This document shows, piece after piece, positions 1-64,000 of a stretch of DNA of 64,000 nt. How positions within the stretch are numbered: position 1 is the first letter of the stretch; every line of letters starts with the position of its first letter. The notes beneath the pieces are model-generated. The model was not told the origin of the DNA. It did no database searches and saw nothing but the letters and a program-made list of their open reading frames with translations. The position numbers and the translations under genes were made by a program. Source of the DNA: Serinicoccus profundi (GTDB lineage Bacteria > Actinomycetota > Actinomycetes > Actinomycetales > Dermatophilaceae); assembly GCF_008001015.1 (NCBI RefSeq), contig NZ_CP042862.1:1612001-1676000 (forward strand). Direction: 5' to 3'.

Positions 1-1749
1 GCCGAGACCCCCGCGCGCCGAGTCCAGCCAGAGCTTCTTGGTGGCCAGCTCGGCCTCGAGGTCGGTGACCTTACGGTCCTCGCCGGCCGCTCGCGCGGCC
101 TCGAGGTCGGACTCCAGCCCCTGGACGGCGCGCTCGAGCTGGTCGACCATCGACCGGGCGCGCGCGTTGAGCTCGGGGTCCGAGCGCTTCCACTGCGAGT
201 CCTCGATGTCGCGGACCTTCTGCTCCACGGCGCGCAGGCGGTTCTCGACCCGCTTGATGTCGCCGCGGGGCACCTTGCCCGCGGCGTCCCACCGGTCCTG
301 GATGCTGCGCAGCTGGGCCTTGGCCTGGTCGAGGTGCTTTTCGTCGACCGTGACCGCCTCGGCCTCGACGAGCAGCGCCTCCTTGACCTTGAGGTTCTCG
401 GAGAACTCCGCCTCCTCGGCCGCCACGACCTCGTCCTTGGCGTCGAAGAAGGAGTCCTGCGCGGCCTTGAAGCGGGCCCACAGCGCGTCGTCGTCGGCGC
501 GGGAGGCGCGACCGGCGCGCTTCCAGTCCTGCATGAGGCGCTTGAAGGCACCGGCCGTGGCGCCCCAGTCCTTGCTGGCGGCCAGGGTCTCGGCCTCGCG
601 GACCAGTCGCTCCTTAGTGGCCTTGGCGTGCCCGTGCTCCTCGTCGAGCTGGGCGAACCACGTCTTGCGCATCCTGTCGAAGGCGGAGCGGGCGTGGCTG
701 AAGCGCTGCCACAGGGCGTTCTCGGCGTCCTTGTCCAGGCGCGGACCGGAGCGCTGGTGGGCCTTCCACTCCTCGAGCAGCTCCCGGATGCGGGTGCTGC
801 TCTGCTTCCACTGGATCTTGCCCGGGTCGGTGCCAGCCAGCTCCTCCGCCTCGGCGACGAGCTTCTCGCGCTCCTGCACGGCCTGCGCCTTGGCCTTGAC
901 CCGCTCCTCCTGCTCGGTGCGGGAGCGGGTCTTGACCTCGGCCTCCAGCTCCTTGACCACCGACTCGAGGGCGGCCAGGTCGCCGACGACGTGCGCCTCG
1001 CCGATCTGCTCCTTGAGGTGCGCCAGGGACTGGCGTGCGTCGTGCGCGGACACCTCGGTGCCGGCCAGGCGGGCCTTGAGCAGGTCCGCCGAGGCGAGCA
1101 TCTCGTCATACTTGCGGGCGAAGTAGGCCAGCGCCTCCTCCGGCGTCGCGCCGGGGTAGGAACCGACCTCGCGCTCGGAGCCGTCGGCGGCGACGACGAA
1201 GACCGTCCCGTCCTCGGCGACGCGGCCGTGCTTCATCGACTCGCTGGGGTCGGGGTGGTGCTCGGGCGCGGCGGCCACGGCGCCCGCGGCCGGCTGCGGC
1301 GCTGCGGGCTTGCGGGCGGCGAACATCGCGGGGGAGGGCGCAGCGGGTCGCGGAGCCGCCGGGGCCGTCGGGGCCTCGGGCTCGGCCGGGGTGTCCTCGA
1401 CGGGAGCCGCGTCGGGCGTCTGCGTCACGGTCTCGGCCTGGGCGGCTTCGGGCTCGGTCGCCTGGGAGACCTCGGATGCCTCGTGCGGCTCCTCCGCGGG
1501 GGCTTCGACCTTGGTCGGCTCAGTTGCCTCGGAATCCTCGGCGGGCTCGGGCTCGGGCTCCTCGGCGGGAGCCTCAGGCGCCTCAGGTGCGGGCTCGGAG
1601 GTCCCCCGCGGCTCCTCGGCGGGCGGCTGGGCCTGCGCCCCCGTCGGGGCGTCCGGCGCGCTCTGGGGCTCCACGTCCTGCGTGGCGGCGACCTGGGGCT
1701 CGGCGCCCTGGTCGTCGGGCTCGGTCGGGGAGGGCGTCTGCTCGGACAT
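1..1749 (-). CDS. DUF349 domain-containing protein, 3' end outside window
   Basis: A reading frame of 583 codons runs from an ATG at 1749 to the window edge without a stop. Residues 1 to about 165 are a low-complexity Pro/Ala/Glu-rich tail. A short beta-type segment follows (GRVAEDGTVFVV), and then about 380 residues of charged helical sequence with repeated DUF349-type units, each with a conserved Trp in an ALW-x-RF or W-KAAG-like context (for example ALWQRFSHARSAFDRMR and DWKRAGRASRADDDALWARF). The last visible residues, KKLWLDSARGGLG, look close to the natural C-terminus, so probably only a few codons are missing. DUF349 proteins are widespread in Actinobacteria and their biochemical role is not settled. 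The gene is divergent from the hydrolase at 1890. The family assignment is firm; no function is claimed. Confidence 0.85.
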   Translation of the reverse strand, partial: MSEQTPSPTEPDDQGAEPQVAATQDVEPQSAPDAPTGAQAQPPAEEPRGTSEPAPEAPEAPAEEPEPEPAEDSEATEPTKVEAPAEEPHEASEVSQATEPEAAQAETVTQTPDAAPVEDTPAEPEAPTAPAAPRPAAPSPAMFAARKPAAPQPAAGAVAAAPEHHPDPSESMKHGRVAEDGTVFVVAADGSEREVGSYPGATPEEALAYFARKYDEMLASADLLKARLAGTEVSAHDARQSLAHLKEQIGEAHVVGDLAALESVVKELEAEVKTRSRTEQEERVKAKAQAVQEREKLVAEAEELAGTDPGKIQWKQSSTRIRELLEEWKAHQRSGPRLDKDAENALWQRFSHARSAFDRMRKTWFAQLDEEHGHAKATKERLVREAETLAASKDWGATAGAFKRLMQDWKRAGRASRADDDALWARFKAAQDSFFDAKDEVVAAEEAEFSENLKVKEALLVEAEAVTVDEKHLDQAKAQLRSIQDRWDAAGKVPRGDIKRVENRLRAVEQKVRDIEDSQWKRSDPELNARARSMVDQLERAVQGLESDLEAARAAGEDRKVTDLEAELATKKLWLDSARGGLG

Positions 1750-1876
1750 GGTGGTGGCCTCTCGGATAGGGACCGCGAGCACGACCATCGGGGCCGCCTC
1801 GACATGGCGTTGACGCCACGACCCTACCCAACGCGGCGTCGCCTGGCCCGGGCGAGGTCCGAGGCGCCCGGGTGCG

Positions 1877-1882
1877 TAGGGT
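1877..1882 (+). promoter_or_regulatory. -10 box of a leaderless promoter
   Basis: TAGGGT lies 7 bases before the ATG at 1890. This places the transcription start at or next to the start codon. No clear -35 is visible. Confidence 0.45.
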
Positions 1883-1889
1883 CACCAGC

Positions 1890-2606
1890 ATGTTCGTCCG
1901 CAGCATCGTCGCCGACGCCTTCGCCACGAACTGTTACATCGTGGCCCCCGCCGAGGGGGAGGAGTGCATCGTCGTCGACCCCGGCATCGGCGTCGAGAAC
2001 CGCGTCCAGGACCTCCTCGCCGAGCACCGCCTGCGCCCCGCCGCGGTGCTCCTCACCCACGGTCACCTCGACCACGTGTATGCCGTGACGCCGGTGTGCG
2101 CGGGCACGACCGCGGTGAGCCCCTACATCCACACCGACGACCGCTACCGCCTCCGCGACCCGTTGTCGTCGCTGAGCCCCGAGCTGGTGCTGGCGATGGA
2201 GCAGCAGTTCGGCCGCCGCTCGACGTGGACCGAGCCGGAGGACGTCGTCGAGCTCTCCGACGCGCAGGACCTCCAGATCGCGGGGCTGCGGATCGGTGTG
2301 GCCCATGCACCGGGCCACACCGAGGGCTCGGTGCTGTTCACCACCCAGGGCGTGCCCGACGGCATCCCGGCCGAGGAGCTGGACCGCACCGTCATCTCCG
2401 GCGACGTGCTCTTCGCCGGCTCGATCGGGCGCACGGACCTGCCCGGAGGCGACTCCCGGGCGATGCAGCGCAGCCTGCGGGACGTCGTGCTGCCGCTCGC
2501 GGATTCCTCGCTCGTCCTGCCCGGCCATGGCCCGGCGACGACGATGGCCCGCGAGCGGGTGACCAACCCCTATCTCACCGGTCTGTCGGCGGACGGCGAG
2601 CGCTAG
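1890..2606 (+). CDS. Metallo-beta-lactamase-fold hydrolase (glyoxalase II-like)
   Basis: A 238-residue protein with the complete MBL signature: THGHLDH at residues 56-62, a later His in the GHTEGSV segment, the Asp in GDVLFAGSIGRTDLPGGD, and a C-terminal PGHGPATT His. This set binds a dinuclear metal centre, and the SIGRTDLPGGD segment is typical of the glyoxalase II-like hydrolases usually found near relA and hisS in Actinobacteria. The ATG at 1890 was chosen over an in-frame GTG at 1872 because MFVRSIVADAFATNCY is the usual family N-terminus and a -10 box sits just upstream. The stop codon TAG at 2604-2606 lies inside the target duplication of the adjacent IS. The exact thioester substrate cannot be read from the sequence. 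Confidence 0.88.
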   Translation: MFVRSIVADAFATNCYIVAPAEGEECIVVDPGIGVENRVQDLLAEHRLRPAAVLLTHGHLDHVYAVTPVCAGTTAVSPYIHTDDRYRLRDPLSSLSPELVLAMEQQFGRRSTWTEPEDVVELSDAQDLQIAGLRIGVAHAPGHTEGSVLFTTQGVPDGIPAEELDRTVISGDVLFAGSIGRTDLPGGDSRAMQRSLRDVVLPLADSSLVLPGHGPATTMARERVTNPYLTGLSADGER

Positions 2607-2608
2607 CC
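2601..2608. repeat. Target site duplication, left copy
   Basis: CGCTAGCC here is repeated exactly at 4126-4133, immediately outside the two inverted repeats. Two further C bases also match (CGCTAGCCCC on both sides), so the duplication could be counted as 8 or 10 bp; 8 bp gives symmetric ends. It contains the stop codon of the hydrolase. Confidence 0.9.
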
Positions 2609-2622
2609 CCAATGCCGCGCAG

Positions 2623-4035
2623 TTAGCCGTCGTGGTTGGTGTCAAGGACGGTGAGCAGGTGTGTCGTGATCGTGGTCTGGTAGTTGTTCCGGTCGACGGT
2701 CCCTTTGGCGCGGTGCTTTGAGATGGCGCGTTTGGTGACTCTGGGGCTTGAGCGTGATCGGCGGGCGGGCATGAGGCCGTCCAGGACCGCTGCCCCGATG
2801 CGCCCGGTCAGGTCGGTGCCGCTCTGGGTGAGGATGCTCGCCGCGTTGTGGATGCTGTCGCGGGCGGCGGTCAGGGCGATGGTGAGGCTGAGCCGGTCGG
2901 GCGCGACGCCGCCGGCGGTGCTCAGGGCGGTGTCGGCGATCGCGGTTCGTAGTGCCTGGTGGACGATCAGGACGGCGTAGACCTCCTGGGCGATGCCGGC
3001 GGGGGTGCGTGCGCGCAGGACCCGCCCATCCAGGATCCTCGCCTTGGCCTCTCGGTAGCTGGTCTCGATCTCCCACCGTTGGTGGTAGAGCTCCACGATC
3101 TCCATTGCCGGGTGCAGGAGGGGGTCGGTCAGGGTCGTGACCAGGCGGTACCGGCCGGTGCGCTGCTCACCGCCCGAACCCAGGTCCACGGTGATCCGGG
3201 CGTCGATGACACGCACCCGCAGCTGGCCGAGGGCCACGATCCGGGTGCCGTCGCCCAGGTGGGACAGGACCTGGAAGCGGCGGTCGTTCTTGCACCGGAT
3301 GAGCAGGTCGGCGCCGGTGGCGGCGAACTGCTCCAGCAGTGCCGTGGCGGCGAAGTTGCGGTCACCGAGCAGGATCATGCCGGGTCGCAGGCAGCCGGCC
3401 AGGCGGGGGGCGTAGGTGGTCTCACCGACCAGGTAGGACCCGAAGACAGCGTCCAGGACGGTGCGTGAGCCGCACGCGATGATGCTGACCAGCCTCAGCA
3501 TCGGATACCCGGCCGGGGAGCCCGGACGGGCGGTCTGCCGGCCGAAGCCCGCCGCGTTGGCGGCGCTGTCCGGGACCGCCATCGTGGTCCCGTCGATCGC
3601 GCACACCAACAGGCCGTGCCAGCGCGGGGACCCGGCCGCCGGCCCACGAACCAGGTCGAACAGCTCGCGCAACGGGGCGACCCCGATGCGCCGAAAGGCC
3701 TGGGACAGCGCCGAGCTTCCCGGCGGCTTCACGCTCAGGCCCGCACCGCAGACCAAGCGTCGCAGCACCTGCTGGTAGCCGACGTCGGCGAACAGCACCG
3801 CGGCCAGCAGGAGGTAGACGACCACCCTCGTGGGCAGGCGCCGCACCCGTTTCTGGGCCGCCCCCGCGGTCTCGATCGCCGCGTCGACCAGATCGACGGA
3901 GACGATCCGGGTCAGCTCGCCCAGATGACCTGCGGCGAAGGGGTCCACCGGCGCGAGCACCCGCGCAGAGATGACAGACTGGGACGACAACGGAGCTCCA
4001 TCGGTAGCGGGACGTCTTGCAGGACATCCCTTCAC
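2623..4035 (-). CDS. IS4-family transposase
   Basis: The frame encodes up to 470 residues. The three catalytic acids of an IS4-type DDE transposase are visible: Asp148 (AIDGTT), Asp225 (LLGDRNF) and Glu324 in YHQRWEIETSYREAK, which fits the Y-(2)-R-(3)-E-(6)-K signature exactly. An N-terminal domain of the IS4 type (residues about 25-120, DPFAAGHLGELTRIV) precedes it. The outermost GTG start at 4035 lies inside a long hairpin, so translation may instead begin at the TTG at 3990 or the GTG at 3960. The family N-terminal domain only begins near residue 30, which is compatible with either. The gene is intact and probably active, but its start is uncertain. Confidence 0.92.
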   Translation of the reverse strand: MKGCPARRPATDGAPLSSQSVISARVLAPVDPFAAGHLGELTRIVSVDLVDAAIETAGAAQKRVRRLPTRVVVYLLLAAVLFADVGYQQVLRRLVCGAGLSVKPPGSSALSQAFRRIGVAPLRELFDLVRGPAAGSPRWHGLLVCAIDGTTMAVPDSAANAAGFGRQTARPGSPAGYPMLRLVSIIACGSRTVLDAVFGSYLVGETTYAPRLAGCLRPGMILLGDRNFAATALLEQFAATGADLLIRCKNDRRFQVLSHLGDGTRIVALGQLRVRVIDARITVDLGSGGEQRTGRYRLVTTLTDPLLHPAMEIVELYHQRWEIETSYREAKARILDGRVLRARTPAGIAQEVYAVLIVHQALRTAIADTALSTAGGVAPDRLSLTIALTAARDSIHNAASILTQSGTDLTGRIGAAVLDGLMPARRSRSSPRVTKRAISKHRAKGTVDRNNYQTTITTHLLTVLDTNHDG

Positions 4036-4053
4036 TACCGGGGGAGCTCCGTT
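3989..4053. other. Long imperfect palindrome over the transposase start region
   Basis: Nested arms can be traced: AACGGAGCTCC at 3989-3999 with GGAGCTCCGTT at 4043-4053, CGGTAG at 4002-4007 with CTACCG at 4035-4040, and GGGACGTC with GACATCCC nearer the centre (one mismatch). In the transposase transcript this would fold into one stem of about 65 bases that includes the outermost start codon. Structures of this kind in other insertion sequences block translation of read-through transcripts; that role is inferred here. Confidence 0.7.
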
Positions 4054-4125
4054 GCTCTGCGCCCGACACGCCGACCAGCAGTCACACTTGCAACACCAGC
4101 CACACCACTAACTGCGCGGCATTGG

Positions 4126-4133
4126 CGCTAGCC
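4126..4133. repeat. Target site duplication, right copy
   Basis: An exact copy of CGCTAGCC at 2601-2608. It carries the stop codon of the minus-strand (p)ppGpp synthetase gene (CTA at 4128-4130). Confidence 0.9.
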
Positions 4134-4823
4134 CCGGCCACCGGCGGCGCCGTGCAGCTCGCGGTGCAGCCGCTGCATCCGGGCGTCCAGCTCGGAGGCG
4201 CTGGTCGCGGCGTCCTTGAGCTCCGACAGCAGGGTGTCCGGGACGTTGCCGTCGTACTTGTAGTGGATCTTGTGCTCGGTGCTGGCCCAGAAGTCCATCG
4301 CGATGGTGCGTAGCTGGACCTCGACCGGCACGTCCACGCGACCGCTGGAGAGGTAGACCGGCACCTCGACGATGGCGTGCAGGCTCTTGTAGCCGTTGGA
4401 CTTGGGCTCGGCGATGTAGTCCGACACGCGCCGGATCGTGAGGTCGTCCTGCTGGGTGAGCAGGTCGAAGATCCGGTAGGCGTCGGTGACGAAGCTGCAC
4501 GTCACCCGGATCCCGGCGACGTCGGTGATCTCCCGCCGGATGGTCTCCAGGTCGAGGGTCAGCCCGCGCTTGAGGACCTTCTCGCGCAGGCTGTCCGGCG
4601 ACTTCACCCTGCTGGAGACGTGCTCGATCGGGTTGTAGTCGTGCATGTGCGCGAACTCATCGCGCAGGATCTCGATCTTGGTCTCCACCTCGCGCAGCCC
4701 GAACTCGTACTCCAGCAGGAAGCGCTGCAGCTGCTCCCCGACCTCCCGCAGCTGGGCGGGGGTGATGCCGCCGGACGTGGCCAGGGCGAGGGAGGGCGGT
4801 TCGGCAGCGTCGGCGGTGCTCAT
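4128..4823 (-). CDS. Small (p)ppGpp synthetase (RelA/SpoT domain)
   Basis: A 231-residue protein made of a single RelA/SpoT synthetase domain. Visible motifs are HVSSRVKSPDSLREK, ITDVAGIRVTC, YIAEPKSNGYKSLHAIVEVP and VEVQLRTIAMDFWASTEHKI, which cover the ATP-binding, Gly-loop and catalytic Glu regions. There is no HD hydrolase domain and no TGS or ACT regulatory region, so it is a small alarmone synthetase that makes (p)ppGpp from ATP and GDP or GTP. The ATG at 4823 gives the natural N-terminus MSTADAAEP; a longer GTG-initiated version is less likely. It is divergent from hisS with 72 bp between, and CATAGT 7 bases before the start may be its -10. Its stop codon has been duplicated by the IS insertion. 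Confidence 0.9.
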   Translation of the reverse strand: MSTADAAEPPSLALATSGGITPAQLREVGEQLQRFLLEYEFGLREVETKIEILRDEFAHMHDYNPIEHVSSRVKSPDSLREKVLKRGLTLDLETIRREITDVAGIRVTCSFVTDAYRIFDLLTQQDDLTIRRVSDYIAEPKSNGYKSLHAIVEVPVYLSSGRVDVPVEVQLRTIAMDFWASTEHKIHYKYDGNVPDTLLSELKDAATSASELDARMQRLHRELHGAAGGRG

Positions 4824-4883
4824 GGCCCCCACTATGCCGCGCGTTCGTGTGCACGGCCTGGTAGGGCACGGCATACCGCTCGA

Positions 4884-4889
4884 TAGACT
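4884..4889 (+). promoter_or_regulatory. -10 box of the hisS promoter
   Basis: TAGACT is followed by exactly 6 bases and then the GTG start of hisS, consistent with a leaderless transcript. No recognisable -35 is seen. Confidence 0.5.
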
Positions 4890-4895
4890 CACCGG

Positions 4896-6293
4896 GTGAT
4901 CTCCCCGCGCACGCCGTCCGGTGTCCTCGAGCTGTTGCCGCCCGAGCAGGTGGCCTTCCAGAGGATGCTGGAGGCCATCCGCTCCGGCTACGAGCGCTTC
5001 GGCTTCCTGCCGATCGAGACCCCGGTCTTCGAGCGCTCCGACGTCCTGCTCACCAAGACGGGCGGGGAGACCGAGCGCCAGGTCTACTTCGTGCAGTCCA
5101 CCGGCGCGCTGGAGAAGGCCCGGGGCGACGAGACCCCCGACGCGCTGCCGGAGATGGCGCTGCGCTTCGACCTCACGGTGCCGCTGGCGCGCTACGTCGC
5201 CGAGCACGAGCACCAGCTGACCTTCCCGTTCCGGCGCTACCAGATGCAGCGCGTCTACCGCGGCGAGCGGCCCCAGCGTGGCCGCTTCCGGGAGTTCTAC
5301 CAGTGTGACGTCGACATCATCGGCAAGGACGCGCTGTCCGTGCGGCACGACGCCGAGGCGCCGGCGATCATCAACGCCATCTTCACCGACCTCGCGATCG
5401 GGACGTTCACGATCCAGGTCAACAACCGCAAGCTGCTGCGCGGGTTCTACGAGGACCTCGGGATCACCGACGCCGACACCCAGGCGGCCGTCCTGCGCGA
5501 GGTCGACAAGCTCGACAAGCGCGGCGCCGACTACCTGCGGACCACGCTCACCGGTGAGGGCTTCGGGCTCGCCGCGGAGGTCGTCGAGCAGATCCTGGCG
5601 TTCGTGCAGGTGCGCTCCGTGGGTCACGAGGACGCGCTGGCCCGCCTCGACGCGGTCGAGGCGGGCTCGGCCGGCAGCGCCGCCCTCGCCGAGGGTGTCG
5701 CCGAGCTGCGCGAGGTGCTGTCCCTCGTGCGGGCGCTCGGCGTCCCTGAGAGCAACTACTGCCTCAACTTCTCCATCGCCCGCGGGCTCGACTACTACAC
5801 CGGCACGGTCTACGAGACGACCCTCGATGAGCACCCCGAGCTCGGCTCGATCTGCTCCGGGGGCCGGTATGACGACCTCGCCGGGCAGTACACCAAGTCG
5901 CGGCTGCCCGGGGTCGGCATCTCGATCGGGCTGTCCCGGCTGTTCTGGCAGCTGCGCGAGGCCGGTCTGATCGACGCCTCCGCCGCGGAGTCGACCGTGC
6001 AGGTGCTCGTGCCGCAGGTGGACCCCGAGCTGCTCGACGACCAGCTCGCGCTGGCCTCGCACCTGCGCCACGGCGGCATCAACACCGAGGCGGTGCTCGA
6101 CGGCGGCAAGCTCGGCAAGCAGCTGAAGTATGCCGACCGGGCCGGCATCCGCTTCGTCGCCATCCTGGGGCCGCAGGAGGTCGCCGACGGCACGGTCACG
6201 CTCAAGGACCTGCGCCGTCAGGACCAGTTCACCGTCCCGCGGGACGAGGTCGTCAGCGCCCTGCGGGTGGAGCTGGCCCAGCCGCTGGTCTGA
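4896..6293 (+). CDS. hisS: Histidyl-tRNA synthetase
   Basis: A 465-residue class II aminoacyl-tRNA synthetase that charges tRNA-His. Visible features are the N-terminal [13 protein letters not shown] segment, motif 2 around [22 protein letters not shown], the histidine-recognition motif [23 protein letters not shown], motif 3 in [11 protein letters not shown], and a C-terminal anticodon-binding domain from about residue 365 (VQVLVPQVD). The length fits the longer actinobacterial type. It starts at a GTG with a -10 box 6 bases upstream and no Shine-Dalgarno site. It is not co-transcribed with the his operon further downstream. Confidence 0.95.
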
Positions 6294-6416
6294 GGGCCGC
6301 CGGGCCGCCGTCTGGCACGTGTGTCCTGCACCTGTGTCCTGCACCGACAGGGTCGGGGCACCGCCGATGCCAGACATAGGTGCCGGCCAGTGGGTGACAG
6401 CCCTCTGCGGAGCCCC

Positions 6417-7112
6417 TCAGTCGTCGACCGAGACCGACTCCAGGCTGATCGGCTGGGCGGGGGTGCCGTCGTTGCCGCCGGTGGAGGTGCCCTCGGCGGC
6501 CAGCGCCTCGACGATCTCCAGCCCCTCGGTCACCCGACCGAAGATGCTGTATCCGCCGCCGTCCACGGGGAGCTGGGTCTCGGCATACACGATGAAGAAC
6601 TGGCCACCGTTGCTCTCCGGGTCCTGGGTGCGCGCCATGGCGAGCGTGCCGGGCGGGTACATCCCCATCTCGGGGGCGTTCTCGATGCCGTAGCCGTAGC
6701 CAGGGTTGCCCTGGCCGGAGCCGGTCGGGTCGCCGCACTGCAGCACGAAGATGCCGGCCGTGGTGAGGCGGTGGCAGGGGCTGTCCTCCCAGTAGCCCTC
6801 CTCGGCGAGGAAGGCGAAGGAGGCCACGGTCTGCGGGGCGTCCGCGGCATACAGTTCCAGCTCGATGTCGCCGCACGTCGTCTCCAGCGTGGCGTCCAGC
6901 GTCGCCGGGTCACCGCCGAGCGGCTCGGGGAGGTCCTCGGGAGAGTAGGTCGCGACGTCCTCCGGCGGGGCGGGCGCCTCGTCGCAGTCCAGCGCTGCCG
7001 GGGAGGAGCCGGCGGACTCCTCGCCCCCGGAGCCAGAGTAGGTCGCCTGACCGCCGCAGGCGGTCAGTGTGAGCAGGGCAGCGGCGAGGGGGAGGGCAGG
7101 TCGGAGGCGCAC
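6417..7112 (-). CDS. Cyclophilin-type peptidyl-prolyl isomerase lipoprotein
   Basis: From the GTG at 7112 this is 231 residues: a lipoprotein signal peptide with lipobox LTAC (Cys19), a flexible linker to about residue 65, and a cyclophilin domain with CHRLTTAGIFVLQCGDPTGSG, ESNGGQFFIVY and a GYSIFGRVTEGLEIV tail. It should act on the outer face of the membrane to isomerise prolyl bonds. An in-frame ATG at 7148 exists but lies inside the tandem repeat array. The GTG has CAGACT 7 bases before it and puts the signal peptide at the true N-terminus, so I prefer it. The gene converges on hisS. Confidence 0.87.
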   Translation of the reverse strand: MRLRPALPLAAALLTLTACGGQATYSGSGGEESAGSSPAALDCDEAPAPPEDVATYSPEDLPEPLGGDPATLDATLETTCGDIELELYAADAPQTVASFAFLAEEGYWEDSPCHRLTTAGIFVLQCGDPTGSGQGNPGYGYGIENAPEMGMYPPGTLAMARTQDPESNGGQFFIVYAETQLPVDGGGYSIFGRVTEGLEIVEALAAEGTSTGGNDGTPAQPISLESVSVDD

Positions 7113-7144
7113 GCCGGACAGTCTGTCATCCGTGGCCGGGCCAA

Positions 7145-7229
7145 CCATCTGCGACGCTCGGTGGGGCGTGGGGCGACCATCTGCGACGCTCGGTGGGGCG
7201 TGGGGCGACCATTTCCGACGCTCGGTGGG
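7145..7229. repeat. Tandem repeat array, locus 1 (three copies)
   Basis: Three copies start at 7145, 7177 and 7209, with a period of 32 bp. The conserved core reads CCATCTGCGACGCTCGGTGG, followed by a spacer of about 12 bp; the third copy has two changes (CCATTTCCG). The array sits between the cyclophilin gene and the promoter of the TrpR-like gene. The same core occurs at 14447-14566 and 59509-59624. Confidence 0.93.
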
Positions 7230-7234
7230 GATGT

Positions 7235-7256
7235 GTTAGCGTGTTAGCGCGTTATG
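7235..7256 (+). promoter_or_regulatory. Direct-repeat operator and promoter before the TrpR-like gene
   Basis: GTGTTAGC occurs twice head to tail (7235-7242 in part and 7241-7248), followed by the related GCGTTATG, giving an 8 bp phased series. TAGCGT at 7237-7242 could serve as a -10. Tandem half sites overlapping the promoter suggest autoregulation by the TrpR-like protein or another regulator. This is inference from position. Confidence 0.4.
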
Positions 7257-7260
7257 ACAG

Positions 7261-7359
7261 AGCAGGGCCCCGCGAACACGGCGACGACCAGACCGAAGAG
7301 CAGGGCAAGGCCAGAGAGCAGGGCAAGGCCAGACCCAAGAGCAGGGCCACGAGCAGGGC
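7261..7359 (+). repeat. Low-complexity leader with five AGCAGGGC words
   Basis: AGCAGGGC occurs at about 7261, 7299, 7317, 7340 and 7352 in an otherwise purine-rich stretch upstream of the TrpR-like gene. The spacings are irregular (38, 18, 23 and 12 bp). The region is open in the frame of the downstream gene and would encode a basic Arg/Pro-rich extension if translated. Confidence 0.6.
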
Positions 7360-7385
7360 CAAGACCAGACCGAGAGGGAGCGCGG

Positions 7386-7715
7386 ATGAAGCAGCGTGAC
7401 GGAGGTGGCACCGGCGCCCAGCAGCGCGCCCGCGCCGACCTCGTCGCGGTGCTGGCTGCGCTCCCGGACCCCGACGCCGTGGACGCCTTCCTCGACGACC
7501 TGTGCACGCCGGCCGAGATCGAGGCGATGGCCGACCGCTGGTCCGTGGTGCCCCTGCTCGCCGACGGTATGTCGTACCGCCAGATCCACGACGTCACCGG
7601 CGTGAGCGTGACGACGGTCGGGCGGATCGCCCGGTGCGTCGAGGGCGGCGCCGGCGGCTACCGCGCCGCGCTGGCCCATCGCCGCGAGCATCCGGCGGCG
7701 ACGACCTCCGCCTGA
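7386..7715 (+). CDS. TrpR-superfamily regulator (YerC/YecD type)
   Basis: A 109-residue all-helical protein. The central part reads DLCTPAEIEAMADRWSVVPLLADGMSYRQIHDVTGVSVTTVGRIARCV, the usual Trp-repressor-like helix-turn-helix with the SYRQIHDVTGVSVTTVGR recognition unit split across the last helices. The ATG at 7386 has a good AGAGGGAG ribosome site. A longer in-frame start at 7254 would add 44 basic, low-complexity residues and is less likely. The gene lies 89 bp before hisG on the same strand, so a role as histidine biosynthesis regulator is likely; TrpR-family HisR regulators beside his genes have been proposed in other bacteria (from memory). The ligand, possibly histidine, is inferred. 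Confidence 0.8.
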   Translation: MKQRDGGGTGAQQRARADLVAVLAALPDPDAVDAFLDDLCTPAEIEAMADRWSVVPLLADGMSYRQIHDVTGVSVTTVGRIARCVEGGAGGYRAALAHRREHPAATTSA

Positions 7716-7804
7716 GGCGCCCGACGGCGTGCGCCGCCCCCGACGCCCCACGATCTGCCTGCCCGCCGCACCCGGTGCGGCGCCCACGTCCACGGAAGGC
7801 CCCC

Positions 7805-8713
7805 ATGACCCCGCCTGCCCAGCCGCGCGAACGCCTGCGTGTGGCGATCCAGAAGTCCGGCCGCCTCGGCGACCCGGCCCGTGAGCTGCTCGCGTCCTGC
7901 GGGCTGACCTGGCGCGAGAGCCGCGACAAGCTCTTCTGCTACGGCGAGAGCCTGCCGGTCGACCTGCTGCTCGTCCGCGACGACGACATCCCCGGTCTCA
8001 TCGCCGACGGCGTCTGCGACCTCGGGATCGTCGGGCGCAACGTGCTCGTGGAGCACGGCCTGGCCCACCAGGCCCAGGGCCGCGGTATGGAGCTCACCGA
8101 GTGGCGCCAGCTGGGCTGGGGCACCTGCCGGCTCGACATCGCGATCGATGAGGAGCAGGAGTGGACCGGCCCCGAGCAGCTGGCCGGGATGCGCATCGCC
8201 ACGTCCTACCCCCAGACCCTCTCGCGCTGGCTCGACGAGCACGGCGTGCGCGCCGAGCCGGTCGTCCTGTCGGGGTCGGTCGAGATCGCCCCACGCCTGG
8301 GGCAGGCGGAGGTCGTCTGCGACCTGGTCTCCACCGGCGGCACCCTGCGGGCCAACCAGCTCAAGCCGGTGACGACGATCCTGCACAGCGAGGCCGTCAT
8401 CGCCGGCCCCCGTCAGCAGCTCGATGACGGGCGCCAGGAGATCGCCGACCTGCTCATCCGGCGCATCGACGGCGCGGTGCAGCTCAAGGAGTCGCGTCTG
8501 CTCATGCTGCGGGTCGCCCGCGACACGCTGCCGGCGGTCCTGCCGCTGCTGCCCGGCGGCCACGAGCCCACCCTCATGTCGGTCGAGGACCGCGACGAGG
8601 TCGCGCTCCAGATGCTCGTCCACGGCTCGGTGTCCTGGGCCCGGCTCGAGGACCTCAAGCGCGCCGGCGCGCACAACCTCATGGTCCTGCCCGTCGAGGG
8701 GATGCTGGCATGA
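7805..8713 (+). CDS. hisG: ATP phosphoribosyltransferase, long form
   Basis: A 302-residue enzyme that joins ATP and PRPP in the first, feedback-controlled step of histidine synthesis. [41 protein letters not shown] and [15 protein letters not shown] are all present, and residues about 225-302 form the C-terminal histidine-binding regulatory domain of the long form. Its wording resembles the Escherichia coli enzyme closely. A GGAAGG ribosome site precedes the ATG. A small hairpin at 7764-7782 (arms CGCCGCA and TGCGGCG) lies in the leader. The stop overlaps the hisD start as ATGA. Confidence 0.95.
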
Positions 8714-10023
8714 AGGTCCTCACCTGGAGCGAGCTCGACGACGCCCAGCGGGTCGAGGCCCTGCGCCGCGGCACCGCGGCCGCCGGGCCGGAGGTCACGG
8801 CCGGGGTCGCCCGGATCCTGGAGGAGGTCCGCGAGCGCGGCGATGCCGCCCTCGTCGACCTCACGAGGCGCCTCGACGGCGCCGAGCTCACCGACCTGCG
8901 GGTGCCGGTCGCCGACCGCGACGCCGCGGTCGCGGGCCTGGACCCCGAGCTGCGGGCCGCGATCGTGGAGGCCGCCGGACGCATCCGGACCTTCCACGAG
9001 GCCGGGATGCAGCAGGGGTATGCCGTGGAGACCGCCCCGGGGGTGGTGTGCCAGCGGGTGGTGCGCCCGATCCGGCGGGTGGGGCTCTACGTCCCCGCGG
9101 GCTCCGCGCCGCTGCCGAGCACGGCCCTCATGCTCGGGGTCCCCGCGCAGCTCGCCGGGTGCCCCGAGGTCGTGCTCTGCACGCCCCCGCGCCCGGACGG
9201 CACCGCCGACCCGGCGGTGCTCGCGGCGGCCGCGGAGTGCGGGATCGACCAGGTCGTCGTCGTGGGCGGCGCCCAGGCGGTCGCGGCGATGGCCTACGGC
9301 ACCGCGTCGGTCCCGCGGTGCGACAAGATCTTCGGCCCCGGCAACGCCTGGGTCACCGAGGCCAAGCGGCAGGTGAGCACCGCCGAGGGCGGGCCCGGCA
9401 TCGACATGCCGGCCGGCCCCTCGGAGGTGCTCGTCATCGCCGATGCCGGCGCCGACCCCGAGTTCGTCGCCGCGGACCTGCTCAGCCAGGCCGAGCACGG
9501 CCCCGACAGCCAGGTCGTGCTCCTCACCGACAGCCCGGAGCTGGCGTCGGCCGTGGCCGACCAGGTCGCCGAGCAGGTGGAGTCGCTGCCCCGTGCCGAC
9601 ATCGCGCGCAAGGCCCTGGCCTCCTCCCGGCTCGTCGTCACCGCCGACCTGGACGAGGCGGTCGAGGTCTCCAACGACTACGCCCCCGAGCACCTCATCC
9701 TGGCCCTGCGCGACGCCGCCGACTGGGTGGGCCGGATCGACCGGGCCGGCTCGGTCTTCCTCGGCGACCACACCCCGGAGACGCTGGGCGACTACTGCTC
9801 CGGCACCAACCACGTCCTGCCGACCGCCGGGGCGGCGCGCTTCACCGGTGGGGTCAACGTCGCGGCCTTCCAGATCGCCATGACCGTCCAGCAGGCCACG
9901 CCGCAGGGCCTGGCCACGGTCGGTCCCTGCGCGGTCACCCTCTCGGAGGCCGAGGCGCTGCACGCCCACCAGCGAGCGGTCACCCGTCGCCTGGCCCGTC
10001 TGGGCACGGAGGCGGCGACATGA
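8710..10023 (+). CDS. hisD: Histidinol dehydrogenase
   Basis: A 437-residue enzyme that oxidises histidinol to histidine with two NAD in the last two steps of the pathway. Signature segments are [67 protein letters not shown], the catalytic APEHLIL segment with Glu-His, and [13 protein letters not shown], which carries the metal ligands. It is second in the operon, with ATGA overlaps to hisG upstream and hisC downstream, so translation is coupled. Confidence 0.95.
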
Positions 10024-11198
10024 GCCTGGAGCGCCCGGAGCTCGCCTTCCCCGTCGAGCTGATCCGGCCCGACCTGCGTGACTTCACCGGCTACTCCTCG
10101 GCCCGCACCAGCGCCCCGACCGGCACGCCGGCCCGCGTGTGGCTCAACGCCAACGAGTCGGGCGTCCCCAACCCCGCCGACGCGGACGGCGCGTCGCGTC
10201 GCTACCCCGAGCCCCAGCCGCCCGCCCTCGTCGAGGCCTTCGCCGACCTGTGGGCGACCACCCCCGACCGGGTCGTGGTCGGACGCGGGAGCGATGAGGC
10301 CATCGAGCTGCTCGTGCGCAGCCTGTGCCGGCCCGGCGGCGACGCCGTCGTAGTCACCTCACCGACCTTCGGGATGTATGCCGTGTCCGCCCGCCTGCAC
10401 GGGGTCCCGGTCATCGACGTTCCCCAGGTCGACGACGAGCCGCGCTGGGGGGTCGACACCGAGGCGGTCGCCCGCGCGGCCCGCGAGGGTGGCGCCCGCA
10501 TCGTCTTCCTCGCCTCGCCCGGCAACCCCACCGGCTCCGTCGTGCCGCTGCGCGAGATCGCCCGCCTCACCGAGGCGCTCGCCGACCAGGCTGTCGTCGT
10601 CGTCGACGAGGCCTACGGCGAGTTCGCGGCCCAGCGCTCGGCGGTGACCCTCCTCGAGGAGCACCCGACGCTGGTCGTGCTGCGCACGCTGTCCAAGGCG
10701 CACGCCCTCGCCGGGGCCAGGGTGGGGATCGCCCTGGCCCACCCGGACCTCACCGCCGTCCTGCGCCGCGTCCAGGCGCCTTACCCGCTGCCGGAGCCGG
10801 TGACCGAGCTGGCGCTGCGGGCGCTGGCCCCGGCCGCCCTGGAGGCCACCGGCGAGCACGTCGGCGCCGTGCTGCGGCTGCGTGACCAGGTCGGCCGCTG
10901 GCTGCGCGACCTGCCCGGGGTGCGCACCGTCTACGCCAGCGAGGCCAACTTCTTCCTCATCCGGTGCGACGACCCGGAGGCGCTGCTGCATACCCTGGGC
11001 GCCGCCGGCATCGTGGTCCGCGACATGCGTCACCTGCCCGGACTCGACGACGCCCTGCGCATCACCATCGGCACCGGCCCGGAGATGGCCGAGCTGCGCT
11101 CGGCGCTCGACCGCGACGGCGACGCGGCTGCCACGACCTCCGCCGCGAGCACCCCAGCCCCACCCCGACCGACCCCGACCGAGGAGAGCCCCGCATGA
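10020..11198 (+). CDS. hisC: Histidinol-phosphate aminotransferase
   Basis: A 392-residue fold-type I PLP enzyme that converts imidazole-acetol phosphate to histidinol phosphate. [11 protein letters not shown] at the N-terminus, RRYPEPQP, the [10 protein letters not shown] loop, [10 protein letters not shown] and the PLP lysine in [14 protein letters not shown] are all present. Compared with the roughly 356-residue E. coli protein it has an extra Ala/Thr/Pro-rich tail of about 30 residues ([18 protein letters not shown]), probably disordered. Both ends overlap the neighbouring genes as ATGA. Confidence 0.94.
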
Positions 11199-12265
11199 GC
11201 CCCCGCCCGATCTGTTTCGTCGACCGCGACGGCACGATCATCACCGAGCCGCACGACCACCAGGTGGACGCGCTCGACAAGGTGGCCTTCGTCGACGGCG
11301 TCATCCCCGCGCTGCTGCGCATCCAGGGCGCCGGCTACGACCTCGTCCTGGTGAGCAACCAGGACGGCCTGGGCACCGACGCCTTCCCGCAGGCCGACTT
11401 CGACGCCGCGCACGGTCTGGTCATGCAGGTGCTGACCAGCCAGGGCGTGCGCTTCAAGGACGTCTTCATCGACCCCCACCACGCGGGCCCGGACGCGCCC
11501 TGGACCCGCAAGCCGGGCATCGGGATGGTCGCCCACCTGCTCAAGGACCGCGGCGTCGACTGGGACCGCAGCGTCATGGTGGGGGACCGGCCGACGGACC
11601 GGGAGTTCGGCGAGCGCCTGGGCGTGCGCACCTACCTCCTGCCGGGCGATGACTGGGACCAGATAGCGCACGAGCTCGCCGACGCCCCGCGCACCGCCCG
11701 GGTCGAGCGCGCCACCTCCGAGACGAGCATCGTCGTCGAGGTCGACCTCGACGCGACCGGCGGCAGCGAGATCTCCACCGGCATCGGCTTCTACGACCAC
11801 ATGCTCGACCAGCTCGCCAAGCACGGCGGCTTCCGCATGCGCGTCGACTGCCAGGGCGACCTGCACATCGACGACCACCACACCGTCGAGGACGTCGCCC
11901 TCGCGGTCGGCGAGGCGATCCGCACCGCCCTCGGCGACAAGCGCGGCATCGGCCGCTACGGCTTCACCCTGCCCATGGACGAGGCGCAGGCCACCGCGGC
12001 GCTCGACCTGTCCGGGCGGCCCTACTTCGCCTACGACGGCACCTTCGAGCGGGAGAGCGTCGGCGACTTCTCCACCGAGATGGTCGAGCACTTCTGGCGC
12101 TCCTTCGCCGACGCCATGCGGTGCACCCTGCACCTGTCGGTGACCGGCAGCAACACCCACCACATGATCGAGGTCGGCTTCAAGGCGGTCGCGCGGGCGC
12201 TGCGGATGGGGATCTCCCGGCAGGGGGACTCCGCCGAGCTGCCCTCGACGAAGGGCGTCCTGTGA
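11195..12265 (+). CDS. hisB: Bifunctional histidinol-phosphatase / imidazoleglycerol-phosphate dehydratase
   Basis: A 356-residue fusion. Residues 1 to about 165 are a HAD-type histidinol-phosphatase (HisN): [21 protein letters not shown] and [12 protein letters not shown]. Residues about 170-356 are the dehydratase, with [48 protein letters not shown] and the STKGVL terminus. The E. coli enzyme has a Cys/His zinc loop after the second HAD motif; here that stretch reads [18 protein letters not shown] without cysteines, so the structural zinc site is missing. From memory, Xanthomonas HisB is similar in this respect. The fusion is characteristic of gammaproteobacteria and is unusual in Actinobacteria. 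Confidence 0.94.
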
Positions 12266-12864
12266 GGGTCGCGCTCGTCGACGGGGGCGGCACCAACATC
12301 GGTTCGGTGAGCTATGCCCTGGAGCGCCTCGGCGCGACCAGCCGGCTCACCGCCGACCCCGCCGACATCCTCGCCGCCGACCGCGTCATCCTGCCCGGGG
12401 TCGGCGCGGCCGGGGCGGGCATGCGCCGGCTGCGCGAGCTCGGGCTCGTCGACGTGCTCGCCCAGGTGCAGGCGCCGCTGCTCGGGGTATGCCTCGGGAT
12501 GCAGCTGCTCTTCGAGCGCTCCGCGGAGGACGGCGGGGTGGCGACCCTGGGCCTCGTCCCGGGCGAGGTGGTCGGCATACCGGCCTCGGCGGGGGTGCGG
12601 GTGCCGCACATGGGGTGGAACTCCCTCACCGGCCTCGTCGACGACCCGTTGCTCACCGGGATCAAGGAGGGCGAGCGGGCCTACTTCGTGCACTCCTACG
12701 CCGCGCCCACCGGGCCGCACACCCTCGCCTCGACCGACCACGGCGGCAGCTGGAGCGCCGTGGTGCGCTCCGGTCTGCGGTGGGGTGCGCAGTTCCACCC
12801 GGAGAGGTCCTCGTCGCTCGGCGCGCGGCTTCTGCGAAACTTTCTCGTGGAGGTCGATCGATGA
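12262..12864 (+). CDS. hisH: Imidazole glycerol phosphate synthase, glutaminase subunit
   Basis: A 200-residue class I glutamine amidotransferase that supplies ammonia to HisF. The nucleophile Cys lies in [13 protein letters not shown], and the His and Glu of the triad lie in [20 protein letters not shown] and YFVHSYAA are also typical. Translation starts at a GTG that overlaps the hisB stop (GTGA), and its own stop overlaps hisA as ATGA. Confidence 0.94.
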
Positions 12865-13655
12865 CGCCTGACCTTCGCACCGACACCGGAGAGATCCCCG
12901 TGACCCAGAGCGGCCCGTTCACCGTCTATCCCGCCATCGACGTGCGTGGCGGCGCCGTCGTGCGCCTGCACAAGGGCGACTACGACCAGGAGACCCGCTA
13001 CACCGACAACCCGGTGGCGGTCGCCGAGAACTACGCCCGCTCCGGCGCCGCCTGGCTGCACCTCGTCGACCTCGACGCGGCCCGCGCCGGCGGCTACACC
13101 CTCATCGACACGCTCACCACGGTCGTCGAGACCACCGGTCTGCGGGTGCAGACCGGGGGCGGCGTGCGCAGCAGCGACGACGTGCAGCAGCTGCTCGACG
13201 CCGGCGCGGAGCGGGTCGTCGTCGGGTCGCTCGCGGTCCGCGAGCCGCAGACGGTCCGCGGCTGGCTGGACCGCTTCGGGCCCGACCGCATCACCGTGGC
13301 GCTCGACACCCGCATCGGCGAGGACGGGCGGTGGGTGCTGCCCACCTCGGGCTGGACCTCGGTGGGGGAGCAGGACCTCACGACCACGCTCCACGACTAC
13401 CACGGCTCCGGTCTGCGGCACGTGCTGTGCACCGACATCGGCCGGGACGGCACGCTGTCCGGCCCCAACTTCCACCTCTACACCATGCTCACCCGCTCCA
13501 ACCCGGCCCTGCAGATCCAGGCCTCGGGCGGGGCCCGGTCGGTCGACGACGTCCGCGCCGCCAAGCGGCAGGGGTGCGCGGGGATCATCCTCGGCAAGGC
13601 GCTCCTCGAGGGCCGCCTCACCGTCGCCGACGCGATGCTGGAGGAGCAGGTATGA
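12861..13655 (+). CDS. hisA: Phosphoribosylformimino-AICAR phosphate isomerase
   Basis: A 264-residue (beta/alpha)8 barrel with a roughly 18-residue N-terminal extension. It has the catalytic Asp early in [40 protein letters not shown], and a second Asp in [15 protein letters not shown]. These segments match E. coli HisA much better than the actinobacterial dual-function PriA. If that is right, this protein does not replace TrpF, and a separate trpF should exist in the genome. ATGA overlaps at both ends. Confidence 0.92.
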
Positions 13656-14425
13656 CGCTCGCCCGCCGGATCATCCCGTGCCTGGACGTGCGCGAGGGTC
13701 GGGTCGTCAAGGGCACCCGCTTCCGCGACCACCGGGACATGGGCGACATCGTCGAGCTCGCGCAGCGGTATGCCGCCTCCGGCGCCGACGAGCTCGTGTT
13801 CTACGACATCACCGCGAGCCCCGAGGGGCGCGGCGTCGACGTCGGCTGGGTGGAGCGGGTGGCCCGGGCCATCGACATCCCCTTCTGCGTCGCCGGTGGC
13901 ATCCGCTCGGTGGAGACCGCCCGGGCCGTCCTGCACGCCGGGGCGGACAAGGTGTCGGTCAACACTCCCGCCACGCAGCGCCCGGAGCTCGTCGGCGAGC
14001 TCGCGGAGGCCTTCGGAGTGCAGTGCGTCGTCGTCGGGGTCGACAGCCTGCGCGACGAGGACGGCCACTGGCGGATCCGTCAGTTCACCGGTAACCCGGA
14101 CGCCACCCGCGCCCTGGAGGTGACCACGCTGGACTGGGTGCGCCGCGTCGTCGACCTCGGCGCGGGCGAGGTCGTGCTCAACTGCATGGGCTCCGACGGC
14201 GTGCGGGAGGGCTACGACCTGGAACAGCTGGCCGCCGTCCGCGAGGTGTGCCCGGTGCCGCTGGTGGCCAGCGGCGGCGCCGGCGCCACCCAGCACTTCA
14301 TCGACGTCTTCGCCGAGGCGGACGTCGACGGGGCCCTGGCCGCCACGGTCTTCCACGACGGCTCCATCCCCATCCCCTCCCTCAAGCAGAGCCTGGCCGC
14401 CGCCGGGATCGAGGTGCGCGCATGA
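13652..14425 (+). CDS. hisF: Imidazole glycerol phosphate synthase, cyclase subunit
   Basis: A 257-residue (beta/alpha)8 barrel that closes the imidazole ring using ammonia from His[18 protein letters not shown] at the N-terminus contains the catalytic Asp11 equivalent, [16 protein letters not shown] contains the second Asp, and [12 protein letters not shown] is the phosphate-binding segment. Overlaps as ATGA with hisA and hisIE. Confidence 0.95.
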
Positions 14426-15177
14426 CCACCACCCCGCCCCCGTCCCCCGACCGAGCGTCGCAGATGGTTGCTCCTGACCCCGACCGGGCGTCGCAGATGG
14501 TTGCTCCTGACCCCGACCGGGCGTCGCAGATGGTTGCTCCTGATCCCCACCGAGCGCCGCAGATGGTCGACTTCGCCGTCGAGGACGTCGACTTCAGCAA
14601 GCTCGGCGAGCCTGGTCTCGTCCCCGGCGTCGTGCAGCACGCCCGCACCCGACAGGTCCTCATGGTCGGGTTCCTCGACGAGCAGGCCCTGCGCACGACG
14701 CTCGAGACCGGCCTGGCCACCTTCTGGAGCCGCAGCCGGGGTGCGCAGTGGACCAAGGGGGAGACGAGCGGCAACGTGCTCGCCGTCGAGCGGGTCGAGC
14801 TGGACTGCGACCGCGACACCTTGCTGCTGCACGCCATACCGACCGGCCCGACGTGCCACACCGGTGAGCCGACCTGCTTCGATCCCGGTGCGCAGCCGGG
14901 GTCCTTCGTGCACGAGCTCGACGAGGTCGTGGAGACCCGGGCGCAGGAGCGGCCGGAGGGGTCCTACACCACCAGCCTCTTCGAGGGCGGCGTGCGGCGC
15001 ATCGCCCAGAAGGTCGGTGAGGAGGGCGTCGAGACGGCACTGGCTGCTGTCGCCCAGGACGACGAGGCGCTGCTGGGGGAGTCGGCCGACCTCGTCTACC
15101 ACCTCCTCGTGCTCCTCCGCTCCCGCGACCTCGGCCTCGGCGACGTCGAGCGGGTGCTGCGCGAGCGTCACGGCTGA
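14422..15177 (+). CDS. hisI: Fused phosphoribosyl-AMP cyclohydrolase / phosphoribosyl-ATP pyrophosphatase
   Basis: A 251-residue HisIE fusion that carries out steps two and three of the pathway. Residues about 50-150 are HisI ([53 protein letters not shown] with metal-binding Cys). Residues about 160-251 are HisE ([33 protein letters not shown]). The first 48 residues are unusual: an 11-residue unit [11 protein letters not shown] is repeated from residues 10, 21 and 32, with a fourth variant at 43. This is the translation of a tandem DNA repeat also found between genes elsewhere in the window. Translation could instead start at the internal ATG at 14563, which would leave the repeat untranslated. 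It is the last gene of the operon. Confidence 0.93.
14447..14566. repeat. Tandem repeat array, locus 2 (four copies, inside hisIE)
   Basis: Four copies of the core, in the opposite orientation to loci 1 and 3, end at 14467, 14500, 14533 and 14566, so the period is exactly 33 bp. Loci 1 and 3 have a period of 32 bp. The extra base per unit keeps the hisIE frame open. Confidence 0.93.
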
Positions 15178-15184
15178 GCTTATC

Positions 15185-15200
15185 GTCAACCAGGGTTGAC
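15185..15200. promoter_or_regulatory. Palindromic operator 1 of the HTH/Clp-N unit
   Basis: GTCAAC-CAGG-GTTGAC, a perfect 6 bp inverted repeat with a 4 bp centre (7 bp arms if the inner C/G pair is counted). The same half sites and spacing recur 27 bp downstream. Confidence 0.7.
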
Positions 15201-15211
15201 ACTCGACCGCT

Positions 15212-15227
15212 GTCAACCTACGTTGAC
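15212..15227. promoter_or_regulatory. Palindromic operator 2 of the HTH/Clp-N unit
   Basis: GTCAAC-CTAC-GTTGAC, ending 3 bases before the ATG at 15231. The HTH protein encoded next is the obvious candidate to bind both sites and repress its own operon. Confidence 0.7.
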
Positions 15228-15230
15228 GGT

Positions 15231-15491
15231 ATGACGTTTCCGCTCCTCGATCTCGGGCAGGCGGCCCGCGCTGCCTCCGAGACCGGTGAGCCGGCCGCAG
15301 CGCTGCGCGCCGCGGCCCGGCTGCGTCAGCTGACCGAGGCGGTCGAGCTCCGGCAGGTGGAGGCGGCCCTCGAGGCCGGCCTGTCGTGGGCCCAGATCGC
15401 CGACTGCCTGGGCGTCACGCGCCAGGCGGCGCACAAACGCTTCCGGTCGCGGGTGCGCCCGGACCTGGTGAAGGGGAGTCGATCTCGATGA
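15231..15491 (+). CDS. Small helix-turn-helix DNA-binding protein
   Basis: An 86-residue helical protein. The second half contains a clear sigma-region-4-like helix-turn-helix: GLSWAQIADCLGVTRQAAHKRF at about residues 50-71. The first half (LRAAARLRQLTEAVELRQVEAALEAG) is amphipathic helix. There is no room for a ligand domain, so any sensing must come from the partner gene, whose start overlaps this stop as ATGA. The two palindromes directly upstream point to autoregulation. Small HTH proteins paired with Clp-N domain proteins are a recurring actinobacterial arrangement (general knowledge); the trigger is unknown. Confidence 0.75.
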   Translation: MTFPLLDLGQAARAASETGEPAAALRAAARLRQLTEAVELRQVEAALEAGLSWAQIADCLGVTRQAAHKRFRSRVRPDLVKGSRSR

Positions 15492-16507
15492 CCGCATGGC
15501 GCTCCACCCTCTGGCTCGCACAGACGTCCTGGCAGGAGTGCGCGCACCTCGGCCACCGGGAGATCGACGTCGAGCACGTCTTCCTCGCGACGCTGCAGGA
15601 CGAGGGGGTGTCGAGGGTCCTGCTGCCCCACGGCGTCGACGCCGAGGGGACGCGGGCGGCGGTGGGCGAGGTGCTCCGGGCCCAGGTGGACGCTCTCGGC
15701 GTCGAGACGGCCGCGCTGACCTCGCCCCCGCGTCGCGCCCCGCAGGACCTGCACCACGGTGCCGTGGGCACCCTGCCGGTCACGCCGCGCGCCCGTGAGC
15801 TGATGCGGGTCACCACCTCGGTCGCCGGCCTCGCGGCCCGGCTCGTCGGGGAGCCCAGCGGCACCGTCCGGGGGCTCCTGCTGCACCAGGGCGCCGACCC
15901 CGACCAGGTCGCCGCCGACCTCGAAAACCATGGCGACGCGCCCGACCCGGGTCTCGACGTCAGCACCCTGCCGGGGATCGGTGAGCTGGACGGCATACCG
16001 GTCCTGGCCCGGCGGGCCAGCAGGCTGCTCCCCGGCGACCTGCGGTCGCTGTGGCCACGCGTCGGCACGGCCGCGGGGACGAAGCCCTGGCTGAGCCTGT
16101 CGCCGAGCGCCACCGCCCGCTCGGAGACGACGATCACCGACAGCCTCTCCCGCTCGCGGGTCATGCCGTGGCGGGGCCCGGGCACCCTGACCCGCGAGCG
16201 CGTCTTCGTCCACGAGCCGTCGGACGGGGCCGCTGGCATCGCGCTGTGGCAGTCCTCGTGGGACCTGCGCGTCTGGGGACGCCGACGGTCGGGTCCGGGG
16301 ACGTTCCACCACGTCCGGCTGGTCCCCGAGGTCCGGGGCACCCGCGTGGAGCTCGTCTCCGGGGTGGTGCGTCAGCCTGACCAGCGGCGCAGCCTGCTCG
16401 CCGCCCCGCTGCGACCGGCGGTCGCTGCCGGCCTGGCGATCGCCAACCGCAACGCGCTCTACCAGCTCGGCCTGCTGTGCGACGCGTCGCCCGCGACAGG
16501 GGAGTGA
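15488..16507 (+). CDS. Clp N-terminal domain protein of unknown function
   Basis: A 339-residue protein. Residues about 5-150 hold a double Clp-N repeat: LAQTSWQECAHLGHREIDVEHVFLATL with LPHGVD, then LPVTPRARELMRVTTSVAG with VRGLLLHQGADP. There is no AAA+ ATPase domain, so it cannot unfold substrates itself and is more likely an adaptor or sensor. Residues about 205-330 form a second, unassigned domain rich in beta-strand-like segments and conserved-looking Trp residues (LWQSSWDLRVWGRRRSGPG, HHVRLVPEVRGTRVELV). No membrane segment or signal peptide is present. It is translationally coupled to the HTH gene. Confidence 0.7.
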   Translation: MTAWRSTLWLAQTSWQECAHLGHREIDVEHVFLATLQDEGVSRVLLPHGVDAEGTRAAVGEVLRAQVDALGVETAALTSPPRRAPQDLHHGAVGTLPVTPRARELMRVTTSVAGLAARLVGEPSGTVRGLLLHQGADPDQVAADLENHGDAPDPGLDVSTLPGIGELDGIPVLARRASRLLPGDLRSLWPRVGTAAGTKPWLSLSPSATARSETTITDSLSRSRVMPWRGPGTLTRERVFVHEPSDGAAGIALWQSSWDLRVWGRRRSGPGTFHHVRLVPEVRGTRVELVSGVVRQPDQRRSLLAAPLRPAVAAGLAIANRNALYQLGLLCDASPATGE

Positions 16508-16510
16508 GCC

Positions 16511-17113
16511 TCAGCGGCTGCGCAGGCCGACCTTGGACAGCTCGAGGTCGGCAAGCGCCCGGACCGCCTCGGGGTCTCCGGAACGCCACGCCCCCACGGG
16601 ATCAGGGTGGAGGCTCTGCAGTCGACCCGGGTCCTGGTGCACCAGTGCTCGCAGCGCCAGCAGCTGCTGCGAGTGCGGATCGGCGACCTCGCGGCCCAGG
16701 GCACGAGCCCGCCGCACCCAGGCCACCCGCAGCGCGGCCCAGACGAGGAGCACGAGCAGGATGGGGGTGCCGGCCGACAGCAGGCTCACCAGCCAGGCGA
16801 CTGTCCGGACCCCGCTCTCCAGGCGGTCACCGGCGCTGACCAGGTCCGTCCCCACGCCGGCGGCGCCGGTGAAGGGCGCGTCCAGCTGGTCACCGACCAG
16901 CGGGATCTCGATCACCCGGCCCGCGACCTCGGTCATCCGGGACTCGAGGCCGGTGCCGGCCGAACGCAAGGGGTCGGCCGGGGCGGCGAGCGTCATGACC
17001 AGACCGAAGACCCACCGCCCGACGAGCACCCAGGCGACCACCCAGCCCAGGACGAGCAGGTCGGCGGTGACCTGGCGGGAGCGACGGGCGGGAGCATCGG
17101 CATACCAGCGCAT
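16511..17113 (-). CDS. Hypothetical membrane protein
   Basis: A 200-residue protein with two likely membrane helices: residues about 18-43 (LLVLGWVVAWVLVGRWVFGL) and about 105-130 (VAWLVSLLSAGTPILLVLLV). An extracytoplasmic loop of about 60 residues lies between them and a basic cytoplasmic tail follows. No recognised domain. The ATG at 17111-17113 is the only sensible start. It ends 3 bp from the Clp-N gene, converging on it. Confidence 0.65.
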   Translation of the reverse strand: MRWYADAPARRSRQVTADLLVLGWVVAWVLVGRWVFGLVMTLAAPADPLRSAGTGLESRMTEVAGRVIEIPLVGDQLDAPFTGAAGVGTDLVSAGDRLESGVRTVAWLVSLLSAGTPILLVLLVWAALRVAWVRRARALGREVADPHSQQLLALRALVHQDPGRLQSLHPDPVGAWRSGDPEAVRALADLELSKVGLRSR

Positions 17114-17190
17114 GGAGCGCAGTCTCCCTCACCCCGCCCGGGCGCGCCCGCTCCGTCACCGGTATGCCGTGACCTGGGATGATCGGTCGC

Positions 17191-18171
17191 GTGACCACGC
17201 CCGCGCCGAAGCCCGCGCCCCGCTCGCCGCTGGCGCGCGCGGCCGGCGACTGGCTGGACCACCTGCGGGTCGAGCGCGGACGGTCCGAGCACACGCTGCG
17301 GGCCTACCGCCGTGACCTCGACCGCTACCTGCGCTTCCTCGCCGGGCAGGGTGTCGGCGCGCCGGAGGAGGTGCGCGAGCAGCACGTCACCGACTTCCTG
17401 GCCCACCTGAGGGCCGGCGACGAGGAACATCAGCCGCTGGCGGCGACGTCGGCAGCGCGAGCGGTCGTCGCGGTGCGCGGGCTGCACACCTTCCTCGCCG
17501 TCGAGGGCGAGGTGAGCGACGACCCGGCCCGCGAGGTGACGCCACCGACCCCGCCGCGCCGCCTGCCCAAAGCGCTCACCGTGACCGACGTGGAGCGGCT
17601 GCTCCAGGCGGCCGCGGTCGGCGACACCCCGGCGGCGCTGCGGGACCGCGCGCTCCTCGAGGTGCTCTACGGCTGCGGGGCCCGGGTGAGCGAGGCCATC
17701 GCGCTGGACGTCGACGACCTCGAGCTCGGTCGGGCCGGCGATGGCACGGGGGGAGTGGTCCGGCTCTTCGGCAAGGGGCGCAAGGAGCGGATCGTGCCGA
17801 TGGGCCGGTATGCCCGGGACGCCCTCGACACCTGGCTGGTCCGGGGCAGGCCTGAGCTGGCGAGCCGTGGCGCGGGCACGCCGGCGGTCTTCGTCAACGC
17901 CCGCGGTGGACGCCTGTCGCGCCAGTCGGCGTGGACGGCGATCAAGGCGGCGGCGCAGCGGGCCGACCTGCGCGGCGAGATCTCACCGCATACCCTCCGT
18001 CACTCCTTCGCGACCCACCTGCTCGACGGGGGCGCCGATGTGCGGGTCGTCCAGGAGCTGCTCGGCCACGCCTCGGTGGCGACCACCCAGATCTACACCC
18101 ATGTGTCGACCCAGCACCTGCGCGAGGTCTACGCCCAGGCCCACCCGCGCGCCCGCTCCGCCCGCGCCTGA
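17191..18171 (+). CDS. xerD: Tyrosine recombinase XerD
   Basis: A 326-residue site-specific recombinase that resolves chromosome dimers at dif. It has a SAM-like N-terminal domain ([26 protein letters not shown]) and a catalytic domain with Arg in [12 protein letters not shown], Lys in [23 protein letters not shown], the [14 protein letters not shown] His, and the Tyr nucleophile in that last segment. The GTG at 17191 is preferred over the ATG at 17179 because GATGAT, 7 bases upstream, can act as a -10. Its position just before parA and scpAB is the classic actinobacterial arrangement. Confidence 0.9.
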
Positions 18172-18304
18172 GACCCTCGCACGGGCCAGGTCTCAACCTC
18201 AGGTCGAGGTGCAGGCCGATGGTCCTGACCTCCACCGGTGGATTAAGGTCGGACCGATCGGCGGGACGCCGACCACGACCTCCGAACGGACCTGGAGACA
18301 CCAC

Positions 18305-19189
18305 GTGACCCACGACCGGCTGCCCGGCACCGAGACCTCGGGCGTGGGGCAGGAAGGCCCCACCGGCCGCCCGCTGCCCGACTTCGCCGTACCCGCCCCG
18401 CTCGCGAGCCACGGACCGGCCCGCATCATCGCGATGTGCAACCAGAAGGGCGGCGTCGGCAAGACGACGTCGACGATTAACCTCGGCGCGGCCCTCGCGG
18501 AGTACGGCCGCAAGGTCCTCATGGTCGACTTCGACCCCCAGGGGGCGCTGTCCGTGGGCTTCGGGGTCCGCACCCACGACCTGGACGTCACCGTCTACAA
18601 CCTGCTCGTCGAGCGCGACCACGACGTGCGCGACGTCATCCAGCCCACCCGCGTGCCGGGCATCGACATCCTGCCGGCCAACATCGACCTGTCCGCCGCC
18701 GAGGTGCAGCTCGTCGGTGAGGTCGCCCGCGAGCAGGTGCTGGCCCGGGTGCTGCGCCCGGTGCTCGACGACTACGACGTCGTCTTCATCGACTGCCAGC
18801 CCTCCCTCGGGCTGCTCACCGTCAACGCCCTCACCGCGGCGCACGGGGTGGTCATCCCGCTGGAGACGGAGTTCTTCGCCATGCGCGGCGTGGCCCTGCT
18901 CATCGAGACCATCGAGAAGATCACCGACCGCCTCAACCCCCGCCTGGAGATCGACGGCATCCTCGCGACGATGTACGACGGGCGCACCCTGCACTCGCGC
19001 GAGGTCGTCCGCAGTGTCGTCGACCACTTCGGCGACACCGTCTTCCACACGGTCATCAGCCGCACCGTGAAGTTCCCCGACGCGACGCTGGCGGCCGAGC
19101 CGATCACGAGCTACGCCAGCACCCACTCGGGCGCGGAGGCCTACCGTCAGCTGGCCCGCGAGCTCGTCTCGCGCGGCGGCGCACCCTGA
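18305..19189 (+). CDS. ParA/Soj-family ATPase
   Basis: A 294-residue deviant-Walker ATPase. The P-loop is NQKGGVGKTTSTINLG at about residues 42-57; VDFDPQGALSVG is the Walker A' Asp region and FIDCQPSLGLLTVNAL the Walker B. About 35 variable residues precede the core. The GTG at 18305 is used because GGAG precedes it and upstream sequence is not coding. It is the second, parB-less ParA of Actinobacteria located with scpAB; its cargo is not defined by sequence. TAAGGT at 18244-18249 is a possible -10. Confidence 0.88.
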   Translation: MTHDRLPGTETSGVGQEGPTGRPLPDFAVPAPLASHGPARIIAMCNQKGGVGKTTSTINLGAALAEYGRKVLMVDFDPQGALSVGFGVRTHDLDVTVYNLLVERDHDVRDVIQPTRVPGIDILPANIDLSAAEVQLVGEVAREQVLARVLRPVLDDYDVVFIDCQPSLGLLTVNALTAAHGVVIPLETEFFAMRGVALLIETIEKITDRLNPRLEIDGILATMYDGRTLHSREVVRSVVDHFGDTVFHTVISRTVKFPDATLAAEPITSYASTHSGAEAYRQLARELVSRGGAP

Positions 19190-19200
19190 GCGAGGTGGGT

Positions 19201-20112
19201 ATGCCCTCCGCCCCGGCCCCGGAGGCGGACGCCCCGCGGGCCGAGGTCACGGGGGGCGACGCGCCGGTCCCCGGCACCCCGGGCGGGGTGCTCGTGGCCG
19301 GGCGGGCGGGCTTCGAGGTCCACCTCGACGTCTTCTCCGGACCCTTCGAGCTGCTGCTCGGCCTCATCGCCAAGCACAAGCTCGACGTCACCGAGATCGC
19401 GCTGGCCACGGTCACCGACGAGTTCGTGGCCTACCTGCGCACCGCGCAGGAGGACGGCGGGGAGTGGGACCTGTCGCAGGCGAGCGAGTTCGTGCTCATC
19501 GCCGCGACCCTGCTCGACCTCAAGGCGGCCCGGCTGCTGCCCAGTGCGCGGGAGGACGACGAGGAGGACCTCGCGCTCATCGAGGCCCGCGACCTCCTCT
19601 TCGCCCGGCTCCTGCAGTACCGCGCGTTCAAGCAGGTCGCCGACGAGCTGCGCCTGCAGATGGAGGGCAAGGGGCGGATCTTCGCCCGCGACGTCGGCGT
19701 CGAGGAGCGCTTCGCCTCCCTCCTGCCCGAGCTGATCCTCACCATCACCCCCGAGCAGCTGGCGATGATCGCCGGGCACGCGATGATCCCCAAGCCGCCC
19801 CCGGCCGTCGGGGTGGACCACCTCCACGCGGCCCAGGTGTCGGTGCGGGAGCAGGCCTCGATCGTGGTGTCCCGGCTGCGGGAGCGGGGTCACGCGAGCT
19901 TCCGCGAGCTCGTGGCCGACGCCGACACCACGCTGGTCATCGTCGCGCGCTTCCTGGCGCTGCTGGAGCTCTTCCGCGACACGGTGATCGCACTGGACCA
20001 GGACGAGGCGCTCGGGGAGCTCACCGTGCGCTGGACGGGGCCGGACACAGGTGACGTGGCCCAGGTGGGCGCCGAGTTCGACGAGGAGGTGGCCGATGAG
20101 CCAGCAGGATGA
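19201..20112 (+). CDS. scpA: Segregation and condensation protein A
   Basis: A 303-residue kleisin subunit of the SMC condensin. After a variable tail of about 40 residues comes FEVHLDVFSGPFELLLGLIAKHKLDVTEI, the standard ScpA N-terminus that contacts the SMC head, then ASEFVLIAATLLDLKAARLLP and a C-terminal winged-helix region (FRELVADADTTLVIVARFLALLELFR). The ATG at 19201 follows a GAGGTGG ribosome site. It overlaps scpB by 17 bp, as expected for a coupled pair. Confidence 0.93.
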   Translation: MPSAPAPEADAPRAEVTGGDAPVPGTPGGVLVAGRAGFEVHLDVFSGPFELLLGLIAKHKLDVTEIALATVTDEFVAYLRTAQEDGGEWDLSQASEFVLIAATLLDLKAARLLPSAREDDEEDLALIEARDLLFARLLQYRAFKQVADELRLQMEGKGRIFARDVGVEERFASLLPELILTITPEQLAMIAGHAMIPKPPPAVGVDHLHAAQVSVREQASIVVSRLRERGHASFRELVADADTTLVIVARFLALLELFRDTVIALDQDEALGELTVRWTGPDTGDVAQVGAEFDEEVADEPAG

Positions 20113-20740
20113 CGTGGACCCGACCGGGTCGCCAGAGCCCGAGGTGGCCGCCAGCGAGGAGCAGGTGGCCTTCGACATCAACGACTTCCCCGGCGGCGCG
20201 CGCTCGGCGATCGAGGCTGTCCTCATGGTCGTCGACGAGCCGGTGACCGAGGAGGCACTGGCCAGCGCTCTGGAGCTGCCGATCGAGGACGTCGGGGTGG
20301 CTCTCGACGAGCTTGCCCAGGAGTATGCCCACGAGCAGCGCGGTTTCATGCTGCGCCGGCTGGGCGGCGGGTGGCGGATCTACAGCCGCCCGGAATACGC
20401 ACCGGTGGTCGAGCGGTTCCTCCTGGGTGGCCAGCAGGCCAGGCTCACCCAGGCCGCCCTGGAGACGCTGGCGGTCATCGCCTACCGTCAACCCATCAGC
20501 AGGGCCCGGATCGGCGCCATCCGCGGGGTCAACGTGGACGGTGTCGTGCGGACCCTCCTGGCCCGCGGCATGGTGACCGAGACCGGTCAGGACCCGACCG
20601 GCGGCGCGGTGCTCTACGGCACCACTGACCTGTTCCTGCAGCGCATGGGCCTGGACAGCCTGGACGACCTGCCCGCGCTGGCCCCTTATCTTCCCTCGGC
20701 CGAAGTGCTCGAGGAGCTCGCATCGGAAGGACTCGCATGA
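20096..20740 (+). CDS. scpB: Segregation and condensation protein B
   Basis: A 214-residue partner of ScpA and SMC with two winged-helix domains: RSAIEAVLMVVDEPVTEEALASAL and RLTQAALETLAVIAYRQPISRARIGAIRGVNVDG, the second being the family hallmark. The start lies inside the end of scpA, and the stop overlaps rluB as ATGA, so scpA-scpB-rluB form one translational unit. Confidence 0.94.
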   Translation: MSQQDDVDPTGSPEPEVAASEEQVAFDINDFPGGARSAIEAVLMVVDEPVTEEALASALELPIEDVGVALDELAQEYAHEQRGFMLRRLGGGWRIYSRPEYAPVVERFLLGGQQARLTQAALETLAVIAYRQPISRARIGAIRGVNVDGVVRTLLARGMVTETGQDPTGGAVLYGTTDLFLQRMGLDSLDDLPALAPYLPSAEVLEELASEGLA

Positions 20741-21669
20741 GCAACGGCAAGCAGCAGGGACGAGGTCGTGGATCAGGCGGTGGCGCCGGCCAGGGGAAGC
20801 TACGTGGTGGCGCTCGAGGCTCGGGGCCGCGCGTGCCCTCCCAGGGCGGTGGCGCCGGCCCACGACGCGCGGGTGGCAGCAAGCCCCCGCGGCGACGCCG
20901 ACCCAGCACCCCGGCGGACCCCGCCTCGCGCGACGTCCACAGCCCGGAGGGCGTGCGCCTGCAGAAGCTGCTCGCCGGGGCCGGCTTCGGCAGCCGCCGC
21001 GCCTGCGAGAAGCTCATCGAGGACGGCCGCGTCCAGGTCGACGGCCAGGTCGTCGTCGAGCTGGGCGTCCGCGTGGACCCCTCCAGCCAGACCGTGCACG
21101 TCGACGGCGACCGCGTCGTCGTCGACGCCGACAAGGTCTACCTCGCCTTCAACAAGCCCGCCGGTGTCGTCTCCACGATGGAGGACGAGGAGGGCCGCCC
21201 GTGCCTGACCGACTACGTCGGCCACCTCTCGCAGCGGCTCTTCCACGTCGGTCGCCTCGACGTGGACACCGAGGGCCTCCTGCTGCTCACCAACGACGGC
21301 GACCTCGCGCACAAGCTCCAGCACCCGGCCTACGGCGTGCCCAAGACGTATGTCGCCCAGGTCCACGGCGTGATGGGCCCGGGGATCGGCAAGCAGCTGC
21401 GCGACGGTATCCAGCTGGAGGACGGCCTGGCCAAGGCCGACAGCTTCCGGCTGGTCGACAACATCCCCGGTCACTCGATCATCGAGGTCGTGCTCCACGA
21501 GGGCCGCAAGCACATCGTGCGCCGGATGATGGAGGAGGTCGGCTACCCCGTCGAGGCCCTCTCCCGCGTCCAGATCGGCCCGATCAAGCTCGCGGAGCTG
21601 CGCCCGGGCAAGTACCGCGCCCTCTCGGCCGAGGAGGTCGCCCAGCTCTACCGCTCCGCGGGGGAGTGA
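20737..21669 (+). CDS. rluB: 23S rRNA pseudouridine synthase
   Basis: A 310-residue RsuA/RluB-family enzyme. Residues 1 to about 65 are a disordered Gly/Arg-rich RNA-binding tail. An S4 domain follows (VRLQKLLAGAGFGSRRACEKLIEDGRVQVDG), then the catalytic domain with GRLDVDTEGLLLLTNDGDLAHKL (catalytic Asp) and HEGRKHIVRRMMEEVGYPV. It converts one uridine of helix 89 in 23S rRNA to pseudouridine. It overlaps scpB by 4 bp. Confidence 0.93.
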   Translation: MSNGKQQGRGRGSGGGAGQGKLRGGARGSGPRVPSQGGGAGPRRAGGSKPPRRRRPSTPADPASRDVHSPEGVRLQKLLAGAGFGSRRACEKLIEDGRVQVDGQVVVELGVRVDPSSQTVHVDGDRVVVDADKVYLAFNKPAGVVSTMEDEEGRPCLTDYVGHLSQRLFHVGRLDVDTEGLLLLTNDGDLAHKLQHPAYGVPKTYVAQVHGVMGPGIGKQLRDGIQLEDGLAKADSFRLVDNIPGHSIIEVVLHEGRKHIVRRMMEEVGYPVEALSRVQIGPIKLAELRPGKYRALSAEEVAQLYRSAGE

Positions 21670-21695
21670 GCTCGGCCCAGCCCCGCATCGCCATC

Positions 21696-21741
21696 AGCGT
21701 CCCGTGGGAGTGGGCAGATATGCCGACTCCTACGGGACGCT
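21696..21741. terminator. 46-base near-perfect hairpin between rluB and cmk
   Basis: Arms AGCGTCCCGT at 21696-21705 and ACGGGACGCT at 21732-21741 pair perfectly, followed by one mismatch, GGAGT with ACTCC, and GCA with TGC around a GATA loop. There is no T-run. It could terminate the rluB transcript in a U-independent way or act as a processing site. Confidence 0.55.
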
Positions 21742-21800
21742 CGCGTGCTGACCGCCCCGGGCTCAGCGGTGAAGCGGCGGGGGAGCGGGCCCGACCACGT

Positions 21801-21806
21801 TAGGCT
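21801..21806 (+). promoter_or_regulatory. -10 box of the cmk promoter
   Basis: TAGGCT, 6 bases before the GTG start at 21813; leaderless spacing. Confidence 0.5.
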
Positions 21807-21812
21807 GGGTCG

Positions 21813-22550
21813 GTGCAGTCCAGCCCCCTCACCGTCGCCATCGACGGGCCCTCCGGGTCCGGCAAGTCCTCCGTGTCCAAGGCCGTGGCCCGAGAGCTCG
21901 GCGTGGGCTACCTCGACACCGGCGCGATGTACCGCGCGCTGGCCTGGCACTGCCTGGAGGCGGGGCTCGACCTCACCGACCAGGACGCGGTCGCCGAGGC
22001 GGCGCGCGACCTGCCGCTGGAGATGCCGACCGACCCCGACGACCAGAGCCTGGCCGTCGGCGGCACCGACATCACCTCGGCCATCCGTGAGCCGCGGGTG
22101 ACCGAGCAGGTCTCCGCCGTCGCCACCAACCTCGACGTGCGGGCCGAGCTGCGCCGGCGGCAGCGGGAGATCATCGGCGCCCAGCGCGAGGCGAGCGGCG
22201 GCATCGTCGCCGAGGGCCGCGACATCACCACCGTCGTGGCCCCCGACGCCGAGCACCGCATCCTCATCACGGCCTCCGAGGAGGCCCGGCTGGCCCGCCG
22301 CAGCACCGAGCTGCACGGCGGGGCCGACGCCCAGCAGGTCGCGGCGACCCGCGACCAGGTCGTGCGCCGCGACCAGCAGGACTCCACCGTCAGCGCCTTC
22401 ATGGAAGCCGCCGACGGGGTCGTGACGTTGGACACCTCGGACCTCACGTTCGAGGAGGTCGTCGCGGCCGTGCTCGCCCTGGTGCAGGGCGAGGTCACGC
22501 CACGCCACGAGGCGGACGCACCGCATACCCCTGACATCGACGCCCCCTGA
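21813..22550 (+). CDS. cmk: Cytidylate kinase
   Basis: A 245-residue P-loop kinase that phosphorylates CMP and dCMP. The P-loop is IDGPSGSGKSSVSKAVA near residue 10, then YLDTGAMYRALAW, the CMP-binding insert (VTEQVSAVATNLDVRAELRRRQR), and GGIVAEGRDITTVVAPDA with the conserved Arg-Asp. A C-terminal tail of about 20 residues is extra. It starts at a GTG without a Shine-Dalgarno site, consistent with a leaderless mRNA. In most Actinobacteria der follows directly; here two sulfur genes intervene. Confidence 0.93.
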   Translation: MQSSPLTVAIDGPSGSGKSSVSKAVARELGVGYLDTGAMYRALAWHCLEAGLDLTDQDAVAEAARDLPLEMPTDPDDQSLAVGGTDITSAIREPRVTEQVSAVATNLDVRAELRRRQREIIGAQREASGGIVAEGRDITTVVAPDAEHRILITASEEARLARRSTELHGGADAQQVAATRDQVVRRDQQDSTVSAFMEAADGVVTLDTSDLTFEEVVAAVLALVQGEVTPRHEADAPHTPDIDAP

Positions 22551-22562
22551 GGAGAACCGGAC

Positions 22563-23414
22563 ATGAGCGAGAAGATCGAGGCCTACGCCCACCCCGAGCG
22601 CCTGGTCACCACGGACTGGCTGGCCGAGCACCTGGACGACGACTCCGTGGTCGTCCTGGAGTCCGACGAGGACGTCCTGCTCTACGACACCGGGCACATC
22701 CCCGGCGCCCAGAAGCTGGACTGGCACCTCGACCTCAACGACCCGCTGACCCGCGACTACGTCGACGGCGCCCGCTTCGCCGAGGTCATGGGCGCACGCG
22801 GCATCGGCCGCGACACGACCGTCGTCATCTACGGCGACAAGTCCAACTGGTGGGCCGCCTACGCCCTGTGGGTGATGACCCTCTTCGGCCACGAGGACGT
22901 CCGGCTGCTCGACGGCGGCCGCGCCGCGTGGGTCGCGCAGGGTCGGGAGATGACGACCGACGTGCCGCAGGTGGCACCGGTGGACTACCCGGTCGTCGAG
23001 CGCGACGACAGCGGGGTCCGCGCGTTCAAGACCGACGTCCTGGAGCACCTGGGCCGGCCGATGGTCGACGTGCGCTCCCCCGGGGAGTACTCCGGTGAGC
23101 TGCTGCACATGCCCGACTACCCGCAGGAGGGCGCGATGCGCGGCGGGCACATCCCCGGCGCGAGGTCGGTGCCGTGGGCCCGCGCGGCCAACGAGGACGG
23201 CACCTTCAAGTCCCGCGAGGAGCTCGAGGCGATCTACCTGCAGGAGCAGGGCCTGACCAGCGGGGACGACGTCGTCGCCTACTGCCGCATCGGGGAGCGC
23301 TCCAGCCACACGTGGTTCGTCCTCACCCACCTGCTGGGCTTCGACAACGTCCGCAACTACGACGGCAGCTGGACCGAGTGGGGCAACTCGGTCGGCGTGC
23401 CGGTGGAGCGCTGA
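22563..23414 (+). CDS. sseA: Thiosulfate sulfurtransferase (two-domain rhodanese)
   Basis: A 283-residue protein with two rhodanese domains. The N-terminal one (residues about 15-140) lacks a cysteine in its active loop ([11 protein letters not shown]) and is structural. The C-terminal one carries the persulfide-forming Cys in [13 protein letters not shown] at about residue 241. A GAGGAG ribosome site lies before the ATG. It transfers sulfane sulfur from thiosulfate or a related donor. The next gene, sufE, starts 4 bp after its stop, suggesting that the two work together on sulfur delivery. Confidence 0.9.
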
Positions 23415-23417
23415 GGT

Positions 23418-23909
23418 ATGCCGGTCCAGGACGACCGCAACGGCGTCACCGAGCTCCCCCCGGCGATGGCCGAGCTGGCCGAGGACTTCCACGCCGTCAG
23501 CCAGCCCGAACGCCTCCAGCTGCTGCTCGAGCTGTCCCGTGAGCTGCCCGGGCTCCCCGAGCGCTACGACGGGCAGCTGGACAAGATGGAGCGGGTCGAT
23601 GAGTGCCAGTCGCCGCTGTTCCTGGCCGTCGAGGTCGGTGACGACCCCGACCGGACCGTGAGCCTGTTCTTCGACGCACCCGCCGAGGCACCGACCACCC
23701 GTGGCTTCGCCGGCATCCTGCACGAGGGCCTGGATGGTCTGCCCGCCCAGCAGGTGCTGGCCGTGCCCGACGACGCCCCCTACCGCTTCGGGCTCGCCGA
23801 GGCCGTGTCGCCGCTGCGGATGCGGGGCATGGTCGGCATGCTCGGCCGGATCAAACGACAGGTGCGGCTGCGCGACGACGCCCGCACCGCTGAGCAGGAG
23901 AGCGCATGA
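23418..23909 (+). CDS. sufE: SufE-family sulfur acceptor
   Basis: A 163-residue protein of SufE fold that accepts persulfide sulfur from a cysteine desulfurase or, in this context, perhaps from the rhodanese before it. The acceptor Cys lies in [13 protein letters not shown] at about residue 62, and the family N-terminus ([20 protein letters not shown]) and [18 protein letters not shown] are present. Its stop overlaps the der start as ATGA. No cysteine desulfurase is seen in the window. Confidence 0.88.
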
Positions 23910-25463
23910 GCAGACCCGAGACCGGCACCGACGGCATACCCCAGGAGCCGGGGGAGGACGTCGAGGTCGAGTGGACCGGCGGCGACCCCGACGCGCTGCC
24001 CGACCTGGAGCCCACGGAGCAGGACGAGGCGCTGGAGCAGGCCCTGCGGGCCGGGCTCGTCGACTTCGAGCTCTCCGAGGAGGACCAGGCGCTCGTCGAG
24101 CGCGGTGAACTGCCCGAGGGGCTCGAGGACGACCTCGCCGGCCGCCCGGTCGTCGCGGTCGTCGGGCGACCCAACGTCGGCAAGTCCAGCCTGGTCAACC
24201 GCATCCTGGGCCGCCGTGAGGCGGTCGTCGAGGACGTGCCGGGCGTCACCCGCGACCGGGTCGCCTACGACGCCGAGTGGTCGGGCCGACGCTTCACCCT
24301 CGTCGACACCGGTGGCTGGGAGGTCGACGCCACGGGGATCCACCTGCGGGTCGCCGAGCAGGCCGAGGTCGCCGTCGAGCTTGCCGACGCGGTGATGTTC
24401 GTCGTCGACTCCACCGTCGGCGCCACCGACACCGACGAGCAGGTCGTGCGCCTGCTGCGGCGCAGCGGCAAGCCGGTGGTCCTCGTCGCCAACAAGGTCG
24501 ACGACCAGCGCTTCGAGGCCGACGCCGCGATGCTGTGGAGCCTCGGCCTCGGGCAGCCCTGGCCCGTCTCGGCGCTCCACGGTCGCGGGTCGGGCGACGC
24601 GCTCGACGCCCTGCTCGACGTGCTGCCGGAGACCTCGGCGGTGGCGGGGGCATACCCTCGCGGCGGTCCGCGCCGGGTCGCCCTGCTGGGGCGGCCCAAC
24701 GTCGGCAAGTCCTCGCTGCTCAACAAGCTCGCCGGCACCGACCGTGTCGTCGTGGACGACGTGGCCGGCACCACCCGCGACCCGGTGGACGAGCTCATCG
24801 AGCTCGGCGACGACGGCCGGGTATGGCGGTTCGTCGACACCGCGGGCATCCGCCGCCGGGTGCACCAGACCAAGGGCGCCGACTTCTACGCCTCGCTGCG
24901 CACCCAGGCGGCGCTGGAGAAGGCCGAGGTGGCCGTCGTGCTCGTGGACGTCTCCGAGCCGATCGCCGAGCAGGACATCCGGGTGATCCAGCAGGTCGTC
25001 GATGCTGGGCGTGCCCTCGTCGTGGCCTACAACAAGTGGGACACCCTGGACGAGGAGCGGCGCTACTACCTCGAGCGGGAGATCGAGCGCGAGCTCGTGC
25101 AGATCACCTGGGCGCCGCGGGTCAACATCTCGGCGGCGACCGGGCGCAACGTCGCCAAGCTCGTGCCCGCCCTCGACACCGCACTGGCGTCCTGGGACCG
25201 GCGCATCCCCACGGCCAAGCTCAACCGCCTTCTTCGGGGAGGTCGTGGCGGCCCACCCGCACCCGGTGCGCAGCGGCAAGCAGCCGCGGGTCCTCTTCGC
25301 GACCCAGGCCGACACGCGTCCGCCGAAGTTCGTCATCTTCGCCTCAGGCTTCATCGAGGCCGGCTACCGGCGCTTCCTGGAGCGCCGTCTGCGCGAGCAG
25401 TTCGGCTTCGCCGGCACCCCGATCGAGATCTCGGTGCGGGTGCGCGAGAAGCGCCGTCGCTGA
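23906..25463 (+). CDS. der: GTPase Der, interrupted by a one-base frameshift
   Basis: Der has two GTPase domains and acts in 50S ribosome assembly. Both are here: [23 protein letters not shown] and NKVD in the first, and [24 protein letters not shown] and YNKWD in the second. An acidic N-terminal extension of about 80 residues precedes them, as usual in Actinobacteria. At 25225-25226 an extra C (AAC-C-GCC) shifts the frame after TAKLN; the KH-like C-terminal domain continues in the next frame ([14 protein letters not shown] to [10 protein letters not shown]) and stops at 25463. Without the base the product would be 518 residues. The gene is essential in many bacteria, so a sequencing error is likelier than true loss. 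Confidence 0.88.
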
Positions 25464-25549
25464 GGGCCTCCGGAGTGCCCCGGCCGGTTCGGATCTGACC
25501 CGAGGCGTGGGGTAATATTCCGCAGGTTGCCGCCTCGGCGGTGACGCCA

Positions 25550-25623
<74 letters not shown>

Positions 25624-25629
25624 CGTATG

Positions 25630-25661
25630 AGCCCTGGTGGGAGTCCTTCCCCACCAGGGCT
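25630..25661 (+). terminator. Hairpin terminator after tRNA-Pro
   Basis: An 11 bp perfect stem (GCCCTGGTGGG with CCCACCAGGGC) with an 8-base loop, followed by TTCGTCGT. Strong stem and short T content. Confidence 0.8.
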
Positions 25662-25813
25662 TCGTCGTGTCCGGGGTCGATTTCCGGTGCCCGTGCGAGC
25701 CGGACCTGCGAGGTCCTGGCGGGTGCTGCAGCCGCCGTGGAGCGGTCGGAGCGGGTTGGTGCAGGACGTCACAGGTGGGGTCCGTCGTGGCGTGGTGCTC
25801 CCTTCCTGGTGCG

Positions 25814-25960
25814 GAGACCGACCTGCTGATCGAGGCATCGATGCACGAGGTCGCCTGGAACAGCCGCGGCCATGCCGCGCGGTTGTTCCGACAGGCCGTG
25901 GGCGTGACGCCGGCCCGTTACCGCGAGCTGGCCCGCGACAGGCTGCGGCTCGAAAGGCCC
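25814..25960 (+). pseudogene. Remnant of an AraC-type regulator
   Basis: About 50 codons read ETDLLIEASMHEVAW, then NSRGHAARLFRQAVGVTPARYRE. This resembles the second helix-turn-helix and C-terminal signature of AraC/XylS proteins (F-x-R-x-F-x-x-x-x-G-x-TP-x-x-YR). The ligand domain and first HTH are absent, and nothing upstream looks coding, so this is a decayed fragment. It lies in a 435 bp stretch between tRNA-Pro and the next gene that otherwise contains only the tRNA terminator. Confidence 0.55.
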
Positions 25961-26058
25961 GCGATACAGACCGCCCGGTGGTTCGTTACGCTGGTGTTGA
26001 CATACCTGGCACTCAGGGGAGTCCGCGCCTGCGCGCGCGCACCCGACGGGAGGTCGCT

Positions 26059-27078
26059 ATGCCGCACCCATACGAGCCGATCGCCGTCGGGCCGATCTGG
26101 GACATGCTCGGCCCCCGAATGCCTCCTGGGGTGCTCGGCCTGAGCGATCCGGACGTTCATCTGATCGAGGACCGTTGGGTGATGTTCATCGGCGGGTTCT
26201 CCACCAGCTTCCGCAACCGCCTCTACCGTGCCCGGCTGCCCGCCGGGGCCGAGCCGGACCAGGGCGGTTGGGTGCTCGACCGAGAGCCGATCGTCACCGA
26301 CCCGCCCAAGCGTGCGTGGGATACCGGCGGGATGCACACCCCGAGCTACGTCCCTGCTCACCACGGCTACCCGGCGCGCCTCTACTACGCAGGCCGAGCC
26401 TCCACGCGCCACTACGGCAAGGGCAGCGCCTACGCGATCGGAGTCCTCACCCTCGACGACCACGGCGGGTGGCAGCGGCACGAGGTTCCGGTGTTGCGGG
26501 GCTGGCCGGGTCGGGCGAGCGTGCTGGAACCGCTGGTGATCGCCGTCGAGGGCGGTTACCGGATGTGGTTCCTCGCCACCCCGCACGAGGTCGGCCCCGG
26601 TGAGCAGCCCGACTTCGAGCTGCACGTCACCGACAGCGCCGACGGCATCGATTGGCAGCCGCCGCGCCGGTTCGCCACCACCGCCGAGGGATTCTTCGAC
26701 AATGCGGTCTACCCGACGGTGCAGGGCTGGGAGATGCTGCTGGCTCGCGGCACCAATCTGCACGGCACGACGCCCTACCCCGGTCAGGGGCCGTGGGTTA
26801 TCCAGGCCGCGTCGCCGTCGCCGGATCGGGCGGACTGGTCACCACCGGAGCGGGTGCTCGACACCGACGCTCCCGGGACTCCGCCGTGGATGAGGCGTGG
26901 GGTCTGCGGCCCCTCGAACGTGCCGCTTCGCGATGGCCGACGATTGATACTCCTCACAGGCACCCACCAAGCCGCCTCCTGGGGCCAGGCCGCACGGTTC
27001 CGACTCGCCCAGGCGCGGCGCTTGCCGGTGCCCTCGCCCTACTTCCTCGCCACGGGAGCCATCGACCTCAACGCCTGA
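26059..27078 (+). CDS. Putative five-bladed beta-propeller (GH43/GH32-like) protein
   Basis: A 339-residue cytoplasmic protein without a signal peptide. The repeating pattern of Asp/Trp strands (LSDPDVHLIEDRWVMFIGGF, GYPARLYYAGRAS, EGGYRMWFLATPHE, DNAVYPTVQGWEMLLARG) resembles glycoside hydrolase clan GH-F/J propellers, in which an SDPDV-like segment carries the base Asp. I cannot identify the remaining catalytic acids with certainty, so hydrolase activity is a guess. The ATG at 26059 has a GGGAGG ribosome site. It is flanked by gene fragments and lacks the GCATACC-type words found in most neighbours, which suggests recent arrival. Confidence 0.5.
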   Translation: MPHPYEPIAVGPIWDMLGPRMPPGVLGLSDPDVHLIEDRWVMFIGGFSTSFRNRLYRARLPAGAEPDQGGWVLDREPIVTDPPKRAWDTGGMHTPSYVPAHHGYPARLYYAGRASTRHYGKGSAYAIGVLTLDDHGGWQRHEVPVLRGWPGRASVLEPLVIAVEGGYRMWFLATPHEVGPGEQPDFELHVTDSADGIDWQPPRRFATTAEGFFDNAVYPTVQGWEMLLARGTNLHGTTPYPGQGPWVIQAASPSPDRADWSPPERVLDTDAPGTPPWMRRGVCGPSNVPLRDGRRLILLTGTHQAASWGQAARFRLAQARRLPVPSPYFLATGAIDLNA

Positions 27079-27282
27079 CCATCCACGGCTGTCTCTCAAC
27101 CGAGAGGCATGGAGGCATTTAGAGTTGCTGGCCGAGGTCATCAGCCAGTTCAACCACGCGACTCCTCCACCAGCGAGCACCGCGGCACCGAGCGCGGTCC
27201 AGGCGCCGATGCGGGCTTTGGTGGCGGCGGCGTGGTGGCCGTTCACGGTCGATAGTGCCTACGCGATGGCGCGACGATCTGC
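27079..27282. other. Junction region without a recognisable gene
   Basis: About 200 bp between the propeller protein and the choline sulfatase fragment. A minus-strand frame of about 45 codons (27112-27246) has one hydrophobic stretch (WTALGAAVLAGGGVAWLNWL) but no start context or similarity that I recognise. Probably the seam of a rearrangement. Confidence 0.4.
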
Positions 27283-27966
27283 ATGACGGAGAGCACCGTG
27301 GTGGTGCTCACCAGCGACCACGGCGACATGCTGGGTGAGAAGGGGCTCTGGTACAAGATGTCGCCCTACGAGCGGTCGAGCCGGGTGCCGCTCATCTTGC
27401 GCGGCCCGCGCGAGCTGGTCCCGGCCGGGCGCTTCGCCAACCCGGTGAGCCTGCTCGACCTGCTCCCGACCCTGGTCGAGCTCGCGGGGGCGGAGCCGCC
27501 GTCCACCGACGGGGCCGGGGTCTCGCTGCTCGAGAGCGCGCGGCGCGAGGTCTCCGGCGTGTCGCCGCAGGAGCGCGAGGTCGTCGTGGAGTACCTCGCC
27601 GAGGGGACCCACCACCCCCAGGTGACCCTCGTCCGCGGCCCGCTCAAGCTGGTGCGCTGCCCAGGTGACCCCGACCAGCTCTTCGACCTCGGGGCCGACC
27701 CGGACGAGCTGCGCAACGTCGCGCAGGAGCCGCGGTATGCCGACGTCGTGGCGGCCATGCGGGCCGAGATCGAGGCACGCTACGACCTGGAGGCACTGGA
27801 GGTCGAGGTGCTCGCGAGCCAGCGCCGGCGCTCGGTCGTCGCGCACGCCCTCCTTCAGGGGCGCACCCGCCCCTGGGACCTGACCGTCCAGGAGCAGGAG
27901 CGCTATGTGCGCGGCGACTTCTGGGCGGCGTTCCGCTACGCCAAGCTGGCCGACGGCCAGGGGTGA
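27283..27966 (+). pseudogene. betC: C-terminal fragment of choline sulfatase
   Basis: The 227 visible codons begin inside the sulfatase domain (VVVLTSDHGDMLGEKGLWYKM) and run through SLLDLLPTLVELAG to the choline-sulfatase-specific C-terminus (RPWDLTVQEQERYVRGDFW). A complete BetC is about 500 residues; the first half or so, with the Cys-x-Pro-x-Arg formylglycine site and the metal-binding Asp pair, is missing, and a stop lies in frame at 27253. The ATG at 27283 has no ribosome site. The gene has been cut by the rearrangement to its left and should be inactive. A BCCT transporter follows, so a choline sulfate uptake and hydrolysis unit may once have stood here. Confidence 0.8.
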
Positions 27967-28068
27967 GTCGGCCCGGTAGGACAAACCGTCCGACGCATCG
28001 TTGCGCATTCGTTGCCGGCCTCCGCCCGGAGTCGCTAGCCACGCGGGGGCCTTCTCGCTAAGGTTCGC

Positions 28069-28089
28069 ATTGTCGACAACTAGACAATC
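28069..28089. promoter_or_regulatory. GntR operator, site 1 (BCCT transporter)
   Basis: ATTGTCGACAA at 28069-28079, followed by a second half site TAGACAATC at 28081-28089. It is a degenerate version of GATTGTNGACAATC and is the only operator copy with a doubled right arm. Confidence 0.6.
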
Positions 28090-28131
28090 AACATTCTGCG
28101 CTGTCCCGTGCGCGACCCCAAGGAGACGACC

Positions 28132-29820
28132 GTGGACGACCTCGCACGCCGGTTGGGTCTGAAGACCAACCCCCAGATCTTCTTCACCTCGGCCGGGCTG
28201 ATGGTGATCATCCTGGCCCTGCTGCTCATCTTCCCCAGCAGCATCGGGGACGGCTTCGCGGCCGCCCGGACCTGGGTGACCACCAACCTCGGGTGGTTCT
28301 TCATCTTTGGGGTGACCTTCTGGTTGGTCTTCCTCATCTGGATCGCCAGCAGCAAGTACGGCGACCTCAAGCTGGGCAAGGGCGATGAGGTCCCGGCCTA
28401 CACCCGGACCTCGTGGTTCACGATGCTCTTCGCCGGCGGCATCGGCACGATCCTCATGTTCTGGGGGGTCGCGGAGCCCATCTCGCACTTCGCCACACCA
28501 CCGTTCCCGGACGTCGAGCCCTACAGCGCCGAGGCTGCGGAGGACGCGATGAACATCGCGCTCTACCACCTGGGCCTGCATACCTGGGCGATCTTCACGC
28601 TGCCCGGTCTGGCGTTCGGCTTCTTCATCTACCGCTACGACCTGCCGATGCGGGTGAGCTCGGTCTTCTACCCCTTCCTCAAGGAGCGGATCCACGGACC
28701 GATCGGCAAGGCCATCGACGTCTTCGCCGTGGTGGGCACGCTCTTCGGCCTCGCCGTGAGTCTGGGCCTGGGAACCTCGCAGATCAGCACCGGGCTGTCC
28801 GAGCTGATCGGGGTCGAGGACTCGGTCTTCATCCGCGTCATCGTCATCACGGTCCTCACCGCCATCGCGACCGTCTCGGTCGCCGTGGGCCTGGACAAGG
28901 GCATCAAGCGGCTGTCCAACCTCAACATCGGGATGGCCGTCGGCATGATGCTCTTCGTCCTCTTCACCGGTGGGGCGACCGTCTTCCTGCTGCGCTCGTT
29001 GGTGGAGAGCGCCGGCAACTACCTCGCCGCCCTCCCCTCGCTGTCCTTCTGGAACGACGCGCTCGCCAACGCCACCCAGGAGGAGGGCTGGGGCTGGCAG
29101 GCAGGCTGGACCGTCTTCTACTGGGCCTGGACCGTCACCTGGGCGCCGTTCATGGGTGTCTTCCTCGCCCGGATCTCCCGTGGCCGCACGGTGCGGGAGT
29201 TCGTCGGCGGCGTCCTCGTGGCCCCCTCGCTCTTCACCCTCGTGTGGTTCGTCATCTTCGGCTGGTCCGCCATGGAGATCGACGGCATCGGGGGCAACGG
29301 TGGGACGGTGTCGGCCGCGGTCGCCGAGAGCGTGCCGCTGGCGATGTTCACCTTCTTCGAAAACTTCCCCCTGACGACGGTGATGCAGGGCCTGGTCGTG
29401 GTGATCGTCGCCCTCTTCTTCGCCACCTCGGCCGACTCGGCCGCCCTCGTCATCGACATGCTGTGCAGCGGTGACAACGAGGAGGGCCCGGTCGCGCAGC
29501 GCGCGTTCTGGTCGATCTGCCTGGGCGCACTGGCCGCCCTGCTCATCGTCCTCGGCGGTGACGACGCCCTGCCGGCCCTGCAAGAGGTCATCACGGTCGT
29601 CGGGCTACCGATCTTCATCCTCGTCTTCGCCATGATCCCGGCCCTCTTCGTGGGGCTCCGGAGCGAGAAGAAGAGGGTGGAGAGAGGCGACCACAGCGTC
29701 ACTCCGCTGGAGCACATCAAGCTGCAGCAGGAGGAGGACGCGCGGGATCGCGCCGAGGCCGAGCGCCGGCGCGAGGAGGCGGAGAACGGCGTCCCGAAGG
29801 AGAAGGAGCGCTCCGGCTGA
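28132..29820 (+). CDS. BCCT-family transporter (betaine/choline/ectoine type)
   Basis: A 562-residue, roughly 12-helix secondary transporter. The family signature is complete: GWGWQAGWTVFYWAWTVTWAPF followed by MGVFLARISRGRTVREF, with the substrate-binding Trp cluster. A charged C-terminal tail of about 60 residues (EEDARDRAEAERRREEAE) resembles the osmosensing tails of BetP-like carriers. The GTG at 28132 has AAGGAG 6 bases upstream and is better than the GTG at 28108. It has an operator of the local GntR regulon upstream and an ectoine hydrolase nearby, so ectoine or hydroxyectoine is a likely substrate, with glycine betaine as the alternative given the betC fragment. Confidence 0.85.
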   Translation: MDDLARRLGLKTNPQIFFTSAGLMVIILALLLIFPSSIGDGFAAARTWVTTNLGWFFIFGVTFWLVFLIWIASSKYGDLKLGKGDEVPAYTRTSWFTMLFAGGIGTILMFWGVAEPISHFATPPFPDVEPYSAEAAEDAMNIALYHLGLHTWAIFTLPGLAFGFFIYRYDLPMRVSSVFYPFLKERIHGPIGKAIDVFAVVGTLFGLAVSLGLGTSQISTGLSELIGVEDSVFIRVIVITVLTAIATVSVAVGLDKGIKRLSNLNIGMAVGMMLFVLFTGGATVFLLRSLVESAGNYLAALPSLSFWNDALANATQEEGWGWQAGWTVFYWAWTVTWAPFMGVFLARISRGRTVREFVGGVLVAPSLFTLVWFVIFGWSAMEIDGIGGNGGTVSAAVAESVPLAMFTFFENFPLTTVMQGLVVVIVALFFATSADSAALVIDMLCSGDNEEGPVAQRAFWSICLGALAALLIVLGGDDALPALQEVITVVGLPIFILVFAMIPALFVGLRSEKKRVERGDHSVTPLEHIKLQQEEDARDRAEAERRREEAENGVPKEKERSG

Positions 29821-29836
29821 GGACGCTGCGCCCGAC

Positions 29837-29875
29837 GAAGGGCCCGGGCCGCCACGTGGCGGGCCCGGGCCCTTC
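29837..29875. terminator. Bidirectional terminator between convergent genes
   Basis: Arms GAAGGGCCCGGGCC at 29837-29850 and GGCCCGGGCCCTTC at 29862-29875 flank CCACGTGG, which is itself palindromic. It serves the BCCT gene on the plus strand and the aminotransferase on the minus strand. Confidence 0.8.
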
Positions 29876-29891
29876 GGCATACCTCGTCGGC

Positions 29892-31142
29892 TCAGAGGAC
29901 GTCGGCGAGCGCGGCCTCCCAGGCATCGGCGGCCTCGTCCACCTGCTCCTGCGTCACGACCAGGGCGGGGATGAAGCGCACCACCTGCGACCACGCGCCA
30001 CAGGTGAGGAGCAGCAGACCGTGGTCGACGGCGGCCTGCTGGGCCCGGGCTGCGGTGGCGCCGTCGGGCTCACCGTCGGGGGTGCGGAACTCCGCCCCCA
30101 GCATGAGGCCGAGGCCTCGCACGTCCGTGATGGCGGTATGCCGCTGCGCCGCCGCCTCGAGCCGCGACCGGAGCTGGGCGCCGCGGGCTGCGGCGTTGCC
30201 GACGAGGTCCTCGCGCCGGATGACGTCCAAGGTCGCGAGGGCAGCGGCGCACGCCACCGCGTTGGCGCCGTAGGTGCCGCCCTGGGAGCCGGGCCAGGCC
30301 CGACCCATGAGCTCCTCGGAGGCGGCGATCGCCGAGAGCGGGAAGCCCGAGGCGATGCCCTTGGCGGTGATGAGGACGTCGGGGGAGACGCCGAAGTGGT
30401 CATGCCCCCAGAACTTCCCGGTGCGGCCCCAGCCGGTCTGCACCTCGTCCAGGACGAGGAGGATCCCGTGCCGGTCGGCGCGCTCCCGGAGCCCGGCGAG
30501 GAACTCCTGCGAGGCGGGCACGTAGCCACCCTCGCCGAGGACCGGCTCGATGAGGAAGGCCGCGGTGTCCTGCGGGGAGGTGACGGTCTGTAGGAGGTAG
30601 TCGAGCTCACGCAGCGCGAAGGCCGTGGCCTCCTCCTGGCTCCAGCCGTAGTGCGTCGGGCTGGGGAAGGGGGCGACCGCTACCCCGGGCATGAGCGGCG
30701 CGAAGCCGGAGCGGAACTTCGTGCCGGAGGTGGTCAGCGAGGCGGCGGCGACGGTGCGGCCGTGGAACCCGCCGTGGAAGGCGACGACGTTGGGACGCCC
30801 GGTGGCCTGCCGGGCCAGCCGCAGGGCAGCCTCGACGGCCTCGGAGCCGCTGTTGACGAAGAACATCGAGTCCAGCCCCGCCGGGAGCACGTCCGACATC
30901 CGGTCCACGAGGTCGAGCAGCGGACGGTGCATCACCGTGGTGTACTGCGCGTGGACGATCTTGGCGACCTGCTCCTGGGCGGCGGCGACGACGTCCGGGT
31001 GGGCGTGGCCGGTGCTCGTGACTCCGATGCCCGCGGTGAAGTCGAGATATCTGCGGTCCTGCTCGTCGAAGATCAGGGCGCCCTCACCACGGGCGGCGAC
31101 GACGGGGGTGGCTTGCTTGAGCAGCGGGCTGAGGTGCGCCAC
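29892..31142 (-). CDS. Class III PLP-dependent aminotransferase (GABA/diaminobutyrate type)
   Basis: A 416-residue fold-type I transaminase. Visible parts: GIGVTSTGHAHPDVV, FFVNSGSEAVEAALRLAR, AFHGGFHGRTVAA, the Asp in LVLDEVQTGWGRTGKF that binds the pyridine nitrogen, and the PLP lysine in LITAKGIASGFPLSA. Such enzymes move a terminal amino group of GABA, diaminobutyrate or similar onto 2-oxoglutarate, giving a semialdehyde. It is divergent from an aldehyde dehydrogenase across a GntR operator. In this setting it is the likely DoeD step (2,4-diaminobutyrate to aspartate semialdehyde); a GabT role is the alternative. The GTG at 31142 with GGAG upstream was chosen because longer frames run through the operator. 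Confidence 0.85.
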   Translation of the reverse strand: MAHLSPLLKQATPVVAARGEGALIFDEQDRRYLDFTAGIGVTSTGHAHPDVVAAAQEQVAKIVHAQYTTVMHRPLLDLVDRMSDVLPAGLDSMFFVNSGSEAVEAALRLARQATGRPNVVAFHGGFHGRTVAAASLTTSGTKFRSGFAPLMPGVAVAPFPSPTHYGWSQEEATAFALRELDYLLQTVTSPQDTAAFLIEPVLGEGGYVPASQEFLAGLRERADRHGILLVLDEVQTGWGRTGKFWGHDHFGVSPDVLITAKGIASGFPLSAIAASEELMGRAWPGSQGGTYGANAVACAAALATLDVIRREDLVGNAAARGAQLRSRLEAAAQRHTAITDVRGLGLMLGAEFRTPDGEPDGATAARAQQAAVDHGLLLLTCGAWSQVVRFIPALVVTQEQVDEAADAWEAALADVL

Positions 31143-31162
31143 GATCGACTCCTGCGATTGGT

Positions 31163-31178
31163 AGATTGTTGACAATCT
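31163..31178. promoter_or_regulatory. GntR operator, site 2 (aminotransferase/dehydrogenase)
   Basis: AGATTGTTGACAATCT, a perfect palindrome around a central TT, lies between two divergent starts 63 bp apart. One bound dimer could control both genes. Confidence 0.75.
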
Positions 31179-31204
31179 GAACGTACCGTATGAAGGAGGC
31201 GCCC

Positions 31205-32728
31205 GTGAGCGGCGACGCAGCACAGCCGGCACAGCGAGAGCAGGACGGCGGACGGTCGACGGGCCCGACGCTCCAGCACGTCCCCACCGACCTGTTCATC
31301 GGAGGAGAGTGGGTGCCCGCGGGGTCGGGCGCGCGCTTCGACGTCGACGACCCCGCGACCGGCCGCCCGATCGCCTCGGTCGCGGACGCAGGCCCCGAGG
31401 ACGGGTTGCGCGCGCTCCAGGCGGCGGCAGGCGCCCAGGCCGAGCTGGCGGCCAGCTCCCCGCGCCAGCGGGCGGACTGGTTGACCGCCGCCTACCACGC
31501 GGTCATGGACCGCGCCGACGAGCTCGCCCTCGTCATGACCCTCGAGATGGGCAAGCCGCTGGCCGAGGCCAAGGGGGAGATCACCTACGCCGCGGAGTTC
31601 CTACGGCACTTCGCTGGGGAGGCGCTGCGGATCAGCGGCTCCTATCAGCAGGCCCCGGCCGGCGACGCGCGCTTTCTCGTCATGCGCCAGCCGGTGGGGC
31701 CCTCGCTGCTCATCACCCCGTGGAACTTCCCGATGGCGATGGGCACCCGCAAGATCGGCCCGGCCCTCTCCGCCGGGTGCACGAGCGTCATCAAGCCGGC
31801 CCACCAGACGCCGCTGTCGATGCTGGCGCTGGTCGACATCCTCGCGGAGGTCGGCGTTCCCTCGGGAGCCGTCAACGCCGTCACCACCAGCCGGGCCGGT
31901 GAGCTCATGGAGCCGATGATCCGCTCGGGTCTGGCCCGCAAGCTCTCCTTCACCGGGTCCACCAAGGTGGGCAAGATCCTGCTGGAGCAGTGCGCCGAGA
32001 AGGTCCTGCGGACCTCGATGGAGCTCGGGGGCAACGCCCCCTTCATCGTCTTCGACGACGCCGACCTCGACGACGCCGTGGCCGGGGCCATGGCCGCCAA
32101 GATGCGCAACATGGGCGAGGCGTGCACCGCGGCCAACCGGATCTACGTCCACGCCTCGATCGCCGACGACTTCGGCGCGCGGCTCGCGCAGGAGATGTCC
32201 GCCCGCACCGTCGGTCCCGGCACGCAGGAGGGGGTCGACGTCGGCCCGCTCATCGACCGGGCGGCGCAGGACAAGGTGCGCGACCTCGTCGCCGACGCCG
32301 TCGACGGCGGGGCGCAGGTCCTCACCGGGGGAGACGTCCCTGACGGCGAGGGCTACTTCTACCCGCCCACGGTGCTCACCGGGGTGGCGCGCGATGCGCG
32401 GATGGCCAGCGAGGAGATCTTCGGCCCGGTCGCCCCCCTCACCCCCTTCACCACCGAGGCCGAGGTGGTCGCGCTCGCCAACGACACCCCCTTCGGCCTG
32501 GTCTCCTACGTCTACACCCGCGACCTGGACCGGGCGCTGCGGATGGCCGAGGCGCTGGAGTCGGGGATGGTCGGCCTCAACCAGGGTGTCGTCTCCAACC
32601 CGGCCGCGCCCTTCGGCGGCATCAAGGAGTCGGGCCTGGGTCGCGAGGGTGGCGCGGTCGGCATCGAGGAGTTCCTCGAGGTGAAGTATGTCGGGATCGC
32701 CGGGCCCCGCCCCGCTCAGGACGGCTGA
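31205..32728 (+). CDS. NAD(P)-dependent aldehyde dehydrogenase (succinate/aspartate semialdehyde type)
   Basis: A 507-residue ALDH. TPWNFPMAMGTRKIGPALSAG (coenzyme binding), FTGSTKVGKILL, the general base Glu in MELGGNAPFIVFDDAD, and the nucleophile Cys in MGEACTAANRIYV are present, as is EEIFGPVAPL. The Glu-Ala-Cys context around the nucleophile is slightly unusual for the family (more often G-Q-x-C). The GTG at 31205 with AAGGAGG before it is preferred to the ATG at 31190. In the ectoine route this would be DoeC, oxidising aspartate semialdehyde to aspartate; GabD is the alternative. Its last 13 bp overlap the converging GntR gene. Confidence 0.88.
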   Translation: MSGDAAQPAQREQDGGRSTGPTLQHVPTDLFIGGEWVPAGSGARFDVDDPATGRPIASVADAGPEDGLRALQAAAGAQAELAASSPRQRADWLTAAYHAVMDRADELALVMTLEMGKPLAEAKGEITYAAEFLRHFAGEALRISGSYQQAPAGDARFLVMRQPVGPSLLITPWNFPMAMGTRKIGPALSAGCTSVIKPAHQTPLSMLALVDILAEVGVPSGAVNAVTTSRAGELMEPMIRSGLARKLSFTGSTKVGKILLEQCAEKVLRTSMELGGNAPFIVFDDADLDDAVAGAMAAKMRNMGEACTAANRIYVHASIADDFGARLAQEMSARTVGPGTQEGVDVGPLIDRAAQDKVRDLVADAVDGGAQVLTGGDVPDGEGYFYPPTVLTGVARDARMASEEIFGPVAPLTPFTTEAEVVALANDTPFGLVSYVYTRDLDRALRMAEALESGMVGLNQGVVSNPAAPFGGIKESGLGREGGAVGIEEFLEVKYVGIAGPRPAQDG

Positions 32729-33438
32729 GCGCCGGGCTCTGGCCCGAGGCTGCCCCGGCTGGAACCGGTCAGCCGCTGCACGGCGTCGCGCATGTGGTGC
32801 AGCAGCAGCGCGTCGGTCTGCCGGGCGTCGCCCGCGGCGAAGGACCGCGCGATCTCCCGGTGCTCCCCGACGCGCGCCTCGTCGACGGCATACGTCGGCT
32901 CGAGCAGGTGGATGCACATCCGGGTCTCGGTGAGCAGCGTCGCGTGGAAGCGCGAGAGCTGCGGGCTGTCGGCGTGGTCGACGAGCACCTGGTGGAAGTG
33001 GATGTCGGCGGTGCTCACCGCGCGGACGTCGCCCTCGGACGCCGCAGCAGCCATGTCCTCGACGACCCGCAGGAGCGCCTCGGTCGCCTTCTGCGGGCGG
33101 GTCTCGTGGATGCGGTCCCCGGCCGCGCGCTCGACGGCCGAGCGGGCGAGGTAGAGGTCGCGCACCCGGTCATCGGTCATCTCGATGACGAAGAGCCCGC
33201 GGTTGCGGTGCGAGACGAGCAGCCCCTCCTGGGTCAGGCGTTGCAGGCCCTCGCGCAGCGGGCCCCGGCTGACCCCCAGGCGGTGGGCGTACTCCACCTC
33301 GCCGAGCTGGCTCCCCGGGGCGACCTCGCCGCTGGCGATGGCCTCGCGGATCTGCGCGGCGACGATGCTGGGCGTGGACTCCCGCTGCACCGGTCGGATC
33401 GCGGAGGGGGTGGTGGCGGGTGGGATCTGCGTGGTCAT
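32716..33438 (-). CDS. GntR/FadR-family regulator (FCD domain)
   Basis: A 240-residue regulator. A winged helix at residues about 22-90 (IREAIASGEVAPGSQLGEVEYAHRLGVSRGPLREGL) is followed by an all-helical FCD ligand domain (LYLARSAVERAA, ADIHFHQVLVDHADSPQLSRF, EHREIARSFAAGDARQTDALL) with the Asp and His positions that often bind a metal. FadR-type proteins bind short palindromes centred on TTGTNNACAA; four such sites lie in this region (28069, 31163, 34269, 41645), so this is the likely local repressor. Its start overlaps the end of the upstream racemase-like gene as ATGA. The ligand is unknown, perhaps an ectoine breakdown intermediate. Confidence 0.88.
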   Translation of the reverse strand: MTTQIPPATTPSAIRPVQRESTPSIVAAQIREAIASGEVAPGSQLGEVEYAHRLGVSRGPLREGLQRLTQEGLLVSHRNRGLFVIEMTDDRVRDLYLARSAVERAAGDRIHETRPQKATEALLRVVEDMAAAASEGDVRAVSTADIHFHQVLVDHADSPQLSRFHATLLTETRMCIHLLEPTYAVDEARVGEHREIARSFAAGDARQTDALLLHHMRDAVQRLTGSSRGSLGPEPGAQPS

Positions 33439-34220
33439 CTCGTGTCTCCTGTCGGCGTGCCCGGCTGCGCCGATCGCGCGGCGGGCCGCGCGGTCGCGAA
33501 GAGCGTCCCCAGGCCGGGGACGGCGGGCACCTCGCCGGCGAGGGCCAGCCCCTCGTGGACGGACACCTGGTTGGCGGTGAGCACCACCCGCCCGGTGGCC
33601 TCCTCGAGGTCCTCCAGCCAGGCCAGCGTATGCAGAGCCGTGTCCGGCACGAGCACCGCCTCGGCGCCGGTGGCATCGACGCTGCCCGCGAGGGCCAGCA
33701 CCGCGTCGCGGCCGAGGGTCCCGACCTCGGCGGCGGTGATGATGTCGTGGCTGCCCGTCGCGGTCACCTCGATGCCGGCGCGGCCCAGGAAGTCGACGAA
33801 GGCCTGCGCGACGTCCTGCGGGTAGGACGCCGCCACCGCCACCCGGGTGAGCCCAAGACGCCGACAGGCCTGGACGAAGGCCAGGGAGGTGGAGGTCGTC
33901 GGCACCCCGGTGCGGGCCGCCAGCTCGGCCACCTGCGCGTGGGCGCCCTCCCAGCCGAAGACGAAGCTGCCGGACGTGCACGCCCAGACGACCGCGTCGG
34001 GACGTGCGCCGCGCAGGAGCTGGTCGGCACCGTGGGCCAGCCGGTCGGGCCCCCCGAGGTCGAGCAGTGCGTCGACCCGGTGGGCGTCCTCGCCGACCGA
34101 GGTGTGCACGAGGGGCAGGCGGACGGCATACCCCTCGCCGCGTAGCCTCTCCTCGAGCCAGGGGTAGTCGTCCTCCGCACTGTGCCCGGGGTAGAGGATG
34201 CCGATCGTGCTCATGGTCAT
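33435..34220 (-). CDS. Asp/Glu racemase-superfamily protein (EutA/maleate isomerase-like)
   Basis: A 261-residue protein of the aspartate/glutamate racemase fold. The first active-site Cys is in VVWACTSGSFVFGWEG, a context typical of EutA and maleate isomerase relatives, but the second Cys expected near residue 185-190 (VLVPDTALHTLAWLE) is replaced by Asp, so a two-base racemase mechanism is unlikely. ATG codons at 34220 and 34214 are both possible starts. It lies in an operon with the GntR gene and is divergent from the FAD/Fe-S oxidase across operator site 3. A second family member is encoded at 40796. Confidence 0.7.
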   Translation of the reverse strand: MTMSTIGILYPGHSAEDDYPWLEERLRGEGYAVRLPLVHTSVGEDAHRVDALLDLGGPDRLAHGADQLLRGARPDAVVWACTSGSFVFGWEGAHAQVAELAARTGVPTTSTSLAFVQACRRLGLTRVAVAASYPQDVAQAFVDFLGRAGIEVTATGSHDIITAAEVGTLGRDAVLALAGSVDATGAEAVLVPDTALHTLAWLEDLEEATGRVVLTANQVSVHEGLALAGEVPAVPGLGTLFATARPAARSAQPGTPTGDTR

Positions 34221-34268
34221 GCGCCCCTGTCGTCGGCCGTCCGCGTCGTCACGGCGGACGGATGCTTA

Positions 34269-34282
34269 GATTGTAGACAATC
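34269..34282. promoter_or_regulatory. GntR operator, site 3 (oxidase/racemase)
   Basis: GATTGTAGACAATC, an exact match to the consensus, lies 20 bp before the oxidase ATG and 48 bp before the divergent racemase-like start. Confidence 0.75.
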
Positions 34283-34302
34283 GCGCCGGAGAGAGGGTCC
34301 CG

Positions 34303-37197
34303 ATGAGCTACGACGTGGACGCACTGGCCCGTCGGCTGACGGGTGAGCTGCGCGGTGAGGTGCGGGCCGACTCCCTCGGCCGGGCGCTCTACGCGACCGA
34401 CGCGTCCAACTACCGCGTCGTGCCCGACGTCGTCGTCCTGCCCCGGGACGAGGCCGACCTCGTGGCCACCCTGGCCCTGGCCCGCGACGCCGGCGCGCCC
34501 GTCGCGCTGCGCGGAGCCGGCACCTCGATGGCCGGCAACGCGCTGGGTGGGGTCGTGGTGGACGTCTCCCGGCACCTGGACCGGATCCTGGAGATCGACC
34601 CGGTCGCCCGCACCGCCACCGTGCAACCCGGCGTCGTGCTCGGCCACCTCGTCTCCGCGGCGAAGGCGCACGGGTTGACCTTCGGCGCCGACCCCTCCTC
34701 CGCGAGCCGCTGCACCCTCGGCGGCATGATCGCCAACAATGCCTGCGGGGCTCACTCGGTGGCCTGGGGCACCACCGCCGACAACGTCCGCAGCCTGCGG
34801 GTGCTCACCGCGGCGGGCGGTGAGGCGCGGCTGGACGCCCGTGACCACCTCGCCGCAGGTGGTGCGTCGGCGGACCCGGAGCCGGCCCTCGCCGAGATCC
34901 ACGCGGCCATGGAGCGGCTGGGGCGCGAGCACGCGACGCTCATCGGCCGCCGGTTCGGCACCTTCTCCCGGCAGATCTCGGGGTATGCGCTCCAGCACCT
35001 GCTCCCCGACCGCGGGGTCGACCTCGCGCGGCTCCTGTGCGGCAGCGAGGGGACCCTGGCCACCACCCTCGAGGCGACCGTGGCGCTGGCCCCGCTGCCC
35101 CCGGCCGTGGTGCTGCTCACCCTCGGTTTCCCGGACGCGGTGAGCGCCGCCCGCAGCGTGCCGACGGTCCTGCCCCACGCCCCGCTCACCATGGAGTCGA
35201 TCAACGCCACGCTGGTCGAGCGGCTGCCGGACGACACCCGCCGGGCTGCGGAGGCGGCCGGGCTGCCCGAGGGACGGATGTGGCTGCTCGTCGAGATCGG
35301 CGGGGAGGACGCGCAGGAGGCGCGCACCCGCGCCGCCGAGGTGGCCGAGGCGGTGCGTGACGGCATACCCGGGACGACCGCGGCGGTCGTCACCGATCCC
35401 GCCGCGCAGGCGGTGCTGTGGCGGTGCCGCCGGGACGGCACCGGTCTGGCGACCCGCCGCGCCGACGGCGCCGAGGCCTGGGCCGGCTGGGAGGACGCCG
35501 CGGTGCCACCGGAGCGGCTCGGCGACTACCTCCGCGCCCTGGAGGAGCTCATGGCGCGCTACGACTACTCCGGCGCGTCCTACGGCCACTTCGGCGAGGG
35601 ATGCATGCACCTGCGGATCGACTTCGACCTCGTCACCGACCAGGGCGTGCGCGACTACCGGTCCTTCGTCGAGCAGGCGACCGACCTCGTCGTCTCGCTC
35701 GGCGGGTCGGTGTCGGGGGAGCACGGTGACGGCCGGGCCCGGGGCGGGCTGCTGGAGCGGATGTACGGCGCCGACGCCACCGCCCTCTTCGCGGAGGTGA
35801 AGCGGGCCTGGGATCCGCAGGGCCTGCTCAACCCCCGGGTGATCGTCGACCCCCCGGCGGTCGACGTGGCCCTGCGCCAGCACGGTCACGCACAGGGGTT
35901 CCCGGAGCGCACCACGCTGGCCTTCTCCCAGGACGCCGGCAGCTTCGCCCAGGCACAGCGTCGCTGCGTCGGGGTCGGCAAGTGCATCCAGACCTCCGGC
36001 GGGGTCATGTGCCCGAGCTACCAGGTGACCAGGGACGAGACGCACTCCACCCGCGGGCGGGCCCGGGTCCTCTTCGAGATGATGGAGGGTGACGTCATCA
36101 CCGAGGGGTGGCGGGCCGAGGAGGTCCGCGACGCCCTCGACCTGTGCCTGTCCTGCAAGGGCTGCGTGGGGGACTGCCCGGTCAATGTCGACATGGCGAC
36201 CTACAAGGCCGAGTTCACCCACCAGCACTACCGCGGCCGCCCGTGGGCGCGGCCCCGCTCGCACTGGTCGATGGGGTGGCTGCCCGCGCTCGCGAAGGGC
36301 GCGGCACTCGCCCCGGGCACGACGAACGCGCTCATGAGGTCCAGGCTCGCCGGCGCGCTGAAGCGGGCCGGCGGGATCGCCGCCGACCGGGAGGTGCCGG
36401 CCTTCGCCCCGCGGACCTTCACCTCGTGGTTCTCCCGGGAGCACACCCCGGCCCGGGGGGAGGGGCGCACCCCGGTGCTGCTGTGGCCGGACACCTTCAC
36501 CACCCACCTCGCGCCGGAGGTGGGCCGGGCCGCGGTGGCGGTCCTGGAGGATGCCGGGATGGAGGTGCACCTGCCCCGAGGCCCCGTGTGCTGCGGGCTG
36601 ACCTGGGTCTCGACCGGCCAGCTCGGGGTCGCGCAGCGGGTGCTGCGCCGGTCATTGACGTCGATCGAGCCCGCCCTGCGCGCCGGGGCCACGGTGGTCG
36701 GGCTCGAGCCCAGCTGCACGGCCCTCTTCCGTCACGAGGCGGTCGAGCTGCTGCCGGGTGACGAGCGCGCGATCCTGGCCAAGGCCCAGGTCCGGACCCT
36801 CGCGGAGACGCTCGCCGAGCACGCGCCGGGCTGGGAGCCCCCGCAGCTGGACCAGGAGGCCGTGGTGCAGGTGCACTGCCACCAGCACGCCGTCCTGGGC
36901 TTCGACGCCGACCGCGCCCTCATGGAGCGGGCCGGGGTCCGGGCCGAGGTCCCCGACTCCGGGTGCTGCGGGCTGGCGGGCAACTTCGGCTTCGAAGCCG
37001 GGCACGAGGGCCTCAGCCGACAGATCGGCGAGCGCGTCCTGGCCCCGGCCGTCCGCGGCGCCGCCCCCTCGACCGCGGTGCTCGCGGACGGTTTCTCCTG
37101 CCGCACGCAGATCGCCGACCTGACCGAGCGCCGGGGGCGTCACCTCGCCGAGCTCCTGGCCGAGGGCCTCAGCGCACCTGCGGACCGGAGGGCGTGA
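34303..37197 (+). CDS. FAD-linked oxidase fused to an Fe-S/CCG subunit
   Basis: A 964-residue fusion of a GlcD/Dld-like flavoprotein with a GlcF-like iron-sulfur part. Residues about 40-180: PCMH-type FAD binding (ALRGAGTSMAGNALGG, GGMIANNACGAHSVAWGTT). About 230-510: FAD-oxidase C domain (YGHFGEGCMHLRID, SGEHGDGRARGG). About 560-625: ferredoxin-type clusters (CVGVGKCIQ, CLSCKGCVGDCPVN). About 750-930: two CCG domains (GPVCCGLTW, DSGCCGLAGNFGFEAGH). Relatives oxidise D-2-hydroxyacids such as D-lactate or D-2-hydroxyglutarate and feed electrons to the membrane pool. The substrate here is unknown; the D-2-hydroxyacid dehydrogenase at 41685 may supply it. The end overlaps the converging M20 gene by 29 bp. 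Confidence 0.87.
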   Translation: MSYDVDALARRLTGELRGEVRADSLGRALYATDASNYRVVPDVVVLPRDEADLVATLALARDAGAPVALRGAGTSMAGNALGGVVVDVSRHLDRILEIDPVARTATVQPGVVLGHLVSAAKAHGLTFGADPSSASRCTLGGMIANNACGAHSVAWGTTADNVRSLRVLTAAGGEARLDARDHLAAGGASADPEPALAEIHAAMERLGREHATLIGRRFGTFSRQISGYALQHLLPDRGVDLARLLCGSEGTLATTLEATVALAPLPPAVVLLTLGFPDAVSAARSVPTVLPHAPLTMESINATLVERLPDDTRRAAEAAGLPEGRMWLLVEIGGEDAQEARTRAAEVAEAVRDGIPGTTAAVVTDPAAQAVLWRCRRDGTGLATRRADGAEAWAGWEDAAVPPERLGDYLRALEELMARYDYSGASYGHFGEGCMHLRIDFDLVTDQGVRDYRSFVEQATDLVVSLGGSVSGEHGDGRARGGLLERMYGADATALFAEVKRAWDPQGLLNPRVIVDPPAVDVALRQHGHAQGFPERTTLAFSQDAGSFAQAQRRCVGVGKCIQTSGGVMCPSYQVTRDETHSTRGRARVLFEMMEGDVITEGWRAEEVRDALDLCLSCKGCVGDCPVNVDMATYKAEFTHQHYRGRPWARPRSHWSMGWLPALAKGAALAPGTTNALMRSRLAGALKRAGGIAADREVPAFAPRTFTSWFSREHTPARGEGRTPVLLWPDTFTTHLAPEVGRAAVAVLEDAGMEVHLPRGPVCCGLTWVSTGQLGVAQRVLRRSLTSIEPALRAGATVVGLEPSCTALFRHEAVELLPGDERAILAKAQVRTLAETLAEHAPGWEPPQLDQEAVVQVHCHQHAVLGFDADRALMERAGVRAEVPDSGCCGLAGNFGFEAGHEGLSRQIGERVLAPAVRGAAPSTAVLADGFSCRTQIADLTERRGRHLAELLAEGLSAPADRRA

Positions 37198-38374
37198 GCA
37201 GGCGCAGGATCGTGCGGGCGTAGCCGCGGGCGGCCACGAGCAGCTCCTCGACCGCGACCGACTCGTCCGGGCGGTGGGCCTGCTCGGCCACCGACCCCGG
37301 GCCCTGGACGATCACCGGGATCCCCCACGCGTCGGCGACGAAGCCGCCGTCGCACGCCGCGGTCCACCCCTGCAGGTCCCTCCGGCCGCGACCGGACTCG
37401 CCCATGGCGGCATCGGCGACGACGACGAACTCCTCGTCCGGGGCGGTCTCGAAGCCCGGCATGTCCATGGGGGAGGTCAGCGACCACGTGAGCCCGCGGG
37501 AGCCCAGGTCGAGGGCCGACAACCGACGCCGGACCGCCTCGACGACGTCCGCCATCGCCTCGCCCGGCAGCAGCCGCCGGTCGACCTCGACCCGGCACAG
37601 ATCGGGGACCGCGGAGCCGGACGTCCCGCCCGCGATCACCCCGACGTTGACCGTCGGCGGTCCCACGAGCGGGTGCGCCCGGGTGGCCAGCTCGGTATGC
37701 CAGCGGTCCAGGTCCGCGACGACGAGGGCGGCCCCGCTGATCGCGTTGCGCCCGTCCTGCGGCCGGCCGGCGTGGGCGGCGACGCCACGCACCTCCACGT
37801 GCAGATAGCTCGCGCCACGAGCCGCGACGACCGTCGTCAGGTCGGTCGGCTCGGCCACCACGCAGCCCAGCAGGTCGGGGGCGGGCTGCTCGACGAGGCG
37901 GCGGATCCCCAGGCCGTTCTGCTCCTCGTCGCAGAGCGCGTCCAGCCGCACCGGGCCCGAGGGGACCACGGCGGTCTCCCGCACCGCGGCCATCGCCAGC
38001 AGCACGGCGGCCAGCCCGCCCTTCATGTCGGCGCTGCCCCGGCCGGTGATGCGCCCCTCGGCGAGGGTGGCGGCATACGGGGCGGTGCTCCAGTCGGCCG
38101 CCTCGCCGGGCGGGACGACGTCGGTATGCCCGAGGAAGAGCAACCCGGGCCCCTCGCCGCCGGCGAGCGTGACCCGGACGTTGGGGCGCCCCGGCTCGAC
38201 CTCCTCGGACTCCACCTGCAGGTGCAGCTCCCTCGCCAGCCGGGTGAGCTCGGCGGCGGTGGCGGCCTCCTCACCGGGCGGGTTGGCGCCCCGGGCCCGC
38301 ACGAGGGCCTGGGTCAGGGCGGTGACCCGCTCGGCCGTGATCCTCGAGAGCACCGCCTGCTCGGCGGGGATCAT
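37169..38374 (-). CDS. M20-family deacylase (ArgE/DapE/ACY1 type)
   Basis: A 401-residue dizinc hydrolase. Metal ligands and catalytic residues are visible: GHTDVVPPG (His-x-Asp), GRGSADMKGGLAA (bridging Asp), CDEEQNGLG (catalytic Glu-Glu), AEPTDL and a C-terminal QAHRPDE His. A dimerisation lid domain sits between (VRGVAAHAGRPQDGRNAI). ArgE relatives remove the acetyl group from N-acetylornithine. N-alpha-acetyl-2,4-diaminobutyrate, the product of ectoine hydrolase, is one carbon shorter, so this enzyme is a plausible stand-in for DoeB. It is last in an operon with the ectoine hydrolase and a class I aminotransferase and overlaps the latter as ATGA. Confidence 0.88.
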   Translation of the reverse strand: MIPAEQAVLSRITAERVTALTQALVRARGANPPGEEAATAAELTRLARELHLQVESEEVEPGRPNVRVTLAGGEGPGLLFLGHTDVVPPGEAADWSTAPYAATLAEGRITGRGSADMKGGLAAVLLAMAAVRETAVVPSGPVRLDALCDEEQNGLGIRRLVEQPAPDLLGCVVAEPTDLTTVVAARGASYLHVEVRGVAAHAGRPQDGRNAISGAALVVADLDRWHTELATRAHPLVGPPTVNVGVIAGGTSGSAVPDLCRVEVDRRLLPGEAMADVVEAVRRRLSALDLGSRGLTWSLTSPMDMPGFETAPDEEFVVVADAAMGESGRGRRDLQGWTAACDGGFVADAWGIPVIVQGPGSVAEQAHRPDESVAVEELLVAARGYARTILRLLTPSGPQVR

Positions 38375-39582
38375 CCGGCCGCCGTGGCATCGACCGCGCG
38401 GGCCAGCCGGGCCACCCCCTCGCGGATCCGCTCCGGCGGGGTGGAGGCGAAGCACAGCCGCAGGTCGTGGGGGAAGCGGCGCCCGGGGGAGAAGGCGTTG
38501 CCCGGGATGTAGGCGACCCCCTCGGCCAGGGCGGCGGGGAAGAGCGCCTCGGTGTCGACCGACTCGCCGAAGGAGACCCAGAGGAAGAAGCCGCCCTCGG
38601 GGTCGGTCCAGGTGGCGCGGCCCCCGAAGTGCTCGGCGAGCGCCTGCTGCATGGCCTCCTTGCGCCGGCGGTACTCCGCCCGCTGGGTCTCGAGGTGCTC
38701 CTCCAGCCCGCCGGAGCGCAGGAAGTGGGCGACCAAACGCTGGGCCGGCAGGTTGGCGCAGGTGTCCATCGACTGCTTGGCGTGGATGAGCAGCTGGGCG
38801 AGCGAGGGATCGGCGTCCACCCACCCGACCCGCAGCCCGGGCGCGACGATCTTGGAGAATGTCCGGACCGAGAAGACCAGCGGGTCACCGTCGGCCAGCT
38901 CGTGCAGGCTGGGCACCGGGTCATCGGCGAAGCGGAGCATGCCGTACGGGTCGTCGTCGAGGATGACGCTGCCCCAGGACCGCGCCAGCTCGAGCAGCTC
39001 GCGCCGACGCGGCAGCGACATCGAGGTGCCGGAGGGGTTCTGGAAGGTGGGGATCGTGTAGATGACCTTGGGCGTGCGCCCGGCCCGGTCCACGGCCGCA
39101 CGCAGCGCCTCGATCGACATACCGTGCTCGTCGACCTCGATCTCGGCGAGCTCGGCCTGGTAGGCCAGGGCGGTCGCGCTGCCGTTGGTGTAGGTCGGCG
39201 ACTCCACGGCGACTAGGTCGCCGGGGTCGATGAAGAGCTTGGCCGCGAGGTCCAGGCCCTGCATGCCGCCGGCGGTGATGGTGAGCCGCTCGTCGGTCGT
39301 CTCGTCGGTGGTGCCGGCCAGCATCTCCAGCAGGGCCGAGCGCAGGGCCGGGTCGCCCTCGGTCGCGGCGTAGTCGAAGGCGTCCGGCGTCCCGAGCTCG
39401 CCCCGGGCGGCCTCGCCCAGCGCCTGCGTGGGGATCGCCTCCGCGGCAGGACTGCCCATGGCGAAGCGGACGACGTCGTGGGTCTGCCGGGCCAGCAGCG
39501 AGGTGCTCGAGTCGATCACCGACCCCACGAGCAGGTCGGCGCGCGAGGCGAGGGGGAGGGTCGGGCTGTCGGTCGTGCTCAT
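38371..39582 (-). CDS. Class I aminotransferase (2-aminoadipate/MocR type)
   Basis: A 403-residue fold-type I PLP enzyme without a DNA-binding domain. FDYAATEGDPALRSALLEML, TAGGMQGLDLAAKLFIDPGD, YTIPTFQNPSGTSM, VILDDDPYGMLRF and the PLP lysine in VRTFSKIVAPGLRVGW all fit the LysN/2-aminoadipate transaminase group. It is flanked by ATGA overlaps to the ectoine hydrolase upstream and the M20 deacylase downstream, so it should act in the same route, perhaps on diaminobutyrate or a related amino acid. The substrate cannot be read from sequence. Confidence 0.83.
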   Translation of the reverse strand: MSTTDSPTLPLASRADLLVGSVIDSSTSLLARQTHDVVRFAMGSPAAEAIPTQALGEAARGELGTPDAFDYAATEGDPALRSALLEMLAGTTDETTDERLTITAGGMQGLDLAAKLFIDPGDLVAVESPTYTNGSATALAYQAELAEIEVDEHGMSIEALRAAVDRAGRTPKVIYTIPTFQNPSGTSMSLPRRRELLELARSWGSVILDDDPYGMLRFADDPVPSLHELADGDPLVFSVRTFSKIVAPGLRVGWVDADPSLAQLLIHAKQSMDTCANLPAQRLVAHFLRSGGLEEHLETQRAEYRRRKEAMQQALAEHFGGRATWTDPEGGFFLWVSFGESVDTEALFPAALAEGVAYIPGNAFSPGRRFPHDLRLCFASTPPERIREGVARLARAVDATAAG

Positions 39583-40799
39583 GGATGGATCACCAGTCCT
39601 TGGTCGAGGGGGGCGAGCAGTTCGGGGGCGTCATCGGTGACGAGCACCGACTCGGAGGTCTCGTAGCCCCAGCGGTCCATCCACATCCCGAGGATGAGGT
39701 GGAAGCACATGCCGGGGGCCAGCACGGTGTCGTCCTCGGCGCGCAGGCTGACGGTGCGCTCGCCCCAGTCGGGGGGATAGCCGATGCCGATGGAGTAGCC
39801 GATCCGCGAGTCCTTGGTGAGGCCGTGCCGCGCGATCTCCCGGGTGAAGGCGGCGTGGACGTCGGCGGTGCTCGCTCCCGGGCGCAGCGCGGCGAGCGCC
39901 TGCTCCAGACCGCGCCCGGTGGCCTCGGCGGTCTGCGCCAGGCGCCGTGGGGGAGTGCCGAGGCTCACCGTGCGGGCGAGGGGGACGTGGTAGCGCCGGT
40001 GCACGCCGGCGAGCTCGATCGTCGTCGCCTCACCACCCCGCAGGGGCTCCTCCACCCAGGTGAGGTGCGGCGTGCCGGCCGTCTCCCCGGAGGGCAGCAT
40101 CGGCACGATCGCCGGGTAGTCGCCACCCAGCGCCTCGGTCCCGTGGGCCTGGGCCTGCTGGATCTCGGCGACGACGTCGCACTGGCGGCGGCCCTCGCGC
40201 AACGCGTCCACCGCCACCCGCATGGCGCGCACGGTCACCTCACCGGCGGCCCGCATGAGGGCGATCTCGGTGTCGGACTTCACCACCCGCAGCCAGTTGA
40301 CCAGCTCGCGGCTGTCGACGAGCCGGGCGTCGGGCAGGGTCGCGCCGAACGCGAGGTAGGCACGTGGTGAGAAGTAGTGCGCGTCCAGCTCCATCGCGAT
40401 GGTGCACGGCCCCGCGGGCAGCGCCCCCACCTCGCGTCCACGCTCTGCGATCCACTCCCAGGGGTGGATGTCGTGGCGGTGGACGTAGTGCTCGGGATAG
40501 CCGTGGATCTGCTCACGGGGCAGGGTCGCGGTGTGGTGCCCGCCCTTGGCGTCCATGGCCCGCAGCACCAGGTGCGCGGGGCCCTCGGCCGGCACCAGCA
40601 GCGCCTGGGGCATGTAGAAGGACCAGGCGTTGTAGCCCGTGAGGTAGTAGAGGTTGGCCGGGTCGGTGACCACGAGCGCGTCGTGGCCGCGCTCGCGCAG
40701 GACGGCCTGGGCACGGGCCATCCGCTGCTCGTGCTCGATCCGCAGGGCGTGCGGGTCGGCCGTCTGCGCGGCGCTGGTGATCTCGGCGGACTGGCTCAC
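39579..40799 (-). CDS. doeA: Ectoine hydrolase
   Basis: A 406-residue M24 (creatinase-like) protein. It agrees with what I remember of Halomonas DoeA across long stretches: VVTDPANLYYLTGYNAWSFY, LGGDYPAIVPMLPSG, HLTW, an AGVHRRYHVPLARTV segment, and KDSRIGYSIGIGYPPDWGE. DoeA opens the ectoine ring to give mainly N-alpha-acetyl-2,4-diaminobutyrate; like creatinase it lacks the full set of metal ligands of true M24 peptidases. The GTG at 40799 with GGTGGAG upstream was chosen; it overlaps the stop of the EutA-like gene as GTGA. It is the best evidence that this whole region handles ectoines. Confidence 0.87.
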   Translation of the reverse strand: MSQSAEITSAAQTADPHALRIEHEQRMARAQAVLRERGHDALVVTDPANLYYLTGYNAWSFYMPQALLVPAEGPAHLVLRAMDAKGGHHTATLPREQIHGYPEHYVHRHDIHPWEWIAERGREVGALPAGPCTIAMELDAHYFSPRAYLAFGATLPDARLVDSRELVNWLRVVKSDTEIALMRAAGEVTVRAMRVAVDALREGRRQCDVVAEIQQAQAHGTEALGGDYPAIVPMLPSGETAGTPHLTWVEEPLRGGEATTIELAGVHRRYHVPLARTVSLGTPPRRLAQTAEATGRGLEQALAALRPGASTADVHAAFTREIARHGLTKDSRIGYSIGIGYPPDWGERTVSLRAEDDTVLAPGMCFHLILGMWMDRWGYETSESVLVTDDAPELLAPLDQGLVIHP

Positions 40800-41620
40800 G
40801 GGGTCTCCACCGGGGTGGCGGCACGTGGGGTCCCCGGGCCGGGGCGTCCGCGGACGAGCAGGGACTGGCCCTCGCCGCGCGCGTCGAGACCCAGGGCGGC
40901 CATCGCGGCCCACAGGGTCACTTGGTTGGCGCTGAGGACGGGTATGCCCAGCTCGGCCTCGAGCGGCGCGAGGAGGTCGTAGGTGCGCAGGTTGGTGCAC
41001 GACACGAAGACCGCCTCCGCGTCCGGCGCGACGGTGCGGCGCACGAGGTCCGCGGTCACCCGCTCCGGCACCGTCCAGATCTCGCCCGCCAGCCCCAGAT
41101 GGCCGCTGGCCACGACGTCGAGCCCGGCCTCGGTGAGGAAGCGGGACAGGCTGTTGGTCACCGTCTCGTCGTAGGGCGTCACCACGGCCACCCGGCTCGT
41201 CCCGAGGGTCTGCAGGGCGCTGACCGCCGCCCCACTCGTCGTCACCGCCGCCGGGGCGCCCGCCTCGGTGAGGGCCTCCCTCAGCGCCGCCTCGCCGTCC
41301 ACCCCGGCGACGAAGCTGCCGGAGGTGCAGGCATACGCCACCACCTCGGGCCGAGGCGTGGACAGGTCGTGGGTCGCCTGCACCACCGCTCCGGGCGCGC
41401 GCACCGCCCGGGCCTGGGGGAGGCCGACGGGCAGCGGCACGTGGGGGGTCCGCGTGAGGTGCAGGGTGGCGACGTCGGGGCACCAGCGCCACAGCTCACG
41501 GTCGAGGGCGAAGTCGTAGGGCACGATGACGCCGATCCCGCGCTCGAGGGAGGCCGTCCCCCCGGGGGAGGCGGACGCATCGCTCGGCAGCCGGCCGGCC
41601 ACGGTCGTCGTCACGCGCAC
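40796..41620 (-). CDS. EutA-like Asp/Glu racemase-superfamily protein
   Basis: A 274-residue protein with GIGVIVPYDFALDRELWRW near the N-terminus, the first Cys in VAYACTSGSFVAGVDGE and the second in AVFVSCTNLRTYDLL, so both catalytic cysteines of the family are kept, unlike the paralogue at 33435. This wording is close to the ectoine-utilisation protein EutA, which neighbours ectoine hydrolase genes in other bacteria (from memory). The GTG at 41620 has CATCGT 6 bases before it. A longer TTG start at 41656 would lie inside operator site 4 and is rejected. It heads the minus-strand operon EutA-like, doeA, aminotransferase, M20. Confidence 0.82.
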   Translation of the reverse strand: MRVTTTVAGRLPSDASASPGGTASLERGIGVIVPYDFALDRELWRWCPDVATLHLTRTPHVPLPVGLPQARAVRAPGAVVQATHDLSTPRPEVVAYACTSGSFVAGVDGEAALREALTEAGAPAAVTTSGAAVSALQTLGTSRVAVVTPYDETVTNSLSRFLTEAGLDVVASGHLGLAGEIWTVPERVTADLVRRTVAPDAEAVFVSCTNLRTYDLLAPLEAELGIPVLSANQVTLWAAMAALGLDARGEGQSLLVRGRPGPGTPRAATPVETP

Positions 41621-41644
41621 GACCCCACGATGCCCGACACCGAG

Positions 41645-41658
41645 GATTGTTGACAATC
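41645..41658. promoter_or_regulatory. GntR operator, site 4 (EutA-doeA operon/D-hydroxyacid dehydrogenase)
   Basis: GATTGTTGACAATC, an exact consensus match. Its right half contains TTGACA, the -35 of the plus-strand promoter, so binding would block RNA polymerase. Confidence 0.8.
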
Positions 41659-41678
41659 CGACACGGCCTTTCTACGGT
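41650..41678 (+). promoter_or_regulatory. Promoter of the D-2-hydroxyacid dehydrogenase operon
   Basis: TTGACA at 41650-41655, a 17 bp spacer and TACGGT at 41673-41678, then 6 bases to the GTG start at 41685. One of the best promoters in the window. Confidence 0.75.
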
Positions 41679-41684
41679 CACGAT

Positions 41685-42686
41685 GTGATCGCACGTCGAC
41701 CTCGGCCCCGCGCGGTGGTGCTCACCGCACCCGGGCTGGCACCACCTGCAGCGCTCGACGCACTCTCGGAGGACCTCGATGTCGAGGTGGTGCACGCGGC
41801 GGGGCTGGCCGACGCGCTTCCCGGGGCGCAGGTGCTCCTCCTGTGGGACTTCTTCTCCTCCGCGGTCCAGGACGCCTGGGGCCAGGCGGACACGCTGGAG
41901 TGGATCCACGTGGCCGCCGCCGGGGTCGACAGCCTGCTCTTCCCCGACCTGCAGCGCTCGCCGGTCACGGTGACCAACGCCCAGGGTGTCTTCGACCGGC
42001 CGATCGCGGAGTTCGTGCTGGCCTCCGTGCTCGCCCACGGCAAGCGCCTGCACGAGAGCATGTCGCTGCAGCGGCAGCACCGCTGGGAGCACCGGGAGAC
42101 CACGTCGCTGCAGGGCCAGCGGGTGCTCGTCGTCGGGACCGGCGGCATCGGCCGGGAGATCGGCCGGTTGCTGCGAGCCGTCGGCTGCGAGGTCCGGGGC
42201 GCGGGCCGCCGCGAGGTGGCCGACGACCCCGACCTCGGCACGGTGGTGCGCAGCGACGCCCTCGTCGAGCACGTCGGGTGGGCCGACCACGTCGTCAACG
42301 CCGCACCGCTCACCCCGCAGACGCGCAGGCTGCTCGACGGCACGGTCTTCGCCGCGATGAGACCTGGCGCGCACGTCGTCAATGTCGGCCGCGGCGCCAG
42401 CCTCGTCGAGGAGGACCTGCTGGCGGCGCTGCGCTCCGGTCACCTCGGCGGGGCCTCGATCGACGTCGTCGAGGAGGAACCGCTCCCAGCGGACTCCGCG
42501 CTGTGGGACGCCCCGGGCCTCGTCGTCTCGGCGCACCTGTCCGGCGATGTCGTCGGCTGGCGCGACACCCTCGCCGAGCAGTTCGTCGCCAACGCGCGAC
42601 GGTGGCTGGCGGGAGAGGCGCTGACCGGCGTCGTCGACAAGGAGCTGGGCTACGTGCCCCGCAGCACCGGACAGGAGAGGGCATGA
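41685..42686 (+). CDS. D-2-hydroxyacid dehydrogenase (NAD-binding)
   Basis: A 333-residue D-isomer-specific dehydrogenase. The Rossmann fingerprint is VLVVGTGGIGREIGRLL, followed by the substrate-binding VNAAPLTPQTRRLLDG and VVNVGRGASLVEEDLL segments with the catalytic Arg, an Asp/Glu in IDVVEEEPLP, and a late His in VSAHLSGDV, which is in the usual position. Such enzymes interconvert 2-oxoacids and D-2-hydroxyacids. It starts a plus-strand operon with an amidase and a DUF3830 protein under the GntR operator at 41645. Substrate unknown. Confidence 0.85.
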   Translation: MIARRPRPRAVVLTAPGLAPPAALDALSEDLDVEVVHAAGLADALPGAQVLLLWDFFSSAVQDAWGQADTLEWIHVAAAGVDSLLFPDLQRSPVTVTNAQGVFDRPIAEFVLASVLAHGKRLHESMSLQRQHRWEHRETTSLQGQRVLVVGTGGIGREIGRLLRAVGCEVRGAGRREVADDPDLGTVVRSDALVEHVGWADHVVNAAPLTPQTRRLLDGTVFAAMRPGAHVVNVGRGASLVEEDLLAALRSGHLGGASIDVVEEEPLPADSALWDAPGLVVSAHLSGDVVGWRDTLAEQFVANARRWLAGEALTGVVDKELGYVPRSTGQERA

Positions 42687-44164
42687 GCGCCTTCACCCCG
42701 CGGCACGCGGCGCGGCCGACCGCCCTGGAGCTGTCCGAGGCCTACGCCGTCGGCAGCACGACCCCGGTGGAGGCGACCGAGGCGGCGCTGGCGGCGATCG
42801 AGCGGCACGACCCGCTCGTGCACGCGATGGTGCTCCTCGACGCCGACGGGGCCCGCCGGGCCGCGCACGAGTCCACCGAGCGCTGGCGGCAGGGTCGGCA
42901 GCGGGGGCCGGCCGACGGCATACCGACGACGATCAAGGACATCCTGCTCACCCGTGGCTGGCCCACTCTGCGGGGAAGCCGGCTCATCCCCGAGCACGCG
43001 CCGGACGACTGGGCCCGGCAGTGGCCCGAGGACGCCCCGGCCGTGGCCCGCCTGCGCGAGGCGGGGTGCGTCCTGCTCGGCAAGAACGCGACCCCCGAGT
43101 TCGCGTGGAAGGGGGTGACCGACTCGCTGCGGCACGGGCCGACCGGCAACCCCTTCGACCCGCGGCTCACCGCGGGTGGGTCGAGCGGGGGAGCGGCGAG
43201 CGCGGTGGGCCTGGGCATGGGCGCGTGGTCGGTCGGCACCGACGGCGGTGGTTCGGTGCGGATCCCGGCAGCCTTCACCGGCACGGTGGCCCTCAAGCCG
43301 ACCTACGGCAGGGTGCCGCTCTACCCGGCCAGCCCGTACGGCACCCTCGCGCACGCCGGGCCGATGACCACCACGGTCGCTGACGCCGCGTTCCTGCTCG
43401 ACCTCATCGGAATGCCCGACGCGCGCGACTGGTCCGCCCTGCCGGCACCGCCCCGCACCTTCCTCGACGGGCTGGACGACGGGGTCGAGGGGGTGCGGGT
43501 CGCGGTGTCGCCCCGGCTCGGCCTCGCCGTGGACAACCACCCGGCGGTCGACCGCGCCGTGGCCGAGGCAGCGCAGGTCCTGGCTGCCGCGGGTGCGCGG
43601 GTCGAGGAGGTCGATCCCGAGCTCACCGACCTCGACGTCCTCGGGGCCTTCCACACGCTCTGGTTCACCGGAGCCGACAAGGTCGTGCAGGCCTACGGCG
43701 AGGGCGCCCTGGAGCGGATCGACCCCGGGCTGCGGGGCGCGATCCAGCGGTATGCCCACGGCGCCACCGCGGGCGACTACCTCGACGCCACCGCGGTGCG
43801 GATGGAGCTCGGTCGGCGGATGGGGCTGTTCCACGAGCGCCACGACGTGCTGCTCACCCCGACCATGCCGATGCCGGCCTTCGACCTGGCCCGCCAGGGA
43901 CCGTCCCACGAGAGCGACGACGGCGAGGGTGATGGCGGGGAGGGCGCCGACCTGTGGACCTCGTGGACGCCCTACACCTACCCCTTCAACATGACCCAGC
44001 AGCCGGCCCTGTCGGTGCCCCTCGGGCTGACCGCGGACGGCCTGCCTGTCGGCGTCCAGCTCGTCGGCGCGCGGCATACCGACGCCCTCGTGCTGCGGGT
44101 GGGGCGCGCGCTGGAGTCAGGCAGCGACCGGACCGACGTCGTCCCCCCGCTGCTGCGGGGCTGA
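42683..44164 (+). CDS. Amidase-signature-family hydrolase
   Basis: A 493-residue amidase. The Ser-Ser-Lys triad is visible: Lys in IPTTIKDILLTRGWPT, the cis-Ser in RLTAGGSSGGAASAVGLGMG, and the nucleophile Ser in GTDGGGSVRIPAAFTG. The acyl pocket is not diagnostic. A Gly/Asp/Glu-rich insert (ESDDGEGDGGEGAD) near residue 415 is unusual. It overlaps the D-hydroxyacid dehydrogenase gene as ATGA. It could hydrolyse an N-acyl intermediate of the ectoine route, but this is only context. Confidence 0.85.
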   Translation: MSAFTPRHAARPTALELSEAYAVGSTTPVEATEAALAAIERHDPLVHAMVLLDADGARRAAHESTERWRQGRQRGPADGIPTTIKDILLTRGWPTLRGSRLIPEHAPDDWARQWPEDAPAVARLREAGCVLLGKNATPEFAWKGVTDSLRHGPTGNPFDPRLTAGGSSGGAASAVGLGMGAWSVGTDGGGSVRIPAAFTGTVALKPTYGRVPLYPASPYGTLAHAGPMTTTVADAAFLLDLIGMPDARDWSALPAPPRTFLDGLDDGVEGVRVAVSPRLGLAVDNHPAVDRAVAEAAQVLAAAGARVEEVDPELTDLDVLGAFHTLWFTGADKVVQAYGEGALERIDPGLRGAIQRYAHGATAGDYLDATAVRMELGRRMGLFHERHDVLLTPTMPMPAFDLARQGPSHESDDGEGDGGEGADLWTSWTPYTYPFNMTQQPALSVPLGLTADGLPVGVQLVGARHTDALVLRVGRALESGSDRTDVVPPLLRG

Positions 44165-44186
44165 GCGCCGACCACAGGAGGAGCAC

Positions 44187-44693
44187 ATGAGCAGGTTCAT
44201 CACCATCACCCTCGACACCCGCGGGGTGACGTGCCGGGTGCGGTTGCTGGAGGAGGAAGCGCCGCGCACGTGCGCCGCGGTGTGGTCGGCGCTGCCGCTC
44301 ACCGCGCCGGTCTTCCACGGCAAGTACGCGCGCAACGAGATCTACACCCTGCTGCCACGCTTCGGGGAGGACCCCGGCAAGGAGAACACGACGATCACCC
44401 CCATCCCGGGCGACGTCTGCTGGTTCACCTTCGACGGGGCAGACCTGGGCAACCCGGCCTACGGTTACGAGACCGAGGGCGAGCACCGGGCCGCGGGTGA
44501 GGGCGGCATTATCGACCTGGCGGTGTTCTACGGCCGCAACAACCTGCTCATCAACGGCGACCAGGGCTGGGTGCCGGGCAACGTCTTCGGCGAGATCGTC
44601 GAGGGGCTGCCGGAGATGGCGGCGGCCTGTCAGGACGTCTGGATGGGCGGGGCGAGGGGGGAGACCCTCACCCTGGCCCGCGCCGAGGGATAG
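44187..44693 (+). CDS. DUF3830 family protein (cyclophilin-like fold)
   Basis: A 168-residue protein. FHGKYARNEIYTLLPRF, GDVCWFTFDGADLG and the INGDQGWVPGNVFGEIVEGL tail match the DUF3830 group, which adopts a cyclophilin-like barrel (general knowledge) and has no assigned reaction. An AGGAGG ribosome site precedes the ATG. It is the third gene of the operon from 41685; members of this family are often seen next to EutA-like and amidase genes, which supports a role in the same catabolic unit. Confidence 0.72.
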   Translation: MSRFITITLDTRGVTCRVRLLEEEAPRTCAAVWSALPLTAPVFHGKYARNEIYTLLPRFGEDPGKENTTITPIPGDVCWFTFDGADLGNPAYGYETEGEHRAAGEGGIIDLAVFYGRNNLLINGDQGWVPGNVFGEIVEGLPEMAAACQDVWMGGARGETLTLARAEG

Positions 44694-44694
44694 G

Positions 44695-45180
44695 TCACCC
44701 ACCCAGCGCGGCCTCGCGGATCGGCGCCATCTCGATCTTGCGCTGGGTGAGCATGACCTCGGTGGCCCGACGCGCGACCTCCGGGTCCGCGTGGGTGGTG
44801 AGCTCGTCGAGCTCGGTGGGGTAGACCTGCCAGGAGACGCCGAAGCGGTCCTTGAGCCACCCGCACATGCTCTCCTCGCCGCCGCCCTCACGCAGGGCGT
44901 CCCAGTAGTGGTCGCTCTCCTCCTGGGTGTCGGTCCGGACGACGAAGGAGAAGGCCTCGTCGGGGCGGAAGTGCGGACCGCCGTTGAGCGCGGTCCAGCG
45001 CACGCCGTCGAGCTCGAACTCGACCGTGAGGACCGAGCCGAGCGGCTTGTCCGAGGGGGTGTCCGCGGCATACCTGCTCACCTGCAGGACGCGCGAGTTC
45101 GGGACGATCGAGCAGTAGAACTCGGCCGCCTCCTGCGCCTGGTCGTCGAACCACAGGCAGTGCCCGAGGTGGATCATCAT
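44695..45180 (-). CDS. VOC-family (PhnB-like) protein
   Basis: A 161-residue member of the vicinal-oxygen-chelate superfamily of the PhnB/3-dmu-9-MT type: CLWFDDQAQEAAEFYCSIVPNSRV, ALNGGPHFRPDEAFSFVV and WLKDRFGVSWQVYPTELDEL are the hallmark segments. These proteins have no established common reaction. It converges on the DUF3830 gene and marks the right border of the catabolic region. Confidence 0.85.
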   Translation of the reverse strand: MMIHLGHCLWFDDQAQEAAEFYCSIVPNSRVLQVSRYAADTPSDKPLGSVLTVEFELDGVRWTALNGGPHFRPDEAFSFVVRTDTQEESDHYWDALREGGGEESMCGWLKDRFGVSWQVYPTELDELTTHADPEVARRATEVMLTQRKIEMAPIREAALGG

Positions 45181-45333
45181 GAGGTCCTCTCGTCTGGACC
45201 GCGTCGACCGCGGTGGGTGCTGGTGAGGGTATGACCACCCGCGCGCCGCGGACTCATCGCCGGGGTGGTGTCAGACTCCTCACAACGGCGCCGGCGGGCG
45301 GGTCGCGGCGGGGGTCCGGGGGTCCGCACCGCC

Positions 45334-45339
45334 TAGACT
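45334..45339 (+). promoter_or_regulatory. -10 box before the CDP-alcohol phosphatidyltransferase
   Basis: TAGACT, 7 bases before the ATG at 45347. The 166 bp gap upstream shows nothing else I can identify. Confidence 0.5.
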
Positions 45340-45346
45340 CGCCCCC

Positions 45347-45979
45347 ATGACGGACGTCCAGGGGGACAGCTCCGGTCCGGCGGACCAGCAGCGGGTGCTG
45401 CCGGTGACGGACCGGCTGTGGACGGTGCCCAACCTCCTGTCCATGCTGCGCCTGGCGCTCGTGCCCGTCTTCGTCTGGGCCCTGGTCGAGCGTGAGCTCG
45501 GGTGGGCCGCACTGGTGCTCGTCGTGGCGGGCGCGTCCGACTTCGCCGACGGCAAGATCGCCCGACGCTACGGCCTGACGAGCCGGCTGGGTCAGGTCCT
45601 CGACCCGATCGCGGACCGCCTCTACATCGCCGCCACCGTCCTGGGTCTGGCCGCCGTCGGCGTCATCCCGTGGTGGCTGGTGGCCGTCCTCTTCGCCCGC
45701 GAGACCTTCATCGTCCTGATGTACCCCGTCGTGCGGGCGCACCGGCTGCCGATCCCCGAGGTCACCTTCATCGGCAAGGCCGCCACCTTCAACCTCCTGG
45801 GTGGGTTCCCCCTCGTGCTGCTCGGGCACGTCCCCGGGTGGTGGAGCGTGGCCTGCCTGGCCACCGGCTGGGCGCTCGTCTGGTGGGGGACCGTCCTCTA
45901 CTGGGTGACCGGTCTCGTCTACGGCTGGCAGGTGGCCGTCATGGTGCGCCAGCGTCGCCGGGCCGGAGCGGCGCGCTGA
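45347..45979 (+). CDS. CDP-alcohol phosphatidyltransferase
   Basis: A 210-residue membrane enzyme with about 5-6 helices. The family motif D-x2-D-G-x2-A-R-x8-G-x3-D-x3-D is complete in SDFADGKIARRYG followed by LGQVLDPIADRL. It moves a phosphatidyl group from CDP-diacylglycerol to an alcohol (phosphatidylglycerophosphate or cardiolipin synthesis). Its place before DUF881 and sbp genes matches the second pgsA-like gene of mycobacteria. Its stop overlaps the next start (TGATG). Confidence 0.88.
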   Translation: MTDVQGDSSGPADQQRVLPVTDRLWTVPNLLSMLRLALVPVFVWALVERELGWAALVLVVAGASDFADGKIARRYGLTSRLGQVLDPIADRLYIAATVLGLAAVGVIPWWLVAVLFARETFIVLMYPVVRAHRLPIPEVTFIGKAATFNLLGGFPLVLLGHVPGWWSVACLATGWALVWWGTVLYWVTGLVYGWQVAVMVRQRRRAGAAR

Positions 45980-46902
45980 TGCGGCTGCGGCACGGGCAGT
46001 CCGACCCCGACCCCAACCCCGCGGCGTCGATGGCCCTCCTCGAGGAGGTCCTCGATCCGCCGGTGGGGCCTGGCTACCACTCTGCTGCCCAGGACCGTAG
46101 CGACCGCGGTCTGCCGCCCTCGTCGGGCACCCGCACCTGGCTGATGTTCGGCACCGCGGTGGGCCTCGGGCTCCTCTTCACGGTGACGGCCGTGACCCTG
46201 CGCACCCCCGACCCCGCCGAGGCGGCCGGTCGCCAGCAGCTCATCGAGCGGATCGAGACGGCGCAGACGCTCGGCGACGAGCGCAGCACGCAGGTGTCCG
46301 ACCTGCGGGCCGACATCCGTGAGATCGAGCAGCAGGCCCTCCAGGGCAGCGGCACCGGCTCCGGCGCGCGCCTCGCGGTGGCCGAGCGCCAGGCCGGCGG
46401 GGTGGCCCTGCGCGGCCCCGGCGTCGAGCTCACGTTGCACGACGCGGAGCGCCCCACCGATGCCTCGCCCGGCGACGAGAGCGAGCCCGAGCGGGTCACC
46501 TCGCGCGACCTCCAGCTCGTGGTCAACGGCCTGTGGAGCGCGGGCGCCGAGGCCATCTCGATCAACGACCACCGGATGACCAGCACCTCGGCGATCCGCT
46601 TCGCCGGGCAGGCCATCATCGTGGACTTCCGTGGGCTGACCCCGCCCTACGTCGTCCGGGCCATCGGCGACCCCGCGGCGCTGCAGGACGAGCTGACCTC
46701 GGGCATGACCGGCGCCTACCTCCTGGAGCTGGAGCGGCAGTTCGGCCTCGACTCCGAGGTGCTCGACCCGGGCGAGATCACCCTCGCGCCCGGCGCCCGG
46801 CTGACCACCCGGGAAGGCCGCATCCCCACCGAGCTGGCGCCGCAGACCCCCGGGCCGGACCTCGGTCCCGCCTCGGACCCCACCCGTGAGGAGCCACGAT
46901 GA
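45979..46902 (+). CDS. DUF881 family membrane protein (first copy)
   Basis: A 307-residue protein with an N-terminal cytoplasmic tail of about 50 residues, one membrane helix (TWLMFGTAVGLGLLFTVTAV), a coiled-coil-like stretch (LIERIETAQTLGDERSTQVSDL), and the DUF881 domain (LRGPGVELTLHDAE, LQLVVNGLWSAGAEAISINDHRM, YVVRAIGDP). Function unknown; DUF881-sbp-DUF881 triplets are a standard actinobacterial unit near division and cell-wall genes. Confidence 0.88.
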   Translation: MRLRHGQSDPDPNPAASMALLEEVLDPPVGPGYHSAAQDRSDRGLPPSSGTRTWLMFGTAVGLGLLFTVTAVTLRTPDPAEAAGRQQLIERIETAQTLGDERSTQVSDLRADIREIEQQALQGSGTGSGARLAVAERQAGGVALRGPGVELTLHDAERPTDASPGDESEPERVTSRDLQLVVNGLWSAGAEAISINDHRMTSTSAIRFAGQAIIVDFRGLTPPYVVRAIGDPAALQDELTSGMTGAYLLELERQFGLDSEVLDPGEITLAPGARLTTREGRIPTELAPQTPGPDLGPASDPTREEPR

Positions 46903-47231
46903 TCCCCGTCCTCGGCCTGATGGTCGGCATCGTCCTCGGGCTGGTCGTCAGCCCAGAGGTGCCCTCCTGGCTCCAGCCCTACCTGCCGATCGCCGTCATC
47001 GCCGCCCTCGATGCCGTCTTCGGCGCGGCCCGGGCCTCGTTGGAGGGCATCTTCAACGACCGGGTCTTCGTCATCTCCTTCCTCTCCAACGTCGTCGTCG
47101 CCGCGCTCATCGTCTTCCTCGGAAACCAGCTGGGCGTCGGGGCCCAGCTGTCGACCGGTGTCGTGGTCGTGCTCGGGCTGCGGATCTTCTCCAACGTCGC
47201 GGCCATCCGCCGACACCTGCTGGGAGCCTGA
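46899..47231 (+). CDS. sbp: Small basic protein, DUF1290
   Basis: A 110-residue, three-helix membrane protein. MIPVLGLMVGIVLGLV, YLPIAVIAALDAVFGAARASLEG and FISFLSNVVVAALIVFLGNQ match DUF1290/Sbp. It overlaps the first DUF881 gene as ATGA and precedes the second by 3 bp, so the three are co-expressed. Confidence 0.9.
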   Translation: MIPVLGLMVGIVLGLVVSPEVPSWLQPYLPIAVIAALDAVFGAARASLEGIFNDRVFVISFLSNVVVAALIVFLGNQLGVGAQLSTGVVVVLGLRIFSNVAAIRRHLLGA

Positions 47232-47234
47232 GCC

Positions 47235-48053
47235 ATGGAGGACCACGGCCCCGCACCGCCCCCCGGCCCCAGCGAGCGCCCCACCGCCCGCCGGGCACGC
47301 TTCCGGCGGCGCCCGGCGCCCAGCCGCGAGGAGGCGCGGCGCCGGCTGCGCGCCTTCGGGCGCTTCCACCCCACGCGAGGACAGCTCGTCGCCGCCCTGC
47401 TCACCACCCTGCTGGGGGTGGCCCTCGTGGCCCAGGCCCGGGTCACCGAGGAGGCCGGCCTGCAGCAGCTGCGGCAGACCGAGCTCGTCGCGCTGCTCGA
47501 CGACGTGACGAGCCGCGCGGAGGCCCTGAGCGCCGAGGTCGCCGAGCTCGAGGACGACCGGTCGCGACTCCTGGGTGCCGAGGGGGACGAGGCCGCCGCG
47601 GAGGCCGCCCGGGAGCGGCTGGAGTCCTACCAGATCCTCGCCGGCACGGTGCCGGTGGAGGGTCCCGGCATCACCGTGCTCGTCGACGACGACGGGGGCA
47701 TCATCACGCAGACGATGCTGCTGGACGGCATCCAGGAGCTGCGCGACGCCGGGGCGGAGGCGATCCAGGTGGGCCCGGTGCGGGTGGTGGCCTCCTCCTT
47801 CGTGAGGACCGGACCGGAGGGCGAGGTCCTGCTCGACGGCGAGCCGCTGAGCACGCCCTACACCATCACCGCCGTCGGCGACGCGCATACCCTCGCCGGT
47901 GCGATGGCGATCCCCGGCGGGTTCTCCGACTCGTTGCGGTCCGCCGGAGCGACGGTGACGGTGGTCGAGGGCGCCACGGTCCTCATCGACGCGTTGCACG
48001 AGCCGAGCGAGCCTCGTTACGCTCAGCCTGTGCCGTCGACCCAGGACCCCTAG
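47235..48053 (+). CDS. DUF881 family membrane protein (second copy)
   Basis: A 272-residue protein. A basic cytoplasmic tail of about 50 residues, one membrane helix (QLVAALLTTLLGVALVAQA), a coiled coil (LVALLDDVTSRAEALSAEVAEL), and the DUF881 domain (VEGPGITVLVDDD, LLDGIQELRDAGAEAIQVG, YTITAVGDAHTLAGAM). It is a diverged paralogue of the first copy with the same architecture. Confidence 0.88.
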   Translation: MEDHGPAPPPGPSERPTARRARFRRRPAPSREEARRRLRAFGRFHPTRGQLVAALLTTLLGVALVAQARVTEEAGLQQLRQTELVALLDDVTSRAEALSAEVAELEDDRSRLLGAEGDEAAAEAARERLESYQILAGTVPVEGPGITVLVDDDGGIITQTMLLDGIQELRDAGAEAIQVGPVRVVASSFVRTGPEGEVLLDGEPLSTPYTITAVGDAHTLAGAMAIPGGFSDSLRSAGATVTVVEGATVLIDALHEPSEPRYAQPVPSTQDP

Positions 48054-48117
48054 GTCGCGGCTGGCCACTGCCGTCCGACACGGGCTCGGCACCCGGTACG
48101 TCCGTCCGAGGAGAGCG

Positions 48118-48507
48118 ATGAGCACCCTGCAGTACCCCGATGACCTGCGCTACACCACCGACCACGAGTGGGTCCGCGACCTCGGTGACGGGGTGGTGCG
48201 GGTCGGGATCACCAGCTACGCGCAGGACGCCCTCGGTGACGTCGTCTACGTCTCGCTGCCCTCCGTGGGCGACCAGGTCGCCCCCGGCGACTCGTGCGGT
48301 GAGGTCGAGTCGACCAAGTCGGTGAGCGACATCTACGCACCGCTGGCCGGTCAGGTGACCGCCGCCAACGAGCTGCTGGACGCCACGCCCGAGCTGGTCA
48401 ACACCGACAGCTACGGCGAGGGGTGGATGTATGAGCTCACACTCACCGACACCTCGGTGCTGGACGGTCTCATGGACGCGCAGACCTACGAGGCCCAGCT
48501 CGACTGA
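48118..48507 (+). CDS. gcvH: Glycine cleavage system H protein
   Basis: A 129-residue lipoyl carrier of the glycine cleavage complex. The lipoylated Lys lies in GEVESTKSVSDIYAPL, and DHEWVRDLGDGVVRVGITSYAQDALGDVVYV is the standard N-terminus. CGAGGAGAG precedes the ATG. It shuttles the aminomethyl group between the P and T proteins. gcvP lies 3 kb downstream under a riboswitch; gcvT is not in the window. Confidence 0.95.
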   Translation: MSTLQYPDDLRYTTDHEWVRDLGDGVVRVGITSYAQDALGDVVYVSLPSVGDQVAPGDSCGEVESTKSVSDIYAPLAGQVTAANELLDATPELVNTDSYGEGWMYELTLTDTSVLDGLMDAQTYEAQLD

Positions 48508-48525
48508 GGTGTCGGTGCTCTGACG

Positions 48526-48531
48526 TAGAGT
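48526..48531 (+). promoter_or_regulatory. Possible -10 box before garA
   Basis: TAGAGT about 68 bases before the garA ATG. It would give a 60-base leader with a GAGGAGG ribosome site. Weak evidence. Confidence 0.3.
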
Positions 48532-48598
48532 TGGCTCCACCACCGTCGACCTGGGTCGATGGCCGCACATCCCACCGATCGACGAGGAGGTCCGCACC

Positions 48599-49060
48599 AT
48601 GAGTGGCAACGATCGTGACCGCGAGCACCACGACGTGGGAGCCGACCCCACGACGGCGCGGATCCCTGGCGGGACGGACCTTCCCGCGGCCGAGTACACC
48701 TTCGACGACGAGGCCCCGCGCCTGTCGGCCGACGACCAGCGGACCGTCGACGCCCTGCGTCCGGGGACCGCGCTGCTCATCGTGCTGCGTGGCCCCAACT
48801 CTGGCGCCCGCTTCCTGCTGGACGCCGACGAGGTGACCTCCGGGCGCCACCCGCACAGCGACATCTTCCTCGACGACGTCACGGTGTCCCGGCGCCACGC
48901 GCAGTTCGTCAAGGAGCAGGACGGCTATGCCGTGCGCGACGTGGGCTCGCTCAACGGCACCTACGTCAACCGGCAGCGGATCGAGGAGATGCCGCTCAAC
49001 CAGGGCGACGAGGTGCAGATCGGCAAGTTCCGGCTGGTCTACTACCGCGGTCGGTCGTGA
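48599..49060 (+). CDS. garA: FHA-domain regulator GarA/OdhI
   Basis: A 153-residue protein with a C-terminal FHA domain (residues about 60-150): RGPNSGARFLLDADEVTSGRHPHSDIFLDD, VTVSRRHAQFVKEQDG, VGSLNGTYVNRQ, GDEVQIGKFRLVYY. In mycobacteria and corynebacteria this protein binds and inhibits 2-oxoglutarate dehydrogenase and acts on glutamate metabolism, with phosphorylation of an N-terminal ETT motif switching it off. Here the N-terminal tail has only DPTTARIPG, with a Thr-Thr pair but not the acidic ETT[ST] context. It overlaps the ftsR-like gene as GTGA. Confidence 0.88.
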   Translation: MSGNDRDREHHDVGADPTTARIPGGTDLPAAEYTFDDEAPRLSADDQRTVDALRPGTALLIVLRGPNSGARFLLDADEVTSGRHPHSDIFLDDVTVSRRHAQFVKEQDGYAVRDVGSLNGTYVNRQRIEEMPLNQGDEVQIGKFRLVYYRGRS

Positions 49061-49839
49061 GCTCACCCGCCCACGACGAGGTTCCGGCCGCACCGGCCGG
49101 GGGAGTGTCCATCGGGGCGGTCCTGCGCGAGCTGCAGACCGATTTCCCCGACCTCACCCAGTCCAAGATCCGCTACCTCGAGCAGGAGGGGCTCGTCAGC
49201 CCCGAGCGGCGCGCCTCCGGCTACCGCCTCTTCACCGAGGCCGACATCGCGCGGTTGCGGTTCATCCTCACCGCCCAGCGGGACCGCTTCTGGCCGCACA
49301 AGGTCATCAAGGACGCGCTCGACCGGCTCGACCGCGGGCTGGACGTGCCCGGCCTGACCACGCCCTCGCCGGAGCCCGGCCCGACCTCCCCGGCCCCGGC
49401 CCCGCCGGCCGAGGAGCGTGGCGCGGCGCCGGTCACCGACCTCAGCGCGAGCGCTCTGCGTCGTCGGCGCGGTGTCCGGCTCTCGCCGCTGGAGCTGCGC
49501 GAGCGCACCGGCCTGGACCCCGCCGCCTACACCCAGCTCAAGGCCTTCGGGCTGCTGCGCACCGACTCCGGCGGCAAGCACCATGCCGACGACGTCGACG
49601 TGGCCGAGTCCGCGGTGGCGCTGTCGCGCTACGGCCTGGAGGCACGGCACCTGCGGTTGTTCCGGGTCGTCGCCGACCGCGAGATCGGGCTGACCCAGCA
49701 GCTGCTCGAGCCGCTGCGTCGTCGCCGCGCCCGCGGCGGCACGGGGCCCGACCCCGCCGACCGTGAGGCCGAGCTCCTCGCGCACACGCTGTCGCTGCAC
49801 GTGGCGCTGGTCCGCTCGGGGCTCAACCAGCAGCGCTGA
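49057..49839 (+). CDS. ftsR: MerR-type regulator FtsR
   Basis: A 260-residue regulator. The N-terminal winged helix (SIGAVLRELQTDFPDLTQSKIRYLEQEGLVSPERRASGYRLF split across residues about 17-60) is MerR-like, followed by a Pro-rich linker and a second helical domain (LSPLELRERTGLDPAAYTQLKAFGLLR). This matches Rv1828/FtsR, reported as an activator of ftsZ in Corynebacterium. The gcvH-garA-ftsR order supports the assignment. The start is the GTG overlapping garA. Confidence 0.85.
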   Translation: MSSPAHDEVPAAPAGGVSIGAVLRELQTDFPDLTQSKIRYLEQEGLVSPERRASGYRLFTEADIARLRFILTAQRDRFWPHKVIKDALDRLDRGLDVPGLTTPSPEPGPTSPAPAPPAEERGAAPVTDLSASALRRRRGVRLSPLELRERTGLDPAAYTQLKAFGLLRTDSGGKHHADDVDVAESAVALSRYGLEARHLRLFRVVADREIGLTQQLLEPLRRRRARGGTGPDPADREAELLAHTLSLHVALVRSGLNQQR

Positions 49840-49887
49840 GAAGCACCGCCGCGGGGGACCTGACCGGCGCTCCCGGGTCGGGAGCGG

Positions 49888-49893
49888 TATCGT
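49888..49893 (+). promoter_or_regulatory. -10 box before the bifunctional nuclease gene
   Basis: TATCGT followed by 6 bases and the GTG at 49900; leaderless spacing. Confidence 0.5.
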
Positions 49894-49899
49894 AACGGG

Positions 49900-50397
49900 G
49901 TGAGAGAGCTCGACGTGCTCGGTGTCCGGGTGGAGATGCCCAACAACAGCCCGATCGTCCTGCTGCGCGAGCGGGACGGGCACCGCTACGTGCCCATCTG
50001 GATCGGCGCACCGGAGGCGACGGCGATCGCCTACGCGCAGCAGGGGGTGGAGCCGCCGCGTCCCCTCACCCACGACCTCATGGTGACGATGATCGAGGCC
50101 CTCGGTCGCACGCTGGAGCAGGTGCGGATCACCGAGCTGCAGGACGGCATCTTCCACGCCGAGCTGCACTTCGACGCCGGCACCGTGCTCTCGGCACGGC
50201 CCTCGGACGCCATCGCCCTCGCCCTGCGCTCGGCCACGCCGATCCTCACCACCGAGGAGCTGCTGGACGACGTCGGGGTGACGATGGCGGTCGAGGAGGA
50301 GGACGAGGTGGAGAAGTTCCGCGAGTTCCTCGACGAGGTGTCCGCGGAGGACTTCGAGTCGCCGGGGGGGCCCGGGCCGGACGAGGACCGCCCCTGA
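49900..50397 (+). CDS. Bifunctional nuclease-family protein (DUF151)
   Basis: A 165-residue protein of the BFN/DUF151 fold: NNSPIVLLRERDGHRYVPIWIGAPEATAIAYAQQG split over residues 14-48, LTHDLMVTMIEALG, FHAELHF, and SARPSDAIALALRSATPILTTEELL, the most conserved part. An acidic tail follows. DNase and RNase activity has been reported for plant relatives; the bacterial role is open. Its place between ftsR and a MerR gene is conserved with mycobacteria. Confidence 0.88.
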   Translation: MRELDVLGVRVEMPNNSPIVLLRERDGHRYVPIWIGAPEATAIAYAQQGVEPPRPLTHDLMVTMIEALGRTLEQVRITELQDGIFHAELHFDAGTVLSARPSDAIALALRSATPILTTEELLDDVGVTMAVEEEDEVEKFREFLDEVSAEDFESPGGPGPDEDRP

Positions 50398-50415
50398 TGT
50401 CCCGGCGTGGCGCCG

Positions 50416-50444
50416 TTGACCCCGGGTCCCCCTCCGCATACCGT
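50416..50444 (+). promoter_or_regulatory. Promoter of the MerR-type gene
   Basis: TTGACC at 50416-50421, a 17 bp spacer and TACCGT at 50439-50444. Downstream, AGTCACAC and AGTCACAA form a short direct repeat (about 50469-50486) in the leader, which could be an operator. Confidence 0.6.
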
Positions 50445-50500
50445 CGACCTGTGCACATGAGGCACGTCAGTCACACGAGTCACAACTGCGAGGAGGACCG

Positions 50501-51094
50501 GTGAACGCTGGAGCAGACGCGCCAGGCGGAACGGGACGCGGGCCGGCACAGCAGCCGGTCGGGTCCCAGGGTCTGCTGTTCACCGACGACACCGCAGCGC
50601 TGGACGACGGCATCGGCTACCGCGGCCCCACGGTCTGCGGCGCGGCCGGCGTCACCTACCGCCAGCTCGACTACTGGGCCCGCACCGGCCTGCTCGAGCC
50701 CTCCGTGCGCAACCCCTCCGGGTCCGGCACCCAGCGGCTCTACAGCTTCCGCGACATCCTCGTCCTCAAGATCATCAAGCGGCTGCTGGACACCGGCATC
50801 TCGCTGCAGCAGATCCGGGTCGCCGTCAACGCGCTCCGCGAGCGAGGCGTCCAGGACCTCGCCCACATCACCCTCATGAGCGACGGGGCCAGCGTCTACG
50901 AGTGCACGAGCGACGACGAGGTCATCGATCTGGTCCGCGGCGGGCAGGGCGTCTTCGCCATCGCCGTCGGCAGCGTCTGGCGCGAGGTCGAGGGCCAGTT
51001 GGCGCAGTTGCCGAGCGAGCGGGCCGACGAGCCCGTGGGTGAGCACCCCGGCGACGAGCTGTCCGCGCGGCGACGCGCCCGCAAGACCTCCTGA
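50501..51094 (+). CDS. MerR-family regulator
   Basis: A 197-residue protein with a MerR winged helix at residues about 40-115 (YRGPTVCGAAGVTYRQLDYWARTGLLEPS, LYSFRDILVLKIIKRLLDTGISLQQIRVAV) and a dimerisation and ligand region with VYECTSDDEVIDLVRGGQGVFAIAVG. It corresponds to Rv1830 of the mycobacterial block. An AGGAGG ribosome site precedes the GTG at 50501. Confidence 0.85.
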   Translation: MNAGADAPGGTGRGPAQQPVGSQGLLFTDDTAALDDGIGYRGPTVCGAAGVTYRQLDYWARTGLLEPSVRNPSGSGTQRLYSFRDILVLKIIKRLLDTGISLQQIRVAVNALRERGVQDLAHITLMSDGASVYECTSDDEVIDLVRGGQGVFAIAVGSVWREVEGQLAQLPSERADEPVGEHPGDELSARRRARKTS

Positions 51095-51134
51095 GGGGGC
51101 ACCGCTCCCGGTCGGCGCGGCGGTACGGTCCTGC

Positions 51135-51140
51135 TAGATT
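51135..51140 (+). promoter_or_regulatory. -10 box of the gcvP promoter
   Basis: TAGATT about 25 bases before the riboswitch aptamer, correctly placed to start the leader transcript. The -35 is not clear. Confidence 0.45.
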
Positions 51141-51158
51141 GTGGGCTGCCGATGACGT

Positions 51159-51260
51159 CGCGTGGGAGAGTCCTCCTCGCACTGCGGTGAGGCGCCGAAG
51201 GGGCATACTCCCCACCAAGCTCTCAGGCGCCCGGGACCACGCGGAACAGGCAACTCTGGA
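51159..51260 (+). promoter_or_regulatory. Glycine riboswitch
   Basis: The conserved glycine-aptamer words appear in order: GTGGGAGAG, GAGGCGCCGAAGGGGCA, CTCTCAGGCGCCCGGGACC, AACAGGCAACTCTGGA. One aptamer is clear; I do not see a second complete one. A hairpin directly after it (GTCCCG at 51263-51268 with CGGGAC at 51274-51279) may be part of the expression platform, and the gcvP ribosome site follows 40 bases later. Glycine should switch on gcvP. Confidence 0.9.
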
Positions 51261-51332
51261 ACGTCCCGTTGCTCGGGACCGGCAAAGGGGGAGGTGCCAG
51301 CGCAGGCCCGAGCCCGAAGGAGCCGTACGTCC

Positions 51333-54233
51333 ATGAGCCACCCCACGCCAGAATTCGTCGCCCGCCATGTCGGTCCCCGCCAGGAGGACGTCGACCGGAT
51401 GCTCGAGGTGGTCGGCTACGACAGCCTGGAGGCCCTCGTCGAGGCCGCCACCCCGGAGGGGATCCGCGGTGCGGCACCGCTCGCGATCGAGGCGGCCGAC
51501 AGCGAGCAGGCGGTCATCGCCGAGCTGCGCGCCCTGGCCGCCCGCAACACCGTCGTCACCCCGATGATCGGCCTGGGCTACTACGGCACCCAGACGCCGC
51601 CGGTGGTGCTGCGCAACATCCTGGAGAACCCCGCCTGGTACACCGCCTACACACCGTACCAGCCCGAGATCTCCCAGGGCCGGCTGGAGGCGCTGCTCAA
51701 CTTCCAGACCGTGGTCACCGACCTCACCGGTCTGGCCGTCGCCGGTGCGTCCATGCTCGACGAGGGCACCGCGGCCGCCGAGGCCATGGCCCTCATGCGG
51801 CGCAGCAGCAAGGTGGCGCAGGACGCCGTGCTCCTGGTGGACGAGCACCTCCTGCCGCAGTCCGAGGCCGTCGTGCGCGCCCGGGCGGAGGCGGTCGGCT
51901 GGGAGGTCGTCACCGCCGACGTCACCGCGGTCACCGACGTCGACAGCCTCCGGGCCGCCGCCGGTGACCGCGACGTCTTCGGCGTGCTGGTGCAGTACCC
52001 CGGCGCCGACGGCCTCATCCGCGACTTCGCCGCCCTCACCGACGCCGCCCACGAGGCGGGCGCCCTCGTGACGGCCGCGGCCGACCTCCTCGCCCTCACC
52101 CTCATCGCCCCGCCGAGCCGGTGGGGCGCGGACGTCGCAGTCGGCACGACGCAGCGCTTCGGCGTGCCGCTCGGCTTCGGCGGACCGCACGCGGGCTACC
52201 TCGCCGTGCGCGAGGGCCTGGAGCGCACCCTGCCCGGACGACTGGTGGGCGTGTCCAAGGACGTCGACGGCAAGCAGGCCTACCGCCTCGCGCTGCAGAC
52301 CCGGGAGCAGCACATCCGCCGGGAGAAGGCGACGTCCAACATCTGCACCGCCCAGGTGCTGCTCGCCGTCATGGCTTCGATGTATGCCGTGTGGCACGGC
52401 CCGGACGGGCTGCGGCGGATCGCGGCACGTGTCCACGCCCAGGCCGCCGCCCTGGCCGAGGCGCTGACCGGCGCCGGTCTCGAGCTCGCGGGTGACCGGT
52501 TCTTCGACACCCTGAGCGTGCGGGTGCCCGGGCGGGCCGGGCAGGTGCTCGCCGCGGCGCTCGAGCGCGGCATCAACCTGTGGCGGGTCGACGACGACAC
52601 CGTCCTGCTGTCCGTCGACGAGCTCACCACCACCGCGGACCTGCGGGCGGTGGCCGAGTCCTTCGGCGCCGACCCGGACACGATGACCCTCGACGGGCTC
52701 GCGGAGTCCGCCGAGGACCGCGCCGACGCCGACGCCGGCGACCTCGCGCGCGCCGGGGACGAGGCATACCTCACCCACCCGGTGTTCTCCAGCCACCGCA
52801 GCGAGACCGCCCTGCTGCGCTACCTGCGCTCCCTCGCCGACAGGGACTACGCGCTGGACCGCGGCATGATCCCGCTCGGGTCCTGCACGATGAAGCTCAA
52901 CCCCACCACGACCATGGAGTCGGTCACCTGGCCGGAGTTCGGGTCGCTGCACCCCTTCGCCCCGGCCGACCAGAGCGAGGGCTACCGCGAGCTCATCGCC
53001 CAGCTCTGCGGCTGGCTGGAGGAGATCACCGGCTACGACACCGTCTCGCTGCAGCCCAACGCCGGTGCCCAGGGGGAGTTCGCGGGCCTGCTCGCGATCC
53101 GCCGCTATCACCTGGCCAACGGCGACGCGGAGCGCACCGTCTGCCTCATCCCGGCCAGCGCGCACGGCACCAACGCCGCGAGCGCGGTGATGGCCGGGCT
53201 CAAGGTGGTCGTCGTCAAGAGCACCGGCACCGGTGAGATCGACCTCGAGGACCTGCGCGCCAAGATCGACACCCATCGCGACCAGCTCGCGGCGATCATG
53301 GTGACCTATCCCTCCACGCACGGCGTCTACGAGGACACCATCACCGAGCTGTGCGAGCTCGTCCACGAGGCCGGCGGTCAGGTCTACGTCGACGGCGCCA
53401 ACCTCAACGCCCTGCTCGGCATCGCCAAGCCGGGGGAGTTCGGCGGCGACGTCAGCCACCTCAACCTGCACAAGACCTTCACCATCCCGCACGGCGGGGG
53501 TGGCCCGGGTGTCGGGCCCGTCGGGGTCCGCGAGCACCTGGCCCCCTACCTGCCGAACCACCCGCTGGACCCGCAGGCCGGACCCGAGACCGGTCCCGGC
53601 CCCATCTCCGCCGCGCCCTTCGGATCCGCCGGGATCCTGCAGATCCCGTGGGCCTACATCCGGCTCATGGGCGGCGAGGGGCTGACCCGGTCCGGCCAGG
53701 TCGCGGTGCTGTCGGCCAACTACGTCGCCCGGCGGCTGCACGAGCACTTCCCGGTCCTCTACACCGGTGATGAGGGTCTCGTCGCGCACGAGTGCATCCT
53801 CGACCTGCGAGGTCTGACCAAGACCACCGGCGTGAGCGTCGACGACGTCGCCAAGCGGCTCATCGACTACGGCTTCCACGCCCCGACGATGTCCTTCCCC
53901 GTCGCGGGCACCCTCATGGTGGAGCCGACCGAGTCGGAGGACCTCGGGGAGATCGACCGCTTCATCGACGCCATGATCGCCATCCGCCGGGAGATGGACG
54001 AGGCGGCCGCGAGCGAGGGTGGTGTCGAGGCGAGCGCCCTGCGCGGCGCCCCGCATACCGCGCTGTCGCTCGCGGGGGAGTGGGAGGCCTCCTACGACCG
54101 GATGCGTGCGGCCTACCCCGAGGGCGTCGACCCGGACCGGAAGTACTGGCCGCCGGTGCGCCGCATCGACGGGGTCTACGGCGACCGCAACCTCGTCTGC
54201 TCCTGCCCGCCGCCGGAGGCCTTCGAGGACTGA
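51333..54233 (+). CDS. gcvP: Glycine dehydrogenase (decarboxylating), P protein
   Basis: A 966-residue full-length PLP enzyme that decarboxylates glycine and loads the aminomethyl group onto lipoyl-GcvH. [17 protein letters not shown] starts the N-terminal half ([33 protein letters not shown] region), and [21 protein letters not shown] starts the C-terminal half, which carries the PLP lysine in [20 protein letters not shown]. The ATG at 51333 has AAGGAG 11 bases upstream; longer frames run into the riboswitch and are rejected. A short hairpin at 54239-54254 follows the gene. Confidence 0.95.
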
Positions 54234-54303
54234 GCCACGGGGTCTGCGCCCCGCAGGGCTCCGGTAGTGGTGGAGCGGCCCACATTGTGTGAGGATTCAG
54301 CGC

Positions 54304-55839
54304 ATGGGCCAAGAGGTGAGTCACAGCGAGTTCACGCGTGAGCAGCGGCTGGCGTTCCGTGCCAAGGTCCGCGACGACCTGGACTGCTTCGAGCAGATGC
54401 TCGAGGGCAGCAGGTTCGACTTCACCCGGCCGCAGATGGGCCTGGAGATCGAGCTCAACCTCGTCGACGAGGAGTCCCTGGACCCGGCGCTGCGCAACCG
54501 CGAGGTGCTGGCCGACATCGGTGAGGTCGACTTCCAGACCGAGGTCGGCCGCTACAACATCGAGCTCAACGTGCCGCCGCGGCCGATGGCCGGTGACCAG
54601 GCGGTGCGTCTGGAGCGGTGGCTGGCACAGTCGATGCGCCGGGCGGGCGATGCGGCCCGCGGTCACCAGTGCCGCGTCGCCTCGGTCGGCATCGTCCCGA
54701 CGCTGGAGGCCGAGCTCTTCGACCAGCCGTGGCTGTCCGACGGCGTGCGCTACACCGCCCTCAACGACTCCCTGATCCGGGAGCGCGGGGAGGGCTTCGA
54801 GCTGGACATCGAGGGCGCGACGGGTGAGCGGGTCCAGAGCTACCACGACACCATCGGGCCGCTGTCCGGGTGCACCTCGGTGCAGCTGCACCAGCAGGTG
54901 ACCCCGCTGGACTTCCCGGTCTACTGGAACGCCGCCACCGTGATCTCGAGCCTGCAGATCGCGGTCGGCGCCAACTCGCCCTACCTGTTCGGCAAGCGGC
55001 TGTGGGCCGAGACCCGGATCCCGCTGTTCACCCAGATGACCGACACCCGCTCCATCGAGCTCAAGCACCAGGGAGTGCGTCCCCGGGCCTACTTCGGCCG
55101 CACCTGGATCACCTCGATCTTCGACCTCTTCGAGGAGAACGTCCGGTCCTTCCCGGCGTTGCTGCCGGAGACCTCGGACGAGGATGCCAAGGCGGTGCTC
55201 GCCTCGGGCGGGGTGCCGAAGCTGTCCGACCTCAAGCTGCACAACGGCACGGTATGGCGCTGGAACCGGCCGATCTACGACATGACCCAGGGCGTGCCGC
55301 ACCTGCGGGTGGAGAACCGCGTGCTGCCGGCCGGGCCGACGGCCGTCGACACGGTCGCCAACGCGTGCTTCTACTACGGGCTGCTGGAGTCCTTCACCAC
55401 GAGCGGACGCCCGATCTGGACGAAGATGACCTTCGCCGACGCCGACCGCAACTTCCGGGAGGCGGCCAAGCACGGCATCGAGGCGACCCAGGCGTGGCCG
55501 GGGCTCGGCACCCTGCCGGCGGTCGACCTCATCGCCGACCACCTGTTGTCGGTCGCCGACGACGGCCTGGCCGCGCTGGGGCTGCGCCGCGAGGTCCGCA
55601 GCCACTACCTGTCGATCATCGAGGGGCGCTGCCGTGCGGCCACCAACGGTGCGAGCTGGCAGGTCGCGGTGACCGAGGCCTACGAGGCCGCGGGCTACTC
55701 CCGGCACGAGGCGCTGCGCGCGATGTTCGGCCACTACCTCGACCACTCCGAGGAGAACATCCCGGTGCATACCTGGGACGTCCCCACGGTCGAGGCGAGG
55801 ACCGGTCAGCCCCCCGTGGCGGAGGAGCGCTCGGCCTAG
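54304..55839 (+). CDS. Glutamate-cysteine ligase family 2 (GCS2) protein
   Basis: A 511-residue protein of the carboxylate-amine ligase GCS2 fold. MGLEIELNLVDEESLDP contains the Glu pair for metal binding, and FQTEVGRYNIELNVPPRPM, SGCTSVQLHQQVTP and LRVENRVLPAGPTAVDT are further core segments. Family members make gamma-glutamyl bonds (gamma-glutamylcysteine or, for EgtA, the ergothioneine precursor). In mycothiol-using Actinobacteria the substrate of this version is not settled. The stop codon shares CTAG with the stop of the converging phosphatase gene. Confidence 0.82.
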   Translation: MGQEVSHSEFTREQRLAFRAKVRDDLDCFEQMLEGSRFDFTRPQMGLEIELNLVDEESLDPALRNREVLADIGEVDFQTEVGRYNIELNVPPRPMAGDQAVRLERWLAQSMRRAGDAARGHQCRVASVGIVPTLEAELFDQPWLSDGVRYTALNDSLIRERGEGFELDIEGATGERVQSYHDTIGPLSGCTSVQLHQQVTPLDFPVYWNAATVISSLQIAVGANSPYLFGKRLWAETRIPLFTQMTDTRSIELKHQGVRPRAYFGRTWITSIFDLFEENVRSFPALLPETSDEDAKAVLASGGVPKLSDLKLHNGTVWRWNRPIYDMTQGVPHLRVENRVLPAGPTAVDTVANACFYYGLLESFTTSGRPIWTKMTFADADRNFREAAKHGIEATQAWPGLGTLPAVDLIADHLLSVADDGLAALGLRREVRSHYLSIIEGRCRAATNGASWQVAVTEAYEAAGYSRHEALRAMFGHYLDHSEENIPVHTWDVPTVEARTGQPPVAEERSA

Positions 55840-56465
55840 CGGTGGTTCCAGGCCTCGATCGTGGGCTGCTCGCGGTGGTGGCCCAGGATCGCGACGGCAC
55901 CCACCTCGAAGGTCAGGTGCTGACCGAACCTCGGGGCCTGACGGAGGTAGACGCTGGTGAGGATCCGCAACGCGTGGCCGTGCCCCACGAGGGCGACGTC
56001 ACCCTCGAAGAGGTGGGGCCACACGCGCTCCAGCACGACGCTGGCCCGCCCGGCCACCTGCTCCACGGTCTCGCCCGGGGTGTCGCCGGGCACGACCCCG
56101 TGGTGGAAGACATTCCACCGGTAGCCCAGCTCGCGCCGGATCTCCGGTGTGCTGCGGCCCTCGTAGCCGCCGTAGTCCCACTCGCGGAGGTCCTCGTCGA
56201 TCTCGTCGACGCGGAGCCCGGCGAGTCGCGCCGTGTCGCGGGCGCGCTGCATCGGTGAGCACCGCACGTGGGAGAAGGAACGCCCGGCCAGCACGTCGGT
56301 GAGCCCGGCGGCCGCACGCTCTCCCTCGGGCAGCAGGGGCAGGTCGGTCAGACCGGTGTGCTGACCCGACCGGGACCACTCGGTCTCGCCGTGCCGGATG
56401 AGGACGAGCCGGTGGGGCGGGATCGCAGGGCCGGGGATCTCGGTCTGGCTCGTCGCGTCACTCAT
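55836..56465 (-). CDS. Histidine phosphatase (phosphoglycerate mutase-like)
   Basis: A 209-residue enzyme. The phosphohistidine signature LVLIRHGETEWS is at about residue 20, RCSPMQRARDTA follows, the acid is in LREWDYGGYEG, and the second His is in ALVGHGHALRIL. GHTGLTDLPL is typical of the small cytosolic acid phosphatase group. Substrate not predictable. It is divergent from the OsmC gene, with starts 18 bp apart. Confidence 0.87.
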   Translation of the reverse strand: MSDATSQTEIPGPAIPPHRLVLIRHGETEWSRSGQHTGLTDLPLLPEGERAAAGLTDVLAGRSFSHVRCSPMQRARDTARLAGLRVDEIDEDLREWDYGGYEGRSTPEIRRELGYRWNVFHHGVVPGDTPGETVEQVAGRASVVLERVWPHLFEGDVALVGHGHALRILTSVYLRQAPRFGQHLTFEVGAVAILGHHREQPTIEAWNHR

Positions 56466-56483
56466 CCCTGGCACACTACCGGC

Positions 56484-56915
56484 ATGGCTGACGACGCATA
56501 CCGCTCCGTGTCCCTGACCCGCACCGGCCCCGGTCACTTCGAGGCACGCAACGCCCGGGGCGGCACGATCCCGGTCGGCATGGGTGCCGGTGACGACGGC
56601 GGGGCCTTCTCCCCGGTCGAGCTGCTGCTCGTGGCGGTCGCCGGGTGCTCCGGGATCGACATCGACCTGCTGACCTCCCGCAAGGCGGAGCCGACGTCCT
56701 TCGAGATCGGCGCGGGCGCGGAGAAGGTGCGCGACGAGGAGGGCAACCACCTCGGGCCCGTGACGGTGACCGTGCAGGTGAACTTCCCCGACGGTGCGGA
56801 GGGTGACGCGGCCCGCGAGCGGCTGCCCGAGGCGGTCGCGAAGTCCCGCGACCGACTGTGCACGGTGTCCCGCACGGTCGCGCTGCCCACCCCGGTCGAC
56901 TTCGAGATCAGCTGA
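56484..56915 (+). CDS. OsmC-family protein
   Basis: A 143-residue protein of OsmC fold. Its single central Cys is in LLVAVAGCSGIDID, where the family peroxidatic Cys sits, and a C-terminal Cys is in KSRDRLCTVSRTV, so the two-cysteine peroxidase pair is present. It probably reduces organic hydroperoxides or reactive sulfur species. The ATG at 56484 has CACACT 6 bases before it (leaderless pattern). Confidence 0.85.
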   Translation: MADDAYRSVSLTRTGPGHFEARNARGGTIPVGMGAGDDGGAFSPVELLLVAVAGCSGIDIDLLTSRKAEPTSFEIGAGAEKVRDEEGNHLGPVTVTVQVNFPDGAEGDAARERLPEAVAKSRDRLCTVSRTVALPTPVDFEIS

Positions 56916-56948
56916 GCCCGGCCCTCGGTATGCCCCGCGCCGGTGTGG

Positions 56949-57581
56949 TCACGGCGGCGGCTTCGAGGGGTGGGCGGGGCGCGGCTGCTCGGCCGGCCCG
57001 GTGTGCAGGTGGCCGGCGTCCCGCAGCTGCTCCTGCACCCGGTGGGCGCCCTTGACCCCGAGCAGTGCGCGAGGGTGGATGGCCTGCCCGGCGCGGACCA
57101 CGGAGATGCGCCCGTTGGGCTCGAGGACGACGAGGGCGACCTGGGTGAGGTGGCTGACCCCGGCCTGGCGCAACGAGCTCCAGAGCATGGTGGTGGTGAG
57201 GCCGTAGCTGCGCATGGTGTCGTTCTGCACCTTGCCGGCCACCACGAGGACCACGGCGCGGGCTCGGGACTGGCCGTCCAGCTGGGGCAGCGGCAGCCGG
57301 CGCAGGTTGCGGAAGAGCACCTCCAGCGTGGCCAGGGTGCCGAGCGCGATGAGACCCCCGCTGAGCGTCGGCACGTGCCCCATCGTGGAGCGGCCGACGA
57401 TGGCGCCGAGGACGGTCACGATGGCCAGGTCGAGGCTGCGGGGGCTGGAGTAGAGGCGTTGGCCCCACAGCCGCAGGACCGCGCCGAAGACGAAGTAGAT
57501 CGTCACGGTGCTGAGCACGACGGCGATCGCCCCGGCGGGGGTGATTCCGATGTAGTGCCACAGGTCGCGCATGGCAGACAT
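56949..57581 (-). CDS. DUF421 (YetF/YcaP-like) membrane protein
   Basis: A 210-residue protein with three membrane helices near the N-terminus (GAIAVVLSTVTIYFVFGAVL, IVTVLGAIVGRSTMG, LIALGTLATLEVLF) and a cytoplasmic domain with ALVVLEPNGRISVVR and RALLGVK. Members are found in many envelopes and their role is unknown. It starts at MSAMRDLWHYIGITP; the second ATG 9 bases later is equally possible. Confidence 0.82.
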   Translation of the reverse strand: MSAMRDLWHYIGITPAGAIAVVLSTVTIYFVFGAVLRLWGQRLYSSPRSLDLAIVTVLGAIVGRSTMGHVPTLSGGLIALGTLATLEVLFRNLRRLPLPQLDGQSRARAVVLVVAGKVQNDTMRSYGLTTTMLWSSLRQAGVSHLTQVALVVLEPNGRISVVRAGQAIHPRALLGVKGAHRVQEQLRDAGHLHTGPAEQPRPAHPSKPPP

Positions 57582-57632
57582 GGTGGCAGACGGCACCCGA
57601 CAAACCAGTGGTGGTCCGTCGGTGCCGTGCGG

Positions 57633-57638
57633 CAGGCT
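57633..57638 (+). promoter_or_regulatory. -10 box before the tandem GNAT gene
   Basis: CAGGCT, 6 bases before the ATG at 57645; same leaderless spacing as other genes in the window. Confidence 0.4.
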
Positions 57639-57644
57639 GGACCC

Positions 57645-58652
57645 ATGAGCACCACCGAGACGACGGCATACCGCTGGGCGACGCTGACCCCGGCGGACCT
57701 CGACGCGTGGGCGGAGTTGGTCAACCACCTCGCCGTCGTCGACCGCACCGAGGAGTTCGTCAGCGCCGAGGACCTCGCCGAGGAGCTCGCCAGCCCCGGG
57801 CACGACCCGGAGCGGGACACCTGGGCGGTCTGGGCCGGTGAGCGGCTGATCGCCGTCGCCACCGTCGTCGTGCCGACCACGCCGGACAACGAGGGGCAGG
57901 CCCGCGCCTACCTCGGGGGCGGGGTGCACGCCGAGCACCGCCGCCGCGGGCTCGGCACGGCGCTGTTCGACGCTGCCGAGGCGCGCGGGGTCGAGCTGCT
58001 GCGTGAGCGCCACCCGGGCGTGTCCGCCTACCTCGCGGCGGGCGGGGAGCTGCCAGGGGCGCCGGTGCGCGACCTGCTCCACGATCGCGGCTATGCCATC
58101 GTCCGCTACTACAACTTCCTCACCCGTGGTCTGGACGACGTCCCGGAGGCGCCCGAGATCGAGGGGATCGAGCTCGTGACGCCGAGGCCCGAGGACGAGG
58201 AGGCGGTGCGGATCGCGCACAACGCAGCCTTCCGCGACCACTGGGGCTCGGGGCAGATCGATCCCGAGCGCTGGCACGAGCACTGGGTCTCCCGCAGCTC
58301 GCGGCCGGCGTTGTCGACCCTCGCCCGCGGGGTCGGCGGGGAGGAGGACGGCCAGGTGCTGGCCTACATCCTCGTCGGTCAGTGGGTCGAGCGGGAGTCC
58401 TACGTCAACATCGTCGGGACGGTCCCGAGCGCTCGCGGGCGCGGCCTCGCGGCAGCCGCCCTCGCCCGCACCATCGCGGTCGTGGCCGCGACCGGAGACT
58501 TCGACGTCATCGAGCTCGACGTCGACTCCGAGAGCCTCACCGGCGCCACCCGGCTCTACGACCGGTTGGGCTTCCGGCTCAAGCACACCACGGCGGCGAT
58601 GCGCCGCCCGGTGCCCGGTTCTGGTCCCGAGCCGGCGCCGGACGCGGGGTAG
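57645..58652 (+). CDS. GNAT N-acetyltransferase with two GNAT domains
   Basis: A 335-residue protein built from two GNAT folds. Domain 1 (residues about 8-170) has VHAEHRRRGLGTALFDAAEA; domain 2 (about 175-325) has IVGTVPSARGRGLAAAALAR, so each has an acetyl-CoA-binding R/Q-x-x-G-x-G/A loop. The two-domain layout recalls mycothiol synthase, but key neighbours are lacking, so the acceptor is unknown. Confidence 0.82.
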   Translation: MSTTETTAYRWATLTPADLDAWAELVNHLAVVDRTEEFVSAEDLAEELASPGHDPERDTWAVWAGERLIAVATVVVPTTPDNEGQARAYLGGGVHAEHRRRGLGTALFDAAEARGVELLRERHPGVSAYLAAGGELPGAPVRDLLHDRGYAIVRYYNFLTRGLDDVPEAPEIEGIELVTPRPEDEEAVRIAHNAAFRDHWGSGQIDPERWHEHWVSRSSRPALSTLARGVGGEEDGQVLAYILVGQWVERESYVNIVGTVPSARGRGLAAAALARTIAVVAATGDFDVIELDVDSESLTGATRLYDRLGFRLKHTTAAMRRPVPGSGPEPAPDAG

Positions 58653-58677
58653 CCGGACGGGTGCGCGAGCCGGAGGT

Positions 58678-58683
58678 TAGTCT
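58678..58683 (+). promoter_or_regulatory. -10 box before the alpha/beta hydrolase gene
   Basis: TAGTCT, 6 bases before the GTG at 58690. Confidence 0.5.
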
Positions 58684-58689
58684 CGGGCG

Positions 58690-59508
58690 GTGAGCGACAC
58701 GTCTGCAGCGTCGGGAAGCCTGGGGCCACTGGCCCAGACCGTCATCGGCGACAGCGGGCCGACCGTCGTCTTCTGCCACGGCCTGCTGGGCCGGGGGCGC
58801 AACTTCACCGGGATCGCCAAGGCGCTGCAGCCGGACTTCCGCTGCGTGCTGCTAGACATGCCCGACCACGGCGCCTCGCCGTGGACCGAGCGCATCGACT
58901 ACGCCAGCGCGTCAGCCCTGCTCGTCCAGCAGTTGGAGACCCTCGCGACCGACGGGCCCGTGCACCTGGTCGGGCACTCGATGGGCGGCAAGACCGCGAT
59001 GACGGCCGCCCTGGAGACGCCTGCACTCGTCGACCGGCTCGTCGTGGTGGACATCAGCCCGACCGGGGCAGGGGAGGTGGGGGAGTTCGAGCACCTCATC
59101 TCCTCGTTGCTGGCGATCGACCTCGACGCCATCACCTCGCACGGGCAGGCGGACGCCGAGCTGGCCGCTGCGGTGGACTCACGGATGTTGCGAGGTTTCC
59201 TGCTGCAGAACCTCCGTCGCGATCCGCAGACCCACGCCTTCGGGTGGCAGCCCCACCTCGAGGTGCTGCTGCGCGACCTCGGCACGATCACCGGGGACGT
59301 CCCGCACGAGGGACGCACCTTCGACGGGCCGGTGCTGTGGATCGCCGGCAGCGAGTCGCCCTACGTCACCACCGCTCACGAGGGGCCGATGCGCGAGCTC
59401 TTCCCGCGCACGGTGCAGGTGACCATCAAGGGGGCCGGCCACTGGGTGCACTCCGAGCAACCGGCGGCCTTCACCGCCACATTGCGGCACTTCCTGCGCG
59501 CCCGCTGA
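58690..59508 (+). CDS. Alpha/beta-fold hydrolase
   Basis: A 272-residue hydrolase. The oxyanion strand is VVFCHGLLGRGRNF, the nucleophile elbow LVGHSMGGKTAM (Ser), the acid probably Asp in LWIAGSESPYV or a preceding turn, and the His in GAGHWVHSEQP. The sequence is closest in style to YbfF-like esterases. It starts at a leaderless GTG. Its TGA stop codon is directly followed by, and shares a base with, the first copy of tandem repeat locus 3. Confidence 0.87.
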   Translation: MSDTSAASGSLGPLAQTVIGDSGPTVVFCHGLLGRGRNFTGIAKALQPDFRCVLLDMPDHGASPWTERIDYASASALLVQQLETLATDGPVHLVGHSMGGKTAMTAALETPALVDRLVVVDISPTGAGEVGEFEHLISSLLAIDLDAITSHGQADAELAAAVDSRMLRGFLLQNLRRDPQTHAFGWQPHLEVLLRDLGTITGDVPHEGRTFDGPVLWIAGSESPYVTTAHEGPMRELFPRTVQVTIKGAGHWVHSEQPAAFTATLRHFLRAR

Positions 59509-59624
59509 CCATCTGCGGCGCTCGGTGGGGCTGAGGGCGACCATCTGCGGCGCTCGGTGGCCCCGGGGGCGACCATCTGCGGCGCTCGGTGGGCCCGTGG
59601 GTGACCATCTGCGGCGCTCGGTGG
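59509..59624. repeat. Tandem repeat array, locus 3 (four copies)
   Basis: Four copies start at 59509, 59541, 59573 and 59605, with a period of 32 bp. The core CCATCTGCGGCGCTCGGTGG is identical in all four, while the 12 bp spacers differ. The array fills the gap between the hydrolase stop and the promoter of yciO, whose -10 (TATGGT) begins at the end of the last core. Confidence 0.94.
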
Positions 59625-59636
59625 TTATGGTCGGGC

Positions 59637-60257
59637 ATGGCACGTTTTCTCGACATCCACCCCGTCGACCCGCAGCCGCGGCTGATCCAGCAGGTGGCGC
59701 AGGTGCTGCGCGAGGGAGGGCTGGCGGCCTTCCCGACCGACGCCTGCTACAGCCTGGGCGCCCACCTCGACGACCCGGACGCCAAGGCCCGGATCGTGGC
59801 CATCCGCCAGGTCGACGAGCGGCACCACTTCACCCTCATGTGCGCCGATTTCGCCCAGCTCGGGCAGTTCGTGCAGCTGGACAACGCGGTGTTCCGAGCG
59901 GTCAAGGCCGCGATCCCCGGGTGCTACACCTTCATCCTCCCCGCCACCAGGGAGGTGCCACGGCGCCTGCTGCACCCGAAGAAGAAGACCGTCGGGGTGC
60001 GCATACCGGCCGACCCGATCTGTCGTGCGCTGCTCTCGGAGATGGGGGAGCCGCTGCTTACCAGCACCCTGCTCATGCCGGGTGAAGAGGAGCCGCTCGG
60101 CTACGGCTGGGAGGTCAAGGAGCGGCTGGACCACCAGGTCGACGTCGTCGTCGACGGGGACCAGACCGGCTGCGAGCCGACCACCGTGGTGGACCTGTCG
60201 GAGGGGTATGCCGAGGTCCTGCGCGTCGGATCGGGAGACCCCGCGCCCTTCCAGTGA
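59637..60257 (+). CDS. yciO: YciO-type Sua5/YrdC protein
   Basis: A 206-residue YrdC-fold protein. IHPVDPQPRLIQQVAQVL, GGLAAFPTDACYSLG, HHFTLMCADFAQLGQF, GCYTFILPATREVPRRLLHP and TVGVRIPADPICRALLSE agree closely with E. coli YciO rather than with TsaC/Sua5. It should bind ATP and perhaps RNA; whether it makes threonylcarbamoyl-AMP is unclear. Start ATG at 59637, 5 bases after TATGGT. Confidence 0.88.
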   Translation: MARFLDIHPVDPQPRLIQQVAQVLREGGLAAFPTDACYSLGAHLDDPDAKARIVAIRQVDERHHFTLMCADFAQLGQFVQLDNAVFRAVKAAIPGCYTFILPATREVPRRLLHPKKKTVGVRIPADPICRALLSEMGEPLLTSTLLMPGEEEPLGYGWEVKERLDHQVDVVVDGDQTGCEPTTVVDLSEGYAEVLRVGSGDPAPFQ

Positions 60258-60275
60258 CGCACCGTGGCAGGTCGC

Positions 60276-61990
<1,715 letters not shown>

Positions 61991-62043
61991 GGTCGACCAC
62001 GTCCGTCGTCGACCACCCTTTCCCTCACGAGGAGCGAATCCCC

Positions 62044-62652
62044 ATGACCAGTGCGCCCCTGCGCACCACCCACCCCGTCGAGGTCAGCGCCGCCGAGCTG
62101 CAGGAGTGGCTCGCCGGTGACTCGGCCCCGCGCGTCCTCGACGTGCGCACGCCCGGCGAGTTCGCCGCCGGGCACGTTCCGGGCTCCTACAACATCCCGC
62201 TCGCGACGCTCACCGAGCACGCGCGGTCCGTCGCCGACCACCTCGACGACCACGACGCCGTCGTCCTCATCTGCCGGTCCGGCGCCCGGGCCAGCGCCGC
62301 CGGGCAGGCGCTGGCCCGCACCGGCACCGAGGGTATGCACGTGCTCACCGGCGGGATGCAGTCCTGGACCGCCTCCGGAGGGGAGGTGCGGGAGACTTCC
62401 GGCCCGTGGGATCTCGAGCGTCAGGTGCGGCTCGTCGCCGGCAGCATCGTCCTGGGCTCGGTGCTGACCAGCACGCTCGTGCCGCAGGCCAAGTGGGTGG
62501 CTGCCGGGATCGGCGGCGGGCTGACCTTCGCCGCGGTGAGCAACACCTGCGCGATGGGCGCAGGGCTGATGCGGATGCCGTGGAACCGAGGTGGTCGTCG
62601 ACAGCTGGAGAGTGCCCTGGCAGGTCTGTCCTCGCGAGGTCAGAACGCCTGA
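62044..62652 (+). CDS. Rhodanese with membrane anchor domain
   Basis: A 202-residue protein: a rhodanese domain (RVLDVRTPGEFAAGHVPGSYN, active Cys in VLICRSGARASAAG near residue 78) followed by a DUF2892-like segment with two short hydrophobic helices (LVAGSIVLGSVLTSTLV, VAAGIGGGLTFAAVSNTCAMG). GAGGAG lies before the ATG. It is co-directional with the dioxygenase and 53 bp behind it, so it belongs to the same sulfide/persulfide unit. Confidence 0.88.
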   Translation: MTSAPLRTTHPVEVSAAELQEWLAGDSAPRVLDVRTPGEFAAGHVPGSYNIPLATLTEHARSVADHLDDHDAVVLICRSGARASAAGQALARTGTEGMHVLTGGMQSWTASGGEVRETSGPWDLERQVRLVAGSIVLGSVLTSTLVPQAKWVAAGIGGGLTFAAVSNTCAMGAGLMRMPWNRGGRRQLESALAGLSSRGQNA

Positions 62653-62662
62653 CGGCTGAGCG

Positions 62663-62989
62663 TCAGCCGCGCTCCCAGGTGAGGCTGTCGGCGCCGTCGC
62701 CGAGCTCGCTGGCGACCTCGCCCTCGATGTAGTCGCGCCGCTCCGTGGTGGGTGCGTCGACCTCGAAGAGCAGGCCGGCGGGTTCTGCGTCGCCCTCACG
62801 CACGGTGATCCGGACCTGTCCGCCGTCGCGGAACGGGACGGTGTAGCCGTCCTGCTCGCGCAGGGAGCCGCGGTGCAGCTGCGAGCGCTCCATGTAGTCC
62901 TCGAGCCGGTCGTTCGGCTGCTCGACCGGGAGGAAGGCCGTGCTGCGCTCGTGGCCTGAGTGGGACACGGCCTCGAAGGTGTTGGGCAT
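62663..62989 (-). CDS. Hypothetical protein
   Basis: A 108-residue, acidic, soluble protein with no domain that I recognise. HSGHERSTAFLPVEQPNDRLEDYMERSQLHRGSLREQDGY is the part most likely to be conserved, followed by three short strands (VPFRDGGQVRITVREGD, AGLLFEVDAPTTERRDYIEGE). The ATG at 62989 has GAGGAAG upstream and replaces a longer ATG start at 63037. It converges on the rhodanese gene. Confidence 0.55.
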   Translation of the reverse strand: MPNTFEAVSHSGHERSTAFLPVEQPNDRLEDYMERSQLHRGSLREQDGYTVPFRDGGQVRITVREGDAEPAGLLFEVDAPTTERRDYIEGEVASELGDGADSLTWERG

Positions 62990-63094
62990 GGCTCTGGCAC
63001 TTCCTCGTCGTCGGGGATGTCGCGGAGCCTCCATCATGGCAGAGGTGCCCCTTCCTGACCCCGGCGACCCGCAGGGCCGCGCCCCGCATCCCGC

Positions 63095-64000
63095 TCAGCG
63101 GCGGCGGAGGAGCACCGCCACCTCGTGGTGGTCCGTCTGCGGGAACATGTCGAAGAGCCGGGCGGCGACCACCTGGTAGGCGGGCATCCGGGCGAGGTCT
63201 CGGGCCAGGCTCGCGGCGGAGCAGCTGGAGTAGACGACGTGGCTGATGCCCGAGGTGTCCAGCCAGCCGGCGAGTTCCTCACCGATGCCGCGCCGCGGCG
63301 GGTTCACCACCGCGAGATCGGGTCGGGCCCGCGGATCGCTCGTCAGGGCATACCGGGTGGCGTCCGCGGCGACGAAGGACAGACCCGCCGCGTGCTCGAC
63401 CGGTAGCTCGGCCCGGGTGCGCAGCGCGCTGCGGATCGCCTCGTCGGACACCTCCACGCCGGTCACCGCCCGTCCGGGGGCGGCCAGGTGCAGGGCGAAG
63501 CCCCCGACACCGCAGTAGAGGTCCCAGACGGCGGTCGGCCCGATCTCCCGCACCCACTCGGTGACCTGGCGGTAGAGCTCGGTCGCCACCGGCGTGTTGG
63601 TCTGGAAGAAGCTGCGTCGGCCCAGGTGCAGACGCAGCGTCCCCACCGCCATGGACAGCGTGGACTCCTCGGTGAGCAGCTCCTCCTGCGACCCCTCGAG
63701 CCGGGCGGTGTGCTCGGGGTGGAGGTTGAGGCTCGCGACGGTGAGGCGTGGGGTGTCGGCGCTGTCGCACAGGGTGGTGAGGAGGTCCTCCACACGGCGA
63801 CGCTGTCCAGGGGAGCGCAGCACGAACCGGGCCATGAGGTCGCCGTCCGGGGAGTGGGTGAGCAGCACGTGCTTGAGCTCGCCCTGCCGGGTCGGGACGT
63901 CGTAGGGCGTGAGGCCGGAGGTGGGCAACCGGTCGGCGAGGTCGAGCACGGCCCGGTGCAGACCGGGTTCGTAGAGGCCGCAGTGGCGCAGGTCTACGCC
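63095..64000 (-). CDS. rlmC: 23S rRNA (uracil-5-)-methyltransferase, 5' end outside window
   Basis: The frame is open to the window edge; the first visible residues (LRHCGLYEPGLHRAVLDLADRL) belong to the N-terminal region of RumB/RlmC proteins. The SAM-dependent domain is clear: FFQTNTPVATELY, VWDLYCGVGGFALHLA, VVNPPRRGIGEEL, and the catalytic Cys in HVVYSSCSAASLARDL. The iron-sulfur cysteines expected near the N-terminus are mostly outside the window. It methylates one uridine of 23S rRNA. Confidence 0.88.
   Translation of the reverse strand, partial: GVDLRHCGLYEPGLHRAVLDLADRLPTSGLTPYDVPTRQGELKHVLLTHSPDGDLMARFVLRSPGQRRRVEDLLTTLCDSADTPRLTVASLNLHPEHTARLEGSQEELLTEESTLSMAVGTLRLHLGRRSFFQTNTPVATELYRQVTEWVREIGPTAVWDLYCGVGGFALHLAAPGRAVTGVEVSDEAIRSALRTRAELPVEHAAGLSFVAADATRYALTSDPRARPDLAVVNPPRRGIGEELAGWLDTSGISHVVYSSCSAASLARDLARMPAYQVVAARLFDMFPQTDHHEVAVLLRRR

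What the first reader, a model, noticed from the sequence alone, without database searches (positions are those of the whole stretch)
7145..59624. A dispersed short tandem repeat family at three loci
A 20 bp core, CCATCTGCGRCGCYCGGTSG, is repeated 3 times at 7145-7229, 4 times at 14447-14566 (opposite orientation) and 4 times at 59509-59624. Cores are nearly invariant, spacers of 12-13 bp vary, and the phase is strict (32, 33 and 32 bp, about three helical turns). Each array touches a gene edge: before the TrpR-like gene, at the hisF-hisIE junction, and between a stop codon and the yciO promoter. Fixed core plus variable spacer at helical phase suggests a protein-binding array or a mobile repeat. 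I do not recognise it as a described family.
Basis: seen in the sequence. Interest (0 to 1): 0.85.

Follow-up and report, generated by a model that had tools for sequence, protein, structure and literature searches.

The report
Repeat arrays with species-specific code words
A marine actinobacterium carries about a hundred small clusters of one 32-letter DNA repeat, mostly just after genes; relatives share many of the clusters but spell a four-letter word inside each repeat differently, as if an unknown molecule that reads it had changed its taste.

Summary
The three arrays (11 units) belong to a genome-wide family: 351 cores within 2 mismatches against 4 for the reversed pattern, roughly 360-450 units by extrapolation. 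It was found only in Serinicoccus: 37 of 37 stretches with an exact four-unit pattern among 84,980 species, 0 of 394 other genomes of the order, 10 of 31 in the genus. Arrays sit just after stop codons, prefer convergent genes, and also lie in frame inside conserved enzymes. Opposed neighbouring arrays are head-to-head in 38 of 40 cases, with gaps mostly 11-14 or 21-24 bp.

The surprise is comparative. Arrays occur at the same place in species 82-85% identical. Core positions 4-7 are largely uniform across loci in the window's species (TCTG) with little locus memory, while positions 10, 14, 19 and the spacer, a few bases away, stay locus-specific. That argues against gene conversion or re-insertion and favours selection by a sequence-specific reader whose preference changed. 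REP membership fails on hairpin and end tag; no Y1 transposase was found in 31 genomes. Function (gene-boundary binding array) is inferred, not shown.

The parts
7145..7228 (+). Array 1: three units, period 32, 12 bp spacers, directly upstream of a conserved GTGTTAGCG... operator/promoter-like sequence before the TrpR-related gene
   Evidence: an array at this place also in G040 and G021, none in G039, G017, G043, G044
14448..14566 (-). Array 2: four units, period 33, in frame in the 5' part of hisIE (peptide [11 protein letters not shown] repeated), antisense to the gene
   Evidence: the HisIE model starts to match at residue 52, after the array
59509..59624 (+). Array 3: four units, period 32, starting at the TGA stop codon and ending beside the -10-like sequence of the next gene
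   Evidence: absent from 5 of 5 relatives in which both flanking genes were found
13652..14425 (+). hisF
14422..15177 (+). hisIE with the array inside its N-terminal extension (start codon uncertain: 14422 or 14563)
7386..7715 (+). YerC/YecD-family TrpR-related gene downstream of array 1
6417..7112 (-). peptidyl-prolyl isomerase-like gene on the other side of array 1
   Evidence: weak family matches below cut-off
58690..59508 (+). alpha/beta hydrolase-like gene whose stop codon touches array 3
   Evidence: matches below the curated cut-offs
59637..60257 (+). L-threonylcarbamoyladenylate synthase (TIGR00057) downstream of array 3

Best explanation
A Serinicoccus-restricted family of dispersed tandem arrays that works at the level of double-stranded DNA. 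Each 32 bp unit (GCRA-CCA-YNNR-CGRCGCYCGGTSG-G-about 7 variable bases) is a binding site for one sequence-specific factor, which occupies several units side by side on one face of the helix at gene ends, above all between convergent genes. There it probably acts as a boundary: blocking or ending transcription, or holding supercoils. Positions 4-7 are the part of the site whose preferred letters change when the factor's preference changes, so the word is rewritten by point mutation and selection at most arrays of a genome while neighbouring bases stay as inherited. Arrays arise from single units and then grow and shrink by whole units. Shown: genome-wide spread, placement, prevailing head-to-head order, unit gain and loss, shared positions between species, word change without change of neighbours (clearest in G000). 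Inferred: the factor, its binding, the boundary function, and selection as the cause.
For: Species effect on positions 4-7 across loci: 0.285, 0 of 500 permutations; 0.102 without G000 (0 of 500); 0.246 without G040 (0 of 500); for the spacer 31, 199 and 40 of 500 permutations reach the observed value in the same three tests. For G000 against five relatives, same locus vs other loci: positions 4-7 0.411 vs 0.393 (16 of 300 permutations), positions 10/14/19 0.591 vs 0.520 (0 of 300), spacer 0.408 vs 0.369 (0 of 300); within G000 across loci 0.82, 0.53 and 0.39. Opposed neighbours within 300 bp over all held loci: 38 head-to-head, 2 tail-to-tail; head-to-head gaps 11-14 (12), 21-24 (15), 39, 44, 55 and eight above 100 bp, orthologous pairs included; in sampled stretches 24 of 24 head-to-head. 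G000 alone: 13 gaps up to 70 bp, Rayleigh p about 1e-4 at 10.5 bp. Intergenic period 32 in 178 of 187 spacings in G000. Convergent 38 of 104 sites vs 82 of 482 background, p 2.4e-5; divergent 14 of 104 vs 124 of 482, p 0.007; outer edge within 30 bp of a flanking stop codon 98 of 128. No base-pair covariation inside the unit.
Against: No factor was identified and no binding or expression data exist. The word effect is strongest in one genome (G000) and clear in a second (G040, mostly C[AG][ACG]G); the other four share a TTCG-like mixture. Only 25 loci carry the test, species are related, and the permutations do not model the tree. Positions 4-7 keep locus memory among the four closer species (0.604 vs 0.499, 0 of 300) and a marginal trace in G000 (16 of 300). 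In G040 positions 10/14/19 show no locus memory either (230 of 300), at least partly because A10 is fixed there. The Rayleigh value is inflated by the cluster at 12 bp; the phase evidence proper is the cluster one turn further, and one gap (39) is out of phase. Two tail-to-tail neighbours break the head-to-head rule (L053 of G011; the matching G039 locus is in the list). Orientation bias relative to transcription is moderate (30 of 42) and absent in G000 (12 of 22).
Confidence: 0.42

Rival explanations
1. An uptake-signal-like system: a DNA-uptake receptor prefers fragments with the word, and transformation plus recombination spreads the word by molecular drive, giving species dialects as in the Neisseriaceae DUS.
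For: The closest parallel for the dialect pattern: DUS has species dialects, inverted pairs linked to terminators, common intragenic copies and a binding protein, ComP (passages of PMC3630211). A ComEC-type gene (PF03772) is in 29 of 31 genomes of the genus, own included.
Against: Tandem arrays are not a feature in the DUS paper ('tandem' 0 occurrences in its main text). PF03772 is equally present in congeners without arrays. Competence of Serinicoccus is not established here; no ComP-like receptor was sought.
Confidence: 0.2
2. A selfish REP-like or MITE-like repeat moved by an unknown transposase and homogenised by recombination, without host function.
For: Genus-restricted, uneven between species (32-bp tandem matches 237 in G000, 151 in G040, 10 in G007, 5 at one place in G004, 0 in 21 of 31), presence/absence at orthologous sites, in-frame presence in unrelated enzymes in at least three reading frames, as described for Rickettsia palindromic elements (passages of PMC10969869).
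Against: 0 of 31 genomes of the genus have a Y1 transposase while 5 of 14 control genomes do; this speaks against RAYT only, since CGTC-type REPs are said to lack a dedicated transposase (passages of PMC3733652). In G000 cross-locus uniformity stops within about 3 bp of positions 4-7, too short for ordinary conversion or re-insertion. 0 viral contigs carry the exact 2-unit pattern.
Confidence: 0.2
3. RNA-level 3'-end elements: head-to-head pairs are long hairpin terminators or mRNA stabilisers; single arrays are C-rich unstructured tracts that favour Rho.
For: 15 of 15 pairs fold better than shuffles, z -1.6 to -21.8; position after stop codons and between convergent genes; the sense strand is the C-rich one in 30 of 42 single arrays between tandem genes.
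Against: Single arrays do not fold better than shuffles (mean z +0.57 and +0.56 on the two strands, 21 arrays). The in-unit hairpin shows no covariation. No reason for species words, nor for gaps in steps of one turn. In G000 only 12 of 22 have the C-rich sense.
Confidence: 0.13

Closest known systems
DNA uptake sequence (DUS) dialects of Neisseriaceae
   Same: Short motif in many copies, species dialects, inverted pairs associated with terminators, common intragenic copies (passages of PMC3630211)
   Different: Here the word sits in a 20 bp core inside tandem 32 bp arrays; no receptor known; no evidence of competence
REP/BIME elements with RAYT transposases
   Same: Gene-end position, convergent preference, head-to-head pairs, lineage-restricted, hundreds of copies
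   Different: No self-complementary unit, no GTAG/CGTC end tag, no Y1 transposase in 31 genomes; tandem direct arrays dominate
Rickettsia palindromic elements (RPE)
   Same: In-frame presence in unrelated housekeeping genes
   Different: RPE are about 150 bp palindromes (passages of PMC10969869); here short units in tandem arrays, mostly intergenic
Minisatellites / VNTR such as MIRU (recalled)
   Same: Tandem units that change copy number between species (4 vs 3 units in hisIE of G000 and G039)
   Different: Dispersed over about a hundred loci with a shared core, prevailing orientation rule and species word

Membership tests
REP/BIME | self-complementary (hairpin-forming) unit | tested here: not met
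   single arrays mean z +0.57 and +0.56; position pairs 4-17, 5-16, -1/19 no covariation
REP/BIME | RAYT (Y1 transposase) in the genome, for GTAG-type REPs | tested here: not met
   PF01797 0 of 31 genomes, controls 5 of 14; CGTC-type REPs are said to lack a dedicated transposase (passages of PMC3733652)
REP/BIME | constant GTAG or CGTC tag at one end | tested here: not met
   unit ends are CCA and GGTSG; the internal CGRCG varies A/G; definition from passages of PMC3733652
REP/BIME | extragenic, at gene 3' ends, convergent preference | tested here: met
Uptake sequence (DUS/USS) | species dialects of one motif | tested here: met
   (two clear dialects, G000 and G040)
Uptake sequence (DUS/USS) | promotes DNA uptake / natural transformation | not testable with these tools
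   only PF03772 (ComEC-type) presence seen, 29 of 31
Uptake sequence (DUS/USS) | scattered single copies (recalled) | tested here: not met
   77 of 83 arrays found in G000 have 2-8 units; the detection rule asks a lone unit for an exact match, so lone degenerate units are undercounted
CRISPR | unique spacers of about 30 bp (recalled) | tested here: not met
   12-13 bp spacers with conserved edges, more alike within an array than between arrays; cas genes were not searched for
Minisatellite/VNTR | head-to-tail copies with copy-number variation | tested here: met
   hisIE 4/3/4/4/1 units in G000/G039/G017/G043/G044; CobQ 4/3/3/1/1 in G000/G044/G043/G017/G039
MITE / transposon end | target-site duplication and mobilising transposase | tested here: inconclusive
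   occupied/empty comparisons show partial GACC-type microhomology, no clear duplication; relatives too distant for a clean test; only Y1 transposases were sought

The most novel reading that the evidence does not exclude
A genome-wide four-letter recognition word inside about a hundred tandem arrays was rewritten in place in at least two Serinicoccus species, tracking a fast-evolving reader of DNA (a new boundary-binding or uptake system in actinobacteria) that owes nothing to known REP, CRISPR or insertion-sequence machinery.
Probability: 0.38. Interest if true: 0.86.

Novelty: new variant of a known kind. Interest (0 to 1): 0.66.

Why it matters
It is a natural experiment in how a genome changes the spelling of a binding word at many places at once. 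It also adds an actinobacterial family to a field of repeats known mostly from Proteobacteria (the passages of PMC3733652 read name no Actinobacteria).

Tried and rejected
Intra-unit RNA/DNA hairpin: rejected, no covariation and no extra stability in single arrays. RAYT/IS200 mobilisation: rejected for lack of any Y1 hit; other transposases were not searched. Rfam: at the gathering threshold only a tRNA and a glycine riboswitch in the window, nothing at the arrays. CRISPR: rejected on spacer anatomy. CGTC-type REP: considered because the reverse strand holds CGTC or CGCC; not met, since that motif is internal and variable. Phage origin: exact 2-unit pattern 0 in viral contigs. A viral scan with the hisF protein gave nothing and was of no use. 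Peptide function of in-gene arrays: unlikely, since at least three reading frames are used (DRASQMV, PPSVADG, LRRSVG). Mutational bias as cause of the word change: unlikely, TTCG to TCTG needs T>C and C>T at adjacent positions (inference). Literature, search listings only: Micrococcales/REP terms (3 papers), Serinicoccus+repeat (20 papers, 15 listed), concerted evolution/REP (36, 15 listed), BIME/gyrase (14, 12 listed), REP/RAYT+Actinobacteria (0), intergenic tandem repeats/32-bp/actinobacter (11), Ornithinimicrobium+tandem repeat (0): no title or abstract start shown describes this family; closed-access papers and supplements were not searchable.

Counts to qualify: gene calls come from my own codon-usage finder, so context counts differ; the background is own-genome only while the sites come from several species, some of them orthologous. 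Loci L212-214, L219-221, L226-228 and L233-235 (species G017, G043 or G044) were unlabelled and left out of the species tests. Ortholog rows mapped more than 150 bp from an aligned block, or not within 350 bp of an own array on the same strand, were dropped; for relatives only unique units were kept. Own-genome arrays are partly chosen from listed hits that over-represent the + strand, so replication-strand bias was not tested. In one search at least four of the 20 stretches were placed on listed sites. One search used a 33 bp pattern by an oversight and counts 33-period arrays only; the 32 bp pattern was run on all 31 genomes.

Full report
OBSERVATION. The three arrays are present as described, with two end coordinates off by one. 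Allowing 3 mismatches, the window has 13 matches against 0.48 expected, and 0 of 100 shuffles reach that; 11 of the 13 are the described units.

EXTENT. The genome (one contig, 3,475,711 bp) holds 351 cores within 2 mismatches, against 4 for the reversed pattern. In 864 kb of 41 stretches, some of them chosen, I found 31 arrays with 112 units; in 720 kb of unselected stretches, 21 arrays with 74 units. Extrapolated, that is roughly 360-450 units in 100-125 arrays. The same detection on reversed sequence gave 0 arrays.

WHO HAS IT. An exact four-unit pattern scanned over 84,980 bacterial and archaeal species hit 37 stretches, all Serinicoccus (S. chungangensis, S. sediminis, S. kebangsaanensis and two uncultured; near copies of the own genome may be left out there, and shorter or degenerate arrays would be missed). 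With a two-unit pattern and 2 mismatches, 2 of 396 genomes of an order-wide sample matched, both of this genus; 0 of the 394 others did. Within the genus 10 of 31 genomes match: 237 (own, G000), 151 (G040), 93 (G039), 89 (G043), 81 (G017), 66 (G044), 50 (G021), 28 (G011), 10 (G007) and 5 at one place in G004; 21 of 31 have none.

ANATOMY. Across species the unit is GCRA-CCA-YNNR-CGRCGCYCGGTSG-G followed by about 7 variable bases. In G000 the intergenic period is 32 bp in 178 of 187 spacings. Inside called ORFs of G000 12 of 19 spacings are multiples of three (33 or 48 bp) against 8 of 187 outside; in the relatives' samples only 1 of 6 in-ORF spacings is. The hisIE array, whose start was called late, counts there as outside. 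Two opposed arrays within 300 bp stand minus-then-plus, with the CCA ends inward, in 24 of 24 cases in the sampled stretches and in 38 of 40 distinct cases over all loci held. Both exceptions lie in one compound locus of G011 (L053), and the list shows the same at G039:C22:111073-111187. The 38 head-to-head gaps are 11-14 bp (12), 21-24 (15), 39, 44, 55 and eight above 100; orthologous pairs are included. In G000 the 13 gaps up to 70 bp give a Rayleigh p near 1e-4 at 10.5 bp; much of that comes from the cluster at 12, so the telling part is the second cluster, one helical turn further.

PLACEMENT. Over four sets of species there are 104 intergenic sites: 38 convergent against 82 of 482 in the own-genome background (p 2.4e-5), 14 divergent against 124 of 482 (p 0.007). 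The outer array edge lies within 30 bp of a flanking stop codon in 98 of 128 cases. Some of these sites are orthologous and so not independent. Single arrays between tandem genes have the C-rich strand as sense in 30 of 42 (p 0.008), but only 12 of 22 in G000.

ARRAYS INSIDE GENES. In G000 arrays lie in frame in HisIE, CobQ, a ThiF-rhodanese protein, NAD synthase, a NuoF-like protein, two lipoyl proteins, methylmalonyl-CoA mutase, an MFS transporter and a MaoC-domain protein, as far as the family matches show mostly between or beside domains. At least three reading frames are used (DRASQMV, PPSVADG, LRRSVG). The HisIE model begins matching right after the array and the CobQ model breaks at it. 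This fits tolerance of something that acts as DNA, not selection for a peptide.

GAIN, LOSS AND AGE. At hisF-hisIE the array has 4 units in G000, 3 in G039, 4 in G017, 4 in G043, 1 in G044 and 3 (32 bp period) in G040; none was seen in G021, G011 or more distant congeners, and G007 has another duplication there (30 loci examined, one without hisIE on the piece). Array 1 is also in G040 and G021 but not in the closer G039, G017, G043 and G044 (closeness by hisF identity); array 3 is in G000 only, of six species in which both flanks were found. In CobQ one degenerate unit in G017 and G039 stands against 3-4 units in G043, G044 and G000. The NuoF-like array is in G000 only, of nine species compared. 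At the empty sites the native sequence partly resembles the unit's start: GACC in 4 of 5 relatives at array 3, GACCACGAG in 3 of 8 at the NuoF-like gene. This hints at microhomology but is no proven target rule. Yet 25 of 69 own arrays already have an array at the same place and orientation in at least one relative among the pieces I happened to hold, so many are old. Syntenic stretches of six relatives are 82-85% identical to the window.

THE WORD. In these 25 loci (281 units) core positions 4-7 are alike across loci within a species and unlike between species at the same locus: same species, other locus 0.66; other species, same locus 0.47; background 0.41. The spacer does the reverse: 0.39, 0.48 and 0.38. 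Permutation: species effect on 4-7 is 0.285, 0 of 500; without G000 0.102, 0 of 500; on the spacer 31 and 199 of 500 respectively. For G000 the word has hardly any memory of the locus (16 of 300), while positions 10/14/19 in the same core (0 of 300) and the spacer (0 of 300) do. G000 reads TCTG in 164 of 229 unit contexts; G040 mostly C[AG][ACG]G with A at position 10; the other four a TTCG-like mixture. A conversion tract that changes positions 4-7 but spares position 10 would have to be only a few bases long, and re-insertion would bring its own spacer. Selection by a reader with changed preference explains the pattern most simply. Limits: one species dominates, the loci are few, the tree is not modelled, positions 4-7 do keep locus memory among the four closer species (0.604 vs 0.499), and in G040 positions 10/14/19 have none (230 of 300).

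MECHANISM. I commit to a DNA-bound array at gene boundaries, read cooperatively by an unidentified factor. The direct-repeat period near three turns, gaps between opposed arrays of about one and two turns, lack of in-unit covariation and presence in both orientations and inside genes all point to double-stranded DNA. What binding does (end or block transcription, hold supercoils, mark DNA for uptake) is open. Head-to-head pairs would also make strong RNA hairpins (15 of 15 pairs, z -1.6 to -21.8), so a terminator role for that subset is compatible; single arrays do not fold.

COMPARISON. REP/BIME elements share placement but the family fails on palindromic unit and end tag, and on the transposase expected of GTAG-type REPs. 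DUS dialects share species-specific spelling, inverted pairs and intragenic copies (passages of PMC3630211) but not tandem arrays; PF03772 in 29 of 31 genomes leaves the uptake reading open. Rickettsia palindromic elements share in-frame presence in genes (passages of PMC10969869). No paper on this family was found in the searches listed under Tried and rejected.

Noticed in passing
G010:C1:905024-905340 (L039, L054): A cousin array in a congener without the 32-bp family: period 33, core CCAYCYGACGCGCTCGGTGG, centre ACGCG in place of CGACG.
   Followed up: no
G004:C1:3295564-3295743: A single degenerate array (CCACACGAGACGCTCGGTGG type, 5 tandem matches) in a congener outside the main carriers; perhaps an early or decayed form.
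   Followed up: no
L053 (G011:C1:699831-700180) and G039:C22:111073-111187: A compound locus with alternating array orientations, including the only tail-to-tail neighbours seen.
   Followed up: partly
window 7253-7385: Between array 1 and the TrpR-related gene, a stretch of imperfect repeats of the type AGAGCAGGGCAAGGCCAG, not seen at this place in six relatives.
   Followed up: no
L136 (G007 hisF-hisIE): A different duplication with a hairpin-like CCGGACACCCCGTATGTCCGG-type sequence sits where others have the array.
   Followed up: no
core positions 10 and 14, all species: G10-C14 together (which would make GGCGCC) is rarer than G10-T14, A10-C14 or A10-T14 (51 vs 224, 159 and 133 of 570); perhaps restriction-site avoidance.
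   Followed up: partly
array flanks, e.g. L007, L014, L018, L056, L125: GGCATACC / GGTATGCC-like sequence stands right beside several array ends; enrichment not tested.
   Followed up: no
window 51153-51249 and 25550-25623: A glycine riboswitch aptamer and a tRNA.
   Followed up: no
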